In this document: piece after piece, positions 1 through 64,000 of the stretch
Layout: the number at the start of each line of letters is the position of its first letter
Numbering within the stretch: the first letter of the stretch is position 1
Assembly (NCBI RefSeq): GCF_000760695.4
Contig: NZ_JHEG04000001.1
Location: 8,655,123 to 8,719,122 of the forward strand
Source: Tolypothrix bouteillei VB521301
GTDB taxonomy: Bacteria > Cyanobacteriota > Cyanobacteriia > Cyanobacteriales > Nostocaceae
Reading direction: 5' to 3'
Length of the DNA stretch: 64,000 nucleotides
The notes under the pieces: model-generated
The model's database searches: none
What the model was told of the DNA's origin: nothing
Seen by the model: only the letters and a program-made list of their open reading frames with translations
Position numbers and translations under genes: made by a program

Positions 1-977
1 AGAGCGATCGAGTGCAGGGACTGGATGCTGGTGCAGACGAGTTTGTGTCTAAACCCATTGAGATGAATGAATTAAAAGCACGGGTACGCGCAGGACTGAG
101 GATACACCAACTCTATCAAGATTTACACAACCAAAAGAAAGCTTTAGAGATACTCAATCAAAATTTGCATACCCAAAAGCAAATTTTAGAAACAGAGCTG
201 GCGCAAGCGGCTGATTATGTGCGATCGCTTCTTCCTTCCCCTCTTGTTGGTAAAGTTTCTATAGAATCGCTGTTTCTGCCTTCAGTACAGCTAGGTGGTG
301 ATTGCTTTGACTATTATTGGATTGACGATGAGAACCTTGCCATTTATTTACTGGACGTGTCGGGACATGGTGTAGGTTCAGCCCTGTTATCTGTGTCAGT
401 GCTCAATGTCATACGTTCTTCCATATATACTCCAACACTAAAATCAGTTACCTTGTGTAGTGAATCTGCTTTTCATTTAAGCACATCACAGTCCCTACCA
501 AAAACGAATTTGTTTCAACCCAGTCAAGTTCTGAGTACACTCAATCAAGCTTTTCAAATGAGCAACCACAGTGAGAAGTACTTTACAATTTGGTACGGAG
601 TATACAACCGCTCTCAACGTCAACTTGTTTATGCGAATGCAGGACATCCACCTGCAATATTGTTATCTGGAACAGACATTCAGGTGAGAAAGCTAGATGC
701 TTTTGGATTCCCCATAGGTTTTTTATCAGATGCAGACTATGAAGATATCACTATAGAAATTCCGAAAAATAGTACTTTATATTTATTTAGTGATGGTGCC
801 TATGAAATTCTACAAGCAAACGAAAAAATTTGGGGTTTAAATGCTTTCATTGATGTCTTAATGAACTGTACTCAAACAAACACTCACCATCTCAAGCAAA
901 TCTTGGCAGAAATTATGTCTGTCAATACCAAGTCAACCTTGGATGATGATTTATCTTTATTAAAAGTTAATTTTTGA
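1..977 (+). CDS. Response regulator with PP2C/SpoIIE-type Ser/Thr phosphatase output (5' truncated)
   Basis: The reading frame is open to the left edge, so this is the 3' part of a gene that starts outside the window. The first residues (GLDAGADEFVSKP) are the end of a receiver domain, including the conserved Lys-Pro. A short coiled-coil linker (about residues 30-65) follows. Then comes a PP2C/SpoIIE (RsbU-like) phosphatase domain with LGGDCFDYYW, LLDVSGHGVGSALLS, YANAGHPPAILL and LFSDGAYE, which are the metal-binding Asp/Gly motifs of this family. Such proteins dephosphorylate anti-anti-sigma (STAS) factors in partner-switching pathways; the target is not visible here. It is convergent with the MFS remnant downstream. 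The family assignment is secure and the physiological role is inferred. Confidence 0.9.
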   Translation, partial: SDRVQGLDAGADEFVSKPIEMNELKARVRAGLRIHQLYQDLHNQKKALEILNQNLHTQKQILETELAQAADYVRSLLPSPLVGKVSIESLFLPSVQLGGDCFDYYWIDDENLAIYLLDVSGHGVGSALLSVSVLNVIRSSIYTPTLKSVTLCSESAFHLSTSQSLPKTNLFQPSQVLSTLNQAFQMSNHSEKYFTIWYGVYNRSQRQLVYANAGHPPAILLSGTDIQVRKLDAFGFPIGFLSDADYEDITIEIPKNSTLYLFSDGAYEILQANEKIWGLNAFIDVLMNCTQTNTHHLKQILAEIMSVNTKSTLDDDLSLLKVNF

Positions 978-1052
978 TTTACAACAGTTTTCACCTAAAT
1001 GAACTACATCCCTTGTAAGGGAGCAAGGCTGCTGCGCCCCTACAGCTGTTGT

Positions 1053-1526
1053 CTATTTACCTGAAAATGGCTGTAAAAATATGCAACAGGTTGTGTAATG
1101 TATATAGCCTTCTTTTTTTTCAATTATGTCCATCATGAAGGCATAACGAGTAGGTGTCTCAATACTATTGAGTAAACCTTGCAATACACTTGCACAAATT
1201 AGGAGCCAAATACTGATTGTTCCTGTTAAAGTAAGAATTGCTAAAGTTAATGAGAGAATCATCATGAGAAATTGTGCAGTAATAAGAATATTACGTCGAT
1301 GAAACTGCTCTATCCAAATACCAGCTAAAGGGCTAACTATTAAATTAGGAACCTGACTTAGAAAACGAATTAAGCCTAGTAAAGCTACTGATTCTGTCTG
1401 AGAATAAACTAGCCATGCACAGGTAGTTTCTGTTATAAAACTACCAATCATAGATAAACTATGACCACTAAAAAATAGACGGTAATTTCTAGACTTAAAA
1501 GATTGCAAACTCTGGGTCACGCTCAT
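1053..1526 (-). pseudogene. MFS transporter, N-terminal remnant
   Basis: About 157 residues from ATG 1526, which has GAGG upstream. The protein begins like an EntS/macrolide-type major facilitator (SFKSRNYRLFFSGHSLSMIG, then AGIWIEQFHRRNILI, the loop 2-3 signature). Four to five membrane segments are visible. Members of this family have about 400-430 residues and 10-12 helices, so roughly 60% is missing. The tail (GYIHYTTCCIFLQPFSGK) does not look like transporter sequence, which suggests a deletion junction near 1100. Probably non-functional. Confidence 0.75.
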
Positions 1527-1781
1527 GTTGACTAGCTGCCTCTCATGTTGATACCGATTTTTTGTCAAACTTTAATATCTGGAATTTTACTAAAAGCCAA
1601 TCAATTTACCGTACTTTAGTATAAAAGTACTATTTGTGTCAATGTACTCAACCCAGATAATTAACGTAGGGTATGCAAACCCTGGCACGTCCGTCTTTTA
1701 AAAAATCCCCAGTTTCATCATCATGAGCCTTCTGATTTCAATTATGGACATACAAATGATGTCTTGGTATATCCCAGTGAC

Positions 1782-2759
1782 GTTTCAATCCCTAATAAGG
1801 ATTCGTATCAATTGCAACATATTTGTTAGCGGATACTTAGATTTGCCCATGTTTCAATCCCTAATAGGGATTCGTATCAATTGCAACCTTTGCACTTCTC
1901 TCTCGTTCCATCTTGCTAGTTCGTTTCAATCCCTAATAGGGATTCGTATCAATTGCAACCTTCGAGCGTTCAAAGTTTATGAAGTGGTTGAACAGTTTCA
2001 ATCCCTAATAGGGATTCGTATCAATTGCAACCTTGAATTATTTTATCGCTATTGGGAAGGGGAAATATGTTTCAATCCCTAATAGGGATTCGTATCAATT
2101 GCAACTCAAACCTTTCTGTTTGTCGTGATAACTGCAATAAGTTTCAATCCCTAATAGGGATTCGTATCAATTGCAACCACCACTTATTAATTTTGCGCCT
2201 TTGCTGGGGCTGAGGTTTCAATCCCTAATAGGGATTCGTATCAATTGCAACGCGGATTGTGATCGCACTCTAAGCTCTAAAAAGAAGTTTCAATCCCTAA
2301 TAGGGATTCGTATCAATTGCAACGGAATCTATGGGATTGTCAGGTAGAGGAAGAAGAGTTTCAATCCCTAATAGGGATTCGTATCAATTGCAACTTGCAT
2401 CAATCCATGTCCTCGCAGGCTTCAATTTGTTTCAATCCCTAATAGGGATTCGTATCAATTGCAACCTGTTGTGCTTGGGATTGAATTGAGTTAGGCAGTG
2501 AGGTTTCAATCCCTAATAGGGATTCGTATCAATTGCAACATGCCAAGCGAGTAAACTTTGGCATCCTTTACATGGCGTTTCAATCCCTAATAGGGATTCG
2601 TATCAATTGCAACATTGAAGAGTTGGGTTTAATCAAAATAGCACCTGCCCGTTTCAATCCCTAATAGGGATTCGTATCAATTGCAACATGCTTGCCGCAG
2701 AAAGTTCAAAGCTCAGGGAAAAGTTTCAATCCCTAATAGGGATTCGTATCAATTGCAAC
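1782..2759 (-). CRISPR. CRISPR array 1: 14 repeats of 37 nt, 13 spacers
   Basis: Repeats start at 1782, 1851, 1923, 1995, 2069, 2141, 2215, 2287, 2358, 2429, 2503, 2577, 2651 and 2723. Spacers are 32-37 nt and show no similarity to each other. The repeat has a perfect dyad core (AATCCCTA / TAGGGATT) and on the minus strand ends in GATTGAAAC, the usual 3' end of cyanobacterial repeats. The repeat at 1782 carries a G-to-A change at its 17th base and is the distal degenerate copy. Both facts put the leader on the right and transcription on the minus strand. The repeat differs from that of array 2 at only two positions. No cas gene lies within the window. Short ORFs across the array are translated repeats, not genes. 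Confidence 0.98.
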
Positions 2760-2992
2760 GCTGGCTTTTGAAAGGGTTTGTGTATTTGGTTTTCAAGGTA
2801 CGGTAGCGCGGATGTGTTTATGGTAACACGATTGAGACTGGTAGTGTCAAGAGAAAATGGCTGTAACCTTTACCTAGTGGAGAGCGCGGATGGGTAGTCA
2901 GAAAAATTTGGCTGTAACCCTGACGTACTCTGGCATGGAAGGTCTTTTTTGAGTTAAGCGTTTTTGAACACCTACCCACCCGCGTTTTTTAA
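2760..2992 (-). promoter_or_regulatory. Leader of CRISPR array 1
   Basis: Read on the minus strand, this segment matches almost base for base the region just upstream of array 2 (52035-52269). The match runs from CACCTACCCA near 2975 to the first repeat. A promoter candidate is conserved in both: TTGACA (2845-2850, minus) and TACCAT (2820-2825, minus) separated by 19 bp. Copies of the motif AGCGCGGATG occur at about 2803 and 2882, with a related sequence near 2975. Such conserved leader blocks normally carry the transcription start and the integration signals for new spacers. Confidence 0.9.
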
Positions 2993-3388
2993 AACATTTG
3001 TACTATCATAAATTCATCTGACTTCTCAATTGTACTCAACATTAGATGGGCGCGACCGCGATAAGCACATCTAAGGCTTGCGCCTTCATGCGATAAGCGC
3101 TCTTTCAGCTTGCGCTAAGAGCGATCGCACTTCAGCGACGAAGTCTTCAAATTTGAACACTTCGTTAGCTCTGCGGCGGTACATCTTCAAAGAATCTCTA
3201 AAACACTAGTATACTACACGACGAAAGTTTTTCGACAGTTTTGGATACCTGTAGAGGCGTTATGTGTAACATCTCTACTGATGGATTATTTCTGTCGCGT
3301 TGTACTAGAGCAAACAGTATTTGTTGCACAACTCTCAAAAAAAATAGCAAATAATTGATATATCATTCTATTTTCCCAACTGTGCTAA
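2993..3388. other. Intergenic region with dispersed cyanobacterial repeats
   Basis: No gene is seen. Positions 3058-3140 hold a GC-rich short repeat family (GCGATAAGCGCTCTTTCAGC, CTTGCGCCTTCATGC) that recurs in inverse orientation at about 46765-46810. The rest is AT-rich without recognisable signals. Confidence 0.6.
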
Positions 3389-3607
3389 TTAATAAAAAAT
3401 TGATTTTGGTACTGTTTTTTTGAAAATTAAGCAGTTATTGAACGCGATCGCGTAGGGTAATATCATGTAAAAATCCACTGTACAAATAACAGCACAGATA
3501 GAAATTGTGATTATATCAATCAATTTATGCAATTTTCTTCGTTCTATTCTGGGATCATCAATGCTGCTAAAATGTTCAGCTATTGTCATCTTAGGTTTTA
3601 GTTTCAT
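3389..3607 (-). pseudogene. ISAs1-type transposase, N-terminal remnant
   Basis: The start (AEHFSSIDDPRIERRKLHKL followed by IDIITISICAVIC) matches the N-terminal domain that precedes the DDE domain in ISAs1/H-repeat transposases. Only about 50 residues are recognisable. The frame then runs into unrelated sequence and stops, whereas the family has about 370 residues. It lies next to the leader of array 1, so it may mark a past insertion beside the CRISPR locus. No terminal inverted repeats were found. Confidence 0.7.
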
Positions 3608-3970
3608 AACATTAATTATTAGGTCAATACCGCTCTTGTGTTGGCAGAAACACTTTTGGCTCTCCTAGACTAGGTATAAAAAATTAATAGTTGATATCGG
3701 GTTAAATCCTTACCTAGTAAGGGATTCAAGAGGAACAAAGCATATTTTTATTAAATCAAAGATTTAATTTGAAGAAAACCTTGTTATATCAACTGTTTTA
3801 GCTGTTTTTTAGTGTTAATTTATCAACCGAAGTCTGGGAGAGCCACACTTTTTCCCCTTTTTTATGTCTTTTTGTCAAGTACAATTTATACAAAATAAAG
3901 TGCGTTTACCCTGCTACTTATTTTACAAACCTTGAAGGCTACCAGCTTAATTCCTCTTTAAATAAGGGAA
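3608..3970. other. Intergenic, no gene seen
   Basis: AT-rich sequence. A short imperfect inverted repeat (GGAATT ... AATTCC, about 3948-3972) just after the stop of the following minus-strand gene could act as a weak terminator. Nothing else is supported. Confidence 0.4.
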
Positions 3971-4387
3971 TTACCACCCCAACTGCTTAATGATTTCATC
4001 GGCAAGATACAAAACATTGAACGGCTTGAAGATGACTCCAGCAATGTTGAAAGGGCACAATTCTAGCCGATCGTCTGATAGGTCGGTTGCAGTGAACAAA
4101 ATCACTGGGATCGACTGCGTGATTGGGTTGGTCTTTAAAGTTTGCAGCAGAGCCAGCCCCTCCCCATCCAGATTGAGATCCAGCAAAATCACGTCAGGAT
4201 GCTGCCCTTTTGCTTGCTCTAGTCCCGCTTCTACAGACTCAGATGTTAGAACCGTCCAACCCTTTAGTCGTTCTAGCGTAACTTTAACAATGCGGCTTAG
4301 TTCAGGTTCGTCGTCAACAACAAGAATGCATCGATCGCCATAAGAAGAGGGCATTATATTTAGGGTTACTCCATCTAGTTGGAACAC
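3971..4387 (-). CDS. Single-domain response regulator (REC)
   Basis: 138 residues from GTG 4387; an alternative start is ATG 4354 (MPSSYGDRC), and neither has a strong Shine-Dalgarno. The receiver domain fills the protein: acidic pair VVDDEPE, phospho-acceptor Asp in VILLDLNLDG, Thr in LFTATD, Lys in IFKPF. There is no output domain. It is the third gene of a minus-strand set with the hybrid kinase (16-nt gap) and the OmpR-type regulator, and is probably a phosphorelay intermediate or sink. A paralogue of similar build lies at 38679-39107. Confidence 0.88.
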   Translation of the reverse strand: MFQLDGVTLNIMPSSYGDRCILVVDDEPELSRIVKVTLERLKGWTVLTSESVEAGLEQAKGQHPDVILLDLNLDGEGLALLQTLKTNPITQSIPVILFTATDLSDDRLELCPFNIAGVIFKPFNVLYLADEIIKQLGW

Positions 4388-4403
4388 GTTTTATCATGGA
4401 AAT

Positions 4404-7400
4404 TTAGTCTGGTATTGGCAGCGTGAAGTAAAATTTGCTGCCCCTCTCTAATTCACTCTCTGCCCAGATGCGTCCGCCATGCAGTTGCACAATCAGACGA
4501 CAGATTGACAGCCCTAATCCTGTCCCCCCCTTTTGGCGAGAATCAGACATATTAACCTGTTGAAACTGCCCAAAGATGGTTTCTAGCTTCTGACTTGGAA
4601 TGCCCCGTCCCTGGTCGGTCACTTGAAATAAAACCTGTTGAGGTTGTGGTTCTACATTAACGGAGACGGTGGTTTCAGCAGGAGAAAATTTGACGGCATT
4701 GTTAATTAAATTCACCAGTACTTGCACTAGCCAATCCGGGTCTGCCCAAATTTGAATGTTTCCAGTGGACGATCGCAAATCAACCTGATTCGCTTCTGCC
4801 AGGTTTTGCACACTGGAGAATGTCTGTTGCACGAGAGTCGCCGCCTCACACCATTGCTTTTTCAGTTCCACCTGTCCTGACTCCAGTCGGCTCAGTGCTA
4901 GAACATCATTAACCAGTCGCACCAATCGCTCGATATTGTTGTTGGCAATGCCCAGCATCTCTTTCGCCGTTTGGGGATCGTCATCCAAAACTCCGGTTGC
5001 CACGAGTCCCAGCGCCCCCCGGATTGAGGAAAGCGGTGTGCGAATTTCGTGGCTGATGATGGAAATAAATTCACGCTTCATCCGTTCTAGCTCACGCTGT
5101 TGAGTGACATCCCGCACTATCAGCAGCCCGCCGTTATGCGTCTCACTGCCGCCGTGGAGCGGCGAATAGCGGGCTTCGATCCACTGGCGCTGTCTGGTTT
5201 TAGAGTGGGTAAAGTGAAAGTCGAAGGTCGTGACGGTTTTTTCTATGCCGGGATGAAAGCCTTGCAATATTTTAGCGTCCAGGAGAACAGCAAACACGTC
5301 TACTCCACGTCTGCCCATAACGTCTTCCTGCCGCAGTCCGGTCATCTGTTCCATTGCGGGGTTCCAGAGGGTGCAACAGCCGTCAGCATCAAAGGCAACA
5401 ATGCCGTCTACGCTGCTGGTGATTAGCTGGAGCGATCGCTCCTGTTCTTGGCGCAGGGCATTTTGCAACCGCACCTGGGCAGAAATGTCACGCCCCTCAA
5501 CGATCACCCAGAGGATTTGATGGGTCTCGATCGTGTAGATGGGTTTTGCGGATACATCAAAGGTGTGGAGGTTGTTACTGGCATCGAAAAGGTTGACTTC
5601 TTGATGGAAAAGCTGTCCGGCGGCAGCCTGATCGACTAACGTTTTGGCAATTTCCTGAAGTTCGGCGGTGGCATTCCAGGAGGGGAATTCCCAAAACGGT
5701 TTACCAATGACAGCCTCATGCTCAACGTCCGCGAAGGTGAGTGGATTTTGATTGGTTTCCAGCAACATTCCATCGGGAGTGAGCAAGCCGAGAAACTGGT
5801 ACATTTGGTCGAAAACAGCTCGGAATTTGGCTTCGCTTTCCTGGAGGGCAATTTCCGCTCGTTTGCGATCGCTAATATCCAGCACAATCGCAACTATGGA
5901 TTGAATGTGTCCGAAGGCATCACGAACGGGTGACACACTGTTGTTGACCCAAACTTCAGAGCCATCACTGCGGATGTAACGCTTTTCGACGGCAAAGTCA
6001 GTTTTCTGGGTGACAAGACGCTGGTATAAATCAAGGTTGTGGGGTAAATCATCAGGATGGGTAATATTCTGTATCCGCTTGTGTAATAGCTCTTCCCTGG
6101 AATATCCAGCGATCTCGCAATATTTCTGGTTGACCAGGATGAATTGACCCGACATATTGCATTGGGCAATGCCTGCGGTTGCCTGATTGACGATCGCACG
6201 GAACCGCTCTTCGCTCTCGCACAGTGCTTCCTCTGCTTTTTTGCGATCGGTGACATCCAAGGCAAGTGACAGGATAGATATTAACTCACCTGCCTCATTC
6301 CTCAAGACGGAGTTATACCACTCGCAGTAAACAATTGAGCCATCTTTGGTATAGTTGCGGTTGTACATCGTTTTGGATTGTTTATCCCCATTCACCAGGG
6401 GTTCAATGACCTCTCGGCGAGCGGTTGCTTCATCTTCAGCATAGACAAATCCCATATCGATCGGGCGTTTGCCAAGCACCTCCTGGCTTTTCCACCCAAA
6501 AACGTTTTCCGCCTGCGGTGACCATTGCACGACACGCGATTCAGAATCAAACTCCATCACAGCGAGTGGAGAGTTCATGACGTGATACGTCAGGCATTGG
6601 TGAGCGACACGCAGTGCCTCCTCAGACTGCTTGCGAGCCGTGATATCTCGATAGAAAATGCCAAGCCCCTCCTCAGAAGGGTAGGCGTGAATCTCCAGCC
6701 AGATATCAAAGCTGGGCGGCAAGTAGTAGTGATGCTCAAAGTGAACCGGAATCTGCTCCGCCATTGCCCGTCGGTACTGATGCTCTAGTTGGCTACCGAC
6801 GGATGCGGGCCATTCCTCCCAGTGTGTTTTTCCCAGCACTTCTGTAAGTGGTTTGCCGTTGATTCGTTGCGCTGCTGCGTTTTGGTGGATAATTCGCCAG
6901 TCGCGATCTAAAGCAGTAAACGCATCCGTCATGCTTTCCAGCAACCGATTAATGCGGTTGTAGGCATCCTCAGCCTGCTGTTGAGCCGCCTCACTCATCA
7001 GCCGCAGTTCCCGCTCTTTCTGCGCCGCTTCTTGACGCATCCGAGCCATCTTGAGCGTTGTCTCAACTCGCGCCGACAGTTCCCGCGCCGAAAAGGGCTT
7101 GATTAGGTAATCATCCGCTCCGGCTGCCAGTCCTTCAATCCGCGATTCTTCTCCAGCTCGGGCAGACAGCAGAATGATTGGAATTTGTTGAGTGTCTGGG
7201 TTCGCCCGGAGCGCTTGTAACAATCCAAAGCCATCGAGGCGAGGCATCATCACATCGGTTAAGACCAAATCGGGCATCTGCTGCCGAATGGCGGCTAATG
7301 CGGCGACTCCATCAGACACGACTTCTACCTCATACTGTTGATTCAATAAACGCCTCATATAGTGGCGCATATCGGCATTATCGTCAGCGAGGAGGATGCG

Positions 7401-9443
7401 AGCAGGGAGGGCGGGTGAGTGGGTGGAAGATGGGTGGTGTTCTGCTTCACTCATCCACTCATCTACCCGTTCACTCCTTTCGTCTGGTAGCCAGCGCAAC
7501 ACTTCCGCGATATAAGGGGTAGCTCTTGTTTCTATTGAGGCAAATGAACGCTCTGCATTAATAAGTTGGGCTTCGCCGTGTTGTAACTGTAGACGATCGC
7601 CTGGCAAATGACTGTATCCCGTGGGAATTGATATCGTGAAACAGGTTCCCTGACCCACCACGCTACTGACCCAAATGCTGCCACCATGCAGCTTCACCAA
7701 CTCCTGCACTAAGGACAATCCAATTCCTGACCCTTCATAGCTCCGTCCTGCTGCCCCTTTTACCCGATGGAATCGCTGAAAGATATGAGGCAGTTCTTCA
7801 GCGGGAATGCCCGTACCCGTATCTCGCACTTCTAGAATGACATGACTCGACGTTTGAAGCATTCTCCTCTCTTCCCATTGCAGACTGACGACAATTTCAC
7901 CCTCAAAGGTGAATTTGAAGGCGTTGGAAAGCAAGTTGAGGACAATCTTTTCCCACATTTCGCGATCGACATACACAAGCTGAGGCAGTGGGGGACAGTT
8001 TACCCGTAACCGTAAATCTGCACGCTCGATCGCAGAGCGGAATACCCCTGCCAAATCGGTTGTTAACATCGCCAGGTCTGTTGGCTCGTATACTGCTTCA
8101 ATCCGCCCTGCCTCAATCCGCGCGAAATCTAGCAGTGTATTGACCAGTTTCAGCAAGCGTTGGGCGTTACGATGGGCAACCTGGAGTTGGTGTTTTAGAG
8201 TTGGTGAGTCGGCGGGTAGGTAGAGCGATGGAGTCTCATCTATCCTCCCACTCCCCTGCTCCTCCCCTGCCCCACTCCCCTGCTCCTCTAAACTCGCCAG
8301 TGCATCTTCCAAGGGACCGAGCATGAGTGTCAGGGGTGTGCGAAATTCATGACTGACATTACTGAAGAAAACGGTTTTAGCGCGGTCTAGCTCCGCCAAT
8401 GCTTCTGCCCGTTTCCGTTCTGCTTCGTAAGCCTCTGCATTGGCAATACTAGCTGAGATTTGCCCTGCCACCAAATCGATGAATCCTCGATAGTTGCCGT
8501 CAAACAGCCTGAACGGATTTAACCCAACCACCAAAATGCCCGCTTTTCCGGTCTGACCTGATGCAGCAATGGGTATGGAAACTGCTTGATGCGGTATTTG
8601 CTGCCAGGCACCCGTGGGTAAGTTGTCAAACGATGCTTCCAAATCTGTAATCAAGCAGGCTTTTGGGGTTCTGACAACCTCTGCAAGCTGCCAAACCAAA
8701 TCATCGTCAAACGCAACGGCTTGAGGAACGGCAGGGTGGTCTCGATCAATACTAGATGTCCCTGCCAGAACAATCTGTTGTTGCTCCGGCTCGATGAGAT
8801 AAATCATCGCAAAGGGAAGATCGTAAGGATTAGTTTCCAGGCAGCTTGCACTGAGAGTGCAGACTTCATCGAAAGTACGGGCATCTGCCGTTCTGGCTGC
8901 CAGTTCCTGCAACAGCGCTAACTGACGCTCACCGACAATGCGCTGGGTATCGTCCGTACAGGCGCAAAAGATACCGCCTGTGCCGCCACGATCGTCGGGG
9001 ATGGGGCTGTAGGAGAACGTCACATAGGTTTCCTCTAGATAGCCTTTCCGCAACATGATGAACAACGACGCTTCGTCAAACGTTCCCTCATTTTTGCGGA
9101 TCGCCGATTCTATCCGAGGTTCAAGTTGATCCCAAACCTCATGCCAGACGCGGGAAGCGGGAAGCCCCAGGGCTGCCGGATGTTTGTTTTGGAGGAAAAA
9201 ACTGTAGGCGTCATTGTAGAGGTTAATCAAGTCTTCGCCCCACCAGATAAACATAGGTTGGCGCGATGTCAGCACAATGCGAAGAGCGGTCTTTAAGCTT
9301 TGTGACCAATGCTCTGGTAAACCTAACGAGGTTTGCAACCAGTCGGCATTACCTTCGGTACACGCGAAGCGTGCTCGCATCAGCGCACCCATTTCACCGC
9401 CACCTGCAAACAGTTGGTCTAACACAGCCTGTTCATTGGTCAT
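4404..9443 (-). CDS. Giant hybrid sensor histidine kinase (PAS-GAF-HK-REC-PASx5-HK)
   Basis: 1679 residues with two complete kinase cores. Approximate order: PAS-like 55-165, GAF 175-340, HisKA with His365 (VSHEFRTP), HATPase 490-610 (N box LLSNAFKF, DTGTGIP, GSGIGLSL), REC 683-797 (phospho-Asp730), a coiled coil, five PAS/PAC domains (about 830-1445), a second HisKA with His1465 (ISHEIRTP), and HATPase to the end (GGTGLGLSI). No membrane segment is seen, so it is a cytosolic sensor. ATG 9443 overlaps the stop of the upstream regulator by ATGA, indicating translational coupling. Proline- or glycine-rich inserts at about residues 384-405 and 660-680 match short CT-rich or G-rich repeats in the DNA and look like in-frame repeat insertions. 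The signal sensed is unknown. Confidence 0.92.
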   Translation of the reverse strand: MTNEQAVLDQLFAGGGEMGALMRARFACTEGNADWLQTSLGLPEHWSQSLKTALRIVLTSRQPMFIWWGEDLINLYNDAYSFFLQNKHPAALGLPASRVWHEVWDQLEPRIESAIRKNEGTFDEASLFIMLRKGYLEETYVTFSYSPIPDDRGGTGGIFCACTDDTQRIVGERQLALLQELAARTADARTFDEVCTLSASCLETNPYDLPFAMIYLIEPEQQQIVLAGTSSIDRDHPAVPQAVAFDDDLVWQLAEVVRTPKACLITDLEASFDNLPTGAWQQIPHQAVSIPIAASGQTGKAGILVVGLNPFRLFDGNYRGFIDLVAGQISASIANAEAYEAERKRAEALAELDRAKTVFFSNVSHEFRTPLTLMLGPLEDALASLEEQGSGAGEEQGSGRIDETPSLYLPADSPTLKHQLQVAHRNAQRLLKLVNTLLDFARIEAGRIEAVYEPTDLAMLTTDLAGVFRSAIERADLRLRVNCPPLPQLVYVDREMWEKIVLNLLSNAFKFTFEGEIVVSLQWEERRMLQTSSHVILEVRDTGTGIPAEELPHIFQRFHRVKGAAGRSYEGSGIGLSLVQELVKLHGGSIWVSSVVGQGTCFTISIPTGYSHLPGDRLQLQHGEAQLINAERSFASIETRATPYIAEVLRWLPDERSERVDEWMSEAEHHPSSTHSPALPARILLADDNADMRHYMRRLLNQQYEVEVVSDGVAALAAIRQQMPDLVLTDVMMPRLDGFGLLQALRANPDTQQIPIILLSARAGEESRIEGLAAGADDYLIKPFSARELSARVETTLKMARMRQEAAQKERELRLMSEAAQQQAEDAYNRINRLLESMTDAFTALDRDWRIIHQNAAAQRINGKPLTEVLGKTHWEEWPASVGSQLEHQYRRAMAEQIPVHFEHHYYLPPSFDIWLEIHAYPSEEGLGIFYRDITARKQSEEALRVAHQCLTYHVMNSPLAVMEFDSESRVVQWSPQAENVFGWKSQEVLGKRPIDMGFVYAEDEATARREVIEPLVNGDKQSKTMYNRNYTKDGSIVYCEWYNSVLRNEAGELISILSLALDVTDRKKAEEALCESEERFRAIVNQATAGIAQCNMSGQFILVNQKYCEIAGYSREELLHKRIQNITHPDDLPHNLDLYQRLVTQKTDFAVEKRYIRSDGSEVWVNNSVSPVRDAFGHIQSIVAIVLDISDRKRAEIALQESEAKFRAVFDQMYQFLGLLTPDGMLLETNQNPLTFADVEHEAVIGKPFWEFPSWNATAELQEIAKTLVDQAAAGQLFHQEVNLFDASNNLHTFDVSAKPIYTIETHQILWVIVEGRDISAQVRLQNALRQEQERSLQLITSSVDGIVAFDADGCCTLWNPAMEQMTGLRQEDVMGRRGVDVFAVLLDAKILQGFHPGIEKTVTTFDFHFTHSKTRQRQWIEARYSPLHGGSETHNGGLLIVRDVTQQRELERMKREFISIISHEIRTPLSSIRGALGLVATGVLDDDPQTAKEMLGIANNNIERLVRLVNDVLALSRLESGQVELKKQWCEAATLVQQTFSSVQNLAEANQVDLRSSTGNIQIWADPDWLVQVLVNLINNAVKFSPAETTVSVNVEPQPQQVLFQVTDQGRGIPSQKLETIFGQFQQVNMSDSRQKGGTGLGLSICRLIVQLHGGRIWAESELERGSKFYFTLPIPD

Positions 9444-11497
9444 GGCATGGCTCCTATTGTGAATACAGCCCTTCTCAGTTCACTTGTTTTCTCCTCAGGG
9501 TCAGATCTTTTCAACGGTGAATGAATCAGATAATTGTCTAGTTGTCCCAGTCGTTTCAAAATGCGCTGAATCAAATCGGCTTCTACAATTGGCTTCAAGA
9601 CATAATCATCTGCTCCTACGGCTAATGCCTGATGTAGGGTATTAGCATCGGAATGCGCGGAAAGGAACAACACAGGTAACTGGCTCCAGTGCGGATCGCT
9701 CTTGACCACCTGGCATAATTCAATACCATTGAATCCTGGCATCGAGACATCCAGCAGCAGTAGATCCGGGCAGGTCACTTCCAGGAATTGCCAGAACAGA
9801 GTTGGGTCTGCTAAAGCCGTTACTTGAAACCCTCTCGGTTCCAGGTTGGCTTGCAGCCGTGTTAATAAGACTGAATCGTCATCCACAATCAGCAGTTTAG
9901 CAGCGATCGCCTCCATCGGGTTGAGAAGCTGAGTGACAACCTGGAACACTTCAGAGGGCATCGCGGGTTTTTGCAAAAAGGCATTCGCTCCCAGACGAGC
10001 CACTTCCACGCGCTTGCTCAAATCACCCTGCCCGCTCAGCACCACTACCGGAATCGTCGGGAACTGACGCTTAAGCTGTGCCAGTAGGGTTAACCCGCTT
10101 TCCGTGGTGTTAGAAAAGGTAAGATCCAGCACGATCGCATTCGGCATACAGGATTGTAGCCGCTCACGGGCACCGATCGGGTCGCTAGCCGTTTCCAGAT
10201 GAACAGCCCAGTTAGGAGCCTCTGCCTGCATTGGCTCAAGCATGGTTGGGTCGTCGCCGATCGTAAAGACTATAGAGGACGCGGCGAGTACTTCTCGATT
10301 CCCCGTATCCCCGTACCCCCGTGTCTCCGTGTCCTCTTCTATCTCCATATCTCCGTGTCTCCGTGTCCCCGCGCCTTCGCTACTTGGCACAGCAAACATA
10401 GGCGATCGTTGGGTAATGCACCGGAGTTGCTGAAGCACCGTTTCGAGTTGAACCGCTGACTCGGATTGCAACACAGCCGTTGAGGAGTTTAAAACACGTT
10501 CGATCTGACGGGCAAGCTCTGCTGCGTGTGGAATGCCAAATGCTCCCAAAGAGCCAATGAGCCGATGAGCAATGGTTTGGGCATGCTGCCGCTGGTTGGG
10601 GTCGAGAGAGTTTGTTGTAAGGTGGGCGATCGCCTGCTCCAGCGTTGCGAGTTGTTCCTGCAATCGCTCCTGAAACCCTTGCCACATCTGCTGAATCGTT
10701 GCTACTGCAGCGGTATAGTCAGCATCCATACCGCTAGTACTATCACACTGGGAATGGTCAGACTGGGAATGAAGAGTGCCATTCCCTTCTTTTCTCATCT
10801 CTTCATCGTCCTGCCGCTCCTCAGGCAATGATCTCAATCGATATCCCAAACCATATAAGGTTTCGATCGGATTAGACGTTAGCCCTGCCATTTGGAGCTT
10901 TCGCCGCAATCCACGAATCTGGGTGGTGACTGCCTCTTCGCCCGGACATTCATCAATCGACCAAATGCGATCGAGCAGCGTTTGTCGATCGAAAATTCGA
11001 CGTGGGTGCCGTAAGAATAACTCCAACAGTTTGTATTCCTTGGGCGTGAGGTGCAGAGGTTTACTCTGGCAAGTTACCTGACAATGATTTGGGTCAAGCT
11101 GCAACTCGCCCCAGCAGAGTACCTCCGTTAACTCAGTGTCGCCTCGTCGTAACAACGCGCGAATTCGGGCAAGTAGCTCCCATCGCTCGTAGGGTTTGGT
11201 GACATAATCATCGGCTCCTGCCTCAAAGCCTGCCACGCGGTCTGCCGGATCATCCTTCGCGGTCAGTAGCAAAATGGGGACACGCTGATTCTGCGTTCTC
11301 AGTTGCCGACAGAAGCTAATGCCATCCAATCCTGGCAGCATTACATCCAGCACAATCAGGTCATACTGGCTCGTCTCAACTAATGCCAGTGCTGATTTGG
11401 CATTATGAGCCGCATCGATCGTAAACAGTTGGGCTGACAAAAAGCTGACGAGGGCGGCTACTGTATCTCGATCATCTTCAACAATCAGAAGTCTCAT
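9440..11497 (-). CDS. OmpR-type response regulator with HPt and two extra receivers
   Basis: ATG 11497 is chosen because AAGG lies 8 nt upstream; the frame is open to 11527. Numbering from 11527, the order is: REC 11-125 (phospho-Asp61), winged-helix Trans_reg_C 135-232 (LTPKEYKLLELFLRHP, TLYGLGYRLR), HPt 270-370 (His321 in AHRLIGSLG), REC2 about 418-535 (Asp468, lacking the usual acidic pair: TIGDDP), and REC3 543-660 (Asp593). With the overlapping hybrid kinase it forms a complete His-Asp-His-Asp relay in two polypeptides. The linker at 385-415 (GTRRHGDMEIEEDTETRGYG) is encoded by a tandem heptamer-like repeat at about 10290-10380. The winged helix makes this the best local candidate to bind the 11-bp-spaced boxes found upstream of island genes (inference). 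Confidence 0.92.
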   Translation of the reverse strand: MRLLIVEDDRDTVAALVSFLSAQLFTIDAAHNAKSALALVETSQYDLIVLDVMLPGLDGISFCRQLRTQNQRVPILLLTAKDDPADRVAGFEAGADDYVTKPYERWELLARIRALLRRGDTELTEVLCWGELQLDPNHCQVTCQSKPLHLTPKEYKLLELFLRHPRRIFDRQTLLDRIWSIDECPGEEAVTTQIRGLRRKLQMAGLTSNPIETLYGLGYRLRSLPEERQDDEEMRKEGNGTLHSQSDHSQCDSTSGMDADYTAAVATIQQMWQGFQERLQEQLATLEQAIAHLTTNSLDPNQRQHAQTIAHRLIGSLGAFGIPHAAELARQIERVLNSSTAVLQSESAVQLETVLQQLRCITQRSPMFAVPSSEGAGTRRHGDMEIEEDTETRGYGDTGNREVLAASSIVFTIGDDPTMLEPMQAEAPNWAVHLETASDPIGARERLQSCMPNAIVLDLTFSNTTESGLTLLAQLKRQFPTIPVVVLSGQGDLSKRVEVARLGANAFLQKPAMPSEVFQVVTQLLNPMEAIAAKLLIVDDDSVLLTRLQANLEPRGFQVTALADPTLFWQFLEVTCPDLLLLDVSMPGFNGIELCQVVKSDPHWSQLPVLFLSAHSDANTLHQALAVGADDYVLKPIVEADLIQRILKRLGQLDNYLIHSPLKRSDPEEKTSELRRAVFTIGAMP

Positions 11498-11675
11498 ACA
11501 ACGAACCTTGCAGATTGCATCTTGCAAATCCCTAAGCTGAAGGAATACGCCAGGTTAGAGATTTCAGAGTGAACTGAGGCACCTGCCATCTTAATCTGGT
11601 TGCTATCAATTCCTTATCCTCCCAAAGGCTCAAAATATGTAAATTTTTATAAATAATTTCATTAGCAAATGACTA

Positions 11676-11716
11676 TGATTTCCTCAGAAAGCCCTTATGT
11701 TCTCTTTTTAAGGTGT
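11676..11716 (+). promoter_or_regulatory. 11-bp-spaced regulatory box, copy 1
   Basis: CTCAGA at 11683 and CTTATG at 11694 sit 11 bp apart inside the conserved block ATGATTTCCTCAGAAAGCCC. The block is shared with the copies at 32619, 39409 and 43941. It lies about 180 bp upstream of the divergent regulator/kinase operon and 240 bp upstream of the AI-2E remnant. The remaining 11498-11958 sequence is AT-rich, with a small direct repeat (TAACTTCTTTAGATGTAACA-like, about 11815-11855) and no gene. Confidence 0.6.
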
Positions 11717-11958
11717 AGAAGCATCCATCTTCAAGCAGTGTGGAATTGTTTCAGCAACTCATCGAGCTACTTGGTGGATGCTAAGTAACAATATCCTTCT
11801 TTTTTAGATGTAACAAACAACTTCTTTAGATAACTTCTTTAGATGTAACAAATAACTGTTGCATCTAACACATAAGGGAACAGCGTACAAATAAAATTCT
11901 AGGTTAAAGGGAGTAGATGGGTGAATGAACGATCGCAGCAAAACCAGTTTCCAAACCC

Positions 11959-12198
11959 GTGTTTAACACCCTACAAAAACACATCAGCCCAGGATGGTTG
12001 ATGGTGCTGATATTTCCCATCCTCATTTTGGATACATGGTTAGCGATCGAAACGCTCCAGTACTTTCAACCTCTGGTGGCGATCGTGATTCTGGCAGCAC
12101 TTCTAGCATTCATCCTGAACTATCCCGTTCAATTTCTTCAGCAGCATGGTAACAGACACAGTATTGCAGCGGTTGTCGTCTTTCTCCTTACCTTATAG
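11959..12198 (+). pseudogene. AI-2E/PerM-family transporter, N-terminal remnant
   Basis: 79 residues from GTG 11959. The two initial hydrophobic segments and the loop LLAFILNYPVQFLQQHGNRH resemble the N-terminus of AI-2E family (PerM/YdiK-like) membrane proteins, which usually have about 340-380 residues. A TAG at 12196 ends it; a few codons after it (ILMG) could still belong to the family, then similarity is lost. Probably an inactive fragment. Confidence 0.6.
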
Positions 12199-12664
12199 AT
12201 CCTGATGGGTTAAATTATTATGTCTAAAATTTTGTTTGTGAGACTGATATATTAGTAAAATCATAACTTAATTCAAGTATTTATAGAACTTGATCTATCA
12301 ATTATGACAAAAAATCTGTTCCCATCTTATTGCTAATAATTGAGAATAGCGAAGATGTCTTAGATCCGAGTTTTGACGCTTTCTTATCGTTTTTTTAGAG
12401 AAAAAAAGTATAATTTTATTCTTATTTTAGAGATTTCATTGAGTAATTCCCGTTTGTGACAGTTAGGGTGCGGAATGGGGGATATAACTATTACTTACCA
12501 ACTTTTTTGACCGGGCTTATTGACTTACCTTACGATCGCCTGTTACTGAATCGGTGTTCTAGCTCACCAATAAAACCGAAAGTTATTTCAACAAATTAGT
12601 CAATAGTTAACAGTAAACTGTTTTCAGTTGGGAGTCAAAGTTCCCCACCACTATTGCGTGCTAC
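12199..12664. other. Intergenic, no gene seen
   Basis: AT-rich sequence with many stops in all frames; no RNA gene or recognisable element found. Confidence 0.4.
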
Positions 12665-12697
12665 GTTTGAGTTGGAGATTTAGACCCCAACTCAAAC
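12665..12697 (-). terminator. Hairpin after hdeD
   Basis: A perfect 11-bp inverted repeat GTTTGAGTTGG / CCAACTCAAAC with an 11-nt loop, 20 bp past the hdeD stop codon. No long T-run follows on the minus strand, so it may end transcription poorly or stabilise the 3' end. Confidence 0.5.
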
Positions 12698-12717
12698 TTT
12701 GATAACTGATAACTGCT

Positions 12718-13278
12718 TTAAACTCTTGCCCTATGGTCAAGAAGACTACGAGAAGCTAATGAAAGCAGGATCATCCAAAGGCCCGTCAACAAAAAATTAA
12801 TCCCTACAAATACTCCCAATACCCAAACTGTGCTGATCGGCCATTGATACAGAATCAAAATCCCTAGAATAATAGCCATGATACCGCTAAATAGTACCCA
12901 ACCCCAGTTTGGATCTCGACGCATTTGAAATGCTGCAATCACCTCCAATACACCCTCCATAAAAATGATAAATCCAAAAGCTAAAGTGAGAGAGAGCGCA
13001 GCACCAAAGATGTTGCTAATCAACAAAATTCCACCAATTACGTATAGAATACCAACTACTAGTGTTGTCCAGAAGCCTCGTTTGTGACGTGATTGAAATG
13101 CATGAACAATTCGGACGATGCCAGCAATAATTAAAGTCCAGGAGAATACGATTGTGATGGCAATAGTGGCAATAAATGGTTCTGCGATCGCTGCAATTCC
13201 CAGCAGAATCATCAAAACACCTAAGACAATTGCCAATGCTGAATTTTTTCTGGTTTCTCTAAAATCTTCAGAAGTCAT
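12718..13278 (-). CDS. hdeD: HdeD-family membrane protein
   Basis: 186 residues with six predicted membrane helices in three repeated hairpins, e.g. LGVLMILLGIAAIAEPF, VGILYVIGGILLI and SGIMAIILGILILYQWP. The recurrent 'GxxxxxxGIxxI' pattern and length are typical of HdeD/DUF308 acid-resistance proteins of the inner membrane; the molecular function of the family is unclear. The gene follows clpB by 105 bp on the same strand, so it is probably the last gene of the dnaJ-cbpM-clpB-hdeD set. The same partner appears in enterobacterial stress-tolerance islands. Confidence 0.9.
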   Translation of the reverse strand: MTSEDFRETRKNSALAIVLGVLMILLGIAAIAEPFIATIAITIVFSWTLIIAGIVRIVHAFQSRHKRGFWTTLVVGILYVIGGILLISNIFGAALSLTLAFGFIIFMEGVLEVIAAFQMRRDPNWGWVLFSGIMAIILGILILYQWPISTVWVLGVFVGINFLLTGLWMILLSLASRSLLDHRARV

Positions 13279-13383
13279 AGCTTTTCAAAAAATGTTTTGA
13301 TATGTTGTTAAATCTTGAAAGAGAGACGCGATTAACCCTTGTCTGTACAAGAGTTATCTCTCCCTTGTGCTCCTCTGCCCTCT

Positions 13384-16005
13384 CTAAGCGTTGACCAGTT
13401 CAGGTGATAAGCACTTCAACACCAGTCGTTCATGTTCCACATGGACGTAGATTGTGTCGCCTTCGTGGAACTCGCCGCGTAGAATCGCTTTGGCAATCGG
13501 AGTTTCTAGTTCTCGCTGAATCGCCCGCTTCAGGGGACGAGCACCGTAAACTGGGTCATAACCGACCTGAACAATCCAATCGAGAGCCTCGTCGGAGATT
13601 TTAAGCAAGAGTTTACGCTCGCGCAGTCGCTCCTCTAAATGCTGCACTTGTAGTTTGACAATTTCGCGCAACTCGTCCTTCCGCAAGCTATGGAAGATAA
13701 TGATTTCATCAATGCGGTTGAGGAATTCGGGGCGGAAACTTTCTCGAACTGCTTCCATGACGCGATCGCGCATTTGTTCGTACTTGCTATCATCTCCTGC
13801 CACATCCAAAATGTATATTGAACCAATATTGCTTGTCATAATCGCGATCGTATTTTTAAAATCTACTGTGCGTCCCTGAGAATCAGTTAGGCGACCATCA
13901 TCCAGGATTTGCAGCAGGACGTTGAATACATCAGGATGAGCTTTCTCAATTTCGTCAAACAGAATTACAGAATAAGGTCGGCGGCGAATCGCTTCGGTGA
14001 GTTGTCCACCTTCTTCATAGCCCACGTAACCTGGAGGTGCACCGATGAGACGGGCAACAGCGTGTTTCTCCATGTATTCGGACATATCGATCCGCACCAG
14101 TGCATCTTCAGTATCAAACAGATATTCCGCTAAAGCTTTTGCCAGTTCTGTTTTTCCCACCCCGGTCGGGCCTAAGAAAATAAAGCTAGCAATGGGACGA
14201 TTCGGGTCTGCTAACCCAGCACGGGAACGTTGAATTGCATCAGCAACAGCTCTTACAGCTTCGTCCTGACCAATCACACGTTTATGTAGCTCTTCTTCCA
14301 GATGCAAGAGTTTTTGCATTTCCGATTCAACCAGTCTGCTTACCAGAATACCCGTCCATTTGGAGATAATTTCGGCAATGTCAGCTTCGGTGACTTCTTC
14401 GCGCAACAGAGATTTACCGCTAGTCTGGATTTGAGCTAGTCGCGCTTCGGCTTCTTTTAGTTGTCGTTGCAGCTCAGTGAGTTTGCTGTATTTCAGTTCT
14501 GCTGCCCGGTTGAGGTCGTAATCGCGTTCGGCTTGCTGAATTTCTACATTGACACGCTCAATCTCTTGTCTAATTTGGCGAATGCGATCGATGATTTGCT
14601 TCTCTGCTTGCCATTGAGCATTGAGGGCATCTTGGCGTTCTTTTAACTCTGCAAGTTCTCTCTCCAGCCGTTCTAACCGCTCTCTGGAAGCACTGTCTGT
14701 TTCTTTTTGCAGTGACAGCCGCTCCATTTCCAGTTGCAGAATTTTGCGATCGATTTCGTCTAATTCTTCTGGTTTGGAAGTAATTTCCATTTTTAGTTTA
14801 GCCGCAGCTTCATCCACCAAATCAATAGCTTTGTCGGGTAGGAAGCGATCGCTAATATATCTCGCAGACAGAGTAGCTGCCGCAACTAACGCACTATCAG
14901 AAACCTTCACGCCATGGTGTAACTCGTAGCGCTCTTTCAAACCGCGCAGAATTGAGATGGTATCTTCCACACTGGGCTGATCGACATACACCTGCTGAAA
15001 ACGACGTTCCAAAGCCGCATCTTTTTCAATATACTTGCGGTATTCATCTAGCGTGGTGGCACCAATACAGCGCAGTTCGCCGCGAGCAAGCATTGGCTTG
15101 AGCAAGTTGCTAGCATCCATCGATCCTTGCGTTGCACCCGCACCAACTACAGTGTGAATTTCGTCAATGAACAAGACGATTTGTCCCTGTGCTTCTTGGA
15201 TTTCTTTTAAGACAGCTTTCAGGCGTTCTTCAAATTCTCCCCGGTATTTGGCTCCGGCAATTAACGCACCCATGTCTAAAGCTATTAGTTTGCGATCGCG
15301 CAATGATTCCGGGACATCACCACTGACAATGCGCTGCGCTAATCCTTCTACAATTGCCGTTTTACCGACACCAGGTTCACCAATCAGCACGGGGTTATTT
15401 TTAGTCCGACGAGAAAGGATTTGAATCGTGCGACGAATTTCTTCATCTCGTCCAATCACTGGGTCGAGTATGCCCTCATGTGCCAATTGGGTTAAATCGC
15501 GTCCGTATTTTTCTAGCGCTTCATATTTAACTTCCGGGTTTTGATCTGTCACTTTTTGACTCCCTCGAATCTGTTGAATGATGTTGCGGAGTTTTTTTTC
15601 ATCCAGTCCAAATTCTTGAAACAACCCTTTACCAAAGCGATCGTCTTTGGCAAAAGCTAGTATTAAATGTTCAATAGAAATATATTCATCACCAAACTCT
15701 TTGCGGTATTGTTCAGCGCGATCGAGCAGCGTCTCTAAACTGTGTCCGATGTATACCGAACCACTGCTAGCCCCCGATACTTTGGGCTGACGGTTGATGA
15801 AGTCGATAGTGCGCTCGTGTAGTTTTTGAACATTTACCCCGGCTTTGTTGAAAATAGAACTGGCGAGTCCTTCCTGTTTTAATAGCGCTGGCATCAAATG
15901 TTCGCTCTCAATCTGCTGATGCTGAAACTGCTTGGCAATTTCGGGAGTCCGAACAAGGGCTTCCCAGGCTTTTTCGGTAAATTGCTCGGGATTGGTTGGT
16001 TGCAT
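13384..16005 (-). CDS. clpB: ATP-dependent disaggregase ClpB
   Basis: 873 residues, full family length. N-terminal Clp_N double repeat (1-145); AAA1 with Walker [10 protein letters not shown] and Walker B LFIDEIH; the long coiled-coil M domain (about 405-525), which separates ClpB from ClpA/C; AAA2 with GPTGVGKTE and [10 protein letters not shown], arginine finger region [10 protein letters not shown]; and the C-terminal D2-small domain. It extracts polypeptides from aggregates together with DnaK/DnaJ, both encoded in this window. cbpM ends 44 bp upstream. Cyanobacteria usually hold two or more ClpB copies; linkage to dnaJ, yfdX and hdeD suggests this is the accessory, stress-dedicated one. 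Confidence 0.97.
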
Positions 16006-16049
16006 AATCGTGCCCCTTAGCTGAGAAATAAATTATTTTGTTAACGCTC

Positions 16050-16367
16050 TTAATTACGAATTTGTAATTCAGCACGGTAGGCGCGCAGTTGCGCCTTGAG
16101 TTGGGCAATTTCAGTTACCATATCTAGCACCATTGCTGCTCCGACCCAATTCAAGTTCAGATCGCGGTGCAACCTTTGAATCTGCACAACGCGAAATATA
16201 TCCTGTCGGCGCAGCATGATTCCTACAGGTTCAATTAATCCCAGGCGGGCAAATCGTTCTAGCAATAAAACCGAGGTTTGGGTGAGGTAGGCGGCTTGCT
16301 CGAAACTATAGAGGCGATCGCCTGCTTCTGTCCACACCAAGCAAGACAAACTCAGGTTAGAACTCAT
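16050..16367 (-). CDS. cbpM: CbpM-like chaperone modulator
   Basis: 105 residues. MerR-like winged-helix fold: [20 protein letters not shown], then [11 protein letters not shown], and a C-terminal coiled coil ([16 protein letters not shown]). CbpM binds the J domain of CbpA and blocks its action on DnaK. The start codon overlaps the stop of the preceding DnaJ gene as ATGA, with GGAGGT upstream, so the modulator and its target are translationally coupled as in other CbpA-CbpM pairs. Confidence 0.85.
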
Positions 16368-17371
16368 AACTGCACCTCCGTTAAGCCCTGACGGGAATTA
16401 AAACTACTGACCTGCCGCAATTTTTCATAGCACTCTCTTTCCTTAGGACTCAAATCTTTGGGTGTCACAATTTTTAAACGCACGATCAAAGCGGTACGAT
16501 TACCTTTTGGATCGCGCCAGCCCTTGCCACGTAGCCGGAGTGCTTGGCCGGAATCCACACCGGCTGGAATCGTCATCGTTACCTTGCCATCAGGCGTAGG
16601 AACATCTATTTGTGCGCCAAGCACTGCTTCTTCTGGGCTGACAGGTACTTCACAGGCAAGATTGTCGCCCTCAAATTTGAAGAAAGGATGAGGCAATAAT
16701 TCAATCGACAGATAAAGATCGCCGCGTTGCTGGTTAAAAGGACTTATCTGTCCTTTGCCTTTTACCCGAATGCGGCTTCCCGGTTTCACACCGGGCGGAA
16801 TACGAACAGTGATGGTTTCTCCATCAATTTGTAGCCGCTTCTGTGTACCGTGAAACGCTTCAGAAAAAGTGAGAGCGATCGCCGCTTCTGTATCCTGTGC
16901 GGGAACATCAGTGAAGCGGCCGAAAGGGTCTTCTCCATAGCCAAAGTCGGCGTATTCCCGGAATCCTTCTGGTCTTCTTGTAGTGCGATAATTAGCTGTG
17001 CGCTGTTTTGTACGACCGCCACTGCGACCTAACCCTCCCAGCAATTCATCAATGAAATCATTAAAGTTGCCATACTGGCTAAAGTCATAACCTTGTGTAC
17101 CCGCCCCTCTGGGTGGAGGTGCACCCGCCGCAGCCTGTTGCCAGTACTGACCATACTGGTCATACTTCTGGCGTTTTTCCGGGTCGGACAGCACTTCATT
17201 AGCTTCGTTAATTTCTTTGAACCGCGCTTCGGCTTGCTTATCGTTAGGATTTAAGTCCGGGTGATATTTCCGTGCCAATTTCCGGTAGGCTTTTTTGATA
17301 TCCTCCGGAGTGGCGTTCTTACTGACACCCAGAATTTCGTAATAATCTTTGAAATCAGTTGCTGCAACCAT
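16364..17371 (-). CDS. cbpA: DnaJ-family co-chaperone, CbpA type
   Basis: About 335 residues. ATG 17371 is preferred (AGAGGTG 5-7 nt upstream) over the GTG at 17377. J domain 1-70 with the HPD motif ([10 protein letters not shown]), a Gly/Phe-rich stretch ([21 protein letters not shown]), and two C-terminal substrate-binding beta domains ([20 protein letters not shown], then a second similar block). There is no CxxCxGxG zinc finger, so it is a class B (CbpA) J-protein that stimulates DnaK. First gene of the cbpA-cbpM-clpB-hdeD set. Confidence 0.95.
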
Positions 17372-17488
17372 CAGCACCTCTTGAGATTAACGCGATGGGA
17401 CGGGTGGGCAGAGGAGCAGAGGGAGATAAAATTCCTCACTCTTATACAGGCAAGGGTTCATCGCGTCTCTACTTCTAATTCTTGTACA

Positions 17489-17506
17489 GACGCGATTAAT
17501 CGCGTC
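17489..17506. repeat. 18-bp perfect palindrome at the yfdX stop codon
   Basis: GACGCGATTAATCGCGTC reads the same on both strands and contains the TAA stop of the upstream-coded yfdX gene. Related GACGCGATTAA ... TTGTACAG sequence occurs near 13327, so this belongs to a dispersed repeat family rather than being a unique operator. Confidence 0.6.
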
Positions 17507-18470
17507 TCCTGGCTTCTGCCCTTTTCGAGGAATCATCTGGTTTAACGACTTCGGATACTCGGTTGAAGAAACTAAAGAATTGTTCCTGAAGCTTGGCAAA
17601 TGCAACTGTTGTGTTCTCACGTGCCTTAACTTGCCGCTCTAGATTTCTAATTGCTTTGTCAAATTCTGCATACTCGCGATCGCCTCTGGCATATCCTAGT
17701 TCTTGAGCTAACTTAAGTTGGGCACGAGCATCTTCTAGCAACCTCTGTGCTGCGTCGCGATCCTTCTCTGCTAAAGTAACCGCAGTCACTAGATCGGTAT
17801 GGGCTTTGACTAGCGGCAGGGGTCGAGCTTGTTCTGTGACCACTAAAGTTGAGAGCGCAAGTTGCAGCACGCCTTTGGCTTCATCAATTTTGCCTTCGTT
17901 CAACAACCGAGCTGCCTGCTTGGTAGCATCTGGATATCTCTCTAATGGCAGATTGACGATTGCTGTGCGAATCTCGCTCATCAAGTTGTTCAACAGTTCG
18001 CGAGCCGCCGGAAAATCTTCTGCATTTACAGCAGACTTAACTTGTTTGCGAATTCGGTCAACCAAATTAAAATCCTGAGGGGCAAAATCGAGGATCGCTA
18101 CCTCAGCCGCCACCGGAATTAGAGCTAGTTTAGGGTATTGTGCCACCAGTATGTCAATTTTTCCAGTTGCTCGTTCTAGGGCAGCAATTGCTTCTTGAGT
18201 CTTTCCCCGCTCAATGGCAGCGATCGCTTTTTTAGTTTCTTCGATTGCGGCGATCGCTTCTCGATCCAGTTTACTTTCAGCCTCAGCTGTTGCCTGTTGC
18301 CTCTCCTTTTCAAGCTCCTGCTGAAGACTAGTATCAAGCTGATTTAATGTTTCAGGAGATACCGCAGCAGAGCTAACTGCATGAACGGGAGCGATGAATA
18401 AAAGCGAGGAGAAAAGAATACCCACTAACAGGACTTGCAGCCTTCTAAAGAATCTGTGATATCGGTTCAT
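17496..18470 (-). CDS. YfdX-family protein, exported form
   Basis: 324 residues from ATG 18470, with AGGAG placed 7 nt upstream; the frame is open further, to 18539. An N-terminal signal peptide (basic MNRYHRFFRRLQ, hydrophobic VLLVGILFSSLLFIAP, cleavage near VHA) predicts export to the periplasm. The mature part is alpha-helical: AIAAIEETKKAIAAIERGKT, ALERATGKIDILVAQYP and ALSTLVVTEQARPLPLVKA are YfdX hallmarks. The usual YfdX length is about 210; a charged C-terminal extension follows. YfdX proteins are linked to acid and heat tolerance and have holdase activity in enterics. A paralogue without signal peptide lies immediately upstream. Confidence 0.88.
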   Translation of the reverse strand: MNRYHRFFRRLQVLLVGILFSSLLFIAPVHAVSSAAVSPETLNQLDTSLQQELEKERQQATAEAESKLDREAIAAIEETKKAIAAIERGKTQEAIAALERATGKIDILVAQYPKLALIPVAAEVAILDFAPQDFNLVDRIRKQVKSAVNAEDFPAARELLNNLMSEIRTAIVNLPLERYPDATKQAARLLNEGKIDEAKGVLQLALSTLVVTEQARPLPLVKAHTDLVTAVTLAEKDRDAAQRLLEDARAQLKLAQELGYARGDREYAEFDKAIRNLERQVKARENTTVAFAKLQEQFFSFFNRVSEVVKPDDSSKRAEARRRD

Positions 18471-18584
18471 GATTATTCTCCTGATTTGTAAACTTGCTTT
18501 GCGCCTGGGATAGATACCTTTTTCGCCGCGATCGAACATCTGTACCTTTTTGGGTCTAAGGATTATTCAGGTTTTCCGCTACAA

Positions 18585-18725
18585 CGCCACTTGACGCCAG
18601 TCGCTACAACGCGCTTAACCCGACGCTAAGTGCTTTATGCCGGGAAACCCTTTCGGCAGTTCCTTCTGGGAGAAACCCCCAAGAACGGACTGCCTCACCA
18701 CCGCAGTGGCTCCCCCACACCCCCA
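18585..18725. repeat. Dispersed GC-rich repeat cluster
   Basis: Back-to-back short repeats of the type found throughout Nostocales genomes (CGCCAGTCGCTACAACGCG, CGGGAAACCCTTTCGGCAG, GGAGAAACCCCCAAGAACGG) fill the gap between the two yfdX genes. Related blocks occur near 29204-29280, 32735-32800 and 58920-58978. Confidence 0.6.
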
Positions 18726-18747
18726 TACCCTTATACCCTTTCTTTGG

Positions 18748-19653
18748 TCACAAGCGTGCTGTAGAGAGCTGACTTTGGGTTTGCTGACTTTCATGAGATG
18801 GTCTGTTGACTCTGGACACCCGGTTGAAGAAACTAAAGAACTTTTCCCGGAGTTTGGCAAATGGACTTTCTGTTTTCTCCTTTGCCCTGATTTGCCGCTC
18901 AATGTCTCTGATTGCCCGGTCAAGTTCTTTGTACTCGGGATCGCGTCTAGCATAGCCCAGTTCTCTCGCCAGCTTGAGTTGGGTGCGAGCATCTTCCAGC
19001 AACCGCAGTACTTGGTCCCGATTTTGCTGGTCCTGATTTTGCTGGTCCTGTCCCTGAGCAGCTAAAGCCATTGCAGCAGCTAGTTCAGTAAGGGCATTAA
19101 TCAGTGGAATGGGTCGAGATTGTTCTGTCACCACCAGAGTTGAGAGTGCCAGTTGCATTACCGCTCTGGCTTCATCGGTTCTCCCTTGATGCAACAATCG
19201 GGCGGCCTCCTTCATGGCATCAGGATACGTCTCAAGTGGCAGATTGACGGTTGATGTGCGAATCTCACTCACTAGGTTGTGCAACAATGCACGCCCAGTC
19301 GGAAAATCTTCCTCATTCACAGCCATCTTAGCTTCATCGCGAATTGGCTCAATCAAATCAAAATCCCGAGGGGCAAGATCGATAATGGTTATCTGAGTTG
19401 ACACAGGAACCAGAGCCAGTTCAGAGTAGCGTGCTAGGAGAATATCAAGTTTTCCAGTTGCCCGTTCCAGAGCTTGAATGGTTTCCTGAGTGTTTTCCCG
19501 ATCGATGGCGTTGATTGCATTGCGAGTTTCTTCGAGCGCGGCGATTGCGTCCCGATCTAAGGAACTTTGAGCCTCATTCGTTGCCTTTTGCCTCTCCTGT
19601 TCAATCTCCTGCTGAGATTGAGGATTGGGCTGATTCAATGTCGTAGAGTTCAT
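18748..19653 (-). CDS. YfdX-family protein, cytoplasmic form
   Basis: 301 residues from ATG 19653 with AAGGAG upstream. It aligns along its whole length with the product of 17496-18470 (ALEETRNAINAIDRENTQET, ALERATGKLDILLARY, ALSTLVVTEQSRPIPLINA), but it starts at MNSTTLNQPN with no signal peptide. It is thus predicted to stay in the cytoplasm while its neighbour is exported. A short duplication encodes QDQQNQDQQNRDQ at about residues 202-215, from a CTGGTCCTGATTTTG-type DNA repeat. Paired yfdX genes also occur in enterobacterial stress-tolerance islands. Confidence 0.87.
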   Translation of the reverse strand: MNSTTLNQPNPQSQQEIEQERQKATNEAQSSLDRDAIAALEETRNAINAIDRENTQETIQALERATGKLDILLARYSELALVPVSTQITIIDLAPRDFDLIEPIRDEAKMAVNEEDFPTGRALLHNLVSEIRTSTVNLPLETYPDAMKEAARLLHQGRTDEARAVMQLALSTLVVTEQSRPIPLINALTELAAAMALAAQGQDQQNQDQQNRDQVLRLLEDARTQLKLARELGYARRDPEYKELDRAIRDIERQIRAKEKTESPFAKLREKFFSFFNRVSRVNRPSHESQQTQSQLSTARL

Positions 19654-19841
19654 AATCTTCTCCTTGTTTGTTAATTTGTTTTGGGTTTAGAATAGGTGTT
19701 TTTTTCATCGCGATCGAACAATTGTTCGATCTACTTCTAAGCCTTCACTAGCCCATTAGTTTTTCCTTTGGTCTTGTACCAGAGGCTTCTCCCCTGCTCC
19801 ACTCGGACTGCTCCCTTGCCCCTTTGTTGGTTGCAGGCGAG

Positions 19842-20681
19842 CTACAGCATTGGAAGCACGTGGGGACGGGGACCGGGCGGGAAAGCTTTATCGATCCGAT
19901 CGAGCTCGGCTTCGGTCAACTGGAGATCCCCAGCCCCGGCGTTTTCGGCTGCGTGCTCGGGGCTAGAGGCCTTGGGGATTGCAAAGAGCAAGGGCCGCCG
20001 CACTAGGAACCGAAGCGCAACCTGGCGAGGGGTCGCGTTGTGTGCGGCGGCGATTTCCTGCAGCACGCGGCCTCCGGTCGTGTGCGGATCTGGGAAGTGC
20101 CCGTGACCGAACGGGCTGTAGGCGACCACGGCGACGCCATGCTTCTCACACCAAGGAATCACGGCATGCTCGATCGCGCGCTCTTTCAAATGGTAAAGAA
20201 CCTGGTTGCAGACGAAACGACCCTCGCCAGCGATCGCCCGGGCATCTTCAAGGTCGGGCAGATCGAAGTTGCTCACTCCCCAGGAGAGAATCTTCCCCTC
20301 GTGCTGAAGCTGCTCGAAGGCAGCGATCGTCTCCTCCAGTGGGTGTTGACCGCGCCAGTGCAACAGATAAGAGTCCAGCCGATCGGTATGAAGTCGAGCG
20401 AGCGATTTCTCGCAAGCTACGATCGTCCCTCTGCGAGAAGCATTTCCAGGAAGAACCTTGGAAACCAGGAAAACCCGATCGCGTCGTCCAGCGATCGCCT
20501 CGGCGACCACCTCCTCGGCGCTGCCGTACATCTGTGCCGTGTCGATGTGGGTCATGCCGAGATCGAGTCCTTGGCGCAAAGCGGCGATCGCAGAGGCGCG
20601 GTCACCATTGTCGATGTACCAGGTTCCTTGACCGATCGCTGCGACCGCGCGCTGAATGGAACCGAATCGACGCTGTTCCAT
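19842..20681 (-). CDS. Aldo-keto reductase
   Basis: 279 residues from ATG 20681, which has a strong AGGAGG 8 nt upstream. NADPH-dependent (alpha/beta)8 reductase of the AKR5 / 2,5-diketo-D-gluconate reductase type: LGMTHIDTAQMYGSAEEVV contains the catalytic Asp and Tyr; VFLVSKVLPGNASR the Lys; SYLLHWRGQHP the His (as HW); SWGVSNFD follows; the cofactor end is FAIPKASSPEHAAEN. It probably reduces toxic aldehydes, in keeping with the SDR/ADH/ALDH genes upstream. GC content is clearly above the flanks. The frame is open in front of the start and encodes a second, unrelated segment (see 20682-20879). The 5' 190 bp is duplicated at 25769-25959. Confidence 0.92.
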   Translation of the reverse strand: MEQRRFGSIQRAVAAIGQGTWYIDNGDRASAIAALRQGLDLGMTHIDTAQMYGSAEEVVAEAIAGRRDRVFLVSKVLPGNASRRGTIVACEKSLARLHTDRLDSYLLHWRGQHPLEETIAAFEQLQHEGKILSWGVSNFDLPDLEDARAIAGEGRFVCNQVLYHLKERAIEHAVIPWCEKHGVAVVAYSPFGHGHFPDPHTTGGRVLQEIAAAHNATPRQVALRFLVRRPLLFAIPKASSPEHAAENAGAGDLQLTEAELDRIDKAFPPGPRPHVLPML

Positions 20682-20718
20682 ATTTGTCCTCCTGGCTAAA
20701 TTCGTTGCTTTTACAAGT
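20491..20718. repeat. Direct repeat A, copy 1 (AKR 5' end)
   Basis: Matches 25769-25998 with only scattered mismatches, starting exactly at GCGATCGC (HIP1) and running past the AKR start codon into the leader. The two copies are in the same orientation and bracket the SDR-ADH-hydroxyacid DH-ALDH genes. Confidence 0.88.
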
Positions 20719-20879
20719 TGACGAGGGTCTTCTGAGCGATCGGCTTGACTTTTGTGCTGCGTAATTAGCGAAACTCGATTCATGGGAAAGCCAGTTCGCC
20801 TAAGCTGCTGTAGTGCTGCTTCTGCACAAGCGTGATTTTGAAACAAACCTGCTGCCGCAGTCCGAAGAATTGGATTCAT
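20682..20879 (-). pseudogene. YflT/general-stress-protein N-terminal piece, in frame with the AKR
   Basis: Sixty-six codons from ATG 20879 (MNPILRTAAAGLFQNHACAE, then ALQQLRRTGFPMNRVSLITQ) run without a stop into the AKR gene. The pattern 'AxxALxxLxxxGFPxxxxSLI' is that of the heat-induced YflT/general stress 17M domain, also present in the gene at 28332-29105. A true domain of this family would continue for about 40-60 more residues. It is therefore most likely a truncated gene joined to the AKR leader, though a bifunctional read-through protein cannot be excluded. Confidence 0.5.
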
Positions 20880-20903
20880 ATCACGGTTCTTCTTAGTGTT
20901 AAA

Positions 20904-21707
20904 TTAGTTGATGCTGGCGACTGAGCCGCCATCTACTCGATAGTTTGATCCAGTCACAAAAGAAGTCGCTTCAGACGCTAGAAAAACCACAACTGCCGCA
21001 ACCTCTTCGGGTTTTCCCGCACGTTCAAGCACCAGATTCGGTCGATTTTGGTGTAAAAACTCGACTTCTGCTTGTTGTTGGGAAATGCCTTTACTTTTAG
21101 CTTGTTGTTCCAGCATTTTGTCAACCATTGGGGTTTCGATAAACGCAGGCGAAACAGCATTCACTAAAATCCCATCTTTGGCATAAGCCTTTGACAAGCT
21201 TTTCGTCAAATTAATCAAAGCGGCTTTCGAGGCGTTGTAGTGAGGCATAGTCGGATCAGGTTGAATTCCAGACTCTGAGGCTAAGTTAATAATCCGTCCC
21301 CATTTCTGCTGCTGCATGTGCGGTAAGGCAGCACGAATGAGTTGTACGGTCGAGAATAAGTTAATTTTGAAGACCTCAAGCCACTCCTCGTCAGAAATTT
21401 GCTCAAACACCTGCGTTTGACCCAGGGTTCCGGTGATATTTACTAGGATGTGAACTACGCTAAATTTGTCAATCGTGCGATCGACAAGTGATTGCATTGC
21501 TTGAGACTGCGTGGCATCTTCGGCGATCGATTCCGCAATTCCGCCCCTCTGACGAATCGAGTCAGCAACTTGCTCAAGGTGAGCTTCACTTCTAGCGCTG
21601 AGTACAACCCGACACCCTTCTTGAGCAAGCGCGATCGCAACTGCTTTGCCTAATCCTTGGCTCGCCCCGGTCACGATCGCAACTTTATCTTTAAGTCCCA
21701 GTTCCAT
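20904..21707 (-). CDS. Short-chain dehydrogenase/reductase
   Basis: 267 residues. NAD(P)-binding TGASQGLG (residues 14-21) and the catalytic Ser (NLASESG) and YNASK Tyr/Lys are all present. The usual NNAG is NITG. The C-terminal VTGSNYRVDGG is the classical SDR signature. It has FabG/3-oxoacyl reductase-like architecture with a short insertion (MLEQQAKSKGISQQQAEVEF). ATG 21707 has a GGAG-like sequence upstream. It is separated from the following AKR reading frame by 24 bp, so the two are probably cotranscribed. Substrate unknown; the setting suggests aldehyde or ketone reduction. Confidence 0.92.
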   Translation of the reverse strand: MELGLKDKVAIVTGASQGLGKAVAIALAQEGCRVVLSARSEAHLEQVADSIRQRGGIAESIAEDATQSQAMQSLVDRTIDKFSVVHILVNITGTLGQTQVFEQISDEEWLEVFKINLFSTVQLIRAALPHMQQQKWGRIINLASESGIQPDPTMPHYNASKAALINLTKSLSKAYAKDGILVNAVSPAFIETPMVDKMLEQQAKSKGISQQQAEVEFLHQNRPNLVLERAGKPEEVAAVVVFLASEATSFVTGSNYRVDGGSVASIN

Positions 21708-21940
21708 TCAGTTCTCCTGGATAATCAAACGTGCAAAACGAGATCGATGAAGTTGATACAAATTAGAATGCTGAGCGGAATCAGTTGACCCCAAACAATT
21801 GCCCTAATCGCCGCCTTTAGGTTGGCAAATTTAGTTTTCAGGCCTTCCGAGATTGAATAAACTTGCTGAGCTAGATTCTTGGGGCTGAAGGTCTAGCTTT
21901 TAGTGGTGGTACACGTCGATATGACCCGATGAAGCTACGA

Positions 21941-23014
21941 TCAGCCGCGATCGAACTCCTGCTGAAGCAAAGCTATATCAATCACAAAGCGGTATCGAAC
22001 ATCTCCTTTCAACATTCGCTCATAGGCTTCATTAATTTGCTGAATCGGAATAACTTCAACATCCGAGACAATGCCATGTTCTCGACAAAAATCGAGGACT
22101 TCCTGAGTTTCAGCAATACCACCAATCAATGATCCAGCCACGCTGCGACGGTGAAACGCGACTTGGCTATTGTTCAATCCTGGCTCTAATGGTTCTAGTG
22201 CGCCGACTAGAGTGAGCGTAGCATCGCGCTTGAGCAGATTGATGTAAGGATTGATGTCGTGCGAGGTCGGAATCGTACTGAGAATGTAGTCAAAACTGAG
22301 TTGGTGTTGACTCATTGCGTCTCGATCGGTCGAGAGTACGACATCATCTGCACCTAAGCGACGAGCATCCACTTCTTTTTCTGGCGAAGTAGTAAACACC
22401 GTGACATTGGCACCCATTGCTTTTGCTAGCTTAATTGCTATGTGTCCCAGTCCCCCTAGCCCAACAATCCCGACTTTTTGACCAGAACTAACCTTCCAGT
22501 GGCGTAGAGGAGAATAGGTAGTAACGCCTGCACATAGTAATGGTGCAACAGCTTTTAAGTCTAGATTCTCAGGCACTTTTAGAACGAATTTTTCAGTTAC
22601 AACAAGGTTGTTGGAGTAACCACCGAAGGTGTTCGTGCCGTCTGGTTTTTGCGGTCCATTGTAAGTCGCTGTCCAGCCTTTCGGTCCTTCGCAGTATTGT
22701 TCTAATCCCTCTTTACACGGGGTACAAGACTGACATGAGTCGATCATGCACCCCACGCCTGCCAAATCGCCTGCTTTGAATTTAGTCACCGCTGATCCCA
22801 CTTTGACCACTCTCCCAACAATTTCATGTCCAGGGAGACAAGGATAAACTGTGTTCTGCCATTCATTGCGAACCTGATGCACATCAGAATGACAAACACC
22901 ACAGTACAAAATTTCGATCTGTACGTCCTTTTCCTCTGGTTCTTGGCGCTCGAATGCGAGGGGAGCAAGGGGAGTTTTCTCGTTCTGAGCCGCGTATCCA
23001 ATGCTCTTGAGCAT
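21941..23014 (-). CDS. Zinc-dependent alcohol dehydrogenase (YahK/CAD type)
   Basis: 357 residues from ATG 23014 (AAGGAAGGA upstream; the frame is open to 23215 but without family sequence). Catalytic zinc ligands in YCGVCHSDVH and GHEIVGRV, structural zinc Cys cluster CQSCTPCKEGLEQYC, Rossmann motif GLGGLGHIAIKLAKAMGA, and FTTSPEKEVDARRLGADDV, typical of NADP-dependent cinnamyl-alcohol-type/YahK aldehyde reductases. It converts aldehydes to alcohols. Part of the minus-strand detoxification run between the two AKR repeats. Confidence 0.93.
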   Translation of the reverse strand: MLKSIGYAAQNEKTPLAPLAFERQEPEEKDVQIEILYCGVCHSDVHQVRNEWQNTVYPCLPGHEIVGRVVKVGSAVTKFKAGDLAGVGCMIDSCQSCTPCKEGLEQYCEGPKGWTATYNGPQKPDGTNTFGGYSNNLVVTEKFVLKVPENLDLKAVAPLLCAGVTTYSPLRHWKVSSGQKVGIVGLGGLGHIAIKLAKAMGANVTVFTTSPEKEVDARRLGADDVVLSTDRDAMSQHQLSFDYILSTIPTSHDINPYINLLKRDATLTLVGALEPLEPGLNNSQVAFHRRSVAGSLIGGIAETQEVLDFCREHGIVSDVEVIPIQQINEAYERMLKGDVRYRFVIDIALLQQEFDRG

Positions 23015-23085
23015 AAATGTCCTTCCTTGAGAATAAAACAGCTTAAGCTTCAATCCCAGTGCAAAAAAGTGGTAAGAGCTTCTGG

Positions 23086-23976
23086 CTACAAATTCGCGGA
23101 TGCAAGGTTTTCCATCAATCGAATCACTGCGGAAAAATCTTCCTCGATGTTTTTGGCTTGGGCGATCGCATACACTTGTTGAGCAACCGCAGTTGCAGGC
23201 ATGGGCACCGAACATTGGGCTGCCTGCTGTCGAACGAGATCAAAATCCTTGACCATCAATCGCAGCGCAAAATTGACCGGATACTCGTTTTGTTTAGCAT
23301 TTTCAAGCTTGCCTCTGTGGGCTGGAGCTACCACTGCCATCTGTTCAAGGACATCTAGCAGCTTTGATCGTTCTAATCCGCTCTTTTCTCCTAACACAAT
23401 CGCTTCTGCCAGTGCTTGCATTCCTACACCTAGTAACGTATTCACCACAAGCTTCATTGTTGCTCCCATGCCGACCGCTCCCATGTGGAAGCTCGCCTTT
23501 CCCAACACCTCAAAAATCGGTTTGCACTGCTGATAAATCGCTTCATCTCCGCCCACTAAAATCAATAAACTCCCTTCTTTGGCTTGTGGGACACTGCCGG
23601 ATACGGCGGCATCAATCATGGCTAGATTTCTCTGTTGGGCCGCTTGGTGAATTCGTTGGGACGTTTGGGGCGCAACCGTACTCATATCAATCAGAATGGT
23701 ATTGGCGTTCGCTCCCGAAATTGCACCATTTTCGCCGAGCATCACTGCCTCAACGGCGGCATCATTCGCAACACAAGAGATAATGACATCACAACGAGAT
23801 GCCAGCGTTTTCGGTGAATCTGCGATCGCTGCCCCTTGTTGAGTGAAAGACTGAGTTTTTTCAGAACTGCGATCGTAGACCGTCAAGAGATAGTTCGCTT
23901 TGAGCAGTTGCAGCGCCATACAACTCCCCAAGCTGCCGAGTCCAATAAAGCCGATCTTAGGTTTGTCGGTTGCCAT
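23086..23976 (-). CDS. NAD(P)-dependent beta-hydroxyacid dehydrogenase (GarR/HIBADH family)
   Basis: 296 residues from ATG 23976. N-terminal Rossmann GFIGLGSLGSCMALQL, substrate loop DAAVSGSVPQAKEGSLLILV (the conserved D-A-x-V-S-G-S), helix MKLVVNTLLG with the catalytic Lys-x-x-x-Asn, and the C-terminal MVKDFDLV motif. This beta-hydroxyacid dehydrogenase family includes 3-hydroxyisobutyrate, tartronate semialdehyde and succinic semialdehyde/glyoxylate reductases. It ends 71 bp before the Zn-ADH start and begins 10 bp after the ALDH stop, so ALDH-HIBADH-ADH is probably one operon. A semialdehyde substrate is likely; the exact one is unknown. Confidence 0.9.
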   Translation of the reverse strand: MATDKPKIGFIGLGSLGSCMALQLLKANYLLTVYDRSSEKTQSFTQQGAAIADSPKTLASRCDVIISCVANDAAVEAVMLGENGAISGANANTILIDMSTVAPQTSQRIHQAAQQRNLAMIDAAVSGSVPQAKEGSLLILVGGDEAIYQQCKPIFEVLGKASFHMGAVGMGATMKLVVNTLLGVGMQALAEAIVLGEKSGLERSKLLDVLEQMAVVAPAHRGKLENAKQNEYPVNFALRLMVKDFDLVRQQAAQCSVPMPATAVAQQVYAIAQAKNIEEDFSAVIRLMENLASANL

Positions 23977-23986
23977 AGTGATTTGC

Positions 23987-25495
23987 TTAGAAAGGATAAA
24001 CACGCGGAGTCCGCTGCACCGTGATCCAATGGTCAGTGGTAAATTCTTCGATCGCCCAACTTCCCCCAAATCGCCCAATTCCACTGTTCTTCTCGCCACC
24101 AAACGGAGCGTTGGGCAGATCGTTCACGGTCTGATCGTTAATATGAGTCATGCCTGCTTCGACTTGCAGCGCGAACTGCAATCCCCGTTGCTCATCGCGG
24201 GTAAAGACAGCGCTCGACAATCCGTACTCTGTACTGTTAGCTACCTGTAATGCCTCGGCTTCATCTCGAACTTTAATCAGTGGAGCAACAGGTCCAAACA
24301 ACTCCTCCCGCGCAACCGTCATTTGATTGGTCACACCAACAAACACATGAGGAGGTAGCACTAATCCCTCTGGATCGCCGCCCAACAGTTGACGCGCACC
24401 TTCTTGATGGGCGGATTGGATATGCTTCATCAGAGAATCTAACTGCGCTTGATCAATGATTGGACCAATGGCGGTATCGGGATCATTGGGGTCGCCTACT
24501 TTGAGTTGGCGAACGCGATCGACAAAGCGATCGACAAATTCATCATGCACCCGCTGATCGATAATGAAACGATTGATGCTCATACAAATCTGACCCGCAT
24601 TCAAGAACTTGCCAAACACCGCAGCATTGACGGCAAGCTCCAAATCCGCATCATCGAGCACCACAAATGGACTACTGCCACCGAGTTCGAGTGAGACTCG
24701 TTTCATCAAGGGGCTACTCATGGCAAGTTGTCCGATATGTCGCCCTGCTTTTGTTGATCCGGTAAAGGTAATCACACGCGGAATGGGGTGCGCGATAAAT
24801 GCGTCGCCAATCTCACTGGCTTTTCCAGCAATCACACTAAACACACCTTCAGGAAGTCCAGCTTCCTCATAGATTTTGGCAAGAATGAAGCCACCAGAGA
24901 TCGGGGTCATGGACGGTGTTTTTTGTACCACGGCATTGCCAACTGCCAACGCAGGCGCGATCGAGCGATTAGCAAGATGTAGCGCAAAATCCCAGGGGCT
25001 CACCACTCCTACCACTCCGACAGGTTGGCGATACACTCGGCTTTCTTTTCCAGGTAGATCAGAAGGCAGGATCTGACTGTCCGCCTGATAGGGAGCCGCT
25101 ATCACTTGTTGCATCAGTGCATAGGCAGACTGCCATTCCAACATCGCTTTACTCCGTGGACTGCCTGCTTCCCGAATCAGCCAGGACACAATTTCTTCTT
25201 GACGAGCGTTCATGATTTCAGCCGCCCGCTGCATCACCTGCGATCGCTCACTCGGCAGAGCTTTTGCCCATTCGATCTGAGCTTTCTTAGCCGTTTGATA
25301 AGCCTCATCAATGTCTTGCTCACTCGCTGCTTGATATTCTGCAATCGGAGCTTGATGGTAAGGATCAACAGATGTAATTTTGTGCTCAGAATGACCTTGC
25401 ACCCATCTTCCGCCAATGAATAAGCGATCGAGTCCTGCATAAGCAGGTGGGCTGTCAGGAGACTGAGGCGTTTTTCTAGGAGCGATTGCTGTCAT
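23987..25495 (-). CDS. NAD(P)-dependent aldehyde dehydrogenase
   Basis: 502 residues, full length. The motifs of the ALDH superfamily are in order: SPWDFALHLANRSIAPALAV, cofactor Lys in AVVQKTPSM, FTGSTKAGRHIG, general-base Glu in SLELGGSSP, catalytic Cys in NAGQICMSINR, and NDLPNAPFGGEKNSGIGR. It resembles benzaldehyde/vanillin dehydrogenases and oxidises aldehydes to acids. First gene of the ALDH-HIBADH-ADH run, preceded by GGAGATT. It lies immediately 3' of the PEBP/AKR chimera. Confidence 0.95.
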   Translation of the reverse strand: MTAIAPRKTPQSPDSPPAYAGLDRLFIGGRWVQGHSEHKITSVDPYHQAPIAEYQAASEQDIDEAYQTAKKAQIEWAKALPSERSQVMQRAAEIMNARQEEIVSWLIREAGSPRSKAMLEWQSAYALMQQVIAAPYQADSQILPSDLPGKESRVYRQPVGVVGVVSPWDFALHLANRSIAPALAVGNAVVQKTPSMTPISGGFILAKIYEEAGLPEGVFSVIAGKASEIGDAFIAHPIPRVITFTGSTKAGRHIGQLAMSSPLMKRVSLELGGSSPFVVLDDADLELAVNAAVFGKFLNAGQICMSINRFIIDQRVHDEFVDRFVDRVRQLKVGDPNDPDTAIGPIIDQAQLDSLMKHIQSAHQEGARQLLGGDPEGLVLPPHVFVGVTNQMTVAREELFGPVAPLIKVRDEAEALQVANSTEYGLSSAVFTRDEQRGLQFALQVEAGMTHINDQTVNDLPNAPFGGEKNSGIGRFGGSWAIEEFTTDHWITVQRTPRVYPF

Positions 25496-25534
25496 GAGAA
25501 AATCTCCTTGAGAATGAGGTCTTGATCGTTGCGA

Positions 25535-25768
25535 CTATCGCTCATACACGCCCACGAGCCGCGTTTGCTCGATGACGTGGGTTTCGATCGCAGCTAATAG
25601 TTGTTCGCGATTCAGATTCGGCTTGAGATCGAGGGTGGTATCCAGGGCATAAAGCCAGAAATAGTAGTGGTGTAACCCGTGTCTCGGAGGTGGGGAAAGT
25701 TCCGTGTATCCAGGCTAATTCGTACTCTTGATGCCTTCTGTGAACTTGCTACCACTCGCTTTTGCAAT
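25535..25768 (-). pseudogene. PEBP (YbhB/YbcL) family protein, C-terminal remnant
   Basis: One minus-strand frame encodes HHYYFWLYALDTTLDLKP followed by EQLLAAIETHV and TRLVGVYER before a TAG at 25535. This is the C-terminal third of phosphatidylethanolamine-binding/Raf-kinase-inhibitor-like proteins. The N-terminal part is gone; the sequence joins the AKR remnant at 25769 in a different frame. It is clearly a fragment. Confidence 0.72.
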
Positions 25769-25959
25769 GCGATCGCCTCGGCGACCACCTCCTCGGCGCT
25801 GCCGTACATCTGTGCCGTGTCGATGTGGGTCATGCCGAGATCGAGTCCTTGGCGCAAAGCGGCGATTGCGGAGGCGCGAGCGCAGCGATCAATGTACCAA
25901 GTCCCTTGACCGATCGCTGCCACCTCACGCTTTGTGGAACCAAACCGACGCTGTTCCAT
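25769..25959 (-). pseudogene. Aldo-keto reductase, 5' fragment
   Basis: The first 64 codons of an AKR nearly identical to the gene at 19842-20681 (MEQRRFGSTKREVAAIGQGT ... GSAEEVVAEAIA), with its own Shine-Dalgarno. The homology stops exactly at GCGATCGC, where PEBP-derived sequence begins in the wrong frame; translation would end at 25612. The catalytic His and cofactor-binding half are absent, so it is inactive. Confidence 0.85.
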
Positions 25960-25998
25960 GCTTGTTCTCCTGATTAGATTCTTTTCTTTTGCAAGTTA
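25769..25998. repeat. Direct repeat A, copy 2 (AKR 5' end)
   Basis: Same orientation as 20491-20718. Identity is very high over 25780-25880 and falls off upstream of the start codon. Beyond it, at 26001-26055, a short tandem repeat (ACACTTCGTGTACACTGCGC / ACACTCTGTGTACGCTGCGC) is present. Confidence 0.88.
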
Positions 25999-26108
25999 GC
26001 AATTACACTTCGTGTACACTGCGCGATTACACTCTGTGTACGCTGCGCGAACGCGTCGATGCGATCCTCACTCTCCATCCTCAGGCTCGTTCCTGATGTC
26101 GGTCAGGC

Positions 26109-26780
26109 TTAGGGCGAGATCGCGATCCGGTTTTCCACCGAGGTGATTCCTGGTGCCGACCACGCTGCCCGCTCCGCCTCTTGCCTCTCAGCCCAAGAGC
26201 GCACCGCCCCCCTCAGGATGACCTTGCTCCCCTCCACCTCGACCGCGATCCGCAGCGCGTCGGTCTCCGCGCTGCGCACCAGCGCCTGCTCAATTTTCTG
26301 CTTGAGTTCCGACGGCGACACGCGGGGCTTGATGGTGAGCAAGTTGGTCACCCCCTTGACGCCTTTCAGGCGGCGGACAACTCGCTCGGCATCGTGCTTC
26401 TGGTACTCCCACTCGACCACACCCCTGAGCGTGACCCAGCCCTTGGAGACCGTGACGTCGAGATTATCGATGGACACGCCGGCATCCCACTCCAGCGCAT
26501 GAATGGCGGCTGCGGCAATGTCGGCGTCAGTGCGCTCGGCAGAGACCGGCAGCCGAACCTCGATGTCGTTGGCCACGGCCAGTACGCCACGGACGCGGTG
26601 GGCAGCTTCTTCGGCAGCCCAGCGCTTGTAAAAGGAATCGACCCAGCCTGTGAGCGTAACAACACCGTCTTTGACGGCCACGCCGATTTCGGTAGACTGG
26701 ACGCGGGAATCCCACTTCAACTCATTCAGCACATCCTTTTGGATTTCCTCGTCAGTTTGGGTTGCGGTTGCAGTTGTCAT
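26109..26780 (-). CDS. Triple BON-domain protein
   Basis: 223 residues, three BON (OsmY/transport-associated nodulation) domains at about 10-78, 85-150 and 155-223, each with the V-x-V-x-x-G-x-V-x-L-x-G pattern (VAVKDGVVTLTGWV, VTVSKGWVTLRGVV, VEVEGSKVILRGAV). There is no signal peptide, unlike periplasmic OsmY, so it is cytoplasmic. AAGGAG precedes ATG 26780. GC content is far above the cyanobacterial background of the window, and codon use resembles high-GC proteobacteria, which points to transfer. Such proteins often accompany general stress genes. Confidence 0.9.
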   Translation of the reverse strand: MTTATATQTDEEIQKDVLNELKWDSRVQSTEIGVAVKDGVVTLTGWVDSFYKRWAAEEAAHRVRGVLAVANDIEVRLPVSAERTDADIAAAAIHALEWDAGVSIDNLDVTVSKGWVTLRGVVEWEYQKHDAERVVRRLKGVKGVTNLLTIKPRVSPSELKQKIEQALVRSAETDALRIAVEVEGSKVILRGAVRSWAERQEAERAAWSAPGITSVENRIAISP

Positions 26781-26854
26781 GGTTGTTTCTCCTTACGGTC
26801 AAATTTCATTGAATGGCTGCGGTGACTGCTTCTTTGGTTACGCCTCATCCTGCT

Positions 26855-28054
26855 CTATGCGGCTTTCTTCGTGCTGCCGTGCGGGTCGATGACGAACTTC
26901 TTCGGCGAGCCATCGCTAAATATCCGGTAAGCCTCCGGTGCTTGGTCGAGCGAGATGATCTCGGTGTTCACGACTTCGCTCAAGTAAGGCATCCGGTCCC
27001 ACAGGATCGCCATCATCAGTTGGCGGTTGTATTTCATGATCGGAGCTTGTCCTGCCGTCAGCGACGGCGACTTGATCCACGCCTTGCTGAAGGTAAGGGG
27101 GAGCAGACCTTGCTTGGCCATGTCGGTCTTGGCTCCAGGATCGGCATCGGTGTAGATGCCGGGGATGCCCATCGCGCCCCCCGCCCGGACCACTTCAAAC
27201 AGGGTGTTAAGTATCGCTTCTGAATGCTCTTCTCCGTCTTCCCGTCCGTAGCCATGCGCCTCAAGACCCACGCAGTCCACTCCGGAATCGACTTCCCTCT
27301 CTCCCAAGATTGCTTCAATCTGGTCGGCAACTGGCGTATCTTTCCTCGTGTCTACGGTTTCGTAGCCCGCTTTTTTCACCAGGTCTAACCGCTCCTGGTT
27401 TCTGTCGCCCACAATGATGCAGGACGCGCCCAAGAAGCGAGCACTGGCAGCGGCACAGCGACCCACTGGACCTGCGCCAGCGATGTAGACCGTCGATCCC
27501 GACCCGACCCTTGCTTCTATGCAGCCGTGAAAGCCGGTCGGCAAGATGTCTGAGAGCAGCGTCAGATCCCTGATCTTTGACATTGCTTGGTCTTTGTCGG
27601 GGAACTTTAAGAGGTTCCAGTCGGCGTAGGGAACCATGAGGTATTCGGATTGCCCGCCCTGCCAGTCGCCGAGGTTGAAGCCGTAAGCTCCGCAGTCTAC
27701 TTCGGGGTTGACGTTCATGCAGACGTCGGTGTGACGCTCCTTGCAGTTGCGGCAGCGTCCACAGGAGACGTTAAATGGAACAGAACAAAGATCGCCAACA
27801 TGAATAAACTGCACGTCCCGACCCACTTCGATCACCTCGCCAGTCATCTCATGTCCCAATTGCATTCCTACAGGAGCCGCAAACCGACCGTGATAGATGT
27901 GCTGATCGCTGCCGCAGATGTTTGTTGTTACGATCTTGAGAATCGCTCCGTGATCGGCTTTGTTGCCACGAGGATCGATGAGTTTTGGGAAATCAAGATT
28001 TTTAACCTCGACTTTCCAAGGACCCATATAGACTACTCCACGATTGCTTACCAT
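26855..28054 (-). CDS. fdhA: Zinc-dependent formaldehyde dehydrogenase, glutathione-independent type
   Basis: 399 residues, the normal length for Pseudomonas-type FdhA. NRGVVYMGPWKVEV start, catalytic zinc CGSDQHIYHGR and GHEMTGEVIEVG, structural zinc CGRCRNCKERHTDVC, Rossmann AGAGPVGRCAAAS, DCVGLEAHG, and MGIPGIYTDADPGA with the KFVIDPHG end. The family oxidises formaldehyde or dismutates aldehydes using tightly bound NAD. A truncated paralogue lies at 40141-41070. The region is GC-rich like the adjoining BON gene, 74 bp away. Confidence 0.93.
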   Translation of the reverse strand: MVSNRGVVYMGPWKVEVKNLDFPKLIDPRGNKADHGAILKIVTTNICGSDQHIYHGRFAAPVGMQLGHEMTGEVIEVGRDVQFIHVGDLCSVPFNVSCGRCRNCKERHTDVCMNVNPEVDCGAYGFNLGDWQGGQSEYLMVPYADWNLLKFPDKDQAMSKIRDLTLLSDILPTGFHGCIEARVGSGSTVYIAGAGPVGRCAAASARFLGASCIIVGDRNQERLDLVKKAGYETVDTRKDTPVADQIEAILGEREVDSGVDCVGLEAHGYGREDGEEHSEAILNTLFEVVRAGGAMGIPGIYTDADPGAKTDMAKQGLLPLTFSKAWIKSPSLTAGQAPIMKYNRQLMMAILWDRMPYLSEVVNTEIISLDQAPEAYRIFSDGSPKKFVIDPHGSTKKAA

Positions 28055-28154
28055 AGCTTGTTCATCCTCTTTTTATGATTTGAACTACTAAATTTCATTT
28101 CAGGTTCCCTCAGCTAGTTTCACGGGGCGCAACAACATCGCATTGGCTGCCACA

Positions 28155-28230
28155 AGTACTCAAGGGAGGAAAAAAGAAAGCCCACGATCAAAACTTGCAG
28201 CCCTTTAAGGAGTCAGCGATCTCAGTTCAT
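28155..28230 (-). pseudogene. Third yfdX copy, 5' remnant
   Basis: From ATG 28230 the minus strand reads M-N-stop-D-R-stop-L-L-K-G-L-Q-V-L-I-V-G-F-L-F-S-S-L. This lines up with the signal peptide MNRYHRFFRRLQVLLVG of the exported YfdX at 18470. The leader upstream (TGCCTTGTTCATCGCGAT near 28275) also resembles that of the yfdX genes (18520, 19705). Two stops and loss of the rest show a decayed copy. Upstream, 28055-28154 holds no gene. Confidence 0.6.
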
Positions 28231-28331
28231 GATGGTTCTTCTAGTTTTTTAAGTTGTTTTGTGACTGGAATAAGTGCCTTGTTCATCGCGATGGGCTACG
28301 CCCCACCGTAGGTGATCGCAACTCTGGAAAT

Positions 28332-29105
28332 TTACGATATGACTTTAGACTTGGAATAAGTGCCTTGTTCGTCGCGATCGAACACCTGTTTGACCCGATC
28401 CCAAGCCTTCGTCAAGACATTATCTTTTCCATTGGCTTCTCGGAACGACCGATTGTAGGTATCAACAAAAGTTTTTTGCGCGTCGTCCGACAGATTTGCT
28501 CTAATTTCTGGTGAAATCTGCTCATTATCTGCCAGTTCACCTTCTGGTTGACGGGGAATCTTCATGTCAGTGATAGCGACTTCTTCCGCACCCGCACTTT
28601 CTAACAGTGAGACAACTTCGTCTGCTTGTTCTTGTGGCACTTCCGCGACCAGTAAAAACTCACCTGTTTTCAGGCGTGTTTCGTAAACAGCAGCTTTGTC
28701 CTCCGGCATACCCATTGCGATTAAGGCAGATCCAATGCCTGCTCCCAAGGAACCATATAAAGCACCGCCTGCCGCTCCTAATAATGCTGCTCCCAAAGGG
28801 CCTGCTGCTACTACGGTTCCTAAAAAGGGAATGAACAACACGCCCACACCCGTAAGTAAAGCCAAGATAGAACCAAATAGCGATCCAAAAATCGCTCCGG
28901 TGGCGAGTCCATCCAAGATCACATCTTGTTTAGTCACAAATCCGGAGATACGAGTTTCGGTGTGGAAGTCGCGACCAATAATCGAAATGTTATCTTTGGG
29001 AACGCTGCGATCGATTAGACGCTCAACCACTTCTTGCATCTTCTTCTCATCTTTGATGATAGCAGAGACACTTTTGAGGGCGGTTTTTTCAGATGTAGAA
29101 ATCAT
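28332..29105 (-). CDS. General stress protein with YflT-like domain, glycine-zipper segment and ChaB-like tail
   Basis: 257 residues. Residues 10-60 form the heat-induced YflT/17M domain (VVERLIDRSVPKDNISIIGR). About 65-135 is a long hydrophobic Gly/Ala-rich stretch (ATGAIFGSLFGSILALLTGV, AALLGAAGGALYGSLGAGIG) that may insert in a membrane. About 145-180 is a ferredoxin-like repeat (LVAEVPQEQADEVVSLLE). The C-terminus (ISPEIRANLSDDAQKTFVDT ... AWDRVKQVF) resembles ChaB. Biochemical role unknown; its position beside dnaK and in the stress region supports a stress role. Confidence 0.75.
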   Translation of the reverse strand: MISTSEKTALKSVSAIIKDEKKMQEVVERLIDRSVPKDNISIIGRDFHTETRISGFVTKQDVILDGLATGAIFGSLFGSILALLTGVGVLFIPFLGTVVAAGPLGAALLGAAGGALYGSLGAGIGSALIAMGMPEDKAAVYETRLKTGEFLLVAEVPQEQADEVVSLLESAGAEEVAITDMKIPRQPEGELADNEQISPEIRANLSDDAQKTFVDTYNRSFREANGKDNVLTKAWDRVKQVFDRDEQGTYSKSKVIS

Positions 29106-29201
29106 AAAAATTACTCCAAATTAAAAAGCTAGATAATATCACGAAATGTGACGCAGATTTAAGGAAGCGGGGATAGGAAGAGAGTATTTGATAATTTCAC
29201 T

Positions 29202-29222
29202 GCGTCACCCTCTGGGTGACGC
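29202..29222. repeat. Hairpin between dnaK and the stress protein gene
   Basis: GCGTCACCC-tct-GGGTGACGC is a perfect 9-bp stem within a dispersed-repeat cluster (29195-29285), downstream of dnaK. It lacks a following T-run on the minus strand. Confidence 0.5.
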
Positions 29223-29290
29223 ACGCAGGCTCGTTAAAGCAGTTCCTTTAACTCTGGGAACCAAAGCAACGGACTGCTCGCTGCGTCTTG

Positions 29291-31180
29291 TTACTTTTGT
29301 TCCACAAAGTCTGCATCGATGACATCTTCACCGCCGCCTTGACGGTCTGTAGAAGTACCACCGTTTGGAGATGCACCTGCTTGTGAGTAAACCGCAGTGC
29401 CGATTTGCATCAGGGCTTGTTGAATTTCGTTGGTGAGAGACTTCATGCGATCGATGTTGTTCTGCTCAATTGCCTGACGCAAGTCTCGAATTAAGCCTTC
29501 CACGCGGGACTTGTCTGCTGGTGGCACTTTGTCGCCCAAATCCTGAAGTTGTTTCTCGGCTTGATAGGCAACAGAATCTGCCATGTTTTTGGTATCAATT
29601 TGTTCGCGCCGCCTACGGTCTTCTTCCGCATTGCGCTCGGCTTCTTTCACCATCCGTTCTACTTCAGATTTGTCCAGGGTGGACGCACCTGTGATGCTAA
29701 TAGACTGTTCTTTACCTGTGGCTTTTTCTCTGGCAGTTGCTGACAGAATCCCGTTAGCATCAATGTCAAAAGTAACTTCGATCTGTGGCATACCTCTGGG
29801 AGCTGGAGGAATCCCATCTAGTCGGAAGGTTCCCAGGCTCTTGTTGTCGGATGCCATTTCGCGTTCACCTTGCAGAACATGGATTTCTACGTTTGTTTGT
29901 GCGTCAGCCGCCGTTGAGAACACCTCAGACTTCTTCACTGGGACAGTGGTATTGCGCGGAATAATCTTGGTCGTCACACCACCTAGAGTTTCAACACCCA
30001 GCGACAACGGCGTGACATCTAGGAGCAGTACGTCTTTTACCTCACCCCCAAGCACACCCGCCTGAATTGCTGCACCCACTGCTACGACTTCATCCGGGTT
30101 GACACCCTGGTGTGGGTCTTTGCCTATTATCTGCCGTACCAGTTGCTGGACAGCTGGCATTCGAGTTGCACCACCCACTAGGATGACTTCGTCAATATTT
30201 GCGGGACTCAGTTTAGCATCGCGCAGAGCTTGTTCGACAGGAATGCGGCTGCGATCGAACAAGTCGGCGCACATTTGCTCGAACTGTACCCGCGTTAAGG
30301 TCATATCTAGATGTTTCGGGCCTTCCGGGGTTGCGGTAATAAAAGGTAAGTTAATGTTCGTCTGTGTTGCGCCTGACAGTTCAATTTTGGCTTTTTCTGC
30401 TGCTTCGGTGAGGCGTTGCAGGGCTTGTTTGTCTTTACGGAGGTCGATGCCTTCGTTACGCTGGAATTCGGTTGCTAGCCAGTCTACAATTCTCTTATCA
30501 AAGTCATCACCGCCCAAGTGGGTGTCGCCACTGGTAGCTTTCACTTCAAACACACCATCACCCACTTCTAGGATAGACACGTCAAACGTTCCACCACCTA
30601 AGTCAAAGACTAGGATGGTTTCATTGGTTTTTTTGTCAAGTCCGTAGGCGAGGGCAGCCGCCGTTGGCTCGTTGATAATTCGCAGAACTTCAATCCCGGC
30701 AATTCTACCGGCATCTTTGGTAGCCTGCCGTTGAGAGTCATTGAAATAGGCAGGGGTGGTAATTACCGCTTGCCTCACTGGTTCCCCCAGATATGTGCTG
30801 GCATCATCTATTAGCTTGCGGACTACCTCAGCCGCGATTTCTTCGGGTGAAAATTCCTTGTTCAGAGCGGGACAGTGTAGCTTGACATTGCCATTACTGT
30901 CACGTACTACTTTGTAAGTAACTTGTTTTGCCTCTTGGGTGACTTCATCATACCTGCGCCCGATGAACCGCTTCACAGAATAAAAAGTGTTTTCTGGGTT
31001 CATTACACCCTGGCGCTTGGCAATTTGCCCGACAAGTTTTTCGCCCTTCTTGGTGTAGGCAACCACAGACGGAGTTGTGCGACCACCTTCTGTGTTCGGA
31101 ATAACGACGGGTTGTCCGCCCTCTATTACAGCTATACAGGAGTTGGTAGTTCCTAAATCAATACCAACGATTTTTGCCAT
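29291..31180 (-). CDS. dnaK: Hsp70 chaperone DnaK
   Basis: 629 residues from ATG 31180, with AGGAGG upstream; a start at 31189 lacks one. Nucleotide-binding domain with [19 protein letters not shown] and [10 protein letters not shown]; linker [19 protein letters not shown]; beta-sandwich substrate domain; helical lid. The C-terminus ends [15 protein letters not shown], close to the EEVD-like end DVIDADF of bacterial DnaK. It works with the CbpA/DnaJ and ClpB coded at 13-17 kb. It stands alone between a dsbA-like gene and a stress protein gene, not in a grpE-dnaK-dnaJ operon. Confidence 0.97.
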
Positions 31181-31423
31181 CGTCAGCAACCTCCTTCAAA
31201 GATTAAGATAAAAAATTAAGAGTCTGGATTTAGGACAAGTTGAATAAATGGTATTAAGAAGGCAGAGGGCAGAAGGGGAAACCCCATAAATAAATTTAGG
31301 GGATTTAACAACGGCTTCTGAAAGTAAGGATTTCCCGACTTGAGCAAACTGGCGTGGGCTTGTGACCTTTTGTCAGAGGGAAGAATCTATCCTTGAACCT
31401 TCTGCTCTCTGGCTCCTTAGCAC

Positions 31424-31990
31424 TCAGGATTCAGCTGCGTTTTCAATTGCGGCTAACAATGCGCGGAGGTCGTAAGAGCCATCGTGGCGCACACCGTTGA
31501 TGAAAAAAGTCGGCGTGCCGTTGACCCCGCTCTGGATTCCGCTGAGTAAGTCTTCGCGTATCTTGGCTACGTGGGCGTGCTCGGCGAGTTCGTGACTCAA
31601 CCGAGGCACATCAAGACCGAGGTTAGCGGCATATTCTATTAGATGTTTGCGATCGAGCGCCTGTTGATGTTCAAAGAGATGGTTGTGCATCTCCCAGAAC
31701 TTACCTTGCGCCCCAGCTGCCTCTGCTGCTTCTGCTGCCTGCTCGGCGTGGGGATGTATGCTAGTTAACGGGAAGTGTCGGTAGACAAAGCGCATGAGAT
31801 CCCCGGTCAACTGCTGGAGTTCTTTGACGATGAAATGGGCACGACCGCAATAGGGGCACTCATAGTCGCCGTATTCCACGAGGGTGACGGGTGCGTTTTT
31901 TGGCCCTCGGATATGGTCGCGTTCACCTTCAGGTGTGCCGAAGGCATCGCTAACTGGGAGGCTAAGTTCGCCTGTTGCTGTTGTAATCAT
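31424..31990 (-). CDS. DsbA-like thioredoxin-fold protein, cytoplasmic
   Basis: 188 residues. Active site CPYC in VEYGDYECPYCGRAHF, cis-Pro loop NGTPTFFING, and an inserted helical domain (HAEQAAEAAEAAGAQGKFWE). No signal peptide or membrane anchor, so it differs from periplasmic DsbA and fits the DSBA-like (Thioredoxin_4) group seen next to NhaA or Hsp genes. It begins 45 bp after hsp20, almost certainly in the same transcript. Confidence 0.88.
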   Translation of the reverse strand: MITTATGELSLPVSDAFGTPEGERDHIRGPKNAPVTLVEYGDYECPYCGRAHFIVKELQQLTGDLMRFVYRHFPLTSIHPHAEQAAEAAEAAGAQGKFWEMHNHLFEHQQALDRKHLIEYAANLGLDVPRLSHELAEHAHVAKIREDLLSGIQSGVNGTPTFFINGVRHDGSYDLRALLAAIENAAES

Positions 31991-32035
31991 GTTGTCACCT
32001 CCTGCTCTTAAGGGAGTGCTTTGGAAAACATTGCG

Positions 32036-32506
32036 TCACTGCCCTTGCCCGTTGCCTCTGTGCCCGTCACCTAAGTTTACTTTCACAACCTTGTTCCTAT
32101 CTTCTTCAGCCTTGGGCAGCCTCAGCTTGAGAATGCCATCTTTGTATTCTGCTTGCACCCGATCGTGCTGGACACGGGTAGGCAACGGAATTACGCGCTG
32201 AAACCTGCCATAGCGGAATTCGGTGCGGGTGATGCCTCTTTCTTCCGTTTTGATTTCTGATTTCCGCTCACCGGAAATAGACACTGCCTCTGGCGATACC
32301 TGCACATCTAGGTCTTTGGGGTCTACACCGGGAATTTCTACCTTGAGATGAACCGCATCGGGGGTTTCTTGAATCTCTGCAGAGGGAATAAAGGCAATGC
32401 CTTCTTCTTCTCTACGACCTGTCGGTGCTATCTCATCAAACAAGCGGTTTAACTGCCGCTGCAAACTTTCAACTTCTCGGAAAGGTTCCCAACGAACGAG
32501 TGTCAT
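32036..32506 (-). CDS. Small heat-shock protein Hsp20
   Basis: 156 residues. The N-terminal arm MTLVRWEPFREVESLQRQLN is typical of class A bacterial sHsps. Alpha-crystallin domain about 42-142 with VHLKVEIPGVDPKDLDVQV and the A-x-x-x-G-x-L signature YKDGILKLRLPKAEE; C-terminal VVKVNLG in the place of the I-x-I motif. It is an ATP-independent holdase handing clients to DnaK/ClpB. A conserved regulatory box lies 110-155 bp upstream. Confidence 0.95.
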   Translation of the reverse strand: MTLVRWEPFREVESLQRQLNRLFDEIAPTGRREEEGIAFIPSAEIQETPDAVHLKVEIPGVDPKDLDVQVSPEAVSISGERKSEIKTEERGITRTEFRYGRFQRVIPLPTRVQHDRVQAEYKDGILKLRLPKAEEDRNKVVKVNLGDGHRGNGQGQ

Positions 32507-32618
32507 AATTTTAAGTCTCCTGATGATCTATACTTGGGTGTTTAGAATTTTGCATTAGACTGGGTTTTGTCAGTCGCTGAAACAGCGTTGCTATCATTGC
32601 CAGTGCTGAATTCTGTTC

Positions 32619-32661
32619 ACACTATAAAGAAGAAATCTAAGAACTTTCTGAGGAAATTATG
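32619..32661 (-). promoter_or_regulatory. 11-bp-spaced regulatory box, copy 2 (hsp20-dsbA)
   Basis: On the minus strand CTCAGA (32652-32647) and CTTAGA (32641-32636) are 11 bp apart, within ATAATTTCCTCAGAAAGTTC and followed by TATAGTGT. This is one of the four strongly conserved copies. The rest of 32662-32879 is intergenic, with a dispersed repeat at 32735-32800 and no gene. Confidence 0.65.
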
Positions 32662-32734
32662 ATGATTGGGGATTGGGACAAGGCAAAATTGTAAGGGGAA
32701 AAACAAATAACTTCCCTTTAACCTTTCTCAGTTA

Positions 32735-32800
32735 CGCCAGTTCGCTCAACGGGGGAAACCCTCCGAAGTTGCCCCACTTGGTGAGGAAGTTTACTCGACA
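32735..32800. repeat. Dispersed GC-rich repeat
   Basis: ACGCCAGTTCGCTCAACGGG followed by GAAACCCTCCGAAGTTGCCC; same family as the blocks near 18590 and 58920. Confidence 0.55.
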
Positions 32801-32879
32801 TAGCTAATAAGATTTGGTTGGCTCTCTTGGATATTTCCGATTAAACCATCGTCGTACAGTAAAACGCGGTACAATGGTA

Positions 32880-34256
32880 TCACGTCTCATTAAGATTATG
32901 CCAACCGCCATCTGGGGGAATCATATGATCCGCCAAAGGAGGCCCCCAGCTATGGGGTGCGTATTCGTAAACAGGGGTTGCTTGATCTAGAATAGGAGCG
33001 ACAATTTGCCACTGTGCTTCTACCTCATCTTGGCGAGCAAACAACATGGAGTCGCCTTTCATGGCATCTTCAAAAAGCCGCTCGTAGGGATTCATTTCAT
33101 TGCCATGCTCGACTTGAGCGACTAGTCCGACTTCGCTACCCACCATTCCGTCGCCTGGGGTTTTAGAGCGAATGCCGATCGCAGTCAGCACATTTGGACT
33201 AAGACGAAAGTAAAAATAATTTGCTAATCCAAAGGCACGCTCGCCAAAAACATCCTGCGGCGGACGCTTGAGCCTGACCACAACTTCAGTAGTTGTACTC
33301 GGTAAACATTTGCCTGCACGAATATAAATCGGAACGCTAGCCCAGCGCCAAGTATCAATGTTGAGCTTAACCGCTGCGAAGGTTTCGACCTTGGAATCAG
33401 GAGCTACACCAGGTTCCTGGCGATAGCCCTTGTACTGCCCGCGCACTACATTTGAGGGTTCGATTGGATCTATGGATTTGAGCAATCGCGCTCTTTCATC
33501 TCGGATGGCTTCATGCTGCTCGTTGATGGGCGGATCAATCATTAAACACGCCGTCACCTGAAGTAGATGATTTTGCACCACATCCCGAATAGCGCCTGTC
33601 TCTTCATAAAACTGTCCCCGTCCATCGATGCCAAATTTTTCAGCCATCGTGATTTGGATGCTGGCAATACTGACGCGATGCCAAATCGGTTCGAGTAATG
33701 AATTGGCGAAGCGAGTGTAGAGAAGGTTTTGGACTGGTTCTTTTCCCAAGTAATGGTCAATCCGAAAAATATGACTTTCGGGAAAGATAGAGTGCAGAAT
33801 GCAGTTCAGTATTTTAGCCGATTTTAGATCGCGTCCAAAGGGTTTTTCTACCATAACACGACCATTCTTTACACAACTTGATTGACCTAACCCTTCGACA
33901 ACCGTCGCAAACAAACTGGGAGGAATGGCTAAGTAATACAGAGGAGCTTCAGCTATTTGGAGTACCTGGCATAATTTATCATAGGTGGCGCGATCGCTAT
34001 AATCACCACAAATATAGTAAAGTAATGAACATAGTTTCTGGAAAGCTACCTCATCAACTCTGGCCTGTTCCTCTAGGCTCTTACGCACATAAGATTGTAA
34101 TTGTTCGATGCTCCAATCTCGCCTACCCACTCCAATAATTGGAATGTCAAAATGACCGCGCTGAATCATCGCCTGTAAGGCAGGAAAGATTTTTTTGTAG
34201 GCTAAATCACTTGTGATCCCAAAAAATACCAGGGCATCGGAGAGTAAAGCTGCCAT
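32880..34256 (-). CDS. zwf: Glucose-6-phosphate dehydrogenase
   Basis: About 458 residues from ATG 34256 (GGAGG 7 nt upstream; the frame is open to 34502 but the extra part is not family-like). NADP loop FFGITSDLAYKKIFPAL in place of the usual G-A-S-G-D-L-A; catalytic RIDHYLGKEPVQN with the essential His and Lys; substrate region IQITMAEKFGIDGRGQFYEE; and DEVEAQWQIVAPILDQ near the end. It makes NADPH and 6-phosphogluconolactone. It follows a gnd-type gene 112 bp upstream. NADPH would feed the local AKR/SDR/ADH reductases. Cyanobacteria normally have zwf beside opcA and fbp/tal elsewhere, so this is probably a second, accessory copy. Confidence 0.93.
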   Translation of the reverse strand: MAALLSDALVFFGITSDLAYKKIFPALQAMIQRGHFDIPIIGVGRRDWSIEQLQSYVRKSLEEQARVDEVAFQKLCSLLYYICGDYSDRATYDKLCQVLQIAEAPLYYLAIPPSLFATVVEGLGQSSCVKNGRVMVEKPFGRDLKSAKILNCILHSIFPESHIFRIDHYLGKEPVQNLLYTRFANSLLEPIWHRVSIASIQITMAEKFGIDGRGQFYEETGAIRDVVQNHLLQVTACLMIDPPINEQHEAIRDERARLLKSIDPIEPSNVVRGQYKGYRQEPGVAPDSKVETFAAVKLNIDTWRWASVPIYIRAGKCLPSTTTEVVVRLKRPPQDVFGERAFGLANYFYFRLSPNVLTAIGIRSKTPGDGMVGSEVGLVAQVEHGNEMNPYERLFEDAMKGDSMLFARQDEVEAQWQIVAPILDQATPVYEYAPHSWGPPLADHMIPPDGGWHNLNET

Positions 34257-34368
34257 GATTAACCTCCATATCGACGCGGAGAGGGGAAGCAGGGGGGACT
34301 CGGGGCCCCCTCTGGGGATAGGGGGGAAAGGGGAGCAGAGGGGAAGAAAGCTGATTAAAATCCCCGCG

Positions 34369-35456
34369 TCATTGTTCCAGATGCCCACCGAACTCGTAGC
34401 GCAACGCAGAAATGAGTTTATTGGCAAAGTCTGATTGACCGCGAGAGCTAAATCGTGTGTAGAGGGCTGTACTAAGGACGGGAACAGGAACTCCTTCTTC
34501 AATGGCTGCCATTAGTGTCCATCGACCTTCTCCAGAGTCAGGTACGCGCCCCTCGAAATTGGCTAAGTCGGGGTCTTTGAGAAGGGCGATCGCGATTAAA
34601 TCAAGTAACCAAGAACTAATCACGCTCCCCCTGCGCCACACCTCTGCTATATCTGCGAGATTAAAGTCGTATTGGTAGAATTCCGGATTTCGCAAGGGAG
34701 CCGTTTCTGCATCGACTTGATGCAATTGTTTCCCAATATTAGCATGGTGAAGAATGTTCAACCCTTCGGCATAAGCTGCCATGATGCCGTATTCAATGCC
34801 GTTGTGAACCATTTTGACAAAGTGCCCTGCACCGTGAGAGCCACAATGCAAATAGCCCTGTTCAGCCGTTCCCCCCATTAACTCACGACCAGGGGTGTGC
34901 GGTGCAGCTGATACACTAGGAGCTAGCGCTGCAAAAATGGGGTCAAGATATTTCACCACCGCCAATGCACCACCAATCATGAGACAGTAGCCGCGTTCTG
35001 CCCCCCAAATGCCACCGCTAGTTCCACAATCAATGTATTCAATTCCTTTGACTTTTAATTGATCTGCACGACGAATGTCATCAATGTAGTGAGAATTGCC
35101 ACCATCAATGATAATGTCGTCAGCGTCTAGAAACGGCATGAGAGTTTCCATTTTTAGTAAGTCTCAGGTATGCCATCCCCGATGATAATGTCGTCAGCGT
35201 CTAGAAACGGCATGAGAGTCTGTAGGGTAGCATCTACTGTCGCGGCGGGTAGCATCAGCCAGACGGTGCGGGGTGGCGTGAGTGCTTCGATGAGTTCAAC
35301 GAATAATGTTACACCACGGGCGATCGCTCCTTCCTGAACCAGCACCTCTGCTTTTTGTGGCTGACGAGTGTAGCCAATGATGGTATGTCCAGCCTGGGTT
35401 AGACGGTGTGCCATGTTAGCTCCCATTCGTCCTAGTCCTATCATTCCCAGTTCCAT
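34369..35456 (-). pseudogene. gnd: 6-phosphogluconate dehydrogenase (YqeC/GndA-like), frameshifted by a 74-bp insertion
   Basis: The N-terminal part from ATG 35456 (MELGMIGLGRMGANMAHRL, Rossmann GLGRMG) reads to DADDIII and then shifts to a stop at 35154. The second frame, 35151-34369, resumes with the same DADDIII and continues with [39 protein letters not shown] (catalytic Lys/Asn) and a full C-terminal domain. Removing 74 bp restores one frame of about 337 codons, near the 300-330 residues of the family. The cause is a 38-bp direct repeat (35108-35145, 35182-35219). Translation would give two pieces. Whether the gene is dead or still yields complementing halves is open; a sequencing or assembly duplication is also possible. 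Confidence 0.85.
35108..35219. repeat. 38-bp direct repeat inside gnd
   Basis: Positions 35108-35145 and 35182-35219 are identical (ATGATAATGTCGTCAGCGTC ...), separated by 36 bp of sequence that does not obviously belong to gnd. The 74-bp period is not a multiple of three and breaks the reading frame. Confidence 0.92.
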
Positions 35457-35470
35457 AACATCCCCTGTAT

Positions 35471-35962
35471 TCAAGTGAGAAAAATTGGGAGTATCCATCC
35501 CGCAATAGCACCAATAGCGCAGATAGCTGTTAGAATCAGGAAAACCTCAGTTCGGCTAAACTCTATTTCCAGCAAATTTTCGACGGACTGGTCTAATGCC
35601 ATATCCAGGGTAAAAATGCCAATCCAGGATAGAGCGATCGCTATTGCCCAGCCGAGGAATCCGCTTGATATCGATGCTCCAGTTAGAATCCATGCAGAAC
35701 CGAATGTGAGAGATAACAATCCCGCCCAGACGGGAAAGCCAGTGAGTATGCATGCACGGACTGCGGCAATTGCCAAAATGAACATTGGTATTGCAATCGT
35801 CGAAAAATGGCGATTGAGCCAGAGAGTCCATCCCAATCCTCCATATCCCAGCATTAGCACCGTCAGCCAAACTAGACTATAGAAAAAATATTTCCAATAA
35901 AAATCTTTTGTTTCTGGTCGGTTATGGTCTTGTTCAAATGTAGTTACAATTTTGTTAACCAT
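35471..35962 (-). CDS. Small integral membrane protein, unknown
   Basis: 163 residues. A charged N-terminus (HNRPETKDFYWKYF) precedes four to five hydrophobic helices (YSLVWLTVLMLGYGGLGWTL, AIPMFILAIAAVRACIL, WAGLLSLTFGSAWILTGA, IALSWIGIFTLDMAL, VFLILTAICAIGAIAGWILP). I do not recognise the family. It stops 14 bp before the gnd start and so probably leads a membrane protein-gnd-zwf operon; a regulatory box lies about 110-130 bp upstream. Confidence 0.7.
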   Translation of the reverse strand: MVNKIVTTFEQDHNRPETKDFYWKYFFYSLVWLTVLMLGYGGLGWTLWLNRHFSTIAIPMFILAIAAVRACILTGFPVWAGLLSLTFGSAWILTGASISSGFLGWAIAIALSWIGIFTLDMALDQSVENLLEIEFSRTEVFLILTAICAIGAIAGWILPIFLT

Positions 35963-36068
35963 AGGTCTTATACCTTTCTACAAAGACGAATCAGTTAATC
36001 AAGCCTGAATCTAGGATTTGTCCAATTTTTCCCATTTCCTTATCTTCTTAACGAATCTGCCCTAACGT

Positions 36069-36098
36069 TAGTTGGCAAATCTAAGGAAAATCTGAGCA
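36069..36098 (-). promoter_or_regulatory. 11-bp-spaced regulatory box, copy 3
   Basis: On the minus strand CTCAGA (36097-36092) and CTTAGA (36086-36081) are 11 bp apart, in CTCAGATTTTCCTTAGATTT. It lies upstream of the membrane protein-gnd-zwf genes, in a divergent intergenic region that also holds copy 4. Confidence 0.55.
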
Positions 36099-36168
36099 GA
36101 TACTGATACTAAATTATGTTTAGAAACACTTATCTCTGCTTTCACAAAAGCATTGCTCTTTAAATGTC

Positions 36169-36196
36169 CTCATTTTTTGCTTAGATTATCTCGCTA
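36169..36196 (+). promoter_or_regulatory. 11-bp-spaced regulatory box, copy 4
   Basis: CTCATT (36169) and CTTAGA (36180) are 11 bp apart, with TCGCTA a further 11 bp on (36191). It lies 63-90 bp before the start codon at 36259, on the opposite strand from copy 3. This is a weaker match than copies 2, 6 and 7. Confidence 0.45.
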
Positions 36197-36258
36197 CAAT
36201 TCCCACGTTGATCTAGTAATTAGCTCATGCTGCAAGAAGAACCCTGGAGAGTGAGATC

Positions 36259-37158
36259 ATGACTAAACCGATTCAAATTCTGTTACAGACAACAATTCCC
36301 ACCAATGAAGATGATTGGTATATTGGGCGATTCTCTTTGCTAAAGGACTATTTAGCTTCGTTAAAAAGTGACACTGGGGAACCCCTGTACCAAGTAACAG
36401 CAAGGGATCGAGAAAATACTGCTGAAAAAAACGATCCAGTTTTAAGTACGCTAGATAATTCAGATTTTGATGAACTGTGGCTGTTTGCTGTGGATGTAGG
36501 GGATGGCATAACTCCACAGGAGTGTCAGAGCATTAGTGCCTTCCGTCAGCGCGGCGGCGGTTTATTGGTCAGCCGTGACCATCAGGATGTAGGTTGTTCG
36601 GTTTGCAATCTTGGTGGTGTCGGCGCAGCGCATTACTTTCACAGTAAGAATCCCGATCCCGATCCCTCGCACCACTACCCTGATGACAGCTACACTCAGT
36701 ATATTTCCTGGCCCAACTTCCATTCTGGGTTAAATGGTGACTACGAGAAAATTACTCCTATAGAACCTATTCATGACTTACTCAAGAATCCTACATCACC
36801 TTCTGAGGAGATTGAATTCTTTCCGGCTCATCCCCATGAAGGAGCCGTAGGTGTGCCTGCAAACGAGAAGAATGCACGAGTAATTGCCTTGGGTACAAGC
36901 TCAGTCTCCGGTCGGGACTTTAACTTAGTAATTGCTTTTGAAAGTACCCAGGATGAACAAGGAAATATTTTAGGACGTGCGATCGCTGAATCAAGCTTCC
37001 ACCATTTCGCCGACTACAATTGGGATGTTGATATGGGCGCACCTAGCTTTGTAACCGAACCCCCTGGAGATGGGATGAAGCAAAACCCACAAGCCCTTGA
37101 ACATATTAAAGCCTATGTGCGAAACTTAGCCCTCTGGCTGGCTCCTACCTCAAGTTAA
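36259..37158 (+). CDS. Conserved protein of unknown function, possibly amidotransferase/ThuA-like fold
   Basis: 299 residues, soluble, no signal peptide. The N-terminal part alternates strands and helices (PIQILLQTTIPTNEDDWYIG; DELWLFAVDVGDGITPQECQ; SAFRQRGGGLLVSRDHQDVG), as in class-I amidotransferase or ThuA-like proteins. The His-rich middle (AHYFHSKNPDPDPSHHYPDD) and SSFHHFADYNWDVDMGAP could bind metal. No catalytic Cys in a GxCxG nucleophile elbow is seen. GAGAGTGAG precedes the ATG. It is one of the few plus-strand genes of the region and has its own regulatory box. The function assignment is a guess from fold pattern. Confidence 0.6.
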   Translation: MTKPIQILLQTTIPTNEDDWYIGRFSLLKDYLASLKSDTGEPLYQVTARDRENTAEKNDPVLSTLDNSDFDELWLFAVDVGDGITPQECQSISAFRQRGGGLLVSRDHQDVGCSVCNLGGVGAAHYFHSKNPDPDPSHHYPDDSYTQYISWPNFHSGLNGDYEKITPIEPIHDLLKNPTSPSEEIEFFPAHPHEGAVGVPANEKNARVIALGTSSVSGRDFNLVIAFESTQDEQGNILGRAIAESSFHHFADYNWDVDMGAPSFVTEPPGDGMKQNPQALEHIKAYVRNLALWLAPTSS

Positions 37159-37215
37159 AGGAAAGTTTCCCATCCTTAACCCTGTTATGTCACTTTAGGC
37201 GGAGGAAAAATAGAA

Positions 37216-37862
37216 TTAAGGGTGAGATAGAAATATAAAAACTGGAGAAGTTAGTCTATAAACGATGGATTGTAGTTTAGCAAATCCTAAAGATAAATGA
37301 GGAATAGGAAAAACTGAAAGCCAAGGCTGAATTAAATTAAATAGGGTAAAAGGTTGAAGGATGAGACGGAGATTATTGAGAATATTCTTCCAACCTTTAC
37401 CATTATCCCACCCAGGATGAGAAGCGAACTCTGATTGAGGTTCTGGGGGAGAAGGACGCATTTGTTCTGAATGAAGACTAACCATCAGGTAGGCACTACA
37501 TACAATCTCCCACCATCGTTCAATATCTTCATAGCGAGTAAAACGATAATCTGCCCAACCTAATTCATTTTTACTTTGCTTTAAGCCATATTCCACCCAG
37601 GTTCTTAAACCGTAAAAATTCCCAACTTCTCTGGGAGTAATGTCTGGGTATTTACTCATAACATACCAAGTAGAGTTACCAGGTAAATTTTCACAGTCTG
37701 TGGTAATTTGCTAATACCTGTGTTCTTTACGTTTCCTATATATGATTTCACGAATAAACCGATTTTCACTGCATAAGTCAGAGAATACTCTTTGAAATCT
37801 TTGCCACTTTAAATATTGGGTGTACTGCCCTTTGAGCAAGTCTACAGAACGGTTTGAGCGTA
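37216..37862 (-). pseudogene. IS701-family transposase, C-terminal part with internal stop
   Basis: The minus strand encodes KGQYTQYLKWQRFQRVFSDL ... NRFIREIIYRKRKEHRY-stop-QITTDCENLPGNSTWYV, then VGNFYGLRTWVEYGLKQSKN (the C-terminal catalytic Glu region) and WADYRFTRYEDIERWWEIVC, the hallmark of cyanobacterial IS701/IS4-type transposases. A TAG at 37711-37713 interrupts it, most simply a TGG-to-TAG change. The N-terminal half is absent. Its 5' side abuts the truncated ADH at about 37903, so the element or a deletion from it removed the ADH start. Confidence 0.8.
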
Positions 37863-37902
37863 TTGCTACTAAATAATTTAGCCCCAGTTCATCTCATACA
37901 AG

Positions 37903-38508
37903 TACGCGGTTTGGGGCTGTGGTCCAGTGGGACAATTTGCAATGAAAAGTGCCTACCTACTGGGCGCAGAGCGTGTCATTGGTATCGCTCGCTTCCCGGA
38001 ACGCCTGCAACTGGCAAAGGACTTCGCCAAAGCCGAGATCGTCAACTACGAAGAAGTGGATGTCCTCGAAGCGCTCAAGGAAATGACGGGAGGAATAGGT
38101 CCGGATGCCTGTATTGATGCAGTCGGCATGGAAGCCCACGGCAAAGGTCCAGAGGGGCTGTATGACAAAGCCAAACAAGCCATATGTTTAGAAACCGATC
38201 GCCCACATGTGCTAAGGCAAATGATGGCGTGTCGCAAAGGTGTTACCTTAGCCATCATGGGAGTTTATGGCGGCTTTGTGGATAAATTGCCGATGGGCGC
38301 AGCCATGAACAAAGCCTTGACCTTCAGGATGGGTCAGATGTTTGGTCTAAAGTATATTCCCAAGTTGGTGGAGCATATTTTGAACGGCGATGTTGACCCC
38401 TCGGCTGTGTTGACGCATCGCTTGCCTCTAACTGAAACAAAACAGGGCTTTGAGATGTTCAAGCACAAGAAAGACTAATGCATCAAAGTGATGTTGCAGC
38501 CGGACTAG
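37903..38508 (+). pseudogene. Zinc-type alcohol dehydrogenase, 3' fragment
   Basis: Family sequence starts at the Rossmann loop (YAVWGCGPVGQFAMKSAYLL) and runs through DACIDAVGMEAHG, MACRKGVTLAIMGVYGGFVD and VLTHRLPLTETKQGFEMF. The N-terminal zinc-binding half is missing, replaced by transposase remnant. TAA at 38476-38478 truncates the usual end; the following codons (C-I-K-V-M-L-Q-P) are the expected tail. It shares a 239-bp block with the ADH pseudogene at 44033-44754. Confidence 0.82.
38191..38429 (+). repeat. Direct repeat B, copy 1 (ADH segment)
   Basis: Nearly identical to 44482-44720 (equal length of 239 bp; the mismatches noted are near the left end). Codon-neutral divergence is almost absent, which indicates recent duplication or gene conversion. 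Confidence 0.92.
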
Positions 38509-38644
38509 GCTCATCTCACTTAAGAATACGTGAATTCGATAAAGGGGTGCCGCGCGACGCACAGCGTCCTTAATAGCTCAGTTTTCCCTGTCCTTCGCCC
38601 ACAGAAAGCTGGGCGATCGAACTGGTGTTAAGAATAAACAATGG

Positions 38645-38672
38645 GGGTTGTGTCGTACTTGTGACACAACCC
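38645..38672 (-). terminator. Probable terminator of the REC gene
   Basis: GGGTTGTGTC / GACACAACCC, a 10-bp perfect stem with an 8-nt loop, 7 bp past the stop codon at 38679. The following minus-strand sequence CCATTGTTTATT is T-rich but not a clean T-run. The remaining 38509-38644 holds no gene. Confidence 0.6.
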
Positions 38673-38678
38673 TATTTA

Positions 38679-39107
38679 CTAGGTGTCTAGCTCCCAATTC
38701 AAAGCAGATGCGATCGCCCGGTGCAATGTCAGCGGGTCAAAGGGTTTGGCTATGATTCCTTTAACTCCTAGTGTTTCATAATGATGGGGTTCGAGTAATC
38801 CAGCCTGTGCAGTCAAAAACACCACAGGTATAAACTGCATTTCCGGCTTAGCCCACAGTGCATCCAGAAACATATAGCCATCCATTTTTGGCATCATAAT
38901 GTCCAGCAGGATCGCATCTGGTTGTTCAGCGCTCGCCTTGAGTAACGCTTCTTCTGCCGATGTCGCGGTAATGACAGTCCATTGGGCTATTTTTTCCAAG
39001 CAGGTTTGCACTACCCATTGCACATCAGGTTCGTCGTCAATTAACAAGATGCGCTTTGATGCAGAGGTCACCATCATCGTCTGTAACAGCACTGTACCGC
39101 CTCTCAT
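38679..39107 (-). CDS. Single-domain response regulator (REC)
   Basis: 142 residues from ATG 39107, or about 132 from ATG 39077. Complete receiver: LLIDDEPD, phospho-Asp in AILLDIMMPKMDG, Thr in FLTAQ, Lys in IAKPFDP. No output domain. It is similar in build to the regulator at 3971-4387 (helix TCLEKIAQWTVITATSAEEA versus LKGWTVLTSESVEAG), so it may share the same kinase. A regulatory box with three 11-bp-spaced hexamers lies about 50-80 bp upstream. Confidence 0.88.
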   Translation of the reverse strand: MRGGTVLLQTMMVTSASKRILLIDDEPDVQWVVQTCLEKIAQWTVITATSAEEALLKASAEQPDAILLDIMMPKMDGYMFLDALWAKPEMQFIPVVFLTAQAGLLEPHHYETLGVKGIIAKPFDPLTLHRAIASALNWELDT

Positions 39108-39158
39108 AAAAGAAAAGACTATAAACCATTGAAGTAACTACCTATAAAAGATCAATAA

Positions 39159-39186
39159 TTTAAGGAAATTGTGAGGCGATTCTGAG
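39159..39186 (-). promoter_or_regulatory. 11-bp-spaced regulatory box, copy 5
   Basis: Minus strand CTCAGA (39186-39181), CTCACA (39175-39170) and CTTAAA (39164-39159), each 11 bp from the next, upstream of the REC gene. The rest of the 39108-39471 gap contains copy 6 and no gene. Confidence 0.55.
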
Positions 39187-39408
39187 CGATTAGCATCACC
39201 AGGCTACAACTCTGTTCTACTCTTGGTTCTAAAGATAGGTTACTACCAATATCGTGTCTGGTTAAGTGCTTATAAAATCCAAAATGCGAAAGCTACACGG
39301 CTTTCATTTTAAATAAACTCGGAATTTTTTGTGAGATAGATGAGGAGTGTAGTTGAACAGGCTCATTAAGATGCGATCGCGACTCAACAACTCCTGCGAA
39401 TTCACTAT

Positions 39409-39450
39409 AATTTCCTCAGAAAGCCCTTAGATTTTCCCTCTAGGGTGTCA
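39409..39450 (+). promoter_or_regulatory. 11-bp-spaced regulatory box, copy 6 (luxR)
   Basis: CTCAGA (39415), CTTAGA (39426) and CCTCTA (39437) at 11-bp steps, inside ATAATTTCCTCAGAAAGCCC and followed by TAGGGTGTCAATC. It ends 22 bp before the LuxR start codon. This is the clearest copy, with three in-phase half-sites. Confidence 0.68.
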
Positions 39451-39471
39451 ATCATCACTGAGGATACTTCT

Positions 39472-40062
39472 ATGACATTACCTTTATTATTAAGCCAACA
39501 AGATGATTTCGAGCAGTTAAAATCTGCGGCTCCAATTGATTTTGGCTCTCTCTTCATCTGGAAGGTCGTTGCAATTGCATTGCAAAACCAACCAGATAGG
39601 TTGCTTGAAACCACCGATGAAAAACATCTCCTGAACAACACAACAAAATATAAACGTCACGATCGGTCGTTTTCTAGACTGCCTCAATCAGACTGCAACT
39701 TTGCTTTGAACGGTGCGTTCATTGATGTTGCTCAAGAAGTTGCTAGGCTACTTCAGCAATCTCAACCCTTTCATTGTGAGGGCATCATCAACCATTCTGC
39801 TAAGACGATCGCCATTCGAGCGATCGAGCCAGAGTACAAGCAAATCATTAACGTTGAGCCGTTAACTGAACGGGAGCGAGAGGTGTTGCAACTGATTATT
39901 GACGGTCTCAACAACCTGGCGATCGCCCAGAAGCTTCACATTACTACGGGTACGGTGAAAAGTCATGTTCGCAATATTTTGAAGAAACTCTGCGTTCATA
40001 ACCGCACTCGGCAGCAATTCGAGCACTGCGTGCGGGTCTTGTCCACTAACAAACAAGAATGA
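39472..40062 (+). CDS. LuxR/GerE-type transcriptional regulator
   Basis: 196 residues from ATG 39472 (GAGG 9 nt upstream; a GTG at 39445 would lie inside the regulatory box). The C-terminal helix-turn-helix is canonical: LTEREREVLQLIIDGLNNLA, then TGTVKSHVRNILKKLCVHNR. The N-terminal 125 residues are not a receiver or PAS domain that I can name; no phospho-acceptor Asp pocket is seen. The gene directly precedes the fdhA pseudogene and the cNMP/TrxR gene on the same strand and could control them. Confidence 0.85.
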   Translation: MTLPLLLSQQDDFEQLKSAAPIDFGSLFIWKVVAIALQNQPDRLLETTDEKHLLNNTTKYKRHDRSFSRLPQSDCNFALNGAFIDVAQEVARLLQQSQPFHCEGIINHSAKTIAIRAIEPEYKQIINVEPLTEREREVLQLIIDGLNNLAIAQKLHITTGTVKSHVRNILKKLCVHNRTRQQFEHCVRVLSTNKQE

Positions 40063-40140
40063 ATTAAAAATTAAAAGTGGCTGCCAGCCTGGGGTTCCCA
40101 TTTTTAATTTTGCATTGTCTGAAATCAGGAGAAACAAATC

Positions 40141-41070
40141 ATGTCAAGCAATCGTGGAGTGGTTTATATGGGTTCTGGGAAGGTCGAGGTGCAAACTATC
40201 GACTTTCCCAAACTCGTTGATCCGCGCGGCAACAAATGCAATCACGGCGTCATTCTCAAGATTGTTTCCACCAATATTTGTGGCAGCGACCAGCATATGG
40301 TAAGAGGACGTACTACAGCGCCGATTGGCATGGTGCTGGGTCATGAGATCACGGGTGAGGTGATCGAATGTGGGAGCGATGTTCAATTTATTCAGCACGG
40401 GGATCTAGTTTCTGTGCCATTTAACGTGGCGTGTGGACGCTGCCGCAACTGCGAGGAACGTCATACCGATGTGTGCCTGAACGTGAACCCGGATCGCCCC
40501 GGTGGTGCCTATGGATATGTTAATATGGGTAGATGGATTGGCGGTCAAGCAGAGTATGTCATGGTTCCCTACGCCGATTTCAATCTCCTGAAATTCCCAA
40601 ACAAGGCTCAAGCAATGGAAAAGATCCCGGATCTGACCTGCCTGACTGACATCTTGCCCACGGGTTATCACGGTTGTGTGACCGCAGGAGTCACAAGTGG
40701 CTCAACGGTATACATTGCTGGTGCAGGTCCGGTTGGTCTGGCAGCCGCCGCATCAGCACAGCTATTGGGAGCGGCTGTCGTGATTGTTGGAGCAGGCAAC
40801 CCAGCTCGCTTAGCTCATGCTAGAAGTATCGGCTGTGAAACGGTTGATATCTCCAAAGATGCCTTGATCGTCGAACAAATCGAACAAATTCTCGGTGTGC
40901 CGGAGGTCGATTGTGCAGTCGATTGCGTCGGCTTTGAGGCGCACGGGCACGGCAAAGACTATGATCCGAAGAAAGGTGTACCCGCGATCGTATTAAACAC
41001 CATGATGGAAGTCACTCGCGCTGGCGATTGGGTATTTGGGAGATGCAACTCAGTTGCCGGAGTCGCTTAG
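40141..41070 (+). pseudogene. Formaldehyde dehydrogenase paralogue, 3' truncated
   Basis: The first 296 residues follow FdhA closely (SNRGVVYMGSGKVEVQTIDF, CGSDQHMVRGR, CGRCRNCEERHTDVC, AGAGPVGLAAAASAQ, DCVGFEAHGHG) and match the intact gene at 26855-28054. After MMEVTRAG the frame leaves the family (DWVFGRCNSVAGVA) and stops, about 100 residues short. The zinc sites and cofactor loop are intact, but the C-terminal part of the catalytic domain is lost. The 41040-41170 stretch up to the next gene holds unidentified coding-like sequence (LPESLREQDLTPRQRKPQ), possibly the end of another gene joined by the deletion. Confidence 0.82.
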
Positions 41071-41182
41071 AGAGCAAGATCTGACACCAAGACAGCGTAA
41101 GCCGCAGCGGAAGTTTGTGTTTGGCGGCAAGTGGGGAAAGGTGTCGTCAATTGTATCGCGATCAAGAACGAGGATTTCAATC

Positions 41183-42820
41183 ATGGCATTAGAGCATCAC
41201 CCGATCGCGTTTCCCAAACTCGACGATGAACAGATCGTGGCATTGGGCAAATTCGCCAAACTTAAAGCATTTCAGGCAGGCGAGACACTGTTTGCGGAAG
41301 GCACACCAAATTACCAATTCTTCGCGATCAAGCGTGGTGAAGTTGCGATCGTCGATCGTTCCTCTGGTCACGATCGGATCGTCACAATCCACGAGCCGGG
41401 GGAGTTTACGGGGGATGTGGATATTTTGACAGGTAGACCGGCTGTTGTTAGGGCGATCGCCCACTCCAACTGTAAGGTGTATGAGATTGCAGCAGACGAT
41501 CTACGACGGATTTTGAATGAAATGCCACGACTGAGTGATGTCTTACTCCGGGCATTTCTGATGCGCTGTCAGTTGCTTGAGGAATCCGGCTTTGTAGCCG
41601 TCAGGGTGGTCGGTTCACGCTATTCCCCTGAAACTCATCGAATTCGCGAGTTTCTGGCGAAAAATAAGGTTCCCTTTACCTGGATCGATCTGGAAAACGA
41701 TCCTCAAGTTGACACACTGCTGACACAGTTCAGGATCAGTGAAGATGAAACCCCAGTTGTGATTTGCGGCAACGATAAGCTACTGAAAAATCCTTCGATG
41801 GCTGAGTTGGCTGACTGCCTCGGCATTAAAAAACCGATCGAACACACCATCTATGATTTGGTAGTCGTGGGCGCGGGTCCGGCGGGGTTGGCGGCAGCGA
41901 TTTACGGCGCATCGGAGGGCTTGAAAACCCTCGTATTGGACAAAATGGGTCCGGGTGGGCAGGCGGGCAGCAGTTCCAAAATCGAGAATTACATGGGCTT
42001 TCCAACGGGTCTTTCCGGTAGCGATCTGGCAAATCGAGCCGCGATCCAGGCTGAGAAATTTGGGGCTATATTAACGGCACCAGCGGAAGTAGTTCAACTG
42101 AGCCGTGAAACTGGGTACTACGCGCTGCGACTAGAGAGCGGCGAAGAAATCTCTGCTAAATGCATTCTAATCTGCGCGGGTGCGTCCTATCGCAAACTTG
42201 CCGTTGAGGGCTACGATCGCTTTGAAGGCTCCGGCATTTACTACGCAGCGACAACGGTGGAAGCTCTGCTGTGCCAGGATGCCCAGGTGGTCGTCGTGGG
42301 TGGCGGCAATTCTGCGGGTCAGGCGGCAGTTTTCCTCTCCGAACAGACTCAAAAAGTCTTTTTGCTAATTCGGGGCGGTGATCTGGGAAAAACCATGTCT
42401 CATTACCTGGTGCAGCGGATTGAGCAAACGCCCAACATCGAAGTGCAATGCTACACCGAAATCTGCAAAATGTACGGCAACAAGTGGCTCGAAGCCGTTG
42501 AGGTGTTTTGCAGTCAAACCGGACAAGCTGACACGATTAAATGTTTGGCAATCTTTGTCTTTATCGGTGCTGTGCCGCATACGAAATGGTTGCCAGAAGC
42601 CATTCAGTGCGATCGCAACGGGTTTGTCAAGACAGGTCTGCGAGTGATGGAGTCAGGCGAGTGGACGCTGCGTCGCCAACCCTTTCTGCTGGAGACCAGT
42701 CTTCCCGGCATTTTTGCAGCGGGAGACGTGCGGCTGGGTTCCATCAAGCGGGTGGCTTCTGCCGTCGGAGAAGGGGCAATGGCAGTGCAGTTCGTTCATG
42801 AGTACCTGGCTTCCAGTTAA
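41183..42820 (+). CDS. cNMP-binding / glutaredoxin-like / thioredoxin reductase-like flavoprotein
   Basis: 545 residues from ATG 41183, with a GAGG-type site upstream. Domain 1 (about 10-125) is a cyclic-nucleotide/CAP-type sensor (FQAGETLFAEGTPNYQFFAI; GEFTGDVDILTGRPAVVRAI). Domain 2 (about 140-215) is a thioredoxin/glutaredoxin fold (VVGSRYSPETHRIREFLAKN; TPVVICGNDKLL). Domain 3 (about 228-545) is a TrxR-like FAD/NAD(P) oxidoreductase: VVVGAGPAGLAAAIYGASEG, GPGGQAGSSSKIENYMGFP, VVVVGGGNSAGQAAVFLS, FAAGDVRLGSIKRVASAVGE. The redox CxxC expected before VVVVGGG is absent (YYAATTVEALL), as is a CxxC in domain 2, so it cannot act as a classical thioredoxin reductase. It is probably cytosolic; substrate unknown. 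Confidence 0.9.
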   Translation: MALEHHPIAFPKLDDEQIVALGKFAKLKAFQAGETLFAEGTPNYQFFAIKRGEVAIVDRSSGHDRIVTIHEPGEFTGDVDILTGRPAVVRAIAHSNCKVYEIAADDLRRILNEMPRLSDVLLRAFLMRCQLLEESGFVAVRVVGSRYSPETHRIREFLAKNKVPFTWIDLENDPQVDTLLTQFRISEDETPVVICGNDKLLKNPSMAELADCLGIKKPIEHTIYDLVVVGAGPAGLAAAIYGASEGLKTLVLDKMGPGGQAGSSSKIENYMGFPTGLSGSDLANRAAIQAEKFGAILTAPAEVVQLSRETGYYALRLESGEEISAKCILICAGASYRKLAVEGYDRFEGSGIYYAATTVEALLCQDAQVVVVGGGNSAGQAAVFLSEQTQKVFLLIRGGDLGKTMSHYLVQRIEQTPNIEVQCYTEICKMYGNKWLEAVEVFCSQTGQADTIKCLAIFVFIGAVPHTKWLPEAIQCDRNGFVKTGLRVMESGEWTLRRQPFLLETSLPGIFAAGDVRLGSIKRVASAVGEGAMAVQFVHEYLASS

Positions 42821-42856
42821 ATGAACTGGGGATTACAGAATCGATAGGAGGATGAC

Positions 42857-43117
42857 ATGGTAATACAATGCACACATCTCAATCAAATTCGGAGAGTGAC
42901 ACCCAGCACAAGAGGGTGTAGAGAGTGTCTGATGCTGGGAGACCCTTGGGTACACCTGCGTGTGTGCTTAACCTGTGGTCATGTTGGTTGCTGCGATGAA
43001 TCTAAGAACAAACATGCCACACGGCATTTTCTTGCGACGCATCATCCCATCATTCAGTCGTTTGAACCAGGGGAGGATTGGATGTGGTGCTATGTCGATG
43101 AGGTGTTCATGGACTAA
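42857..43117 (+). CDS. UBP-type zinc finger protein
   Basis: 86 residues; GGAGG precedes ATG 42857. The whole protein is one ZnF-UBP domain: CTHLNQ, GCRECLMLGDPWVHLRVCLT, CGHVGCCDESKNKHATRHF, THHPIIQSFEPGEDWMWCYV. The Cys/His ligands are in place. In eukaryotes the fold binds the ubiquitin C-terminus; bacterial single-domain copies have no known ligand. It starts 36 bp after the flavoprotein and ends 30 bp before the TrkA-C gene, so the three are an operon. Bacterial copies commonly sit beside cNMP/TrxR genes, which suggests a functional link. Confidence 0.92.
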   Translation: MVIQCTHLNQIRRVTPSTRGCRECLMLGDPWVHLRVCLTCGHVGCCDESKNKHATRHFLATHHPIIQSFEPGEDWMWCYVDEVFMD

Positions 43118-43147
43118 CAGCGTTAACCGAAATCGGAGGTATTAGGG

Positions 43148-43915
43148 TTGAAAGCACTTGTGTCACTTCTACTTGCCGTTACCCTGTCGTTGTTAATCAT
43201 GCGTATTGCTGCCGAAGCCCTGATCCTGACTGGGCTATCTCGTGAGACGGCTGAATTTCAGGCACATTCAGCGATTACGGGTTCGGGCTTTACCACCAGC
43301 GAATCAGAACAGGTGGTTACCCATCCCGTGCGGCGACGTATCCTCATGTGGTTGATGTTGCTGGCGAATGCCGGATTGATTACGGTGATTTCCTCCTTAG
43401 TCCTTACATTCATCAGCGCAGCTAAGCTCAGCAATTGGCTGCCTCGTCTCGTGCTGCTGGTGCTAGGAATAGCAATTCTTTGGATCGTAGCAATTAACCG
43501 TTGGATCAAGCATTTCCTCTCCCATTGGATGCAATGGGCGTTGCGCCGCTGGACTCGCCTGGATGTGCGAGATTATGCCAGCCTGCTGCACCTATCGGAT
43601 GGCTATGCGGTGATGGAACTGCAAGTGGATGCAGGAGATTGGATTGCTGACAGACCGCTGCGGGAAACCAACCTCCGTCAAGAGGGGATTATAGTGTTGG
43701 GGATTCTCCGCCCTGATGGAGCATACCTTGGCGCACCGAGAGGAACAACCTTTATCCGTCCCAACGATGTGGTGCTCTTGTATGGTCGCCTGGATGCCTT
43801 CAGTGAATTGGATTCGCGTCAGGCGGGAAGTACAGGTGAACAGGCTCACCAGGATGCGATCGCCGATCATCAACAACTCCTTTTAGAACGCGCTCGCCAA
43901 GATGCAGCCAAGTAA
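43148..43915 (+). CDS. Membrane protein with C-terminal TrkA-C (RCK_C) domain
   Basis: 255 residues from TTG 43148; GGAGGT 7 nt upstream supports this unusual start. Three membrane helices (VSLLLAVTLSLLIMRIAAEA; RRRILMWLMLLANAGLITVI; LVLLVLGIAILWIVAINRWI) are followed by a cytosolic TrkA-C domain (about 160-225: AVMELQVDAGDWIADRPLRE; GIIVLGILRPDGAYLGAPRG; RPNDVVLLYGR). TrkA-C domains bind ligands that gate K+ transport, but no pore or antiporter domain is present. It may be a regulator of a separate transporter. In tLST-type islands a KefB-like protein fills a comparable position. Confidence 0.8.
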   Translation: MKALVSLLLAVTLSLLIMRIAAEALILTGLSRETAEFQAHSAITGSGFTTSESEQVVTHPVRRRILMWLMLLANAGLITVISSLVLTFISAAKLSNWLPRLVLLVLGIAILWIVAINRWIKHFLSHWMQWALRRWTRLDVRDYASLLHLSDGYAVMELQVDAGDWIADRPLRETNLRQEGIIVLGILRPDGAYLGAPRGTTFIRPNDVVLLYGRLDAFSELDSRQAGSTGEQAHQDAIADHQQLLLERARQDAAK

Positions 43916-43940
43916 GGAACGTAACTTTCGCAAATTCGCC

Positions 43941-43985
43941 ATGATTTCCTCAGAAAATCCTTAGATTTTCCCTCTAGAGTTTCAA
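43941..43985 (+). promoter_or_regulatory. 11-bp-spaced regulatory box, copy 7
   Basis: CTCAGA (43949) and CTTAGA (43960), 11 bp apart, in ATGATTTCCTCAGAAAATCC, followed by CCTCTAGAGTTTCAAT. Nearly identical to copy 6. It lies 50-90 bp before the decayed ADH start codon, so the promoter outlived its gene. Confidence 0.65.
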
Positions 43986-44032
43986 TAAAGTGCCATAGAA
44001 CATAGGCAAATTAAGCAAGAGAGGAAAAAACT

Positions 44033-44754
44033 GTGAGAGCAGTTTGCTGGTAAGGGGCTAATAAAGTGGGAGTTGACACAGCCCCCGATCCCAAAATTAT
44101 TAACCCACGCGATGCCGCGATCAAAATTACGTCAACCGCAATTTGTGGCTCTGATTTACACCTCTATGATGGATTCATTCCCACAATGGAGCAGGGCGAC
44201 ATTCTCAGACATGAGTTTATGGGAGAAGTTGTTGAAGTCGGTAGTGAAGTCAAGGGGATTAAGGTGGGCGATCGCGTCGTCAATCCATTCCCGATCGCCT
44301 GGAGATGGCAGAAAAGGGTGGGGCAGAAACGCTCAACTTTGAAAAAGTCAATGTGGGTGAAGCCCTCAAAGAAATGACGGGCGGACGCGGTCCCGATTCA
44401 GTCATGGATGCCGTGGGCATGGAATCTCACGGTTTGGGTCTAGAGGGATTTTATGACAAAGCGAAACAAGTTGTACGGTTAGAAACCGATCGCCCGCATG
44501 CACTAAGGCAAATGATGGCGTGTCGCAAAGGTGTTACCTTAGCCATCATGGGAGTTTATGGCGGCTTTGTGGATAAATTGCCGATGGGCGCAGCCATGAA
44601 CAAAGCCTTGACCTTCAGGATGGGTCAGATGTTTGGTCTAAAGTATATTCCCAAGTTGGTGGAGCATATTTTGAACGGCGATGTTGACCCCTCGGCTGTG
44701 TTGACGCATCGCTTGCCTCTCCCCCTCCCACTTGATTATCATTTCGGAATTTGA
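44033..44754 (+). pseudogene. Zinc-type alcohol dehydrogenase with stop, internal deletion and lost 3' end
   Basis: GTG 44033 begins V-R-A-V-C-W followed by TAA (44051-44053), where the family has Tyr (a one-base change). It then continues [36 protein letters not shown] and [12 protein letters not shown]. At GATCGC (44293-44298) the frame changes and the sequence resumes about 120 residues later ([20 protein letters not shown]), losing the structural zinc loop and Rossmann motif. The 3' end is the 239-bp repeat shared with 38191-38429 and then CT-rich sequence. Three independent lesions make it a certain pseudogene. Confidence 0.9.
44482..44720 (+). repeat. Direct repeat B, copy 2 (ADH segment)
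   Basis: Same 239-bp block as 38191-38429, in the same orientation, 6.3 kb apart. A recombination between the copies would delete the REC, luxR, fdhA', flavoprotein, UBP and TrkA-C genes. Confidence 0.92.
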
Positions 44755-44991
44755 ATCGCCTTGAAAACGTAGCCGAAATCTTACGTGCTGCATTAAACGC
44801 GGTCACCACTGTCGCACCAGATTGGTTACGTAGTTGGGTTCCACATACCCAGGATTTACAACGCAGGGTTTTTATATACCTTCTTCCTTCTCCCTCATAA
44901 ATGTCCTCTGCCTTAAAGGGCTTAACCTTCAATACATCACCAAAATCTGCCAAGAGCTTTAAAATAGGTCAGATAGACAAGTATGATGATT
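44755..44991. other. Possible transposase scrap, otherwise empty
   Basis: The plus strand near 44757-44850 encodes RLENVAEILRAALNAVTTVA and PDWLRSWVPHTQ, which recalls cyanobacterial transposase sequence, but I cannot name the family and the frame closes soon after. No intact gene is seen between 44755 and 45235. Confidence 0.3.
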
Positions 44992-45022
44992 CCCCTAGTC
45001 CTACTACTGCTAGGGGATTTTT
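44992..45022 (+). terminator. Rho-independent terminator
   Basis: CCCCTAG-tcctactactg-CTAGGGG followed by ATTTTTG: a 7-bp GC-rich stem with a T-run on the plus strand, the clearest intrinsic terminator in the window. It could end transcription of the TrkA-C operon or of the ADH remnant. Confidence 0.75.
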
Positions 45023-45235
45023 GTTGGGAGAGAGTCTTCGCTCGCTTTGGCACGAAGCCGCACCTCAGGAGCGCTCCTTGAGGTAATGAGCGATTCGCTT
45101 GGGTGCTAAAGGTTCATTGCAATCACAAGAACTAAATTTTACGTTTTTTAACGTCAATGTATTTAACACAAATCGTACTGGCTGACCGCAAATACGCTAG
45201 AATGCCTGAGAAAACTAACCAGTCTTAGAAATAAA

Positions 45236-46042
45236 ATGTCTGAAGAAACAGTTGGGAACGTAAGTTTTACCGCTAAAGTCATCGCTGCAGGTCGGGCGAT
45301 CGAAAGCCAAAGACCCGATGCTTTATTTATCGACCCAATAGCTGCACAGTTAGCAGGTCAAGAAGCCATTGAAGCTGCCATTCCCCGCTTAGAAGAATAT
45401 GAAAAACAAGGGAGACCATTTACGTCAGTTCGGACTCGTTTTTTTGATGATTTTCTGAATAACTACTCGAAACATATCCAACAAATCGTTTTTTTGGGTG
45501 CGGGAATGGATACAAGAGCATTTCGTTTGAATTGGCAAAGCGAAACTCATGTCTATGAAATCGATAAACCAGATGTACTGCTCTATAAAGAATCGGTTTT
45601 AAGCGGGATTATTCCTAATTGCAATCGCCACTCAATTTGCGCTGATTTAAAGGAGTCACTTTGGGTACAAATGCTGCTTGAGGAAGGCTATCGACCTTCA
45701 GAACCGTCTATCTGGGTATTAGAAGGGTTTCTTTATTATCTCAACCCAACAGAAGTGGAAAATCTCCTAACAAACATCCAAAATTTATCTGTAGCTGGAA
45801 GTTATTTAGGTGTTGATGTCATCAATACAGCTATTTGCAATGGCTCTGATGATTGGGCTAAATATTGGCTATCTAGTTGTGACAATCCTGAATCTTTTTT
45901 TGCTGCTTATGGCTGGAATGCATCAGCCATCCAACCAGGAGAAGAGGGGGCTTCTTTTGGAAGATTTACTTATCAATTTCCCTTACGGAATCTTCCTGAT
46001 GCCCCCCATATCTTCTTTGTAAAGGCTGTTAAGAAAAATTAA
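45236..46042 (+). CDS. SAM-dependent methyltransferase, Ppm1/LCMT-like (TIGR00027 type)
   Basis: 268 residues. Family motifs in order: RAIESQRPDALFIDPIAAQL, SVRTRFFDDFL, QQIVFLGAGMDTRAFRLNW (SAM-binding loop), HVYEIDKPDVLLYKES, and WVLEGFLYYLNPTEVENLL. This is the bacterial O-methyltransferase family related to leucine carboxyl methyltransferase; members act on small molecules and are often in secondary-metabolite loci. No biosynthetic partner is adjacent, so the substrate is unknown. It follows the intrinsic terminator and has its own promoter region. Confidence 0.9.
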   Translation: MSEETVGNVSFTAKVIAAGRAIESQRPDALFIDPIAAQLAGQEAIEAAIPRLEEYEKQGRPFTSVRTRFFDDFLNNYSKHIQQIVFLGAGMDTRAFRLNWQSETHVYEIDKPDVLLYKESVLSGIIPNCNRHSICADLKESLWVQMLLEEGYRPSEPSIWVLEGFLYYLNPTEVENLLTNIQNLSVAGSYLGVDVINTAICNGSDDWAKYWLSSCDNPESFFAAYGWNASAIQPGEEGASFGRFTYQFPLRNLPDAPHIFFVKAVKKN

Positions 46043-47153
46043 TATTTACTGAATAACACCAAATAAAAACGTTTTGGTGAGTCCCAGCATCATCAGTTAA
46101 CAAACCTTTTGCAGAAAATTAATCTTGACGATCGCAAAAGACGCAGAACCGCACTAAGGGCAATCGATCTGCGTGCATCTTCTTAATTATTGCAGTTGCA
46201 TTCTGATTGCAATTGCACGGTATACCAGAATCGAAGCCAAACAGATACGCATACCGCAGACAACTGCGGGAAATGGGGTGCGATTTGTTTTTCTATATAA
46301 GAGAGAATAAAAATGCTTTGTCATTGCTGCAAACAACTCATTAATTTTCTTTGTAGAAATGCAGAAATGACATCATGTTAATGTCCGTGATTAAGGGTGT
46401 CATTGTTTGACATATTGTTTTTTTAACAAGCAACCGCTATGAAATATGACATTGGAGTTTGGACGTTCCAAACTCAAAGTGGTGTTGATGTGACGTACAC
46501 AAACGATGAACTTCGCAAAAGACTAGAAGTTGGAAGCATTTGGAGAAAGCTAGGTTAGTTCCGCTCTTTTGGCAGGCAGTGCATTTTTAACCTTTCGACT
46601 CAAACACCTGCACGGAACCAGTTCAAGCGATCGCTCCAAAAATCGTCAAACGCTTTCTCGGGCAACAGCACCATTGGGGTATTGCTGTTGCGATCGCTCT
46701 TCATACTGCATCTACCTCAAGCTCCTTCGATCGCACATAATACTGAGGCAGTATTGGGAGAATGATGCGAGCGCATGAAGGCGCAAGCCGAAAGAGTGCT
46801 TATCGCTAACTACAGATATGCATCCATACTGCTTCTCCTGCTTACCTATAATGAGTATCATCCAACACTTCAGAAAATTCCTAGCTTTTTTATGCTTAAC
46901 CTGTAAAGGCGATACGGCTTAAGTCGTTAAGCTTCGCTTATCGCTTCTCTTACCATCAGCCATCACATTAAGTTGCGGGCGCACCATCATAGAATTTAAT
47001 ATGTATCAAAAAGGCTATCTAAATAGTTACAAATACGGTCTAGGCATTTAGAGTTGAGAATTCATAAAATGAGTGCATACATTTTATCTATAGAGTACTG
47101 CCTTGCAAGCTTCCAGTCACTTTTACCACAAGTAATCGCATTATTTACATCAT
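46043..47153. other. 1.1-kb intergenic region with repeats
   Basis: No convincing gene. A short plus-strand ORF at 46440-46559 (MKYDIGVWTFQTQSGVDVTY ..., 39 codons) has no strong ribosome site. At 46370-46425 the sequence TTAATGTCCGTGATTAAGGG ... GTGTCATTGTTTGACATA is rich in TGTCA/TGACA words. At 46740-46810 and 46905-46955 there are dispersed repeats matching those near 3060-3140. Confidence 0.5.
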
Positions 47154-47597
47154 ATGAGTTACTGCCTCAACCCTACTTGCCCTGACCCAACCAAAAACCG
47201 TTCTGACATTAACTTTTGCGTAACTTGCGGTTCTAAACTTTTGTTGGCAGAACGATATCGAGCTATCAAACCCTTTGGGCAAGGTGGATTTGGCAAAACT
47301 TTTTTGGCTGTCGATGAATACAAACCTTCTCGATCGCGGTGCGTTATTAAGCAATTGTGCCCTCAAGCACAAGGGATTAAGACTCTTAGCAAAGCATTTG
47401 AGTTATTTAAACTCGAAGCAGAGCGTTTGGATGAATTAGGTCACGACCATCCTCAAATTCCAGAACTGCTAGCTTATTTCACTCAAGATAATCAACAGTA
47501 TTTGGTGCAAGAGTTTATTGACGGGCAAAATTTAGCAGAGGAAGTGACGCTCAACGGCACTTATACAGAACAGCAAGCTGAAGCTCGCCGAGCGTAG
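47154..47597 (+). pseudogene. Ser/Thr protein kinase, N-lobe only
   Basis: 147 residues. N-terminal four-Cys zinc ribbon (MSYCLNPTCPDPTKN; FCVTCGSKLLL), then the kinase N-lobe: glycine loop FGQGGFGKTFLAVDE, the Lys in RCVIKQLCPQ, helix C Glu, and the hinge QYLVQEFIDGQNLAEEV. It stops where the HRD catalytic loop should follow; cyanobacterial relatives (Pkn/SpkB type) have 450-700 residues. It is a truncated kinase and catalytically dead as it stands. Confidence 0.82.
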
Positions 47598-47689
47598 AGT
47601 ACAATCGTATCGCTATTTGAGTTGTTACTCCATAAACTGTATCAAAAAATACTATAAATCTTTGTGCGAAAATTTACTTTTCTTCTCAG

Positions 47690-48064
47690 TTACTGCTGTT
47701 GCATAAGGATAATCAACCAGATCGATACCAAGGCAAATAGAATGAAGTGCAGAAATTCATAGCTCCCACCGGGCAACCAAGCCAGCACCCAGCTTAACCC
47801 TAACGGAAAAAAATTCGCGACAATCGTGAGAATTGAGACGTATAACAGCAATGCAATACCAATACCTAAAGGGATATTAAGTACGTCTTTTAACACTAAA
47901 GCAGCAATTCCCAAAATGCCAAGATAAGGAAATATTAAGAAATAGATGAAAAACCAGTATCCTATCCTATCGGGATTGGGGGGTGACAAAAACCAAGCTA
48001 GGTAACAAAAACCGTTAGCTCCCATTCCCAGGAAGATGAGCGTGTAAAACAATTTTTTCTGCAT
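47690..48064 (-). CDS. Small membrane protein, unknown
   Basis: 124 residues with four hydrophobic helices (FYTLIFLGMGANGFCYLAWF, GYWFFIYFLIFPYLGILGIA, LGIGIALLLYVSILTIVANF, FLHFILFALVSIWLIILM). No motif that I can name. Convergent with the kinase remnant. Confidence 0.6.
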   Translation of the reverse strand: MQKKLFYTLIFLGMGANGFCYLAWFLSPPNPDRIGYWFFIYFLIFPYLGILGIAALVLKDVLNIPLGIGIALLLYVSILTIVANFFPLGLSWVLAWLPGGSYEFLHFILFALVSIWLIILMQQQ

Positions 48065-48273
48065 TTTACGATTGTGGGTTGTATCGGGTTTTCACCGCTA
48101 ACTCTTCAAAAATTTCAGAAATCTTGACTCTTTTATTATCTATTTAGTTGCGGATGTGCAGCTGTAGTAGAAACACACAAGTAGTGAACTTTGTTGTGAA
48201 TTGCCCAACTTTCCAAGAGATCTGACATAAAAACACGCTTTGTTCTTACTAACTCGTTAATTTCATTCCTGCA

Positions 48274-48405
48274 TCAGTCAACTCGGATTCCACATTCGCG
48301 ATCGCAAAGATGAGAGATGAGCACTCCCATGCCTCCTACGATCGTATATTTGCGATGGCTCTCGGTATCATCTTTCTTCTGTAGAACAAGCAAGGAGTTT
48401 TGCAT
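48274..48405 (-). CDS. Possible small protein, 43 residues
   Basis: ATG 48405 has GAGG 9 nt upstream. The product MQNSLLVLQKKDDTESHRKY ... GGMGVLISHL ... has no recognised domain. The support is only a good ribosome site and an open frame. The remaining 48065-48678 region contains two TTTGTACATTTGT repeats and no other gene. Confidence 0.3.
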   Translation of the reverse strand: MQNSLLVLQKKDDTESHRKYTIVGGMGVLISHLCDRECGIRVD

Positions 48406-48534
48406 GATGTACCTCGCTTTTGTCGTTCAATGCGGTTGAGGAGCGTCTTGCCTTGCCCTCGATGACACTCGTTCCGATCACCCGTGCGGCGTTACACAGC
48501 AATCGTCATGGAATTGATAACACTTATCTTGAAT

Positions 48535-48640
48535 AATTGTTTGTACATTTGTAGGATTGGATAAGTACTTACTATACGTCAAGTGCATAAGCTGGTTCTG
48601 CTTGCACCTATGAGAATATAGGTTTGTACATTTGTCATTT
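48535..48640 (+). promoter_or_regulatory. Two direct repeats upstream of the RHH gene
   Basis: GTTTGTACATTTGT occurs at about 48540 and again at about 48622, 40-140 bp before the ribbon-helix-helix gene. Two spaced direct repeats in front of a small DNA-binding protein are a plausible autoregulatory operator. Confidence 0.4.
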
Positions 48641-48678
48641 TGTCCAATAATATTTATATTCATTATCATGTGACGCTT

Positions 48679-48846
48679 ATGCACATTAGTATTCCAGATA
48701 ACATCAAGAAACAATTCCATGCAGCCTGTGCAATTCGTGGGTTGAAAATGAGCCAAGTTGTAGTGGAGTTAATCGAGCAATGGTTAAAAACCAACAATGT
48801 ACCTGAATTTGGTGAATCCATGAAAACAGATAAAGGCACTCGGTAA
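48679..48846 (+). CDS. Ribbon-helix-helix DNA-binding protein
   Basis: 55 residues from ATG 48679; the longer frame from 48640 starts at a rarer codon and adds non-family residues. MHISIPDNIKKQFHAACAIR, then GLKMSQVVVELIEQWLK: one beta strand followed by two helices with the G-x-x-x-S/N turn, as in CopG/ParG-type repressors and antitoxins. No toxin gene is adjacent. The next gene is an EAD1-CHAT protease 67 bp downstream on the same strand, so it may regulate that gene. Confidence 0.7.
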   Translation: MHISIPDNIKKQFHAACAIRGLKMSQVVVELIEQWLKTNNVPEFGESMKTDKGTR

Positions 48847-48913
48847 TTCGTAATTAAAAGTACAACTATGAATTATTGGACTTTAAACAAAAAAATATAA
48901 GGAATTCATAAAT

Positions 48914-49720
48914 ATGGCTTTATCCGGTCCACAACGTAGAGAATTACAAGACGCTTTAATTGATGCTTTTCCCGATACAGCATCTTTAGAGCAAATGTTG
49001 GCATATGAATTAAATGGTAAAAATCTTAGAGCCATTGCAGGGGAAGGAAGTTTACAAAATATTGTCTTTAAATTAATACAAGCAGCAAATGCTCAGGGCT
49101 GGGTTGAACATTTAATTCACGCTGCACGTAATTCAAATCCAGGAAACGAAAGATTGAGGGCTATTGCTGAAGGACTTCCAAATCGCCCTATAGAAGCACT
49201 TCCTAACATTCCCCAAAAAGCAAGTCATCAGCCACAAAAAATCTTAATCCTAGCAGCAATTCCCCACGGCTTGCGTTTGGATGAAGAGATTCGCTCAATA
49301 GAAGAAGCGATACGACGAGCCACCAATCGAGATTTATTTGAAATTAAGATAAGAACAGCTGTACGCGCAGCCGATATTCGCCGTGCGATCGCAGAAGAGG
49401 AGCCATCTATCGTGTATTTTTGCGGACATGGCTTGGAAGATGGCAGTTTGCTTTTAGAGGATGATGGGGGTAATGATAAGCCAGTTGCACCATCTGGTTT
49501 GGCATCTTTATTTAAATTGCACTCGGATTATGTGAAATGCGTGCTGCTAAACGCTTGTCATTCAGAAAAACCTGCTGTTGCTATCAGCCAATACATTGAT
49601 TATGCGATTGGGATGAATAACCCAATTCAAGACGGTGCAGCGATTGAGTTTGCTAAAGGTTTTTATGATGGACTGGGTTATAAAATTTCAAGCGATAGAG
49701 ATGTATTTCAACCCGCCTAA
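48914..49720 (+). CDS. EAD1-CHAT caspase-like protease
   Basis: 268 residues. Residues 1-85 are effector-associated domain 1 (EAD1: SGPQRRELQDALIDAFPDTA; LEQMLAYELNGKNLRAIAGE; LIQAANAQGWVEHLIHAAR), a death-fold-like adaptor of bacterial conflict systems. Residues 105-265 are a CHAT caspase-family protease with the catalytic His172 (VYFCGHGLEDG) and Cys215 (VLLNACHS) both present and the conserved YAIGMN and FAKGFYDGLGYKI. The end (DVFQPA) is perhaps 15-20 residues short of a usual CHAT domain. The stop lies inside the next gene. EAD1 normally recruits such proteases to a partner bearing the same domain; none is in the window. Confidence 0.9.
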   Translation: MALSGPQRRELQDALIDAFPDTASLEQMLAYELNGKNLRAIAGEGSLQNIVFKLIQAANAQGWVEHLIHAARNSNPGNERLRAIAEGLPNRPIEALPNIPQKASHQPQKILILAAIPHGLRLDEEIRSIEEAIRRATNRDLFEIKIRTAVRAADIRRAIAEEEPSIVYFCGHGLEDGSLLLEDDGGNDKPVAPSGLASLFKLHSDYVKCVLLNACHSEKPAVAISQYIDYAIGMNNPIQDGAAIEFAKGFYDGLGYKISSDRDVFQPA

Positions 49721-50177
49721 CGATCCGCCTGCTCAACCTGTAAGCCAAGTATTTCACTTGAGCAATGGGAATCGGTATCAAGTGACACATCAATGGGGTG
49801 GTTCGTTTGCCCCGTGGCAAGATGGGGGTACATGGGTGATTGGTTCCCGTACTGACCAGCACGTCGTCGCGATTGATATCAAGTCTAACGATGGCGGACA
49901 AACCCTCAATGGCACCATAACTTACTCTGGTGAGGGACCGATTGGCTTTTGGGCTACCCAGTTTGGTAGTAATAATGATTATAAAGTCGAAACCCAGTGG
50001 GGAGGAGATGCAGCTCCTTGGAATGATGGGGGTACATGGGTAATTGGTTCCCGTACCGACCAGCACGTCGTCGCGATTGATGTCCAGTCTAACGATGGCG
50101 GACAAACTCTTAATGGCACTATAACTTACTCTGGTGAGGGACCAATTAGTTTTAAGGGTCAGAGGGAGCGTATCTAG
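49701..50177 (+). CDS. OAA-type (Oscillatoria agardhii agglutinin homologue) lectin
   Basis: 158 residues from ATG 49701, overlapping the CHAT gene by 20 nt in another frame; the frame is open back to 49635. After a Pro-rich leader (FNPPNDPPAQP) come two tandem repeats of about 65 residues (about 25-88 and 93-154). Each carries QWGGxxAPWxDGGTWVIGSR, TDQHVVAID and SNDGGQTLNGTITYSGEGP, the diagnostic sequence of OAAH lectins, whose beta-barrel binds high-mannose glycans. No secretion signal. The repeats are also very similar in DNA. The overlap suggests translational coupling with the protease, or that a CHAT-lectin fusion was split by a frameshift. Confidence 0.92.
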   Translation: MYFNPPNDPPAQPVSQVFHLSNGNRYQVTHQWGGSFAPWQDGGTWVIGSRTDQHVVAIDIKSNDGGQTLNGTITYSGEGPIGFWATQFGSNNDYKVETQWGGDAAPWNDGGTWVIGSRTDQHVVAIDVQSNDGGQTLNGTITYSGEGPISFKGQRERI

Positions 50178-50276
50178 CGGTTGTAATGTCAAGTCAATCC
50201 CTTGAGCGCACTCAACTAGGTTTGAAGTGCCCCAAAAGGTGTATAATTACATATGCGCGTGCCTATCTGTGTATAA

Positions 50277-50792
50277 ATGATCTGCTTGAAGTCATTTGAT
50301 GGATCTGATAAATTTGATGCTCTTGAACTCGAAGCTCTAGACGAAATCTTCAGTAAGTATAAGTATGCTTTGGCACATATTGGCGTGGATTTTTCTCAAG
50401 AAGAAGTTCAAGAAGCCTTGCTTACTTGTGTTGATGGTTTTGAGGATGCTCTTCGTGCCACAATTGCCTATTGGCATTGGCTAGAAGAAAACAAAAAACC
50501 TTTTTACCCTAACGCTTGCATTATTCAAGCAATACGCGAGCGGTGGGATTCTCGTTACTGGAAAGATGAGTACTTGAACAATCCTAACTTTAAAAGCCCT
50601 TGCGAACTTTTTTGGGAGTCAGCAAAGAAAAATTGGGGAGCCGATTTGAGGAATCAAATGATTGCGGATGTAAATTCAGATGAGACTGGATTTGAATACA
50701 TATTATTCCGCAATGGAAAAACCATGTCCCTTTCTACCGCTGAAAGGTTGGGGTGGGAGAAATTGAAGGAATATGCACTCCAACCGTTTTAG
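50277..50792 (+). CDS. Hypothetical protein, 171 residues
   Basis: From ATG 50277. Acidic, helical, soluble: DALELEALDEIFSKYKYALA, VQEALLTCVDGFEDALRATI, AIRERWDSRYWKDEYLNNPN, NWGADLRNQMIADV. The pattern 'AxxxAIxERWxxxYW' vaguely recalls plasmid replication-associated proteins, but I do not recognise the family. It lies 99 bp after the lectin on the same strand and may or may not be part of that unit. Confidence 0.6.
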   Translation: MICLKSFDGSDKFDALELEALDEIFSKYKYALAHIGVDFSQEEVQEALLTCVDGFEDALRATIAYWHWLEENKKPFYPNACIIQAIRERWDSRYWKDEYLNNPNFKSPCELFWESAKKNWGADLRNQMIADVNSDETGFEYILFRNGKTMSLSTAERLGWEKLKEYALQPF

Positions 50793-50893
50793 TTTTTAGC
50801 AGTACGCTCACAAGACTTCCAGAATACGCAGTGCATCTTGAAAACTCATTGAGCGATCGCACTGGAAAATTGGCTCAATATACCAATCTTTTG

Positions 50894-51688
50894 CTACAGT
50901 TTTTCTTCAGCTTTCACCGGCAGACTCTGGAGAAAAGAGAGGGGATGGCTCATATCAGCAGCAAAACCCAGGATAGCGCGGTCTCGGTGTTCGTAAAGCA
51001 ATTCTCCTCGAGCATTAAACAGAAAAGTTGCTCCCCGTTGGGTAAGATAGGCAGAATTGGGAACATATTTCTTCCAGTTAGACAGCACTTCTCCCATATT
51101 CCGCAATCGTAAAGTTGCTAACTCAAACGGGCGTTGAAAACCTTTGCCACCTGCCCATTTGAAGAATGAACCTTTTAATGGGGGCAATGGGGGAGCTTGA
51201 ACGGTTTCAAAGTCGCCAATTAACTGAGGTGCTCTTGCATCGCCCTTATATCCGCGAAATACTTCTGCCAGAGTACCGGGGCTACCAATTCCAGCACACA
51301 TCAACATTAGGTTGAGCCAAGCATTCACTCCTGGTGATAAGCCAGGTATTTTGAGGGATAGACCTTCATACAGATTGAGTGCTTGATGTAGTTGGGCAGT
51401 GGGATCGACAAACAAACAATCTGCTGGAAATCCAGTATAACTACAGAATCGCTCACCGGAAGTGCGATCGCCAATTCCCACGGCTCGGATGGCTATCCCT
51501 CGATCTTGAAGGCGTTTGGCTTCTCGTCGCAACCACCAGGCGTACTCAAGGCTGTCGAAATCTCCTAATTGTGGTAATATTAGCACCAGCTGCAAAAGTG
51601 AGGATTCGCAACCACTCAAGATAGATACAATTGCTCCATCACTCACTCGTTGGCGTTGGGTTTGGCTCAAAATGCTATATGTACTCAT
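50894..51688 (-). CDS. AhpC/TSA-family (PRXL2-like) thioredoxin-fold protein
   Basis: 264 residues. Peroxiredoxin-like fold of the AhpC/TSA_2 group common in cyanobacteria: LPQLGDFDSLEYAWWLRREA, GIAIRAVGIGDRTSGERFCS, YTGFPADCLFVDP, SAYLTQRGATFLFNARGELL, YEHRDRAILGFA. The canonical peroxidatic T-x-x-C is not present near the N-terminus, so peroxidase activity is doubtful. Convergent with the hypothetical gene at 50277. Confidence 0.78.
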   Translation of the reverse strand: MSTYSILSQTQRQRVSDGAIVSILSGCESSLLQLVLILPQLGDFDSLEYAWWLRREAKRLQDRGIAIRAVGIGDRTSGERFCSYTGFPADCLFVDPTAQLHQALNLYEGLSLKIPGLSPGVNAWLNLMLMCAGIGSPGTLAEVFRGYKGDARAPQLIGDFETVQAPPLPPLKGSFFKWAGGKGFQRPFELATLRLRNMGEVLSNWKKYVPNSAYLTQRGATFLFNARGELLYEHRDRAILGFAADMSHPLSFLQSLPVKAEEKL

Positions 51689-52034
51689 CAGCTACTAAGA
51701 GGTTAACTCTACATTTATCGTAAATCTTTGTAAAGGCAAATCGCGCTTGCAAGGTAGTTTGAGCATCGCACCCTTTGGTTATGCCGTACTCCTATACCAA
51801 GAATGCGATCGGCCCTAAATACATAGTGCATAAGTTGATTTGTCTTTCTAATGCAAAAGATTGCACTTACCGTTAGACACTAGAAGGACTGACTTACGAA
51901 ATAAGGGGATAAACTTAGCTTGAAAAGCTAATGAGATAAAGTGTGGAATACACCAAGGTCAAGAAAAACAGCGTTCATCATCCTTTGGTGTTGAGTAAAC
52001 TGAAAAAGTAAGATAAAGCATATAGTACATATGT
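51689..52034. other. Intergenic, no gene seen
   Basis: AT-rich region between the AhpC/TSA gene and the leader of array 2; no promoter, RNA or repeat that I can support. Confidence 0.4.
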
Positions 52035-52269
52035 TTTATAAAGCGCGGATGGGTAGGTGTTCAAAAACGCTTAACTCAAAAAAGACCTTCCATGCCAGAG
52101 TACGTCAGGGTTTCAGCTAAATTTTTCTTTCCAACCATCCGCGCTCCCTACTAGGTATAGGTTTCAGCCATTTTCTCTTGACACTACCAGTCTCAATCGT
52201 GTTACGATAAACCCATCCGCGCTACCGCACCTTGAAAAATAAATAGAAAAACCCTTTCAAAAGCCAGCA
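52035..52269 (+). promoter_or_regulatory. Leader of CRISPR array 2
   Basis: Matches, in inverse orientation, the leader of array 1 (2760-2992). Promoter candidate TTGACA (52178-52183) with TACGAT (52203-52208), 19-bp spacer, conserved in both leaders. Three copies of an AGCGCGGATGG motif occur: at about 52045 (forward), 52135 (inverted) and 52206 (inverted). The last 20 bp before the repeat (CCTTTCAAAAGCCAGC) is identical in both leaders, as expected for the integration site. Confidence 0.9.
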
Positions 52270-53613
52270 GTGGCAATTTATACGAATCCCTATTAGGGAT
52301 TGAAACCGCACTTACCAAGGCAGTTTCTCTGAGAAAGAAGAGTGGCAATTTATACGAATCCCTATTAGGGATTGAAACTAAATGGCGAACCATCAAGCTT
52401 GCGAGTAGAACCCCAAGTGGCAATTTATACGAATCCCTATTAGGGATTGAAACCTGTAGAAGCGTTGGTGCAAGATGTGCTAGATACTCGTGGCAATTTA
52501 TACGAATCCCTATTAGGGATTGAAACTTAAACGACAAACCAACCCAACCCCAAGCATCTCAGGATGTGGCAATTTATACGAATCCCTATTAGGGATTGAA
52601 ACCGACTACTTCAACGCACAGGGTGTAACGAGCGCGTGTGGCAATTTATACGAATCCCTATTAGGGATTGAAACGGGACATCAGATCGCATTATAACTTT
52701 AACTAGTTGTGGCAATTTATACGAATCCCTATTAGGGATTGAAACATAAGGAACTTCTTTTATGTCTAGATCGATGTCTAGTGGCAATTTATACGAATCC
52801 CTATTAGGGATTGAAACAGAAAAGTTGTTGACCCAATCATCAATCAACGCAGTGGCAATTTATACGAATCCCTATTAGGGATTGAAACGGGTTTACACGC
52901 AAAAGAGTGTGAATGAAGCGGTGTAGTGGCAATTTATACGAATCCCTATTAGGGATTGAAACAGGCTTCCATTGGTATTGATTCCATTGGCGGGAGGGGT
53001 GGCAATTTATACGAATCCCTATTAGGGATTGAAACGTTGCTTGTGTCAATTAAACTTTTATAAACTAGTGTGGCAATTTATACGAATCCCTATTAGGGAT
53101 TGAAACCAGTGATAATGAAAGTTTTGGTGTAGGGTTGCCCGAAGTGGCAATTTATACGAATCCCTATTAGGGATTGAAACGAGCGATCGCATACAACTGA
53201 CCGTGTGCTGGGTGGCAATTTATACGAATCCCTATTAGGGATTGAAACTTGAAGATTGGCGTTCTTCCTCCTTAACCTCATTAGTGGCAATTTATACGAA
53301 TCCCTATTAGGGATTGAAACTGACTCAGGAATAAAATTTGCGCTGGGCAAGACAAGTGGCAATTTATACGAATCCCTATTAGGGATTGAAACAAAAAGTA
53401 AGTTGTGGGAATCAGATAATTGCGTGAAGGTGGCAATTTATACGAATCCCTATTAGGGATTGAAACTCACAGATTCTTCTTTTGTTCATTCCCCACATCA
53501 TTGTGTGGCAATTTATACGAATCCCTATTAGGGATTGAAACACAGACTCGCTACCGCGACCTGTATCGTTGATAATGTGGCAATTTATACGAATCCCTAT
53601 TAGGGATTGAAAC
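52270..53613 (+). CRISPR. CRISPR array 2: 19 repeats of 37 nt, 18 spacers
   Basis: Repeats start at 52270, 52342, 52417, 52490, 52566, 52638, 52709, 52781, 52852, 52926, 52999, 53070, 53144, 53212, 53284, 53356, 53430, 53505 and 53577. All look identical, starting GTGGCAATTTATACG and ending GATTGAAAC. Spacers are 31-39 nt and unique. Relative to array 1 (read on its coding strand) the repeat differs at positions 3 (T to G) and 10 (G to T). Leader on the left, transcription rightward. The absence of a degenerate distal repeat suggests a younger array or one truncated at the right end. No cas gene in the window. Confidence 0.98.
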
Positions 53614-53847
53614 GAACCTGCACCGCCTGAGATTGGGAAATAGCGCAAAGTATTTGTGTGGAATTGCGCTGAGTTCTTTAATGTAGAGAATTAGGAGCTA
53701 AGAACTGGGGACTGGGGATCTGACAAGTATAGATTTTGGGGTGTCGCCTACTGTCACCCCAAACAGTTATAGATATAAGTTATCACTGTTCACCGTTACC
53801 TGTTTACTGTTTACTTGTAACTATTCACTGTTCACTGTTCACTGATA

Positions 53848-55359
53848 ATGGTTCACTCTACCCTTGTAGCAACACTCTATGTTGACCCAGTAATGGGGAA
53901 TGATGCCAATTCTGGAACACGGTCAAACCCCTATCGAACTCTGACCCGTGCTTTAAAAGCAACGGCATCAGCTAAAATGATTCAGCTTGCACCCGGAACT
54001 TACAGCACTATAAGTGGTGAAGTATTTCCCCTTGTGATTCCAAATGGGGTAATGGTGCTTGGGAATGAAGCAACCAAAGGTAAAGGTATTTTGATTTCCG
54101 GAAATGGTGAGTATCACAGCCAAAGTTTTGGTACGCAGAATATTACACTGCTGTTACAGGCTGATGCTCAATTAATAGGTGTAACACTTACAAATCCCAT
54201 GGCAAAGGGAACTGGTGTTTGGATTGAATCTGCTTCCCCAACTTTGGCTAACAACACCTTTACTCAGTGCGGTCGTGAAGGGGTGTTTGTAAGCGAGACT
54301 GCCGAACCAGCGATTCGGGATAACGTATTTGTGCAAAATACGACTGGTGGTTTGGTGATGGCACGTTATAGCAAGGGGGAAGTGTTGCGAAATGTTTTGC
54401 AAAAAAATGCTTTAGGGATAGCAATTAGCGATTTTGCTGCGCCTTTAGTAGCTTATAACAAAGTATCAGAAAACCGCACGGGAATGGCATTCTCACGCAG
54501 TGCTCATCCCGTGTTGCGTCACAATATTATAGAAAATAATATTCAAGATGGGTTATTAGTAAATGGTGAGGCAACTCCCGATTTAGGCAGCACTCAAGAC
54601 CCCGCAGGTAATGTTTTTCGCAATAATGGTCAAGTGAATGTACGTAATGTCACTTCTAAAAAATTAGTTTCCGTGGGAAATCATCTGTTAGAGAGCGAAG
54701 TACAAGGATTGGTTGAGTTTGTAGAACTAGTAGAAAATCCTGAAAAAATAGTATTTTTTAATACAAATTTTCCGGATATGGCTGGGCATTGGGCAACGGC
54801 TTTTGTAGAAGGGTTGTTCAGTAAAAACTTGATAAGTCCTTTTCCAGATGGTACTTTCCAACCAGATGCGTTCATGACTCGCGCTCAGTACGCCGCTTTG
54901 GTAGCAGTTGCTTTTCATCCTGTTGCCAAACGCCAGGTTCCCGAATTTACAGATATTTCACAAGAGTACTGGGCTTATGATGCTATTCGCGTTGCCGCCC
55001 AGTCCGGTTTTGTCAGTGGCTTTAGCAATCGTACCTTTCGACCAGAGCAACCTGTCTTGAGATTGCAGGCGATCGTTTCCTTAGTGAGTGGGCTTTCCCT
55101 GTCGGCAACATTTAGCGAGGACTTGGTTAATTATAGCGATCGCGATACCATTCCCAAAGCAGCTTTGACTGTTGTTGCGACGGCAACACATAATAAAATT
55201 ATTGTTAATTTTCCCGATCCCAAGCTTATTGAAGGGAATCGAGAAGCAACACGAGCTGAAGTAGCAGCAATGGTTTACCAGGCTTTGGTAGCAATCGGAA
55301 CAGCCCCTGCTATTCATTCGCCTTATATCGTTTCTCTACCCATAATGGAAGTAGAATAA
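53848..55359 (+). CDS. DUF1565 parallel beta-helix protein with C-terminal SLH domains
   Basis: 503 residues. Residues 10-50 carry the DUF1565 signature (TLYVDPVMGNDANSGTRSNP, YRTLTRALKATASAKMIQLA). About 55-300 is a right-handed beta-helix (repeated N-N-x-F/I turns: ANNTFTQCGREGVFVSETAE; IRDNVFVQNTTGGLVMARYS; LRHNIIENNIQDGLLVNGEA). Residues 310-490 contain two to three S-layer homology domains (FPDMAGHWATAFVEGLFSKN; FTDISQEYWAYDAIRVAAQS; LVNYSDRDTIPKAALTVVAT). SLH domains anchor proteins to the cell wall or outer membrane in cyanobacteria. No signal peptide is visible at ATG 53848, so a missed upstream start is possible. Role unknown. Confidence 0.85.
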   Translation: MVHSTLVATLYVDPVMGNDANSGTRSNPYRTLTRALKATASAKMIQLAPGTYSTISGEVFPLVIPNGVMVLGNEATKGKGILISGNGEYHSQSFGTQNITLLLQADAQLIGVTLTNPMAKGTGVWIESASPTLANNTFTQCGREGVFVSETAEPAIRDNVFVQNTTGGLVMARYSKGEVLRNVLQKNALGIAISDFAAPLVAYNKVSENRTGMAFSRSAHPVLRHNIIENNIQDGLLVNGEATPDLGSTQDPAGNVFRNNGQVNVRNVTSKKLVSVGNHLLESEVQGLVEFVELVENPEKIVFFNTNFPDMAGHWATAFVEGLFSKNLISPFPDGTFQPDAFMTRAQYAALVAVAFHPVAKRQVPEFTDISQEYWAYDAIRVAAQSGFVSGFSNRTFRPEQPVLRLQAIVSLVSGLSLSATFSEDLVNYSDRDTIPKAALTVVATATHNKIIVNFPDPKLIEGNREATRAEVAAMVYQALVAIGTAPAIHSPYIVSLPIMEVE

Positions 55360-55373
55360 AAGACACCTGTTGA

Positions 55374-56123
55374 TTGACTGGGGAACTCTTGACACAGAAA
55401 ACTGTAGCTAAAAATACGACAGGCTATATGAGAGGGGAGCAAAATCTATGTCTATTGCCAGCAGTCGATAGCCAGATGTTTACAGCAAACCCGCCGGAAA
55501 CCTCTGCCGACTTAGCAGTAGCCTTATTAATTCACTATAGTTTTGACCTTAGTGGCTACAGCGCCATTGAGCTTGTGGAACTTTGGCAAAAGCAATACCC
55601 AGGGAACTGGTTGCACTTAGCTGTGATTGAAGCACTGTATCAAGGTCGATATAAAGCAATTTCTGTGCAGCAAATATTAACTTGCTGGCAAAGGAGGGGA
55701 CAAGCCATTTTCCATTTCAATATGGAATTTGAACGCTTGATTTGCAGCAAATTTCCTCAAAGCCTGACTGCACTTCCCAATCTATCCTCAGGTAAGGCTT
55801 TCACTTCAAGATATGAGGAAACGACGCAGCAAGTCGTAGAATCATTGCCTGAGATAGATTTCCCATTACAGACATCTGATGTTGAGGCGATCCCCGTGGA
55901 AACGAATGAAGTCAGCATATCTATTGATTTGATACAGACACAGGAAGAGATTTCGCCATCCGCTCCAGAGGAGATAGTTCCAGTTACAACTAACAATCCC
56001 CCTATCGGTCAATTTACTCCAGAAACACGGGCGGGTTCTGAATCTTTTACATCAAAATTAAAAGCAATTTCCTATGAGGAATTGCCTTCAAGAAGATTGC
56101 TGTCCGGACGGAGTACGCGATAA
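55374..56123 (+). CDS. Conserved cyanobacterial protein of unknown function
   Basis: 249 residues from TTG 55374 (alternative ATG 55428, MRGEQNL). The conserved core is residues 40-130: ETSADLAVALLIHYSFDLSG, YSAIELVELWQKQYPGNWLH, AVIEALYQGRYKAISVQQIL, FHFNMEFERLICSKFPQSL. This block recurs in many filamentous cyanobacteria as a hypothetical protein. The C-terminal half is low complexity, rich in E/P/T/S. It is 14 bp after the SLH gene and probably cotranscribed with it. Confidence 0.7.
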   Translation: MTGELLTQKTVAKNTTGYMRGEQNLCLLPAVDSQMFTANPPETSADLAVALLIHYSFDLSGYSAIELVELWQKQYPGNWLHLAVIEALYQGRYKAISVQQILTCWQRRGQAIFHFNMEFERLICSKFPQSLTALPNLSSGKAFTSRYEETTQQVVESLPEIDFPLQTSDVEAIPVETNEVSISIDLIQTQEEISPSAPEEIVPVTTNNPPIGQFTPETRAGSESFTSKLKAISYEELPSRRLLSGRSTR

Positions 56124-56245
56124 GTCGGGTACGGCTGTGCCAAAGCGATCGAGTGTGAGGTAATTTTTTTCAGAGAAGGGCAATTGAACCGATCCCAATA
56201 TAACTAACAATATTTGTATCCAAATCAATACGCCCATCTTAAAAT

Positions 56246-57745
56246 ATGCCCGATACTCCTAATTCTCCCACAAGTCGCAAGTCCAGTACAACCGAGCATA
56301 CACTATTGCTTGGCGATCGCCAGATCCGCTACACGGCTGCTTCTGAGTGGCAAACTCTGTTCGAGCAGGAAAAACCTGTTGCCGAAATGTTTCACGTGGC
56401 TTATTTAGCTGCAGATGAAGAAACATCGCAAAGACCGCTCACTTTCGTCTTTAATGGTGGTCCGGGCGCGGCTTCTGCTTATCTGCATATGGGAGCATTG
56501 GGTCCGAAGCGCATTTCTTTTGGAGAGCGTGGCAGCTTGCCCAAACCTCCCGTTCGCTTGGTAGATAATGCCGAAAGTTGGCTGAGCTTTACAGATTTGG
56601 TTTTTGTCGATCCTATAGGTACTGGCTTTAGCCGCACCATACCTCAAGACAAAGATACTCAGGGTAAAGACAGCGAGAAAGCCAACCCTCAGGAGGCTAA
56701 TAAACCCAAGGAAACGGAATTTTGGGCAGTTGAGCGAGACCTGAAAGCACTCGGAGAATTTATCCAACGATTTCTCTCGCAAAAGAAGCGGTGGCTGTCC
56801 CCCATCTTTATTGCAGGAGAAAGTTACGGTGGTTTTCGAGTGGCAAGGTTAGCCCGCACGCTACAGCAGGAATTCGGTGTTGGTCTTTCCGGTGCCATTT
56901 TGATTTCTCCAGCTTTGGAATTTAGTTTGCTTGAAGGTAGCGATTATAACCTAACATCTTGGGCAACCCTGATTCCCTCCTTTGCCGCCGCCGCCGCCCA
57001 TCACGGTCGCGCTCAATGGGCAGGAGAACCAGGCAATTTACAAGCTCACGTAGCAGCTGCGGAACAATTTGCCCGCGCAACTCTGATTCCATTTTTGGCA
57101 TTGGGAAATACTATGACATCTGAGGAACGCCAGAAGGTGTATCAGCAGCTAGCAGGGTTGATCGGTTTACCCGTGACACTTGTTGAGAGACAAGCAGCGA
57201 GAATCGGGATTGAAGTCTTTGCCAGAGAACTGTTGCGCGATCGCCAACGGATTGTGGGACTGTATGATGCTTCAATAACCGCGATCGATCCTTTTCCCGA
57301 TCGCATAACATACGAGGGAACCGACCCCACTCTTGGTGGATTGGATCGCTTGTTTACCGGCGCTATTAACAGTCACTTACGAGATACCCTTGGTGTTGAA
57401 ACCGATTTGTCTTACCATCTGTTGAACTTTGAAGTATTTAAAGCTTGGAAATTTGAAATTCAAGGAGAGTTTAAGCAGGGCTTCCTTGGATCGGTAGATG
57501 ATTTGCGAGTGGGAATGGCTTTAAACCCTTACATGCAGGTATACATCACCCATGGATTCTTTGATTTGGTAACCCCCTATTTCTCCTCCAACCATTTAGC
57601 AGATTTGATGAAATTAGATCCAGAGATTCGCTCTAATCTGACTCTCAAAAATTTTCAAGGTGGCCATATGTTCTACGCCTGGGATGAATCTCGCGCTTCC
57701 TGGTTTGCCGATATGAACGCCTTTTACCAAAATGCAACGGCTTGA
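56246..57745 (+). CDS. Peptidase S10-family (serine carboxypeptidase-like) protein
   Basis: 499 residues. Oxyanion motif FVFNGGPGAASAYLHMGALG, DLVFVDPIGTGFS, nucleophile Ser in FIAGESYGGFRVARLARTL, Asp in ITHGFFDLVTPY, and His in FQGGHMFYAWDE: the full Ser-Asp-His triad of the alpha/beta-hydrolase S10 family. No signal peptide, unlike eukaryotic carboxypeptidases, so it acts in the cytoplasm. A low-complexity insert (QDKDTQGKDSEKANPQEANK, about residues 133-155) interrupts a loop. Natural substrate unknown. Confidence 0.92.
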   Translation: MPDTPNSPTSRKSSTTEHTLLLGDRQIRYTAASEWQTLFEQEKPVAEMFHVAYLAADEETSQRPLTFVFNGGPGAASAYLHMGALGPKRISFGERGSLPKPPVRLVDNAESWLSFTDLVFVDPIGTGFSRTIPQDKDTQGKDSEKANPQEANKPKETEFWAVERDLKALGEFIQRFLSQKKRWLSPIFIAGESYGGFRVARLARTLQQEFGVGLSGAILISPALEFSLLEGSDYNLTSWATLIPSFAAAAAHHGRAQWAGEPGNLQAHVAAAEQFARATLIPFLALGNTMTSEERQKVYQQLAGLIGLPVTLVERQAARIGIEVFARELLRDRQRIVGLYDASITAIDPFPDRITYEGTDPTLGGLDRLFTGAINSHLRDTLGVETDLSYHLLNFEVFKAWKFEIQGEFKQGFLGSVDDLRVGMALNPYMQVYITHGFFDLVTPYFSSNHLADLMKLDPEIRSNLTLKNFQGGHMFYAWDESRASWFADMNAFYQNATA

Positions 57746-58055
57746 GGAACTGTTTGGCAAATTTGTTGTCGGAGAATCTGCTCAAACTCTTGAACAGCAT
57801 CATCTCAGTCAGGAATGGGGGGGTGTTAGAGTAACACAACGTGAGTTCCACAGACCTCACCCACCCACTTTTTTCTTAGTGCCTTTAAATCTTTGGGTGT
57901 CTCACCCAAAACATACAGTAACTTAGTACAGCACGGCATAAATAAGGTAATCATTAATATCTGAACTTGCTTCAACGATATGGAAGCAGCAGCCTTGGTG
58001 ACAGCTTATGGTACGTTGTGGTACAGATAACGCAAGTTCAGTGTGGGTAGTTGAC

Positions 58056-58160
58056 TTAAGACCGTTTTTGGATTTGAGCATATGAATTGGCAAAGTGCTG
58101 GCGTAACAGGTCATGCATAAAACGATATCCACCGCCTACTCTTTGCAAAAATAAACGATT
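58056..58160 (-). pseudogene. C-terminal scrap of a NACHT/AAA- or kinase-type protein
   Basis: On the minus strand [20 protein letters not shown] followed by LRQHFA is the characteristic end of large cyanobacterial NTPase/membrane proteins (RVGGGYxFxHRLLxEHFA). Only about 35 residues remain. The 57746-58055 stretch before it has no gene. Confidence 0.5.
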
Positions 58161-58162
58161 GG

Positions 58163-58323
58163 TGCTCAGTGCTGCTCGAATTGTCGTTGCATTTACACAC
58201 GGATTTGTCCACATGGAACTGGCTGGAGCATTCCGCTTGGGTGGCAATGTTGAGGAAGCATTTGAACTAGGCATTGAAAGTTTGATTGAATTTCTTCACA
58301 AATTCCATAGCGATAAGACTTAG
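58163..58323 (+). pseudogene. TetR-family regulator, C-terminal scrap
   Basis: The plus strand encodes [40 protein letters not shown], resembling the ligand-domain end of TetR_C_13/WHG-type regulators (HGFxxxExxGxFxLxxDVDxSF). The DNA-binding half is missing and the piece is joined head to head with the preceding scrap. Confidence 0.55.
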
Positions 58324-58431
58324 TAGCGTCAAGTAAACTTGATGTCGCTCGAGTTGGAGCGACACAATCAGGGGTTTCTTGAGCGGTGAGTTGTCAGGCT
58401 GCGGATGTCAACCAGGTTATTAAGAAAATTT

Positions 58432-61400
58432 TTAATAGTTCTGAGAGTCATTGCAGAGTGAGCTTGAGCCTTTCTCAACTGCTGTGTTAGTTTTTAAATA
58501 GTCCTGTATTAACTTGCAACCATAACTCAGTGAATCTAAGTAAAGAATTCGCTGCAAGTTCCAAATAGTGAGCGTGTTATCATCACCCCCTGAAGCTAGA
58601 ACACTTCCATCGGGACTGATAGCGATTTGTCTAATCGCTGCAGTATGTCCTCTAAGGGTCTTTATTTCCGTACCATCAAGCTTCCAAAGTTTGACAGTAG
58701 CATCTACGCTACCAGAAGCAAGTATTTTCCCATCAGGACTAAACGCAACTCCCCAAATCGCGGCAGTGTGGCCTTTGAAAGTTCTCAGCAACTTGCCTTC
58801 AAGATTCCATAGCTTAACAGTATTGTCGCCACTTCCAGTCGCTACCATTTTACCGTCTGGGCTAAAGGCAACTCTCCATACTGTTGCTGAGTGTCCTACA
58901 AAAGTTCTAAACAACTTACCCCTTCGGGGTTCGCCAGTCGCCTGCGGAGGGAAACCCTCCCGCAGCGCTGGCTCACCATCTACCGTCCATAGTTTAGCAG
59001 TACTATCACCACTGGCTGAACCAATGAAGCGACTATCCGGACTAAATACGACTTGCCAAACTTCCGCCTGATGTCCTTTAAGGATCTGTGGCGCAGGGCG
59101 ATCTCTAACCCATACATGAATGATTTTGTCAACATTTGCCATTGCGATCGCTTGTCCGTCAGGACTCAATACTCCTGCCAATAGCTTACCGAAAGGAATC
59201 TTGTAAGTAGCAACACTAGTCCCGTCTGGCTTCTTGAGTTTTACTGTTTCATCGTAAGCGGCAAGAGCAATTAACTTACCATCTTGACTAAATGAAACAT
59301 CGAAGACTACAGTCTTAGATTCAGTAAAAGTTTTGAGTAATTTGCCTTGGCGATTCCAAAGTTTAGCGGTGTTTTCGTGGCTAGCTGTGGCGATTGTTGA
59401 ACTGTCGGAAGTAATAGCTATTGACCAAATCCCGGACTGATGGGCAATGATAGACTTTTGGAATGGGTTCTCACTCTGCCAGAGTCTGACAACGTTTTCT
59501 GCCCCCGCCGAAGCAATAAAGCTGCTATCGGGACTAAAAGCGACTCCCCAAACGGATGCACTATGCCCTCTAAGCGTTCTTAGTTCTGTCCCATCAATGC
59601 TCCATAGTTTAACCGTTTTGTCGAAACTGGCGGAAGCAATAGTTTGACTATCAGGACTCCATGCTACTCCCCAAATGCCAGCAATGTGACCTTTAAGAGT
59701 TTTATACTGGCGGTAGCTTCCATCACTGCTGTCTCGCTGCCAAAGTTTTACTGTTTTGTCTTCACTTGCTGAAGCAATCGTCTGACCGTCAGGGCTGAAA
59801 GCGACTCCTACAACCCAACTAGTGTGACCAATGAGAGTTTGTAAAGATTTGGCGTTTTGCCAACCTGCACCGTCTCGCTGCCAAAGTTTTACTGTTTTGT
59901 CTACACTTGCGGCAGCAACGATATTACCACTAGGACTAAAAGCGACTCTCCAAAACCCCTGTTTGTAACCTTGAAACGTCCTTAGCAACTTACCGTCTCG
60001 CTGCCAAATTTTCACCGTTCTGTCGAAACTACTAGAGGCAAGAAACTGACCATCGGGACTAAACGCGACTCCCCAGAGTGAAGCTGTGTGACCTTTGAGA
60101 GTTCTTAGCAGCTTGCCATCTAGCTGCCAAAGTTTAATAGTGCCATCTTCACTGGCTGAGGCAAGTATCTGACCGTCAGGGCTAAAATCGACTGCCCTAA
60201 CTGTTGCGGTATGACCTTTGAGAGTTGCAACTAGTGTACCATCACGTCGCCAAAGCTTGATTGTTTGATCTAGACTTGCTGAGGCAATTAGAGAACTGTC
60301 AGGACTGACATCTACAGCTAGAACAGCTGCTGTATGACCCGAAAAACGGTTGTACTCATCTGCTCCATAAACTGCTTGTTGCAGTGCATTTTCCACTTGA
60401 GGTGCAAGATTTGTATTTGATTTACCTAATTTTTGTAGTCTTTTTTTGGCTTTGATTGCTTCTACAAGCGCATCCAATCTACGATTCGAGGCAAACAATC
60501 CAACAGAAGAAGATACAAGCGCCTGAATTTCACTGTTTTTAGCTTGAGTTTCACTTGTGCGAGTCTGGCGATACAAAATAAAACTTCCTATTCCCAAACT
60601 ACTAGAAACTAGCAACCCAATAGTTACTACAATTAGTAGATATTTCTGCAATAAAGCTGTTTTTTTCTCTTGTGCTAGTCGTGCTTCTACCTCTAGAGCC
60701 GTTTTCCTCTCTTGTGCTAATCTTGCTTCTATCTCTAGAGCCCGGGAAGCCTCCAATGCCATTTGCACTTCACGGCGATCGCATTCCGCACTCGCGGCTA
60801 AAAATTGATAATCTAAATCGCTCAGACTTTTGCCCTGCGACCAATTTTGAGTGTCTTTTAAAGCTTGTCCTCGCAACAGACGCGATTCATCTTTGTAACC
60901 CGATGCTACCCAAGCGTTGAATGTTTGTGAGTAGGGACGGAGGTTATCTAATTGTCTTAATACCCATTGGGCATTAAAAACATTCCGATAAATGGGATTT
61001 TTAATTTTGAGATAACCATTGTATTTTTCTACTAAACCAGACAACAACAGTTGTGTCTGTTCTCGACTGTCATCAGATGGAACAAGAGAAACAACAAGTA
61101 GAGGGGAAAACTCTTCTCCCGTACTCCTGGATTCCCCTGCTCCTGGGTTCCCCTGCTCAAGAGCTTCTTGTGCTTGCAACACCTGTTGATAAATACCCAA
61201 CAACCGCCCTGCTTGTTGTTCGTCAAATAAAAGGCGATCGCGAATAGTACGCAAATGTTCGGGTTCGTCTTGTGACTGCCAATTTTGAATAATACGCGTT
61301 TTTACTAATTCCTCTACCCACAATACTTCTGTACCTGGAGGTAGGGTAATCATTCCTGTGGCAGTTTCAAAAGCAACATCGGTAATTAACTCACAGAGTT

Positions 61401-62160
61401 TTTGTGTGAGAAACGGTTGTCCCCCTGTCCAATGAATAATCTCTTGTAGTATTGCTTGTGGTTGACTAATTACTTCTGCTAATCCTGGAAGCAACGGCGT
61501 GGCTTCATGCAGATCAAAGCCTTGTAATTCAATTGCTTTACCAAGATTAAAGGGCGTGCGACGTTTATCTGCAATCAAGTCAGAGGGACTTGCTACACCA
61601 AATAGTGCAAATCCCAAACGTTCAAACTTTGAGTTATGTGGTCGTAGATTATAGCACTGACGAATCCAACCAAAAAAATCATTAATTGGAAAATTTAAAC
61701 TCAGCAAACTATCAATTTCATCAATAAAGATGAAAATGCGTTTGGCTTTGCCGTCTAGGAAAGAATCGCTTTTAAGATTTGGTAATAAGATATCTTCAAC
61801 AAATAGCTGTAGTTTTTGCACGGGGGAAATACCTGCTTGCATTTCCCACCAATGTTGAAAGTCGATTTGCGACCCTAATTTTAAGCTATAGAATAAGCTG
61901 ATAATAAGGCCCTTGTACCATTGATCTGGTGCAGTATCTTCAATACCCAAGCGAGTCATATCTAAGTAAACACAGCTATGCCCTTCTTCCTTAAGCCGAT
62001 AGCTTGTACGCTGTAGTAACGATGACTTGCCCATCTGACGAGAGTTGAAGACATAACAAAAATGGCCTGCTTTCAAGCAGGCATAGAGTTGTTCATCTGC
62101 CTGACGGGTAACGTATGTGGGATCGTCACTGCGGAGACTACCCCCTACTTGATATCTCAT
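58432..62160 (-). CDS. AAA-like NTPase with 14 WD40 repeats
   Basis: 1242 residues. N-terminal AAA_35 domain (about 1-330): [21 protein letters not shown]-loop [12 protein letters not shown], Walker [13 protein letters not shown], then [17 protein letters not shown] linker with an alanine/glutamate coiled coil and one membrane helix ([20 protein letters not shown], about 515-535) follows. Fourteen WD40 repeats (about 605-1205; unit GHTAxVxxVxFSPDG ... TVKLWxxDG) are enough for two seven-bladed propellers. Repeats 8-10 are the most degraded. A 17-residue insert ([19 protein letters not shown]) between blades 11 and 12 comes from a dispersed DNA repeat. Cyanobacterial signalling/scaffold proteins of this type have unknown ligands; the STAND-like build also suits immune sensing. 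Confidence 0.93.
58915..58978. repeat. Dispersed palindromic repeat inside a WD40 gene
   Basis: GGTTCGCCAGTCGCCTGCGG, AGGGAAACCCTCCCGCAGCG, CTGGC: an imperfect hairpin (GCCTGCGGAGGG / CCCTCCCGCAG) of the same family as 18585-18725 and 32735-32800, inserted in frame with the reading frame kept open. Confidence 0.75.
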
Positions 62161-62314
62161 ATTTAAGTATGATTCTTATAAGTAAAGACATTAACATAAT
62201 GATTACGTAATTTGCAGATAAATTATTGAAAGTAAATATTGTAAATTTTAAAACACAGATTTAGCTCGACACAATTTAGAGACGATTTATGAAATACACC
62301 TTAAATTTTTAATT

Positions 62315-63884
62315 CTAAGAAAAACCGCAAATTTCAATTTCTTCTTGGCTAAAAGTATCCCTTAAGATCTTGCGGAGAACACGCTGAATATGAGGGTGTT
62401 TTCCAGGCTTGACTTTTGTCAATGTCAGCAGCAATAGATTATTCTCACCAAAATTTTCGATTCCAGATACTCGCGTAGGTTCTAGAACATCCTGTTCATC
62501 TGTTTTTAACTGCTGTCCTACCTTCTCAACTACTCTATACACACGATCTAAATTAGAGTCATAAGAAACACTAATTTCTACCCTTGCATATATACTGTTT
62601 GGAGTAGTTGATAATCGAGCCGATATCTCCATTACGAACAATTTGCAATTGACCGTCGGGATGGCGAACGTGAGTGGTTCGCAGTTCAATCGCTTCTACA
62701 ATCCCTTCAATATTTCTTTCTTCTACTTTCCCAACTTCAACATAATCACCCACCAAGTAATAGTTTTCAAACAAAATCAAAAATCCACAAACAACATCAT
62801 TAATTAGGTTTTGCGCCCCAAGACCGACTGCTATACCCACAATTCCAGCACTCGCTAAAATTGGTGCAGGATCGATGCCAATCAATTTAAGTATAGTTAC
62901 TCCGGCAGTAAAGTAAACGAAATATTTAGCAAAACTCCGTATTAAAGGAATTAGTGTCAGCCTTTTTTGTCGCTGTAAATCATTGACATCTGTAGTTTTT
63001 AAATAGAACTCATCAAGTATAAAGTAAGCGACTTCAATCGAAACACTGCTAATAAAGAAAACACCAATAATTTGCACAATTGTAGGGGTATAAGAGCCGA
63101 TCCAAGCTATAGGCTCTATTTCAGGTACAACAAGATTTACTATACCGACATAGAGAACGTATTCCAAGCATTTTTTGAAGAGAGGGATTAAATGACGTAA
63201 CCGCTCATATAGACGCAGTAAATTGTTAGAACTAGAGTATTTCAGACTTAGGGCATCGAGCGTATCAACGATAGTAGCAACAGCTTTAACAATCAGTAAC
63301 CCAATTGAAATAATAATGTATATTTTTAAAGCAATGTAAAGATATTTGGTGATAGCTGTCGGTAGGTAAAGAAAATTCGCACATAAAATAGCAGAAGCTA
63401 TCCATATACTATAAATAATAATTCTTTTTAAGACTCTAAAAAAAGCTTCGACGCTCTCATCATTAGCCTTAATTCGATCGGCTTTTTTAGTGTATTCGCA
63501 AATCCAGTCTATACCCCGACTTAATGGTGAAATGCTAAATTTAACTAATATTAGGAGGCTCATAGTTTTCCAACTTGCTGTGAAGAGATTGCGCCAAAAT
63601 TGAGTCGGAAGACTACGAATAAGGTTAAGTTGGAATTCTTGAACGTTTCCACCTCGATAAATTACCGTTCCATTGATACCAACTATCGCTAGACATAACA
63701 CCATACCAGTCAGAATTAAAACTTTGCTAATACTCCGGCGCAGGAAGGTGATATTTGCAGTTCTTCCTTGAAGCCAAGAAACTTTAATGAGTTGTTTGAA
63801 GATTATGCCAATTAGCCAGTTCAACAGCAGAAAAATGATTATTAAAAATATGACTTCCCCCAGGATAATTAGTATATTATTCAT
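62315..63884 (-). pseudogene. MscS-family mechanosensitive channel with one frameshift
   Basis: The first frame (63884-62571) gives an N-terminal multi-helix region of about 290 residues, the MscS pore helix and beta domain (ILASAGIVGIAVGLGAQNLI, GFLILFENYYLVGDYVEVGK, TTHVRHPDGQLQIVRNGDIG). It then reads INYSKQYICKGRN and stops. The second frame continues at once with YARVEISVSYDSNLDRVYRV ... TLTKVKPGKHPHIQRVLRKI, the expected C-terminal domain. Deleting one base in the TATATA tract at about 62589-62596 (plus-strand coordinates) restores a 522-codon gene. It is either a genuine phase-variable or dead gene or a sequencing error. The product would release solutes on osmotic down-shock. Confidence 0.85.
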
Positions 63885-64000
63885 TTTGTAGATATCAGTT
63901 AGTTGATTTATTAAATTTGAGCAGAGAACTAGGGCAAAAGTACTTGAAGTTGCTTCTATCTGCGTGCATGTATGTAGTCTACAAAGTAAAATCTTGGATG
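63885..64000. other. Upstream region of the MscS gene, no gene seen
   Basis: AT-rich sequence to the window edge; it holds the presumed promoter of the MscS gene but no box can be assigned. Confidence 0.3.

Follow-up and report, generated by a model that had tools for sequence, protein, structure and literature searches.

What controls the putative stress-tolerance island of Tolypothrix bouteillei VB521301? A short DNA site recurs ahead of its genes in the window (the whole stretch of DNA analysed, 64 kb), and the question is which protein, if any, this site serves. The element can be written CTCAGA-N5-CTYAGA-N9-TANNNT: two hexamers repeat at a step of 11 bp, and exactly 9 bp separate the second of them from a -10 hexamer. 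The upstream block is an 11-bp tandem repeat plus a weak third unit; no -35 hexamer was visible by eye at the boxes, and the tandem repeats sit in its place.

The full composite occurs in the window four times exactly, not at all at one mismatch and three times at two mismatches (11683+, 36169+, 39186-), against 0, 0, and 0.35 sites per shuffle, respectively, in 40 shuffles of the window; at three mismatches, the five further sites equal chance (4.65 per shuffle). The original prediction of seven boxes built on 11-bp steps is thus borne out in full for four copies, while three are degenerate: CTTATG at 11683(+), CTCATT at 36169(+), and CTCACA followed by CTTAAA at 39186(-). Exact CTYAGA-N5-CTYAGA pairs start at 32652(-), 36096(-) (given before as 36097), 39415(+), and 43949(+), and TANNNT stands exactly 9 bp past the second hexamer in all four. 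The longer core said to be common to four copies was recovered, TTTCCTCAGAAA being present exactly at 11679-11690(+), 32645-32656(-), 39411-39422(+), and 43945-43956(+); at up to one mismatch the shuffle mean is 0.68, and four copies were reached by 1 of 100 shuffles. Taken without the -10, the hexamer pair occurs in the window about as often as expected by chance (20 sites at up to two mismatches against 16.1 +/- 3.65; 20 or more in 13 of 100 shuffles) and shows no excess genome-wide (100 at up to one mismatch, 143 in the reversed control). The two-hexamer matrix scan proposed earlier as a test would therefore miss the signal, for which the -10 is needed.

Six of the seven window boxes each face a gene, in agreement with the orientation predicted. 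The exact box at 32621..32652(-), CTCAGA-N5-CTTAGA-N9-TATAGT, starts 146 bp ahead of hsp20 (32036..32506, -), the first gene after it, which is followed by a DsbA/thioredoxin-like gene (31424..31990, -) and, next in line, by DnaK (29291..31189, -). A second exact box (36065..36096, -) starts 134 bp ahead of the first gene of a membrane protein-gnd-zwf unit, composed of a protein without Pfam match and membrane-type by eye (35471..35962, -), gnd in two frames (34369..35498, -; frames 34369-35151 and 35154-35498), and zwf (32880..34502, -); a site of this kind also precedes gnd-zwf in genome G374 and on two plasmids, on both of which gnd is a single CDS as opposed to the two frames of the window. 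On the other strand, the degenerate box CTCATT-N5-CTTAGA-N9-TACAAT (36169..36200, +), kept in G374 and both plasmids, starts 90 bp ahead of a gene for a conserved protein without Pfam match (36259..37158, +). The degenerate triple box CTCAGA/CTCACA/CTTAAA (39144..39186, -) lies ahead of a single receiver-domain gene (38679..39107, -), and the REC genes in L059 and L121 are likewise preceded by two-mismatch boxes. The exact box CTCAGA-N5-CTTAGA-N9-TAGGGT (39415..39446, +), present also in L054 and L072, precedes a LuxR/GerE-type regulator gene (39445..40062, +), the start of which is likelier ATG 39472 because the listed GTG overlaps the -10. The last exact box, CTCAGA-N5-CTTAGA-N9-TAGAGT (43949..43980, +), lies ahead of a two-frame zinc alcohol dehydrogenase gene; a TrkA_C-domain gene is found at 43148.

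The remaining box, CTCAGA-N5-CTTATG-N9-TAAGGT at 11683..11714(+), carries two mismatches and points in the direction opposite to the regulator gene (9440-11527, minus), which is itself preceded by no box in matching orientation. It faces instead a 79-aa frame resembling a transporter fragment: the opening 60 of the 327 positions of the AI-2E transporter profile match it at 29.4 bits, below the cut-off of 34.3. Its counterparts adjoin the regulator in L055/L066 (exact) and in L067 and L068 (one mismatch). A weaker candidate proposed ahead of yfdX, 18571(-), was not upheld: it has three mismatches with TANNNT misplaced or absent, and three other relatives offered none better than five mismatches, while its letters recur on a Trichormus variabilis plasmid.

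The candidate cognate regulator (9440..11527, -) combines several receivers, an OmpR/PhoB winged helix, and an Hpt domain in one protein (Pfam matches: three REC, Trans_reg_C, and Hpt), arranged as REC 14-123, PhoB-type winged helix 156-231, Hpt 280-369, and two further REC; D61, D593, and a candidate His321 were picked by eye. RcaC contains an Hpt domain. The best-scoring solved relative of the winged helix is PhoB (1gxp, E 2.1e-15). A multi-PAS histidine kinase gene with internal REC (4404..9443, -) overlaps the regulator gene by four bases, and the single-REC protein (38679-39107) is a possible RcaF-like phosphorelay intermediate; many of the regulators have REC genes nearby, at 32-62% identity. 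The partner genes for an RcaC-type system are thus present, and their joint action is a candidate one.

Across the 9.95-Mb host genome, five exact composites were found against none in the control. Four are those of the window and the fifth is divergent to a paralogue of the island regulator, 39% identical to it; at up to one mismatch there are 10 against 2. In 388 genomes of the order, the stringent composite, drawn up after matches to the looser form had been seen, gave 25 matches against 0 in the control; the looser composite, in which NTT is dropped and CTY allowed in both hexamers, had 18 against 7 in 195 genomes. Six genomes account for 19 of the 25 stringent matches, and all six belong to the seven that have, among the regulator matches listed, a winged helix at least 70% identical (hypergeometric 1.4e-9, the kinship of the genomes being ignored). 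In G315, one of these seven, both sites have exact hexamers but lack TANNNT. G004, G077, G196, G258, G274, and G359 hold one stringent box each and no close regulator among the matches listed. The boxes of G004, G196, and G258 precede a cysteine-rich protein of 77-81 aa; two of these proteins were compared with Pfam and neither matched.

The geometry is fixed. In 24 island loci there are 29 distinct exact pairs at 11-bp spacing, none at spacings of 7-10, 12, or 14-17, and one at 13; TANNNT stands at +26 in 25 of these 29, some loci having been selected with TANNNT. In the 12 loci (271,744 bases) chosen by regulator homology alone, 14 distinct exact pairs were found, 12 of them with TANNNT at +26, where its base rate is 0.013 per position; with any gap but 5 there were 0 or 1, and in the reversed control 0. 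Among eight loci to which homology of the regulator led, L071 and L073 lack a box even when two mismatches are allowed; the genome of L071 (G374) carries boxes at other places. Conjugative plasmids of T. variabilis ATCC 29413 and Nostoc C057, reached via the regulator only, have four exact boxes each, and six and five sites at up to two mismatches against 0 and 2 in the control, respectively; in T. variabilis ATCC 29413 the regulator (AVA_RS28740) and the four exact boxes reside on plasmid C. Since the copies on plasmids and islands are closely related, many of the sites are not independent.

The hsp20 promoters follow the same division. The box is present at 0-1 mismatch in 5/5 parsed regulator-bearing genomes, and in G374 too (six examined); elsewhere, with no close regulator among the matches listed, it is present in 0 of 21 parsed promoters (best at least four mismatches), two of which belong to Hsp20 proteins 72-73% identical. 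Thirty hsp20 loci were taken, of which L134, L147, L154, and L160 were unparsed and excluded; the hsp20 of G139 lies outside the 30. Among nine hsp20 promoters (four near-copies) the box block is conserved, whereas in the distant ones the flanking sequence has drifted apart.

In a sister subfamily a changed recognition helix is accompanied by a changed hexamer, CTCAAA, a type to which the regulator of Allocoleopsis franciscana (P0076) belongs. The helix mostly starts PGEEAVTTQI where the hexamer is CTCAGA, and PQEEAVSTQI or PQEDAVSTQI where it is CTCAAA; exceptions are one close regulator with PSEEAVTTQV and the 9.35-Mb paralogue, PTEEAVRTQI, which adjoins a CTCAGA box. The pairing is seen in two clades with one change each on the tree, which amounts to one event or two. 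No box at up to one mismatch lies near regulators whose helices read otherwise (G033, G264, G281, and the host's paralogues at 8.35 and 9.01 Mb), or in five further neighbourhoods (G077, G196, G225, G258, and G359). With more doubt than confidence, we put forward that cyanobacterial RcaC-type regulators may read a family-wide code (11-bp tandem hexamer, -10 at 9 bp, fifth letter G or A matched to the helix start), that paralogues may run separate, predictable regulons, and that a mobile stress island may bring its private regulator-box pair from host to host.

As to the function of the site, we consider it likely that the boxes are operator-promoters of the RcaC-type phosphorelay regulator (9440-11527), which would switch a tLST-like stress island. 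PhoB activates at pho boxes, in which direct repeats follow each other every 11 bp across the -35 region, and an 11-bp head-to-tail arrangement is typical of OmpR/PhoB sites. By analogy, the boxes would be activator-dependent promoters: the phosphorylated regulator would bind head-to-tail on two (weakly three) repeats replacing the absent -35 and would bring RNA polymerase to the -10 hexamer that follows after 9 bp. The multi-PAS kinase may supply the phosphate, perhaps through the single-REC protein, in response to a presumed stress signal. The output would be a stress programme of chaperones (Hsp20, DsbA, DnaK; GroES elsewhere), NADPH via gnd-zwf, and dehydrogenases; its genes make up an island also found on conjugative plasmids. 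Binding by an OmpR/PhoB-class regulator, as predicted originally, is suggested by the 11-bp spacing, the co-occurrence with the regulator, the boxless hsp20 promoters, the variant pairs, and the PhoB-nearest domain; the box upstream of the regulator gene, being directed the other way, weakens the case somewhat.

The same protein on the same operator might mainly repress, hiding the promoter until stress frees it. The repeats stop 9 bp ahead of the -10, as in PhoB-type activation, and no -35 is seen by eye, which makes this rather unlikely, even though the box overlaps the promoter and RcaC is described as activating or repressing via L boxes according to their position (PMC8256508). That two conserved blocks at a fixed spacing resemble a -35/-10 pair might suggest the promoter of an alternative sigma factor and no regulator site; since the upstream block is itself a tandem 11-bp repeat with a weak third unit, box presence tracks the winged-helix regulator, and variant boxes adjoin variant regulators, we regard this as very improbable.

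Another regulator of the island might bind the box, for example the LuxR-type protein (39445-40062), the gene of which lies inside the island and has an exact box. Such genes are found besides the window only in L054 and L072 among the relatives' stretches scanned, and head-to-tail 11-bp repeats belong to another regulator class, leaving little to recommend it. Longer shared flanks in some copies (L068_1034 with L068_3956; window with G374) could mark functionless remnants of recent duplication or transposition, an explanation to which we attach next to no weight: among distant hsp20 promoters only the box block is well kept, different gene families have the box in common and not the flanks, and the 21 parsed hsp20 promoters without the regulator are also without the box. 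An activating operator of the island's own RcaC-type regulator is the reading we retain.

RcaC has three CheY-like receivers and a winged helix, and acts with the kinase RcaE and the small CheY-like RcaF (PMC4390838). The RcaE-RcaF-RcaC system of chromatic acclimation in Fremyella diplosiphon has the same three kinds of parts as the window, likened by domain architecture; the window kinase is multi-PAS, not a phytochrome. Genes behind the examined boxes are of chaperone, redox, stress, NADPH, signalling, or unnamed function and, unlike RcaC targets, none is a phycobilisome or bilin gene. In far-red photoacclimation, the receivers of RfpB flank its DNA-binding domain, the gene for RfpB lies within the cluster that it seems to regulate, and RfpB has a CheY-like partner, RfpC (PMC4390838). 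RfpA-RfpB-RfpC differs in its photosynthesis cluster and phytochrome input, and is likened by architecture. Likeness to PhoB lies in the nearest solved DNA-binding domain and in the direct repeats at 11 bp over the -35 region; differences are the hexamer (CTCAGA/CTTAGA), the complex multi-domain regulator, and the 9 bp from second hexamer to -10.

The proteobacterial tLST is a mobile island with a MerR-like protein, sHsp20, a Clp disaggregase, yfdX1/yfdX2, hdeD, and a thioredoxin gene, for which the MerR-like orf1 and Cpx repression are mentioned as control (PMC8290217). The same kinds of genes are found in the window, and the plasmids are typed conjugative, the match being one of gene kind. 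In contrast to tLST, the window Clp is ClpB-type and not ClpG/ClpK, DnaK-DnaJ and gnd-zwf are present, and the island has its own RcaC-type phosphorelay and box. kefB and degP are further genes of tLST; in the window, the TrkA_C-domain gene at 43148 may be noted beside them. No published account matching island or box was found by title or abstract start, in a search outside which most subscription journals lie.

The twin-repeat site, which accompanies one regulator gene in cyanobacterial genomes and plasmids, is most likely the switch of a mobile stress-tolerance island. Region 130-400 of the regulator is matched in at least 339 of 388 genomes at E 1e-18, a count that probably takes in plain OmpR-type proteins, and to our knowledge few such cyanobacterial regulators beyond RcaC and RfpB have assigned functions. 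The boxes would give a concrete, testable regulon to a regulator class with many cyanobacterial relatives, and suggest that cyanobacteria possess an equivalent of the stress-tolerance island of proteobacteria, under a control circuit of its own; if the pairing of helix and hexamer is true, the regulons of other paralogues would become predictable.

All seven copies of the original prediction, CTCAGA/CTTAGA hexamers spaced 11 bp apart, are present in the window, as exact hexamer pairs at 32652(-), 36096(-), 39415(+) and 43949(+) and in degenerate form at 11683(+), 36169(+) and 39186(-). The proposed scan with the two hexamers alone was unconvincing (20 matches in the window and 16.1 +/- 3.65 in shuffles at up to two mismatches; 100 matches in the genome at up to one mismatch vs 143 in the reversed control). 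The box is set apart by its third part, a TANNNT that follows the second hexamer at exactly 9 bp. For this composite (CTCAGA-N5-CTYAGA-N9-TANNNT), the window holds four exact sites and three with two mismatches; in 40 shuffles no site with zero or one mismatch arose, and those with two averaged 0.35 per shuffle. The genome holds five exact sites (control, 0) and 10 at up to one mismatch (control, 2). Four of the five exact genomic sites fall inside the 64-kb window (binomial, 8.5e-9); the fifth, C1:9353571, lies next to and divergent from a paralogue that shares 39% identity with the island regulator.

In 32 boxes from the window and relatives, picked with the composite in mind so that the -10 hexamer is partly built in, information peaks at both hexamers and at two letters of the -10, its A and its final T, with a further peak at a weak third half-site that lies 11 bp upstream and has CA at -9/-8; no -35 hexamer was seen by eye. 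The 11-bp spacing is seen in 29 distinct exact pairs from 24 island loci, and the remaining spacings from 7 to 17 sum to one; TANNNT lies at +26 in 25 of the 29. Because some of these loci had been found via the composite pattern, the spacing count was repeated on 12 loci (271,744 bases) reached through the regulator alone, which gave 14 distinct exact pairs (none in the reversed control); 12 of the 14 have TANNNT at +26.

The distance from box start to start codon is 146 bp for hsp20, 134 bp for the 35471 gene, 90 bp for the 36259 gene and 79 bp for the REC gene; for luxR, translation more probably begins with the ATG at 39472, because the listed GTG overlaps the -10. The frame faced by the 11683(+) box is 79 aa long (about 11959-12198, +), and in L067, a stretch from a relative, the counterpart box stands ahead of a similar frame on a contig that ends after 95 aa. 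Both frames match the start of an AI-2E transporter profile below threshold (29.4 bits in the window, 29.3 in L067; cut-off 34.3), and the window frame is probably a truncated gene. The window's gnd (34369-35498, -) is in two frames, as a broken copy or through sequencing error, and is a single CDS on plasmids of T. variabilis and Nostoc C057; the 43949 box is likewise followed by an alcohol dehydrogenase gene in two frames (44066-44754, +). A conserved 299-aa protein without a Pfam match is encoded at 36259-37158 (+), with a 98% identical counterpart in genome G374, where the gene is divergent from the gnd unit; a hypothetical gene occupies the same place on both plasmids. The window also encodes a protein with an effector-associated domain (EAD1) and a CHAT protease domain (48914-49720, +). 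Elsewhere, the products of box-headed genes include, by Pfam, Cpn10/GroES, universal stress, CBS-domain, DJ-1/PfpI, polyketide-cyclase-type and DUF308 (HdeD-type) proteins.

The box co-occurs with the regulator across genomes of the order. The first composite, with CTY in both hexamers, gave 18 matches in 10 of 195 genomes (control, 7), so that single matches may be due to chance. A stringent form derived from these matches, with CTCAGA as the first hexamer and NTT following the second, gave 25 matches in 12 of 388 genomes (control, 0). When residues 130-400 of the regulator were searched against the same 388 genomes, seven had a winged helix at least 70% identical among the matches listed (G000, the genome of the window, and G085, G094, G139, G315, G350 and G374); 19 of the 25 stringent matches sit in six of these (hypergeometric, 1.4e-9, kinship ignored), and the seventh, G315, has exact hexamers without TANNNT. 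The other six matches are single sites in G004, G077, G196, G258, G274 and G359. In G004, G196 and G258 the next frame after the box (L064:9848, L124:9292, L126:2018) encodes a cysteine-rich protein of 77-81 aa with the pattern HTCxCCS...YWFCxxCxQ; two of these proteins were run against Pfam, neither with a match, and the three genes may belong to another RcaC-type regulon. Six of eight named loci found by regulator homology carry a box at up to two mismatches; none was found at this threshold in L071 or the distant L073.

Of 30 hsp20 loci returned, 26 were parsed, the G139 hsp20 lying outside the set. In regulator-bearing genomes a box at 0-1 mismatch precedes hsp20 in all five parsed loci; in the 21 from genomes without a close regulator among the matches listed, the best site has at least four mismatches, and this group includes G304 and G316, whose Hsp20 is 72-73% identical. 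Boxes precede both island hsp20 copies of G374, unparsed in this set. When nine hsp20 promoters associated with the regulator were aligned, of which four are near-copies, the box was the best-conserved block.

Two plasmids typed as conjugative, T. variabilis ATCC 29413 plasmid C and Nostoc C057 p057_B, were reached by regulator homology in a plasmid collection; the box had been defined without either of them. Scanned whole at up to two mismatches, they hold six and five sites, respectively (controls, 0 and 2), four of them exact on each. The exact boxes of T. variabilis precede hsp20, groES, an NADH:flavin oxidoreductase gene and the gnd-zwf unit; those of C057 stand before the same genes, except that the second is followed by a transposase gene and then groEL, groES not being listed. 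A degenerate divergent site before the 36259-type gene is kept on both; the sixth T. variabilis site (279433) has two mismatches. Both plasmids encode clpB, cbpM, a dnaJ-type gene, two yfdX, hdeD and dnaK, gene kinds also found in the window. Plasmid stretches L187, L188, L200 and L201 combine the stress island with partition, relaxase and transposase genes, and iscB is also on plasmid C.

A relaxed composite (CTYARA-N5-CTYARA-N9-TANNNT, up to one mismatch) has 12 sites in 10 of 20 RcaC-type regulator neighbourhoods (control, 2); within this set, L065 had been chosen because it has a box, and L130 and L132 are where the CTCAAA form was initially noticed. In 388 genomes the stringent CTCAAA form gave 10 matches in nine genomes (control, 1), six within 3.5 kb of an RcaC-type regulator and a seventh about 10 kb off. 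The recognition helix reads PQEEAVSTQI or PQEDAVSTQI in seven regulators with CTCAAA nearby, and PGEEAVTTQI in 11 of the 12 members of the group close to the window's regulator, CentMAGa reading PSEEAVTTQV; for G374b, also in this group, the stretch around the regulator itself holds no box. The pairing suggests a helix/hexamer code, a suggestion rather than proof because helix and hexamer labels each change once on the tree; an exception to a strict code is the 9.35-Mb paralogue, whose helix PTEEAVRTQI adjoins a CTCAGA box.

The regulator (9440-11527, -) consists of a REC domain, a PhoB-type winged helix, an Hpt domain and then a further two REC domains. Judged by eye, the receiver aspartates would be D61 and D593, the usual motif is missing from the middle REC, and the Hpt histidine is possibly His321. 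Its gene and the one for a multi-PAS kinase (1679 aa) share 4 bases; the gene for a single-REC protein lies at 38679, and REC genes (32-62% identity) lie near many related regulators. The genome has at least five RcaC-type loci similar over nearly the whole length, adjoined by kinase or single-REC genes except at 9.35 Mb, where none was detected. RcaE-RcaF-RcaC, as described in PMC4390838, is a comparable set of parts, and the L boxes of RcaC activate or repress according to position (PMC8256508). No published account of the island or box was found in the literature searched, most subscription journals lying outside its coverage. The best reading is that an RcaC-type phosphorelay would activate the genes behind the boxes; the data establish the geometry of the box, its conservation and its co-occurrence with the regulator, and we infer the binding, the sign of regulation, the phosphate flow and the signal. 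The island has gene kinds in common with the proteobacterial tLST but, compared with the tLST described in PMC8290217, would have a private regulator and box.
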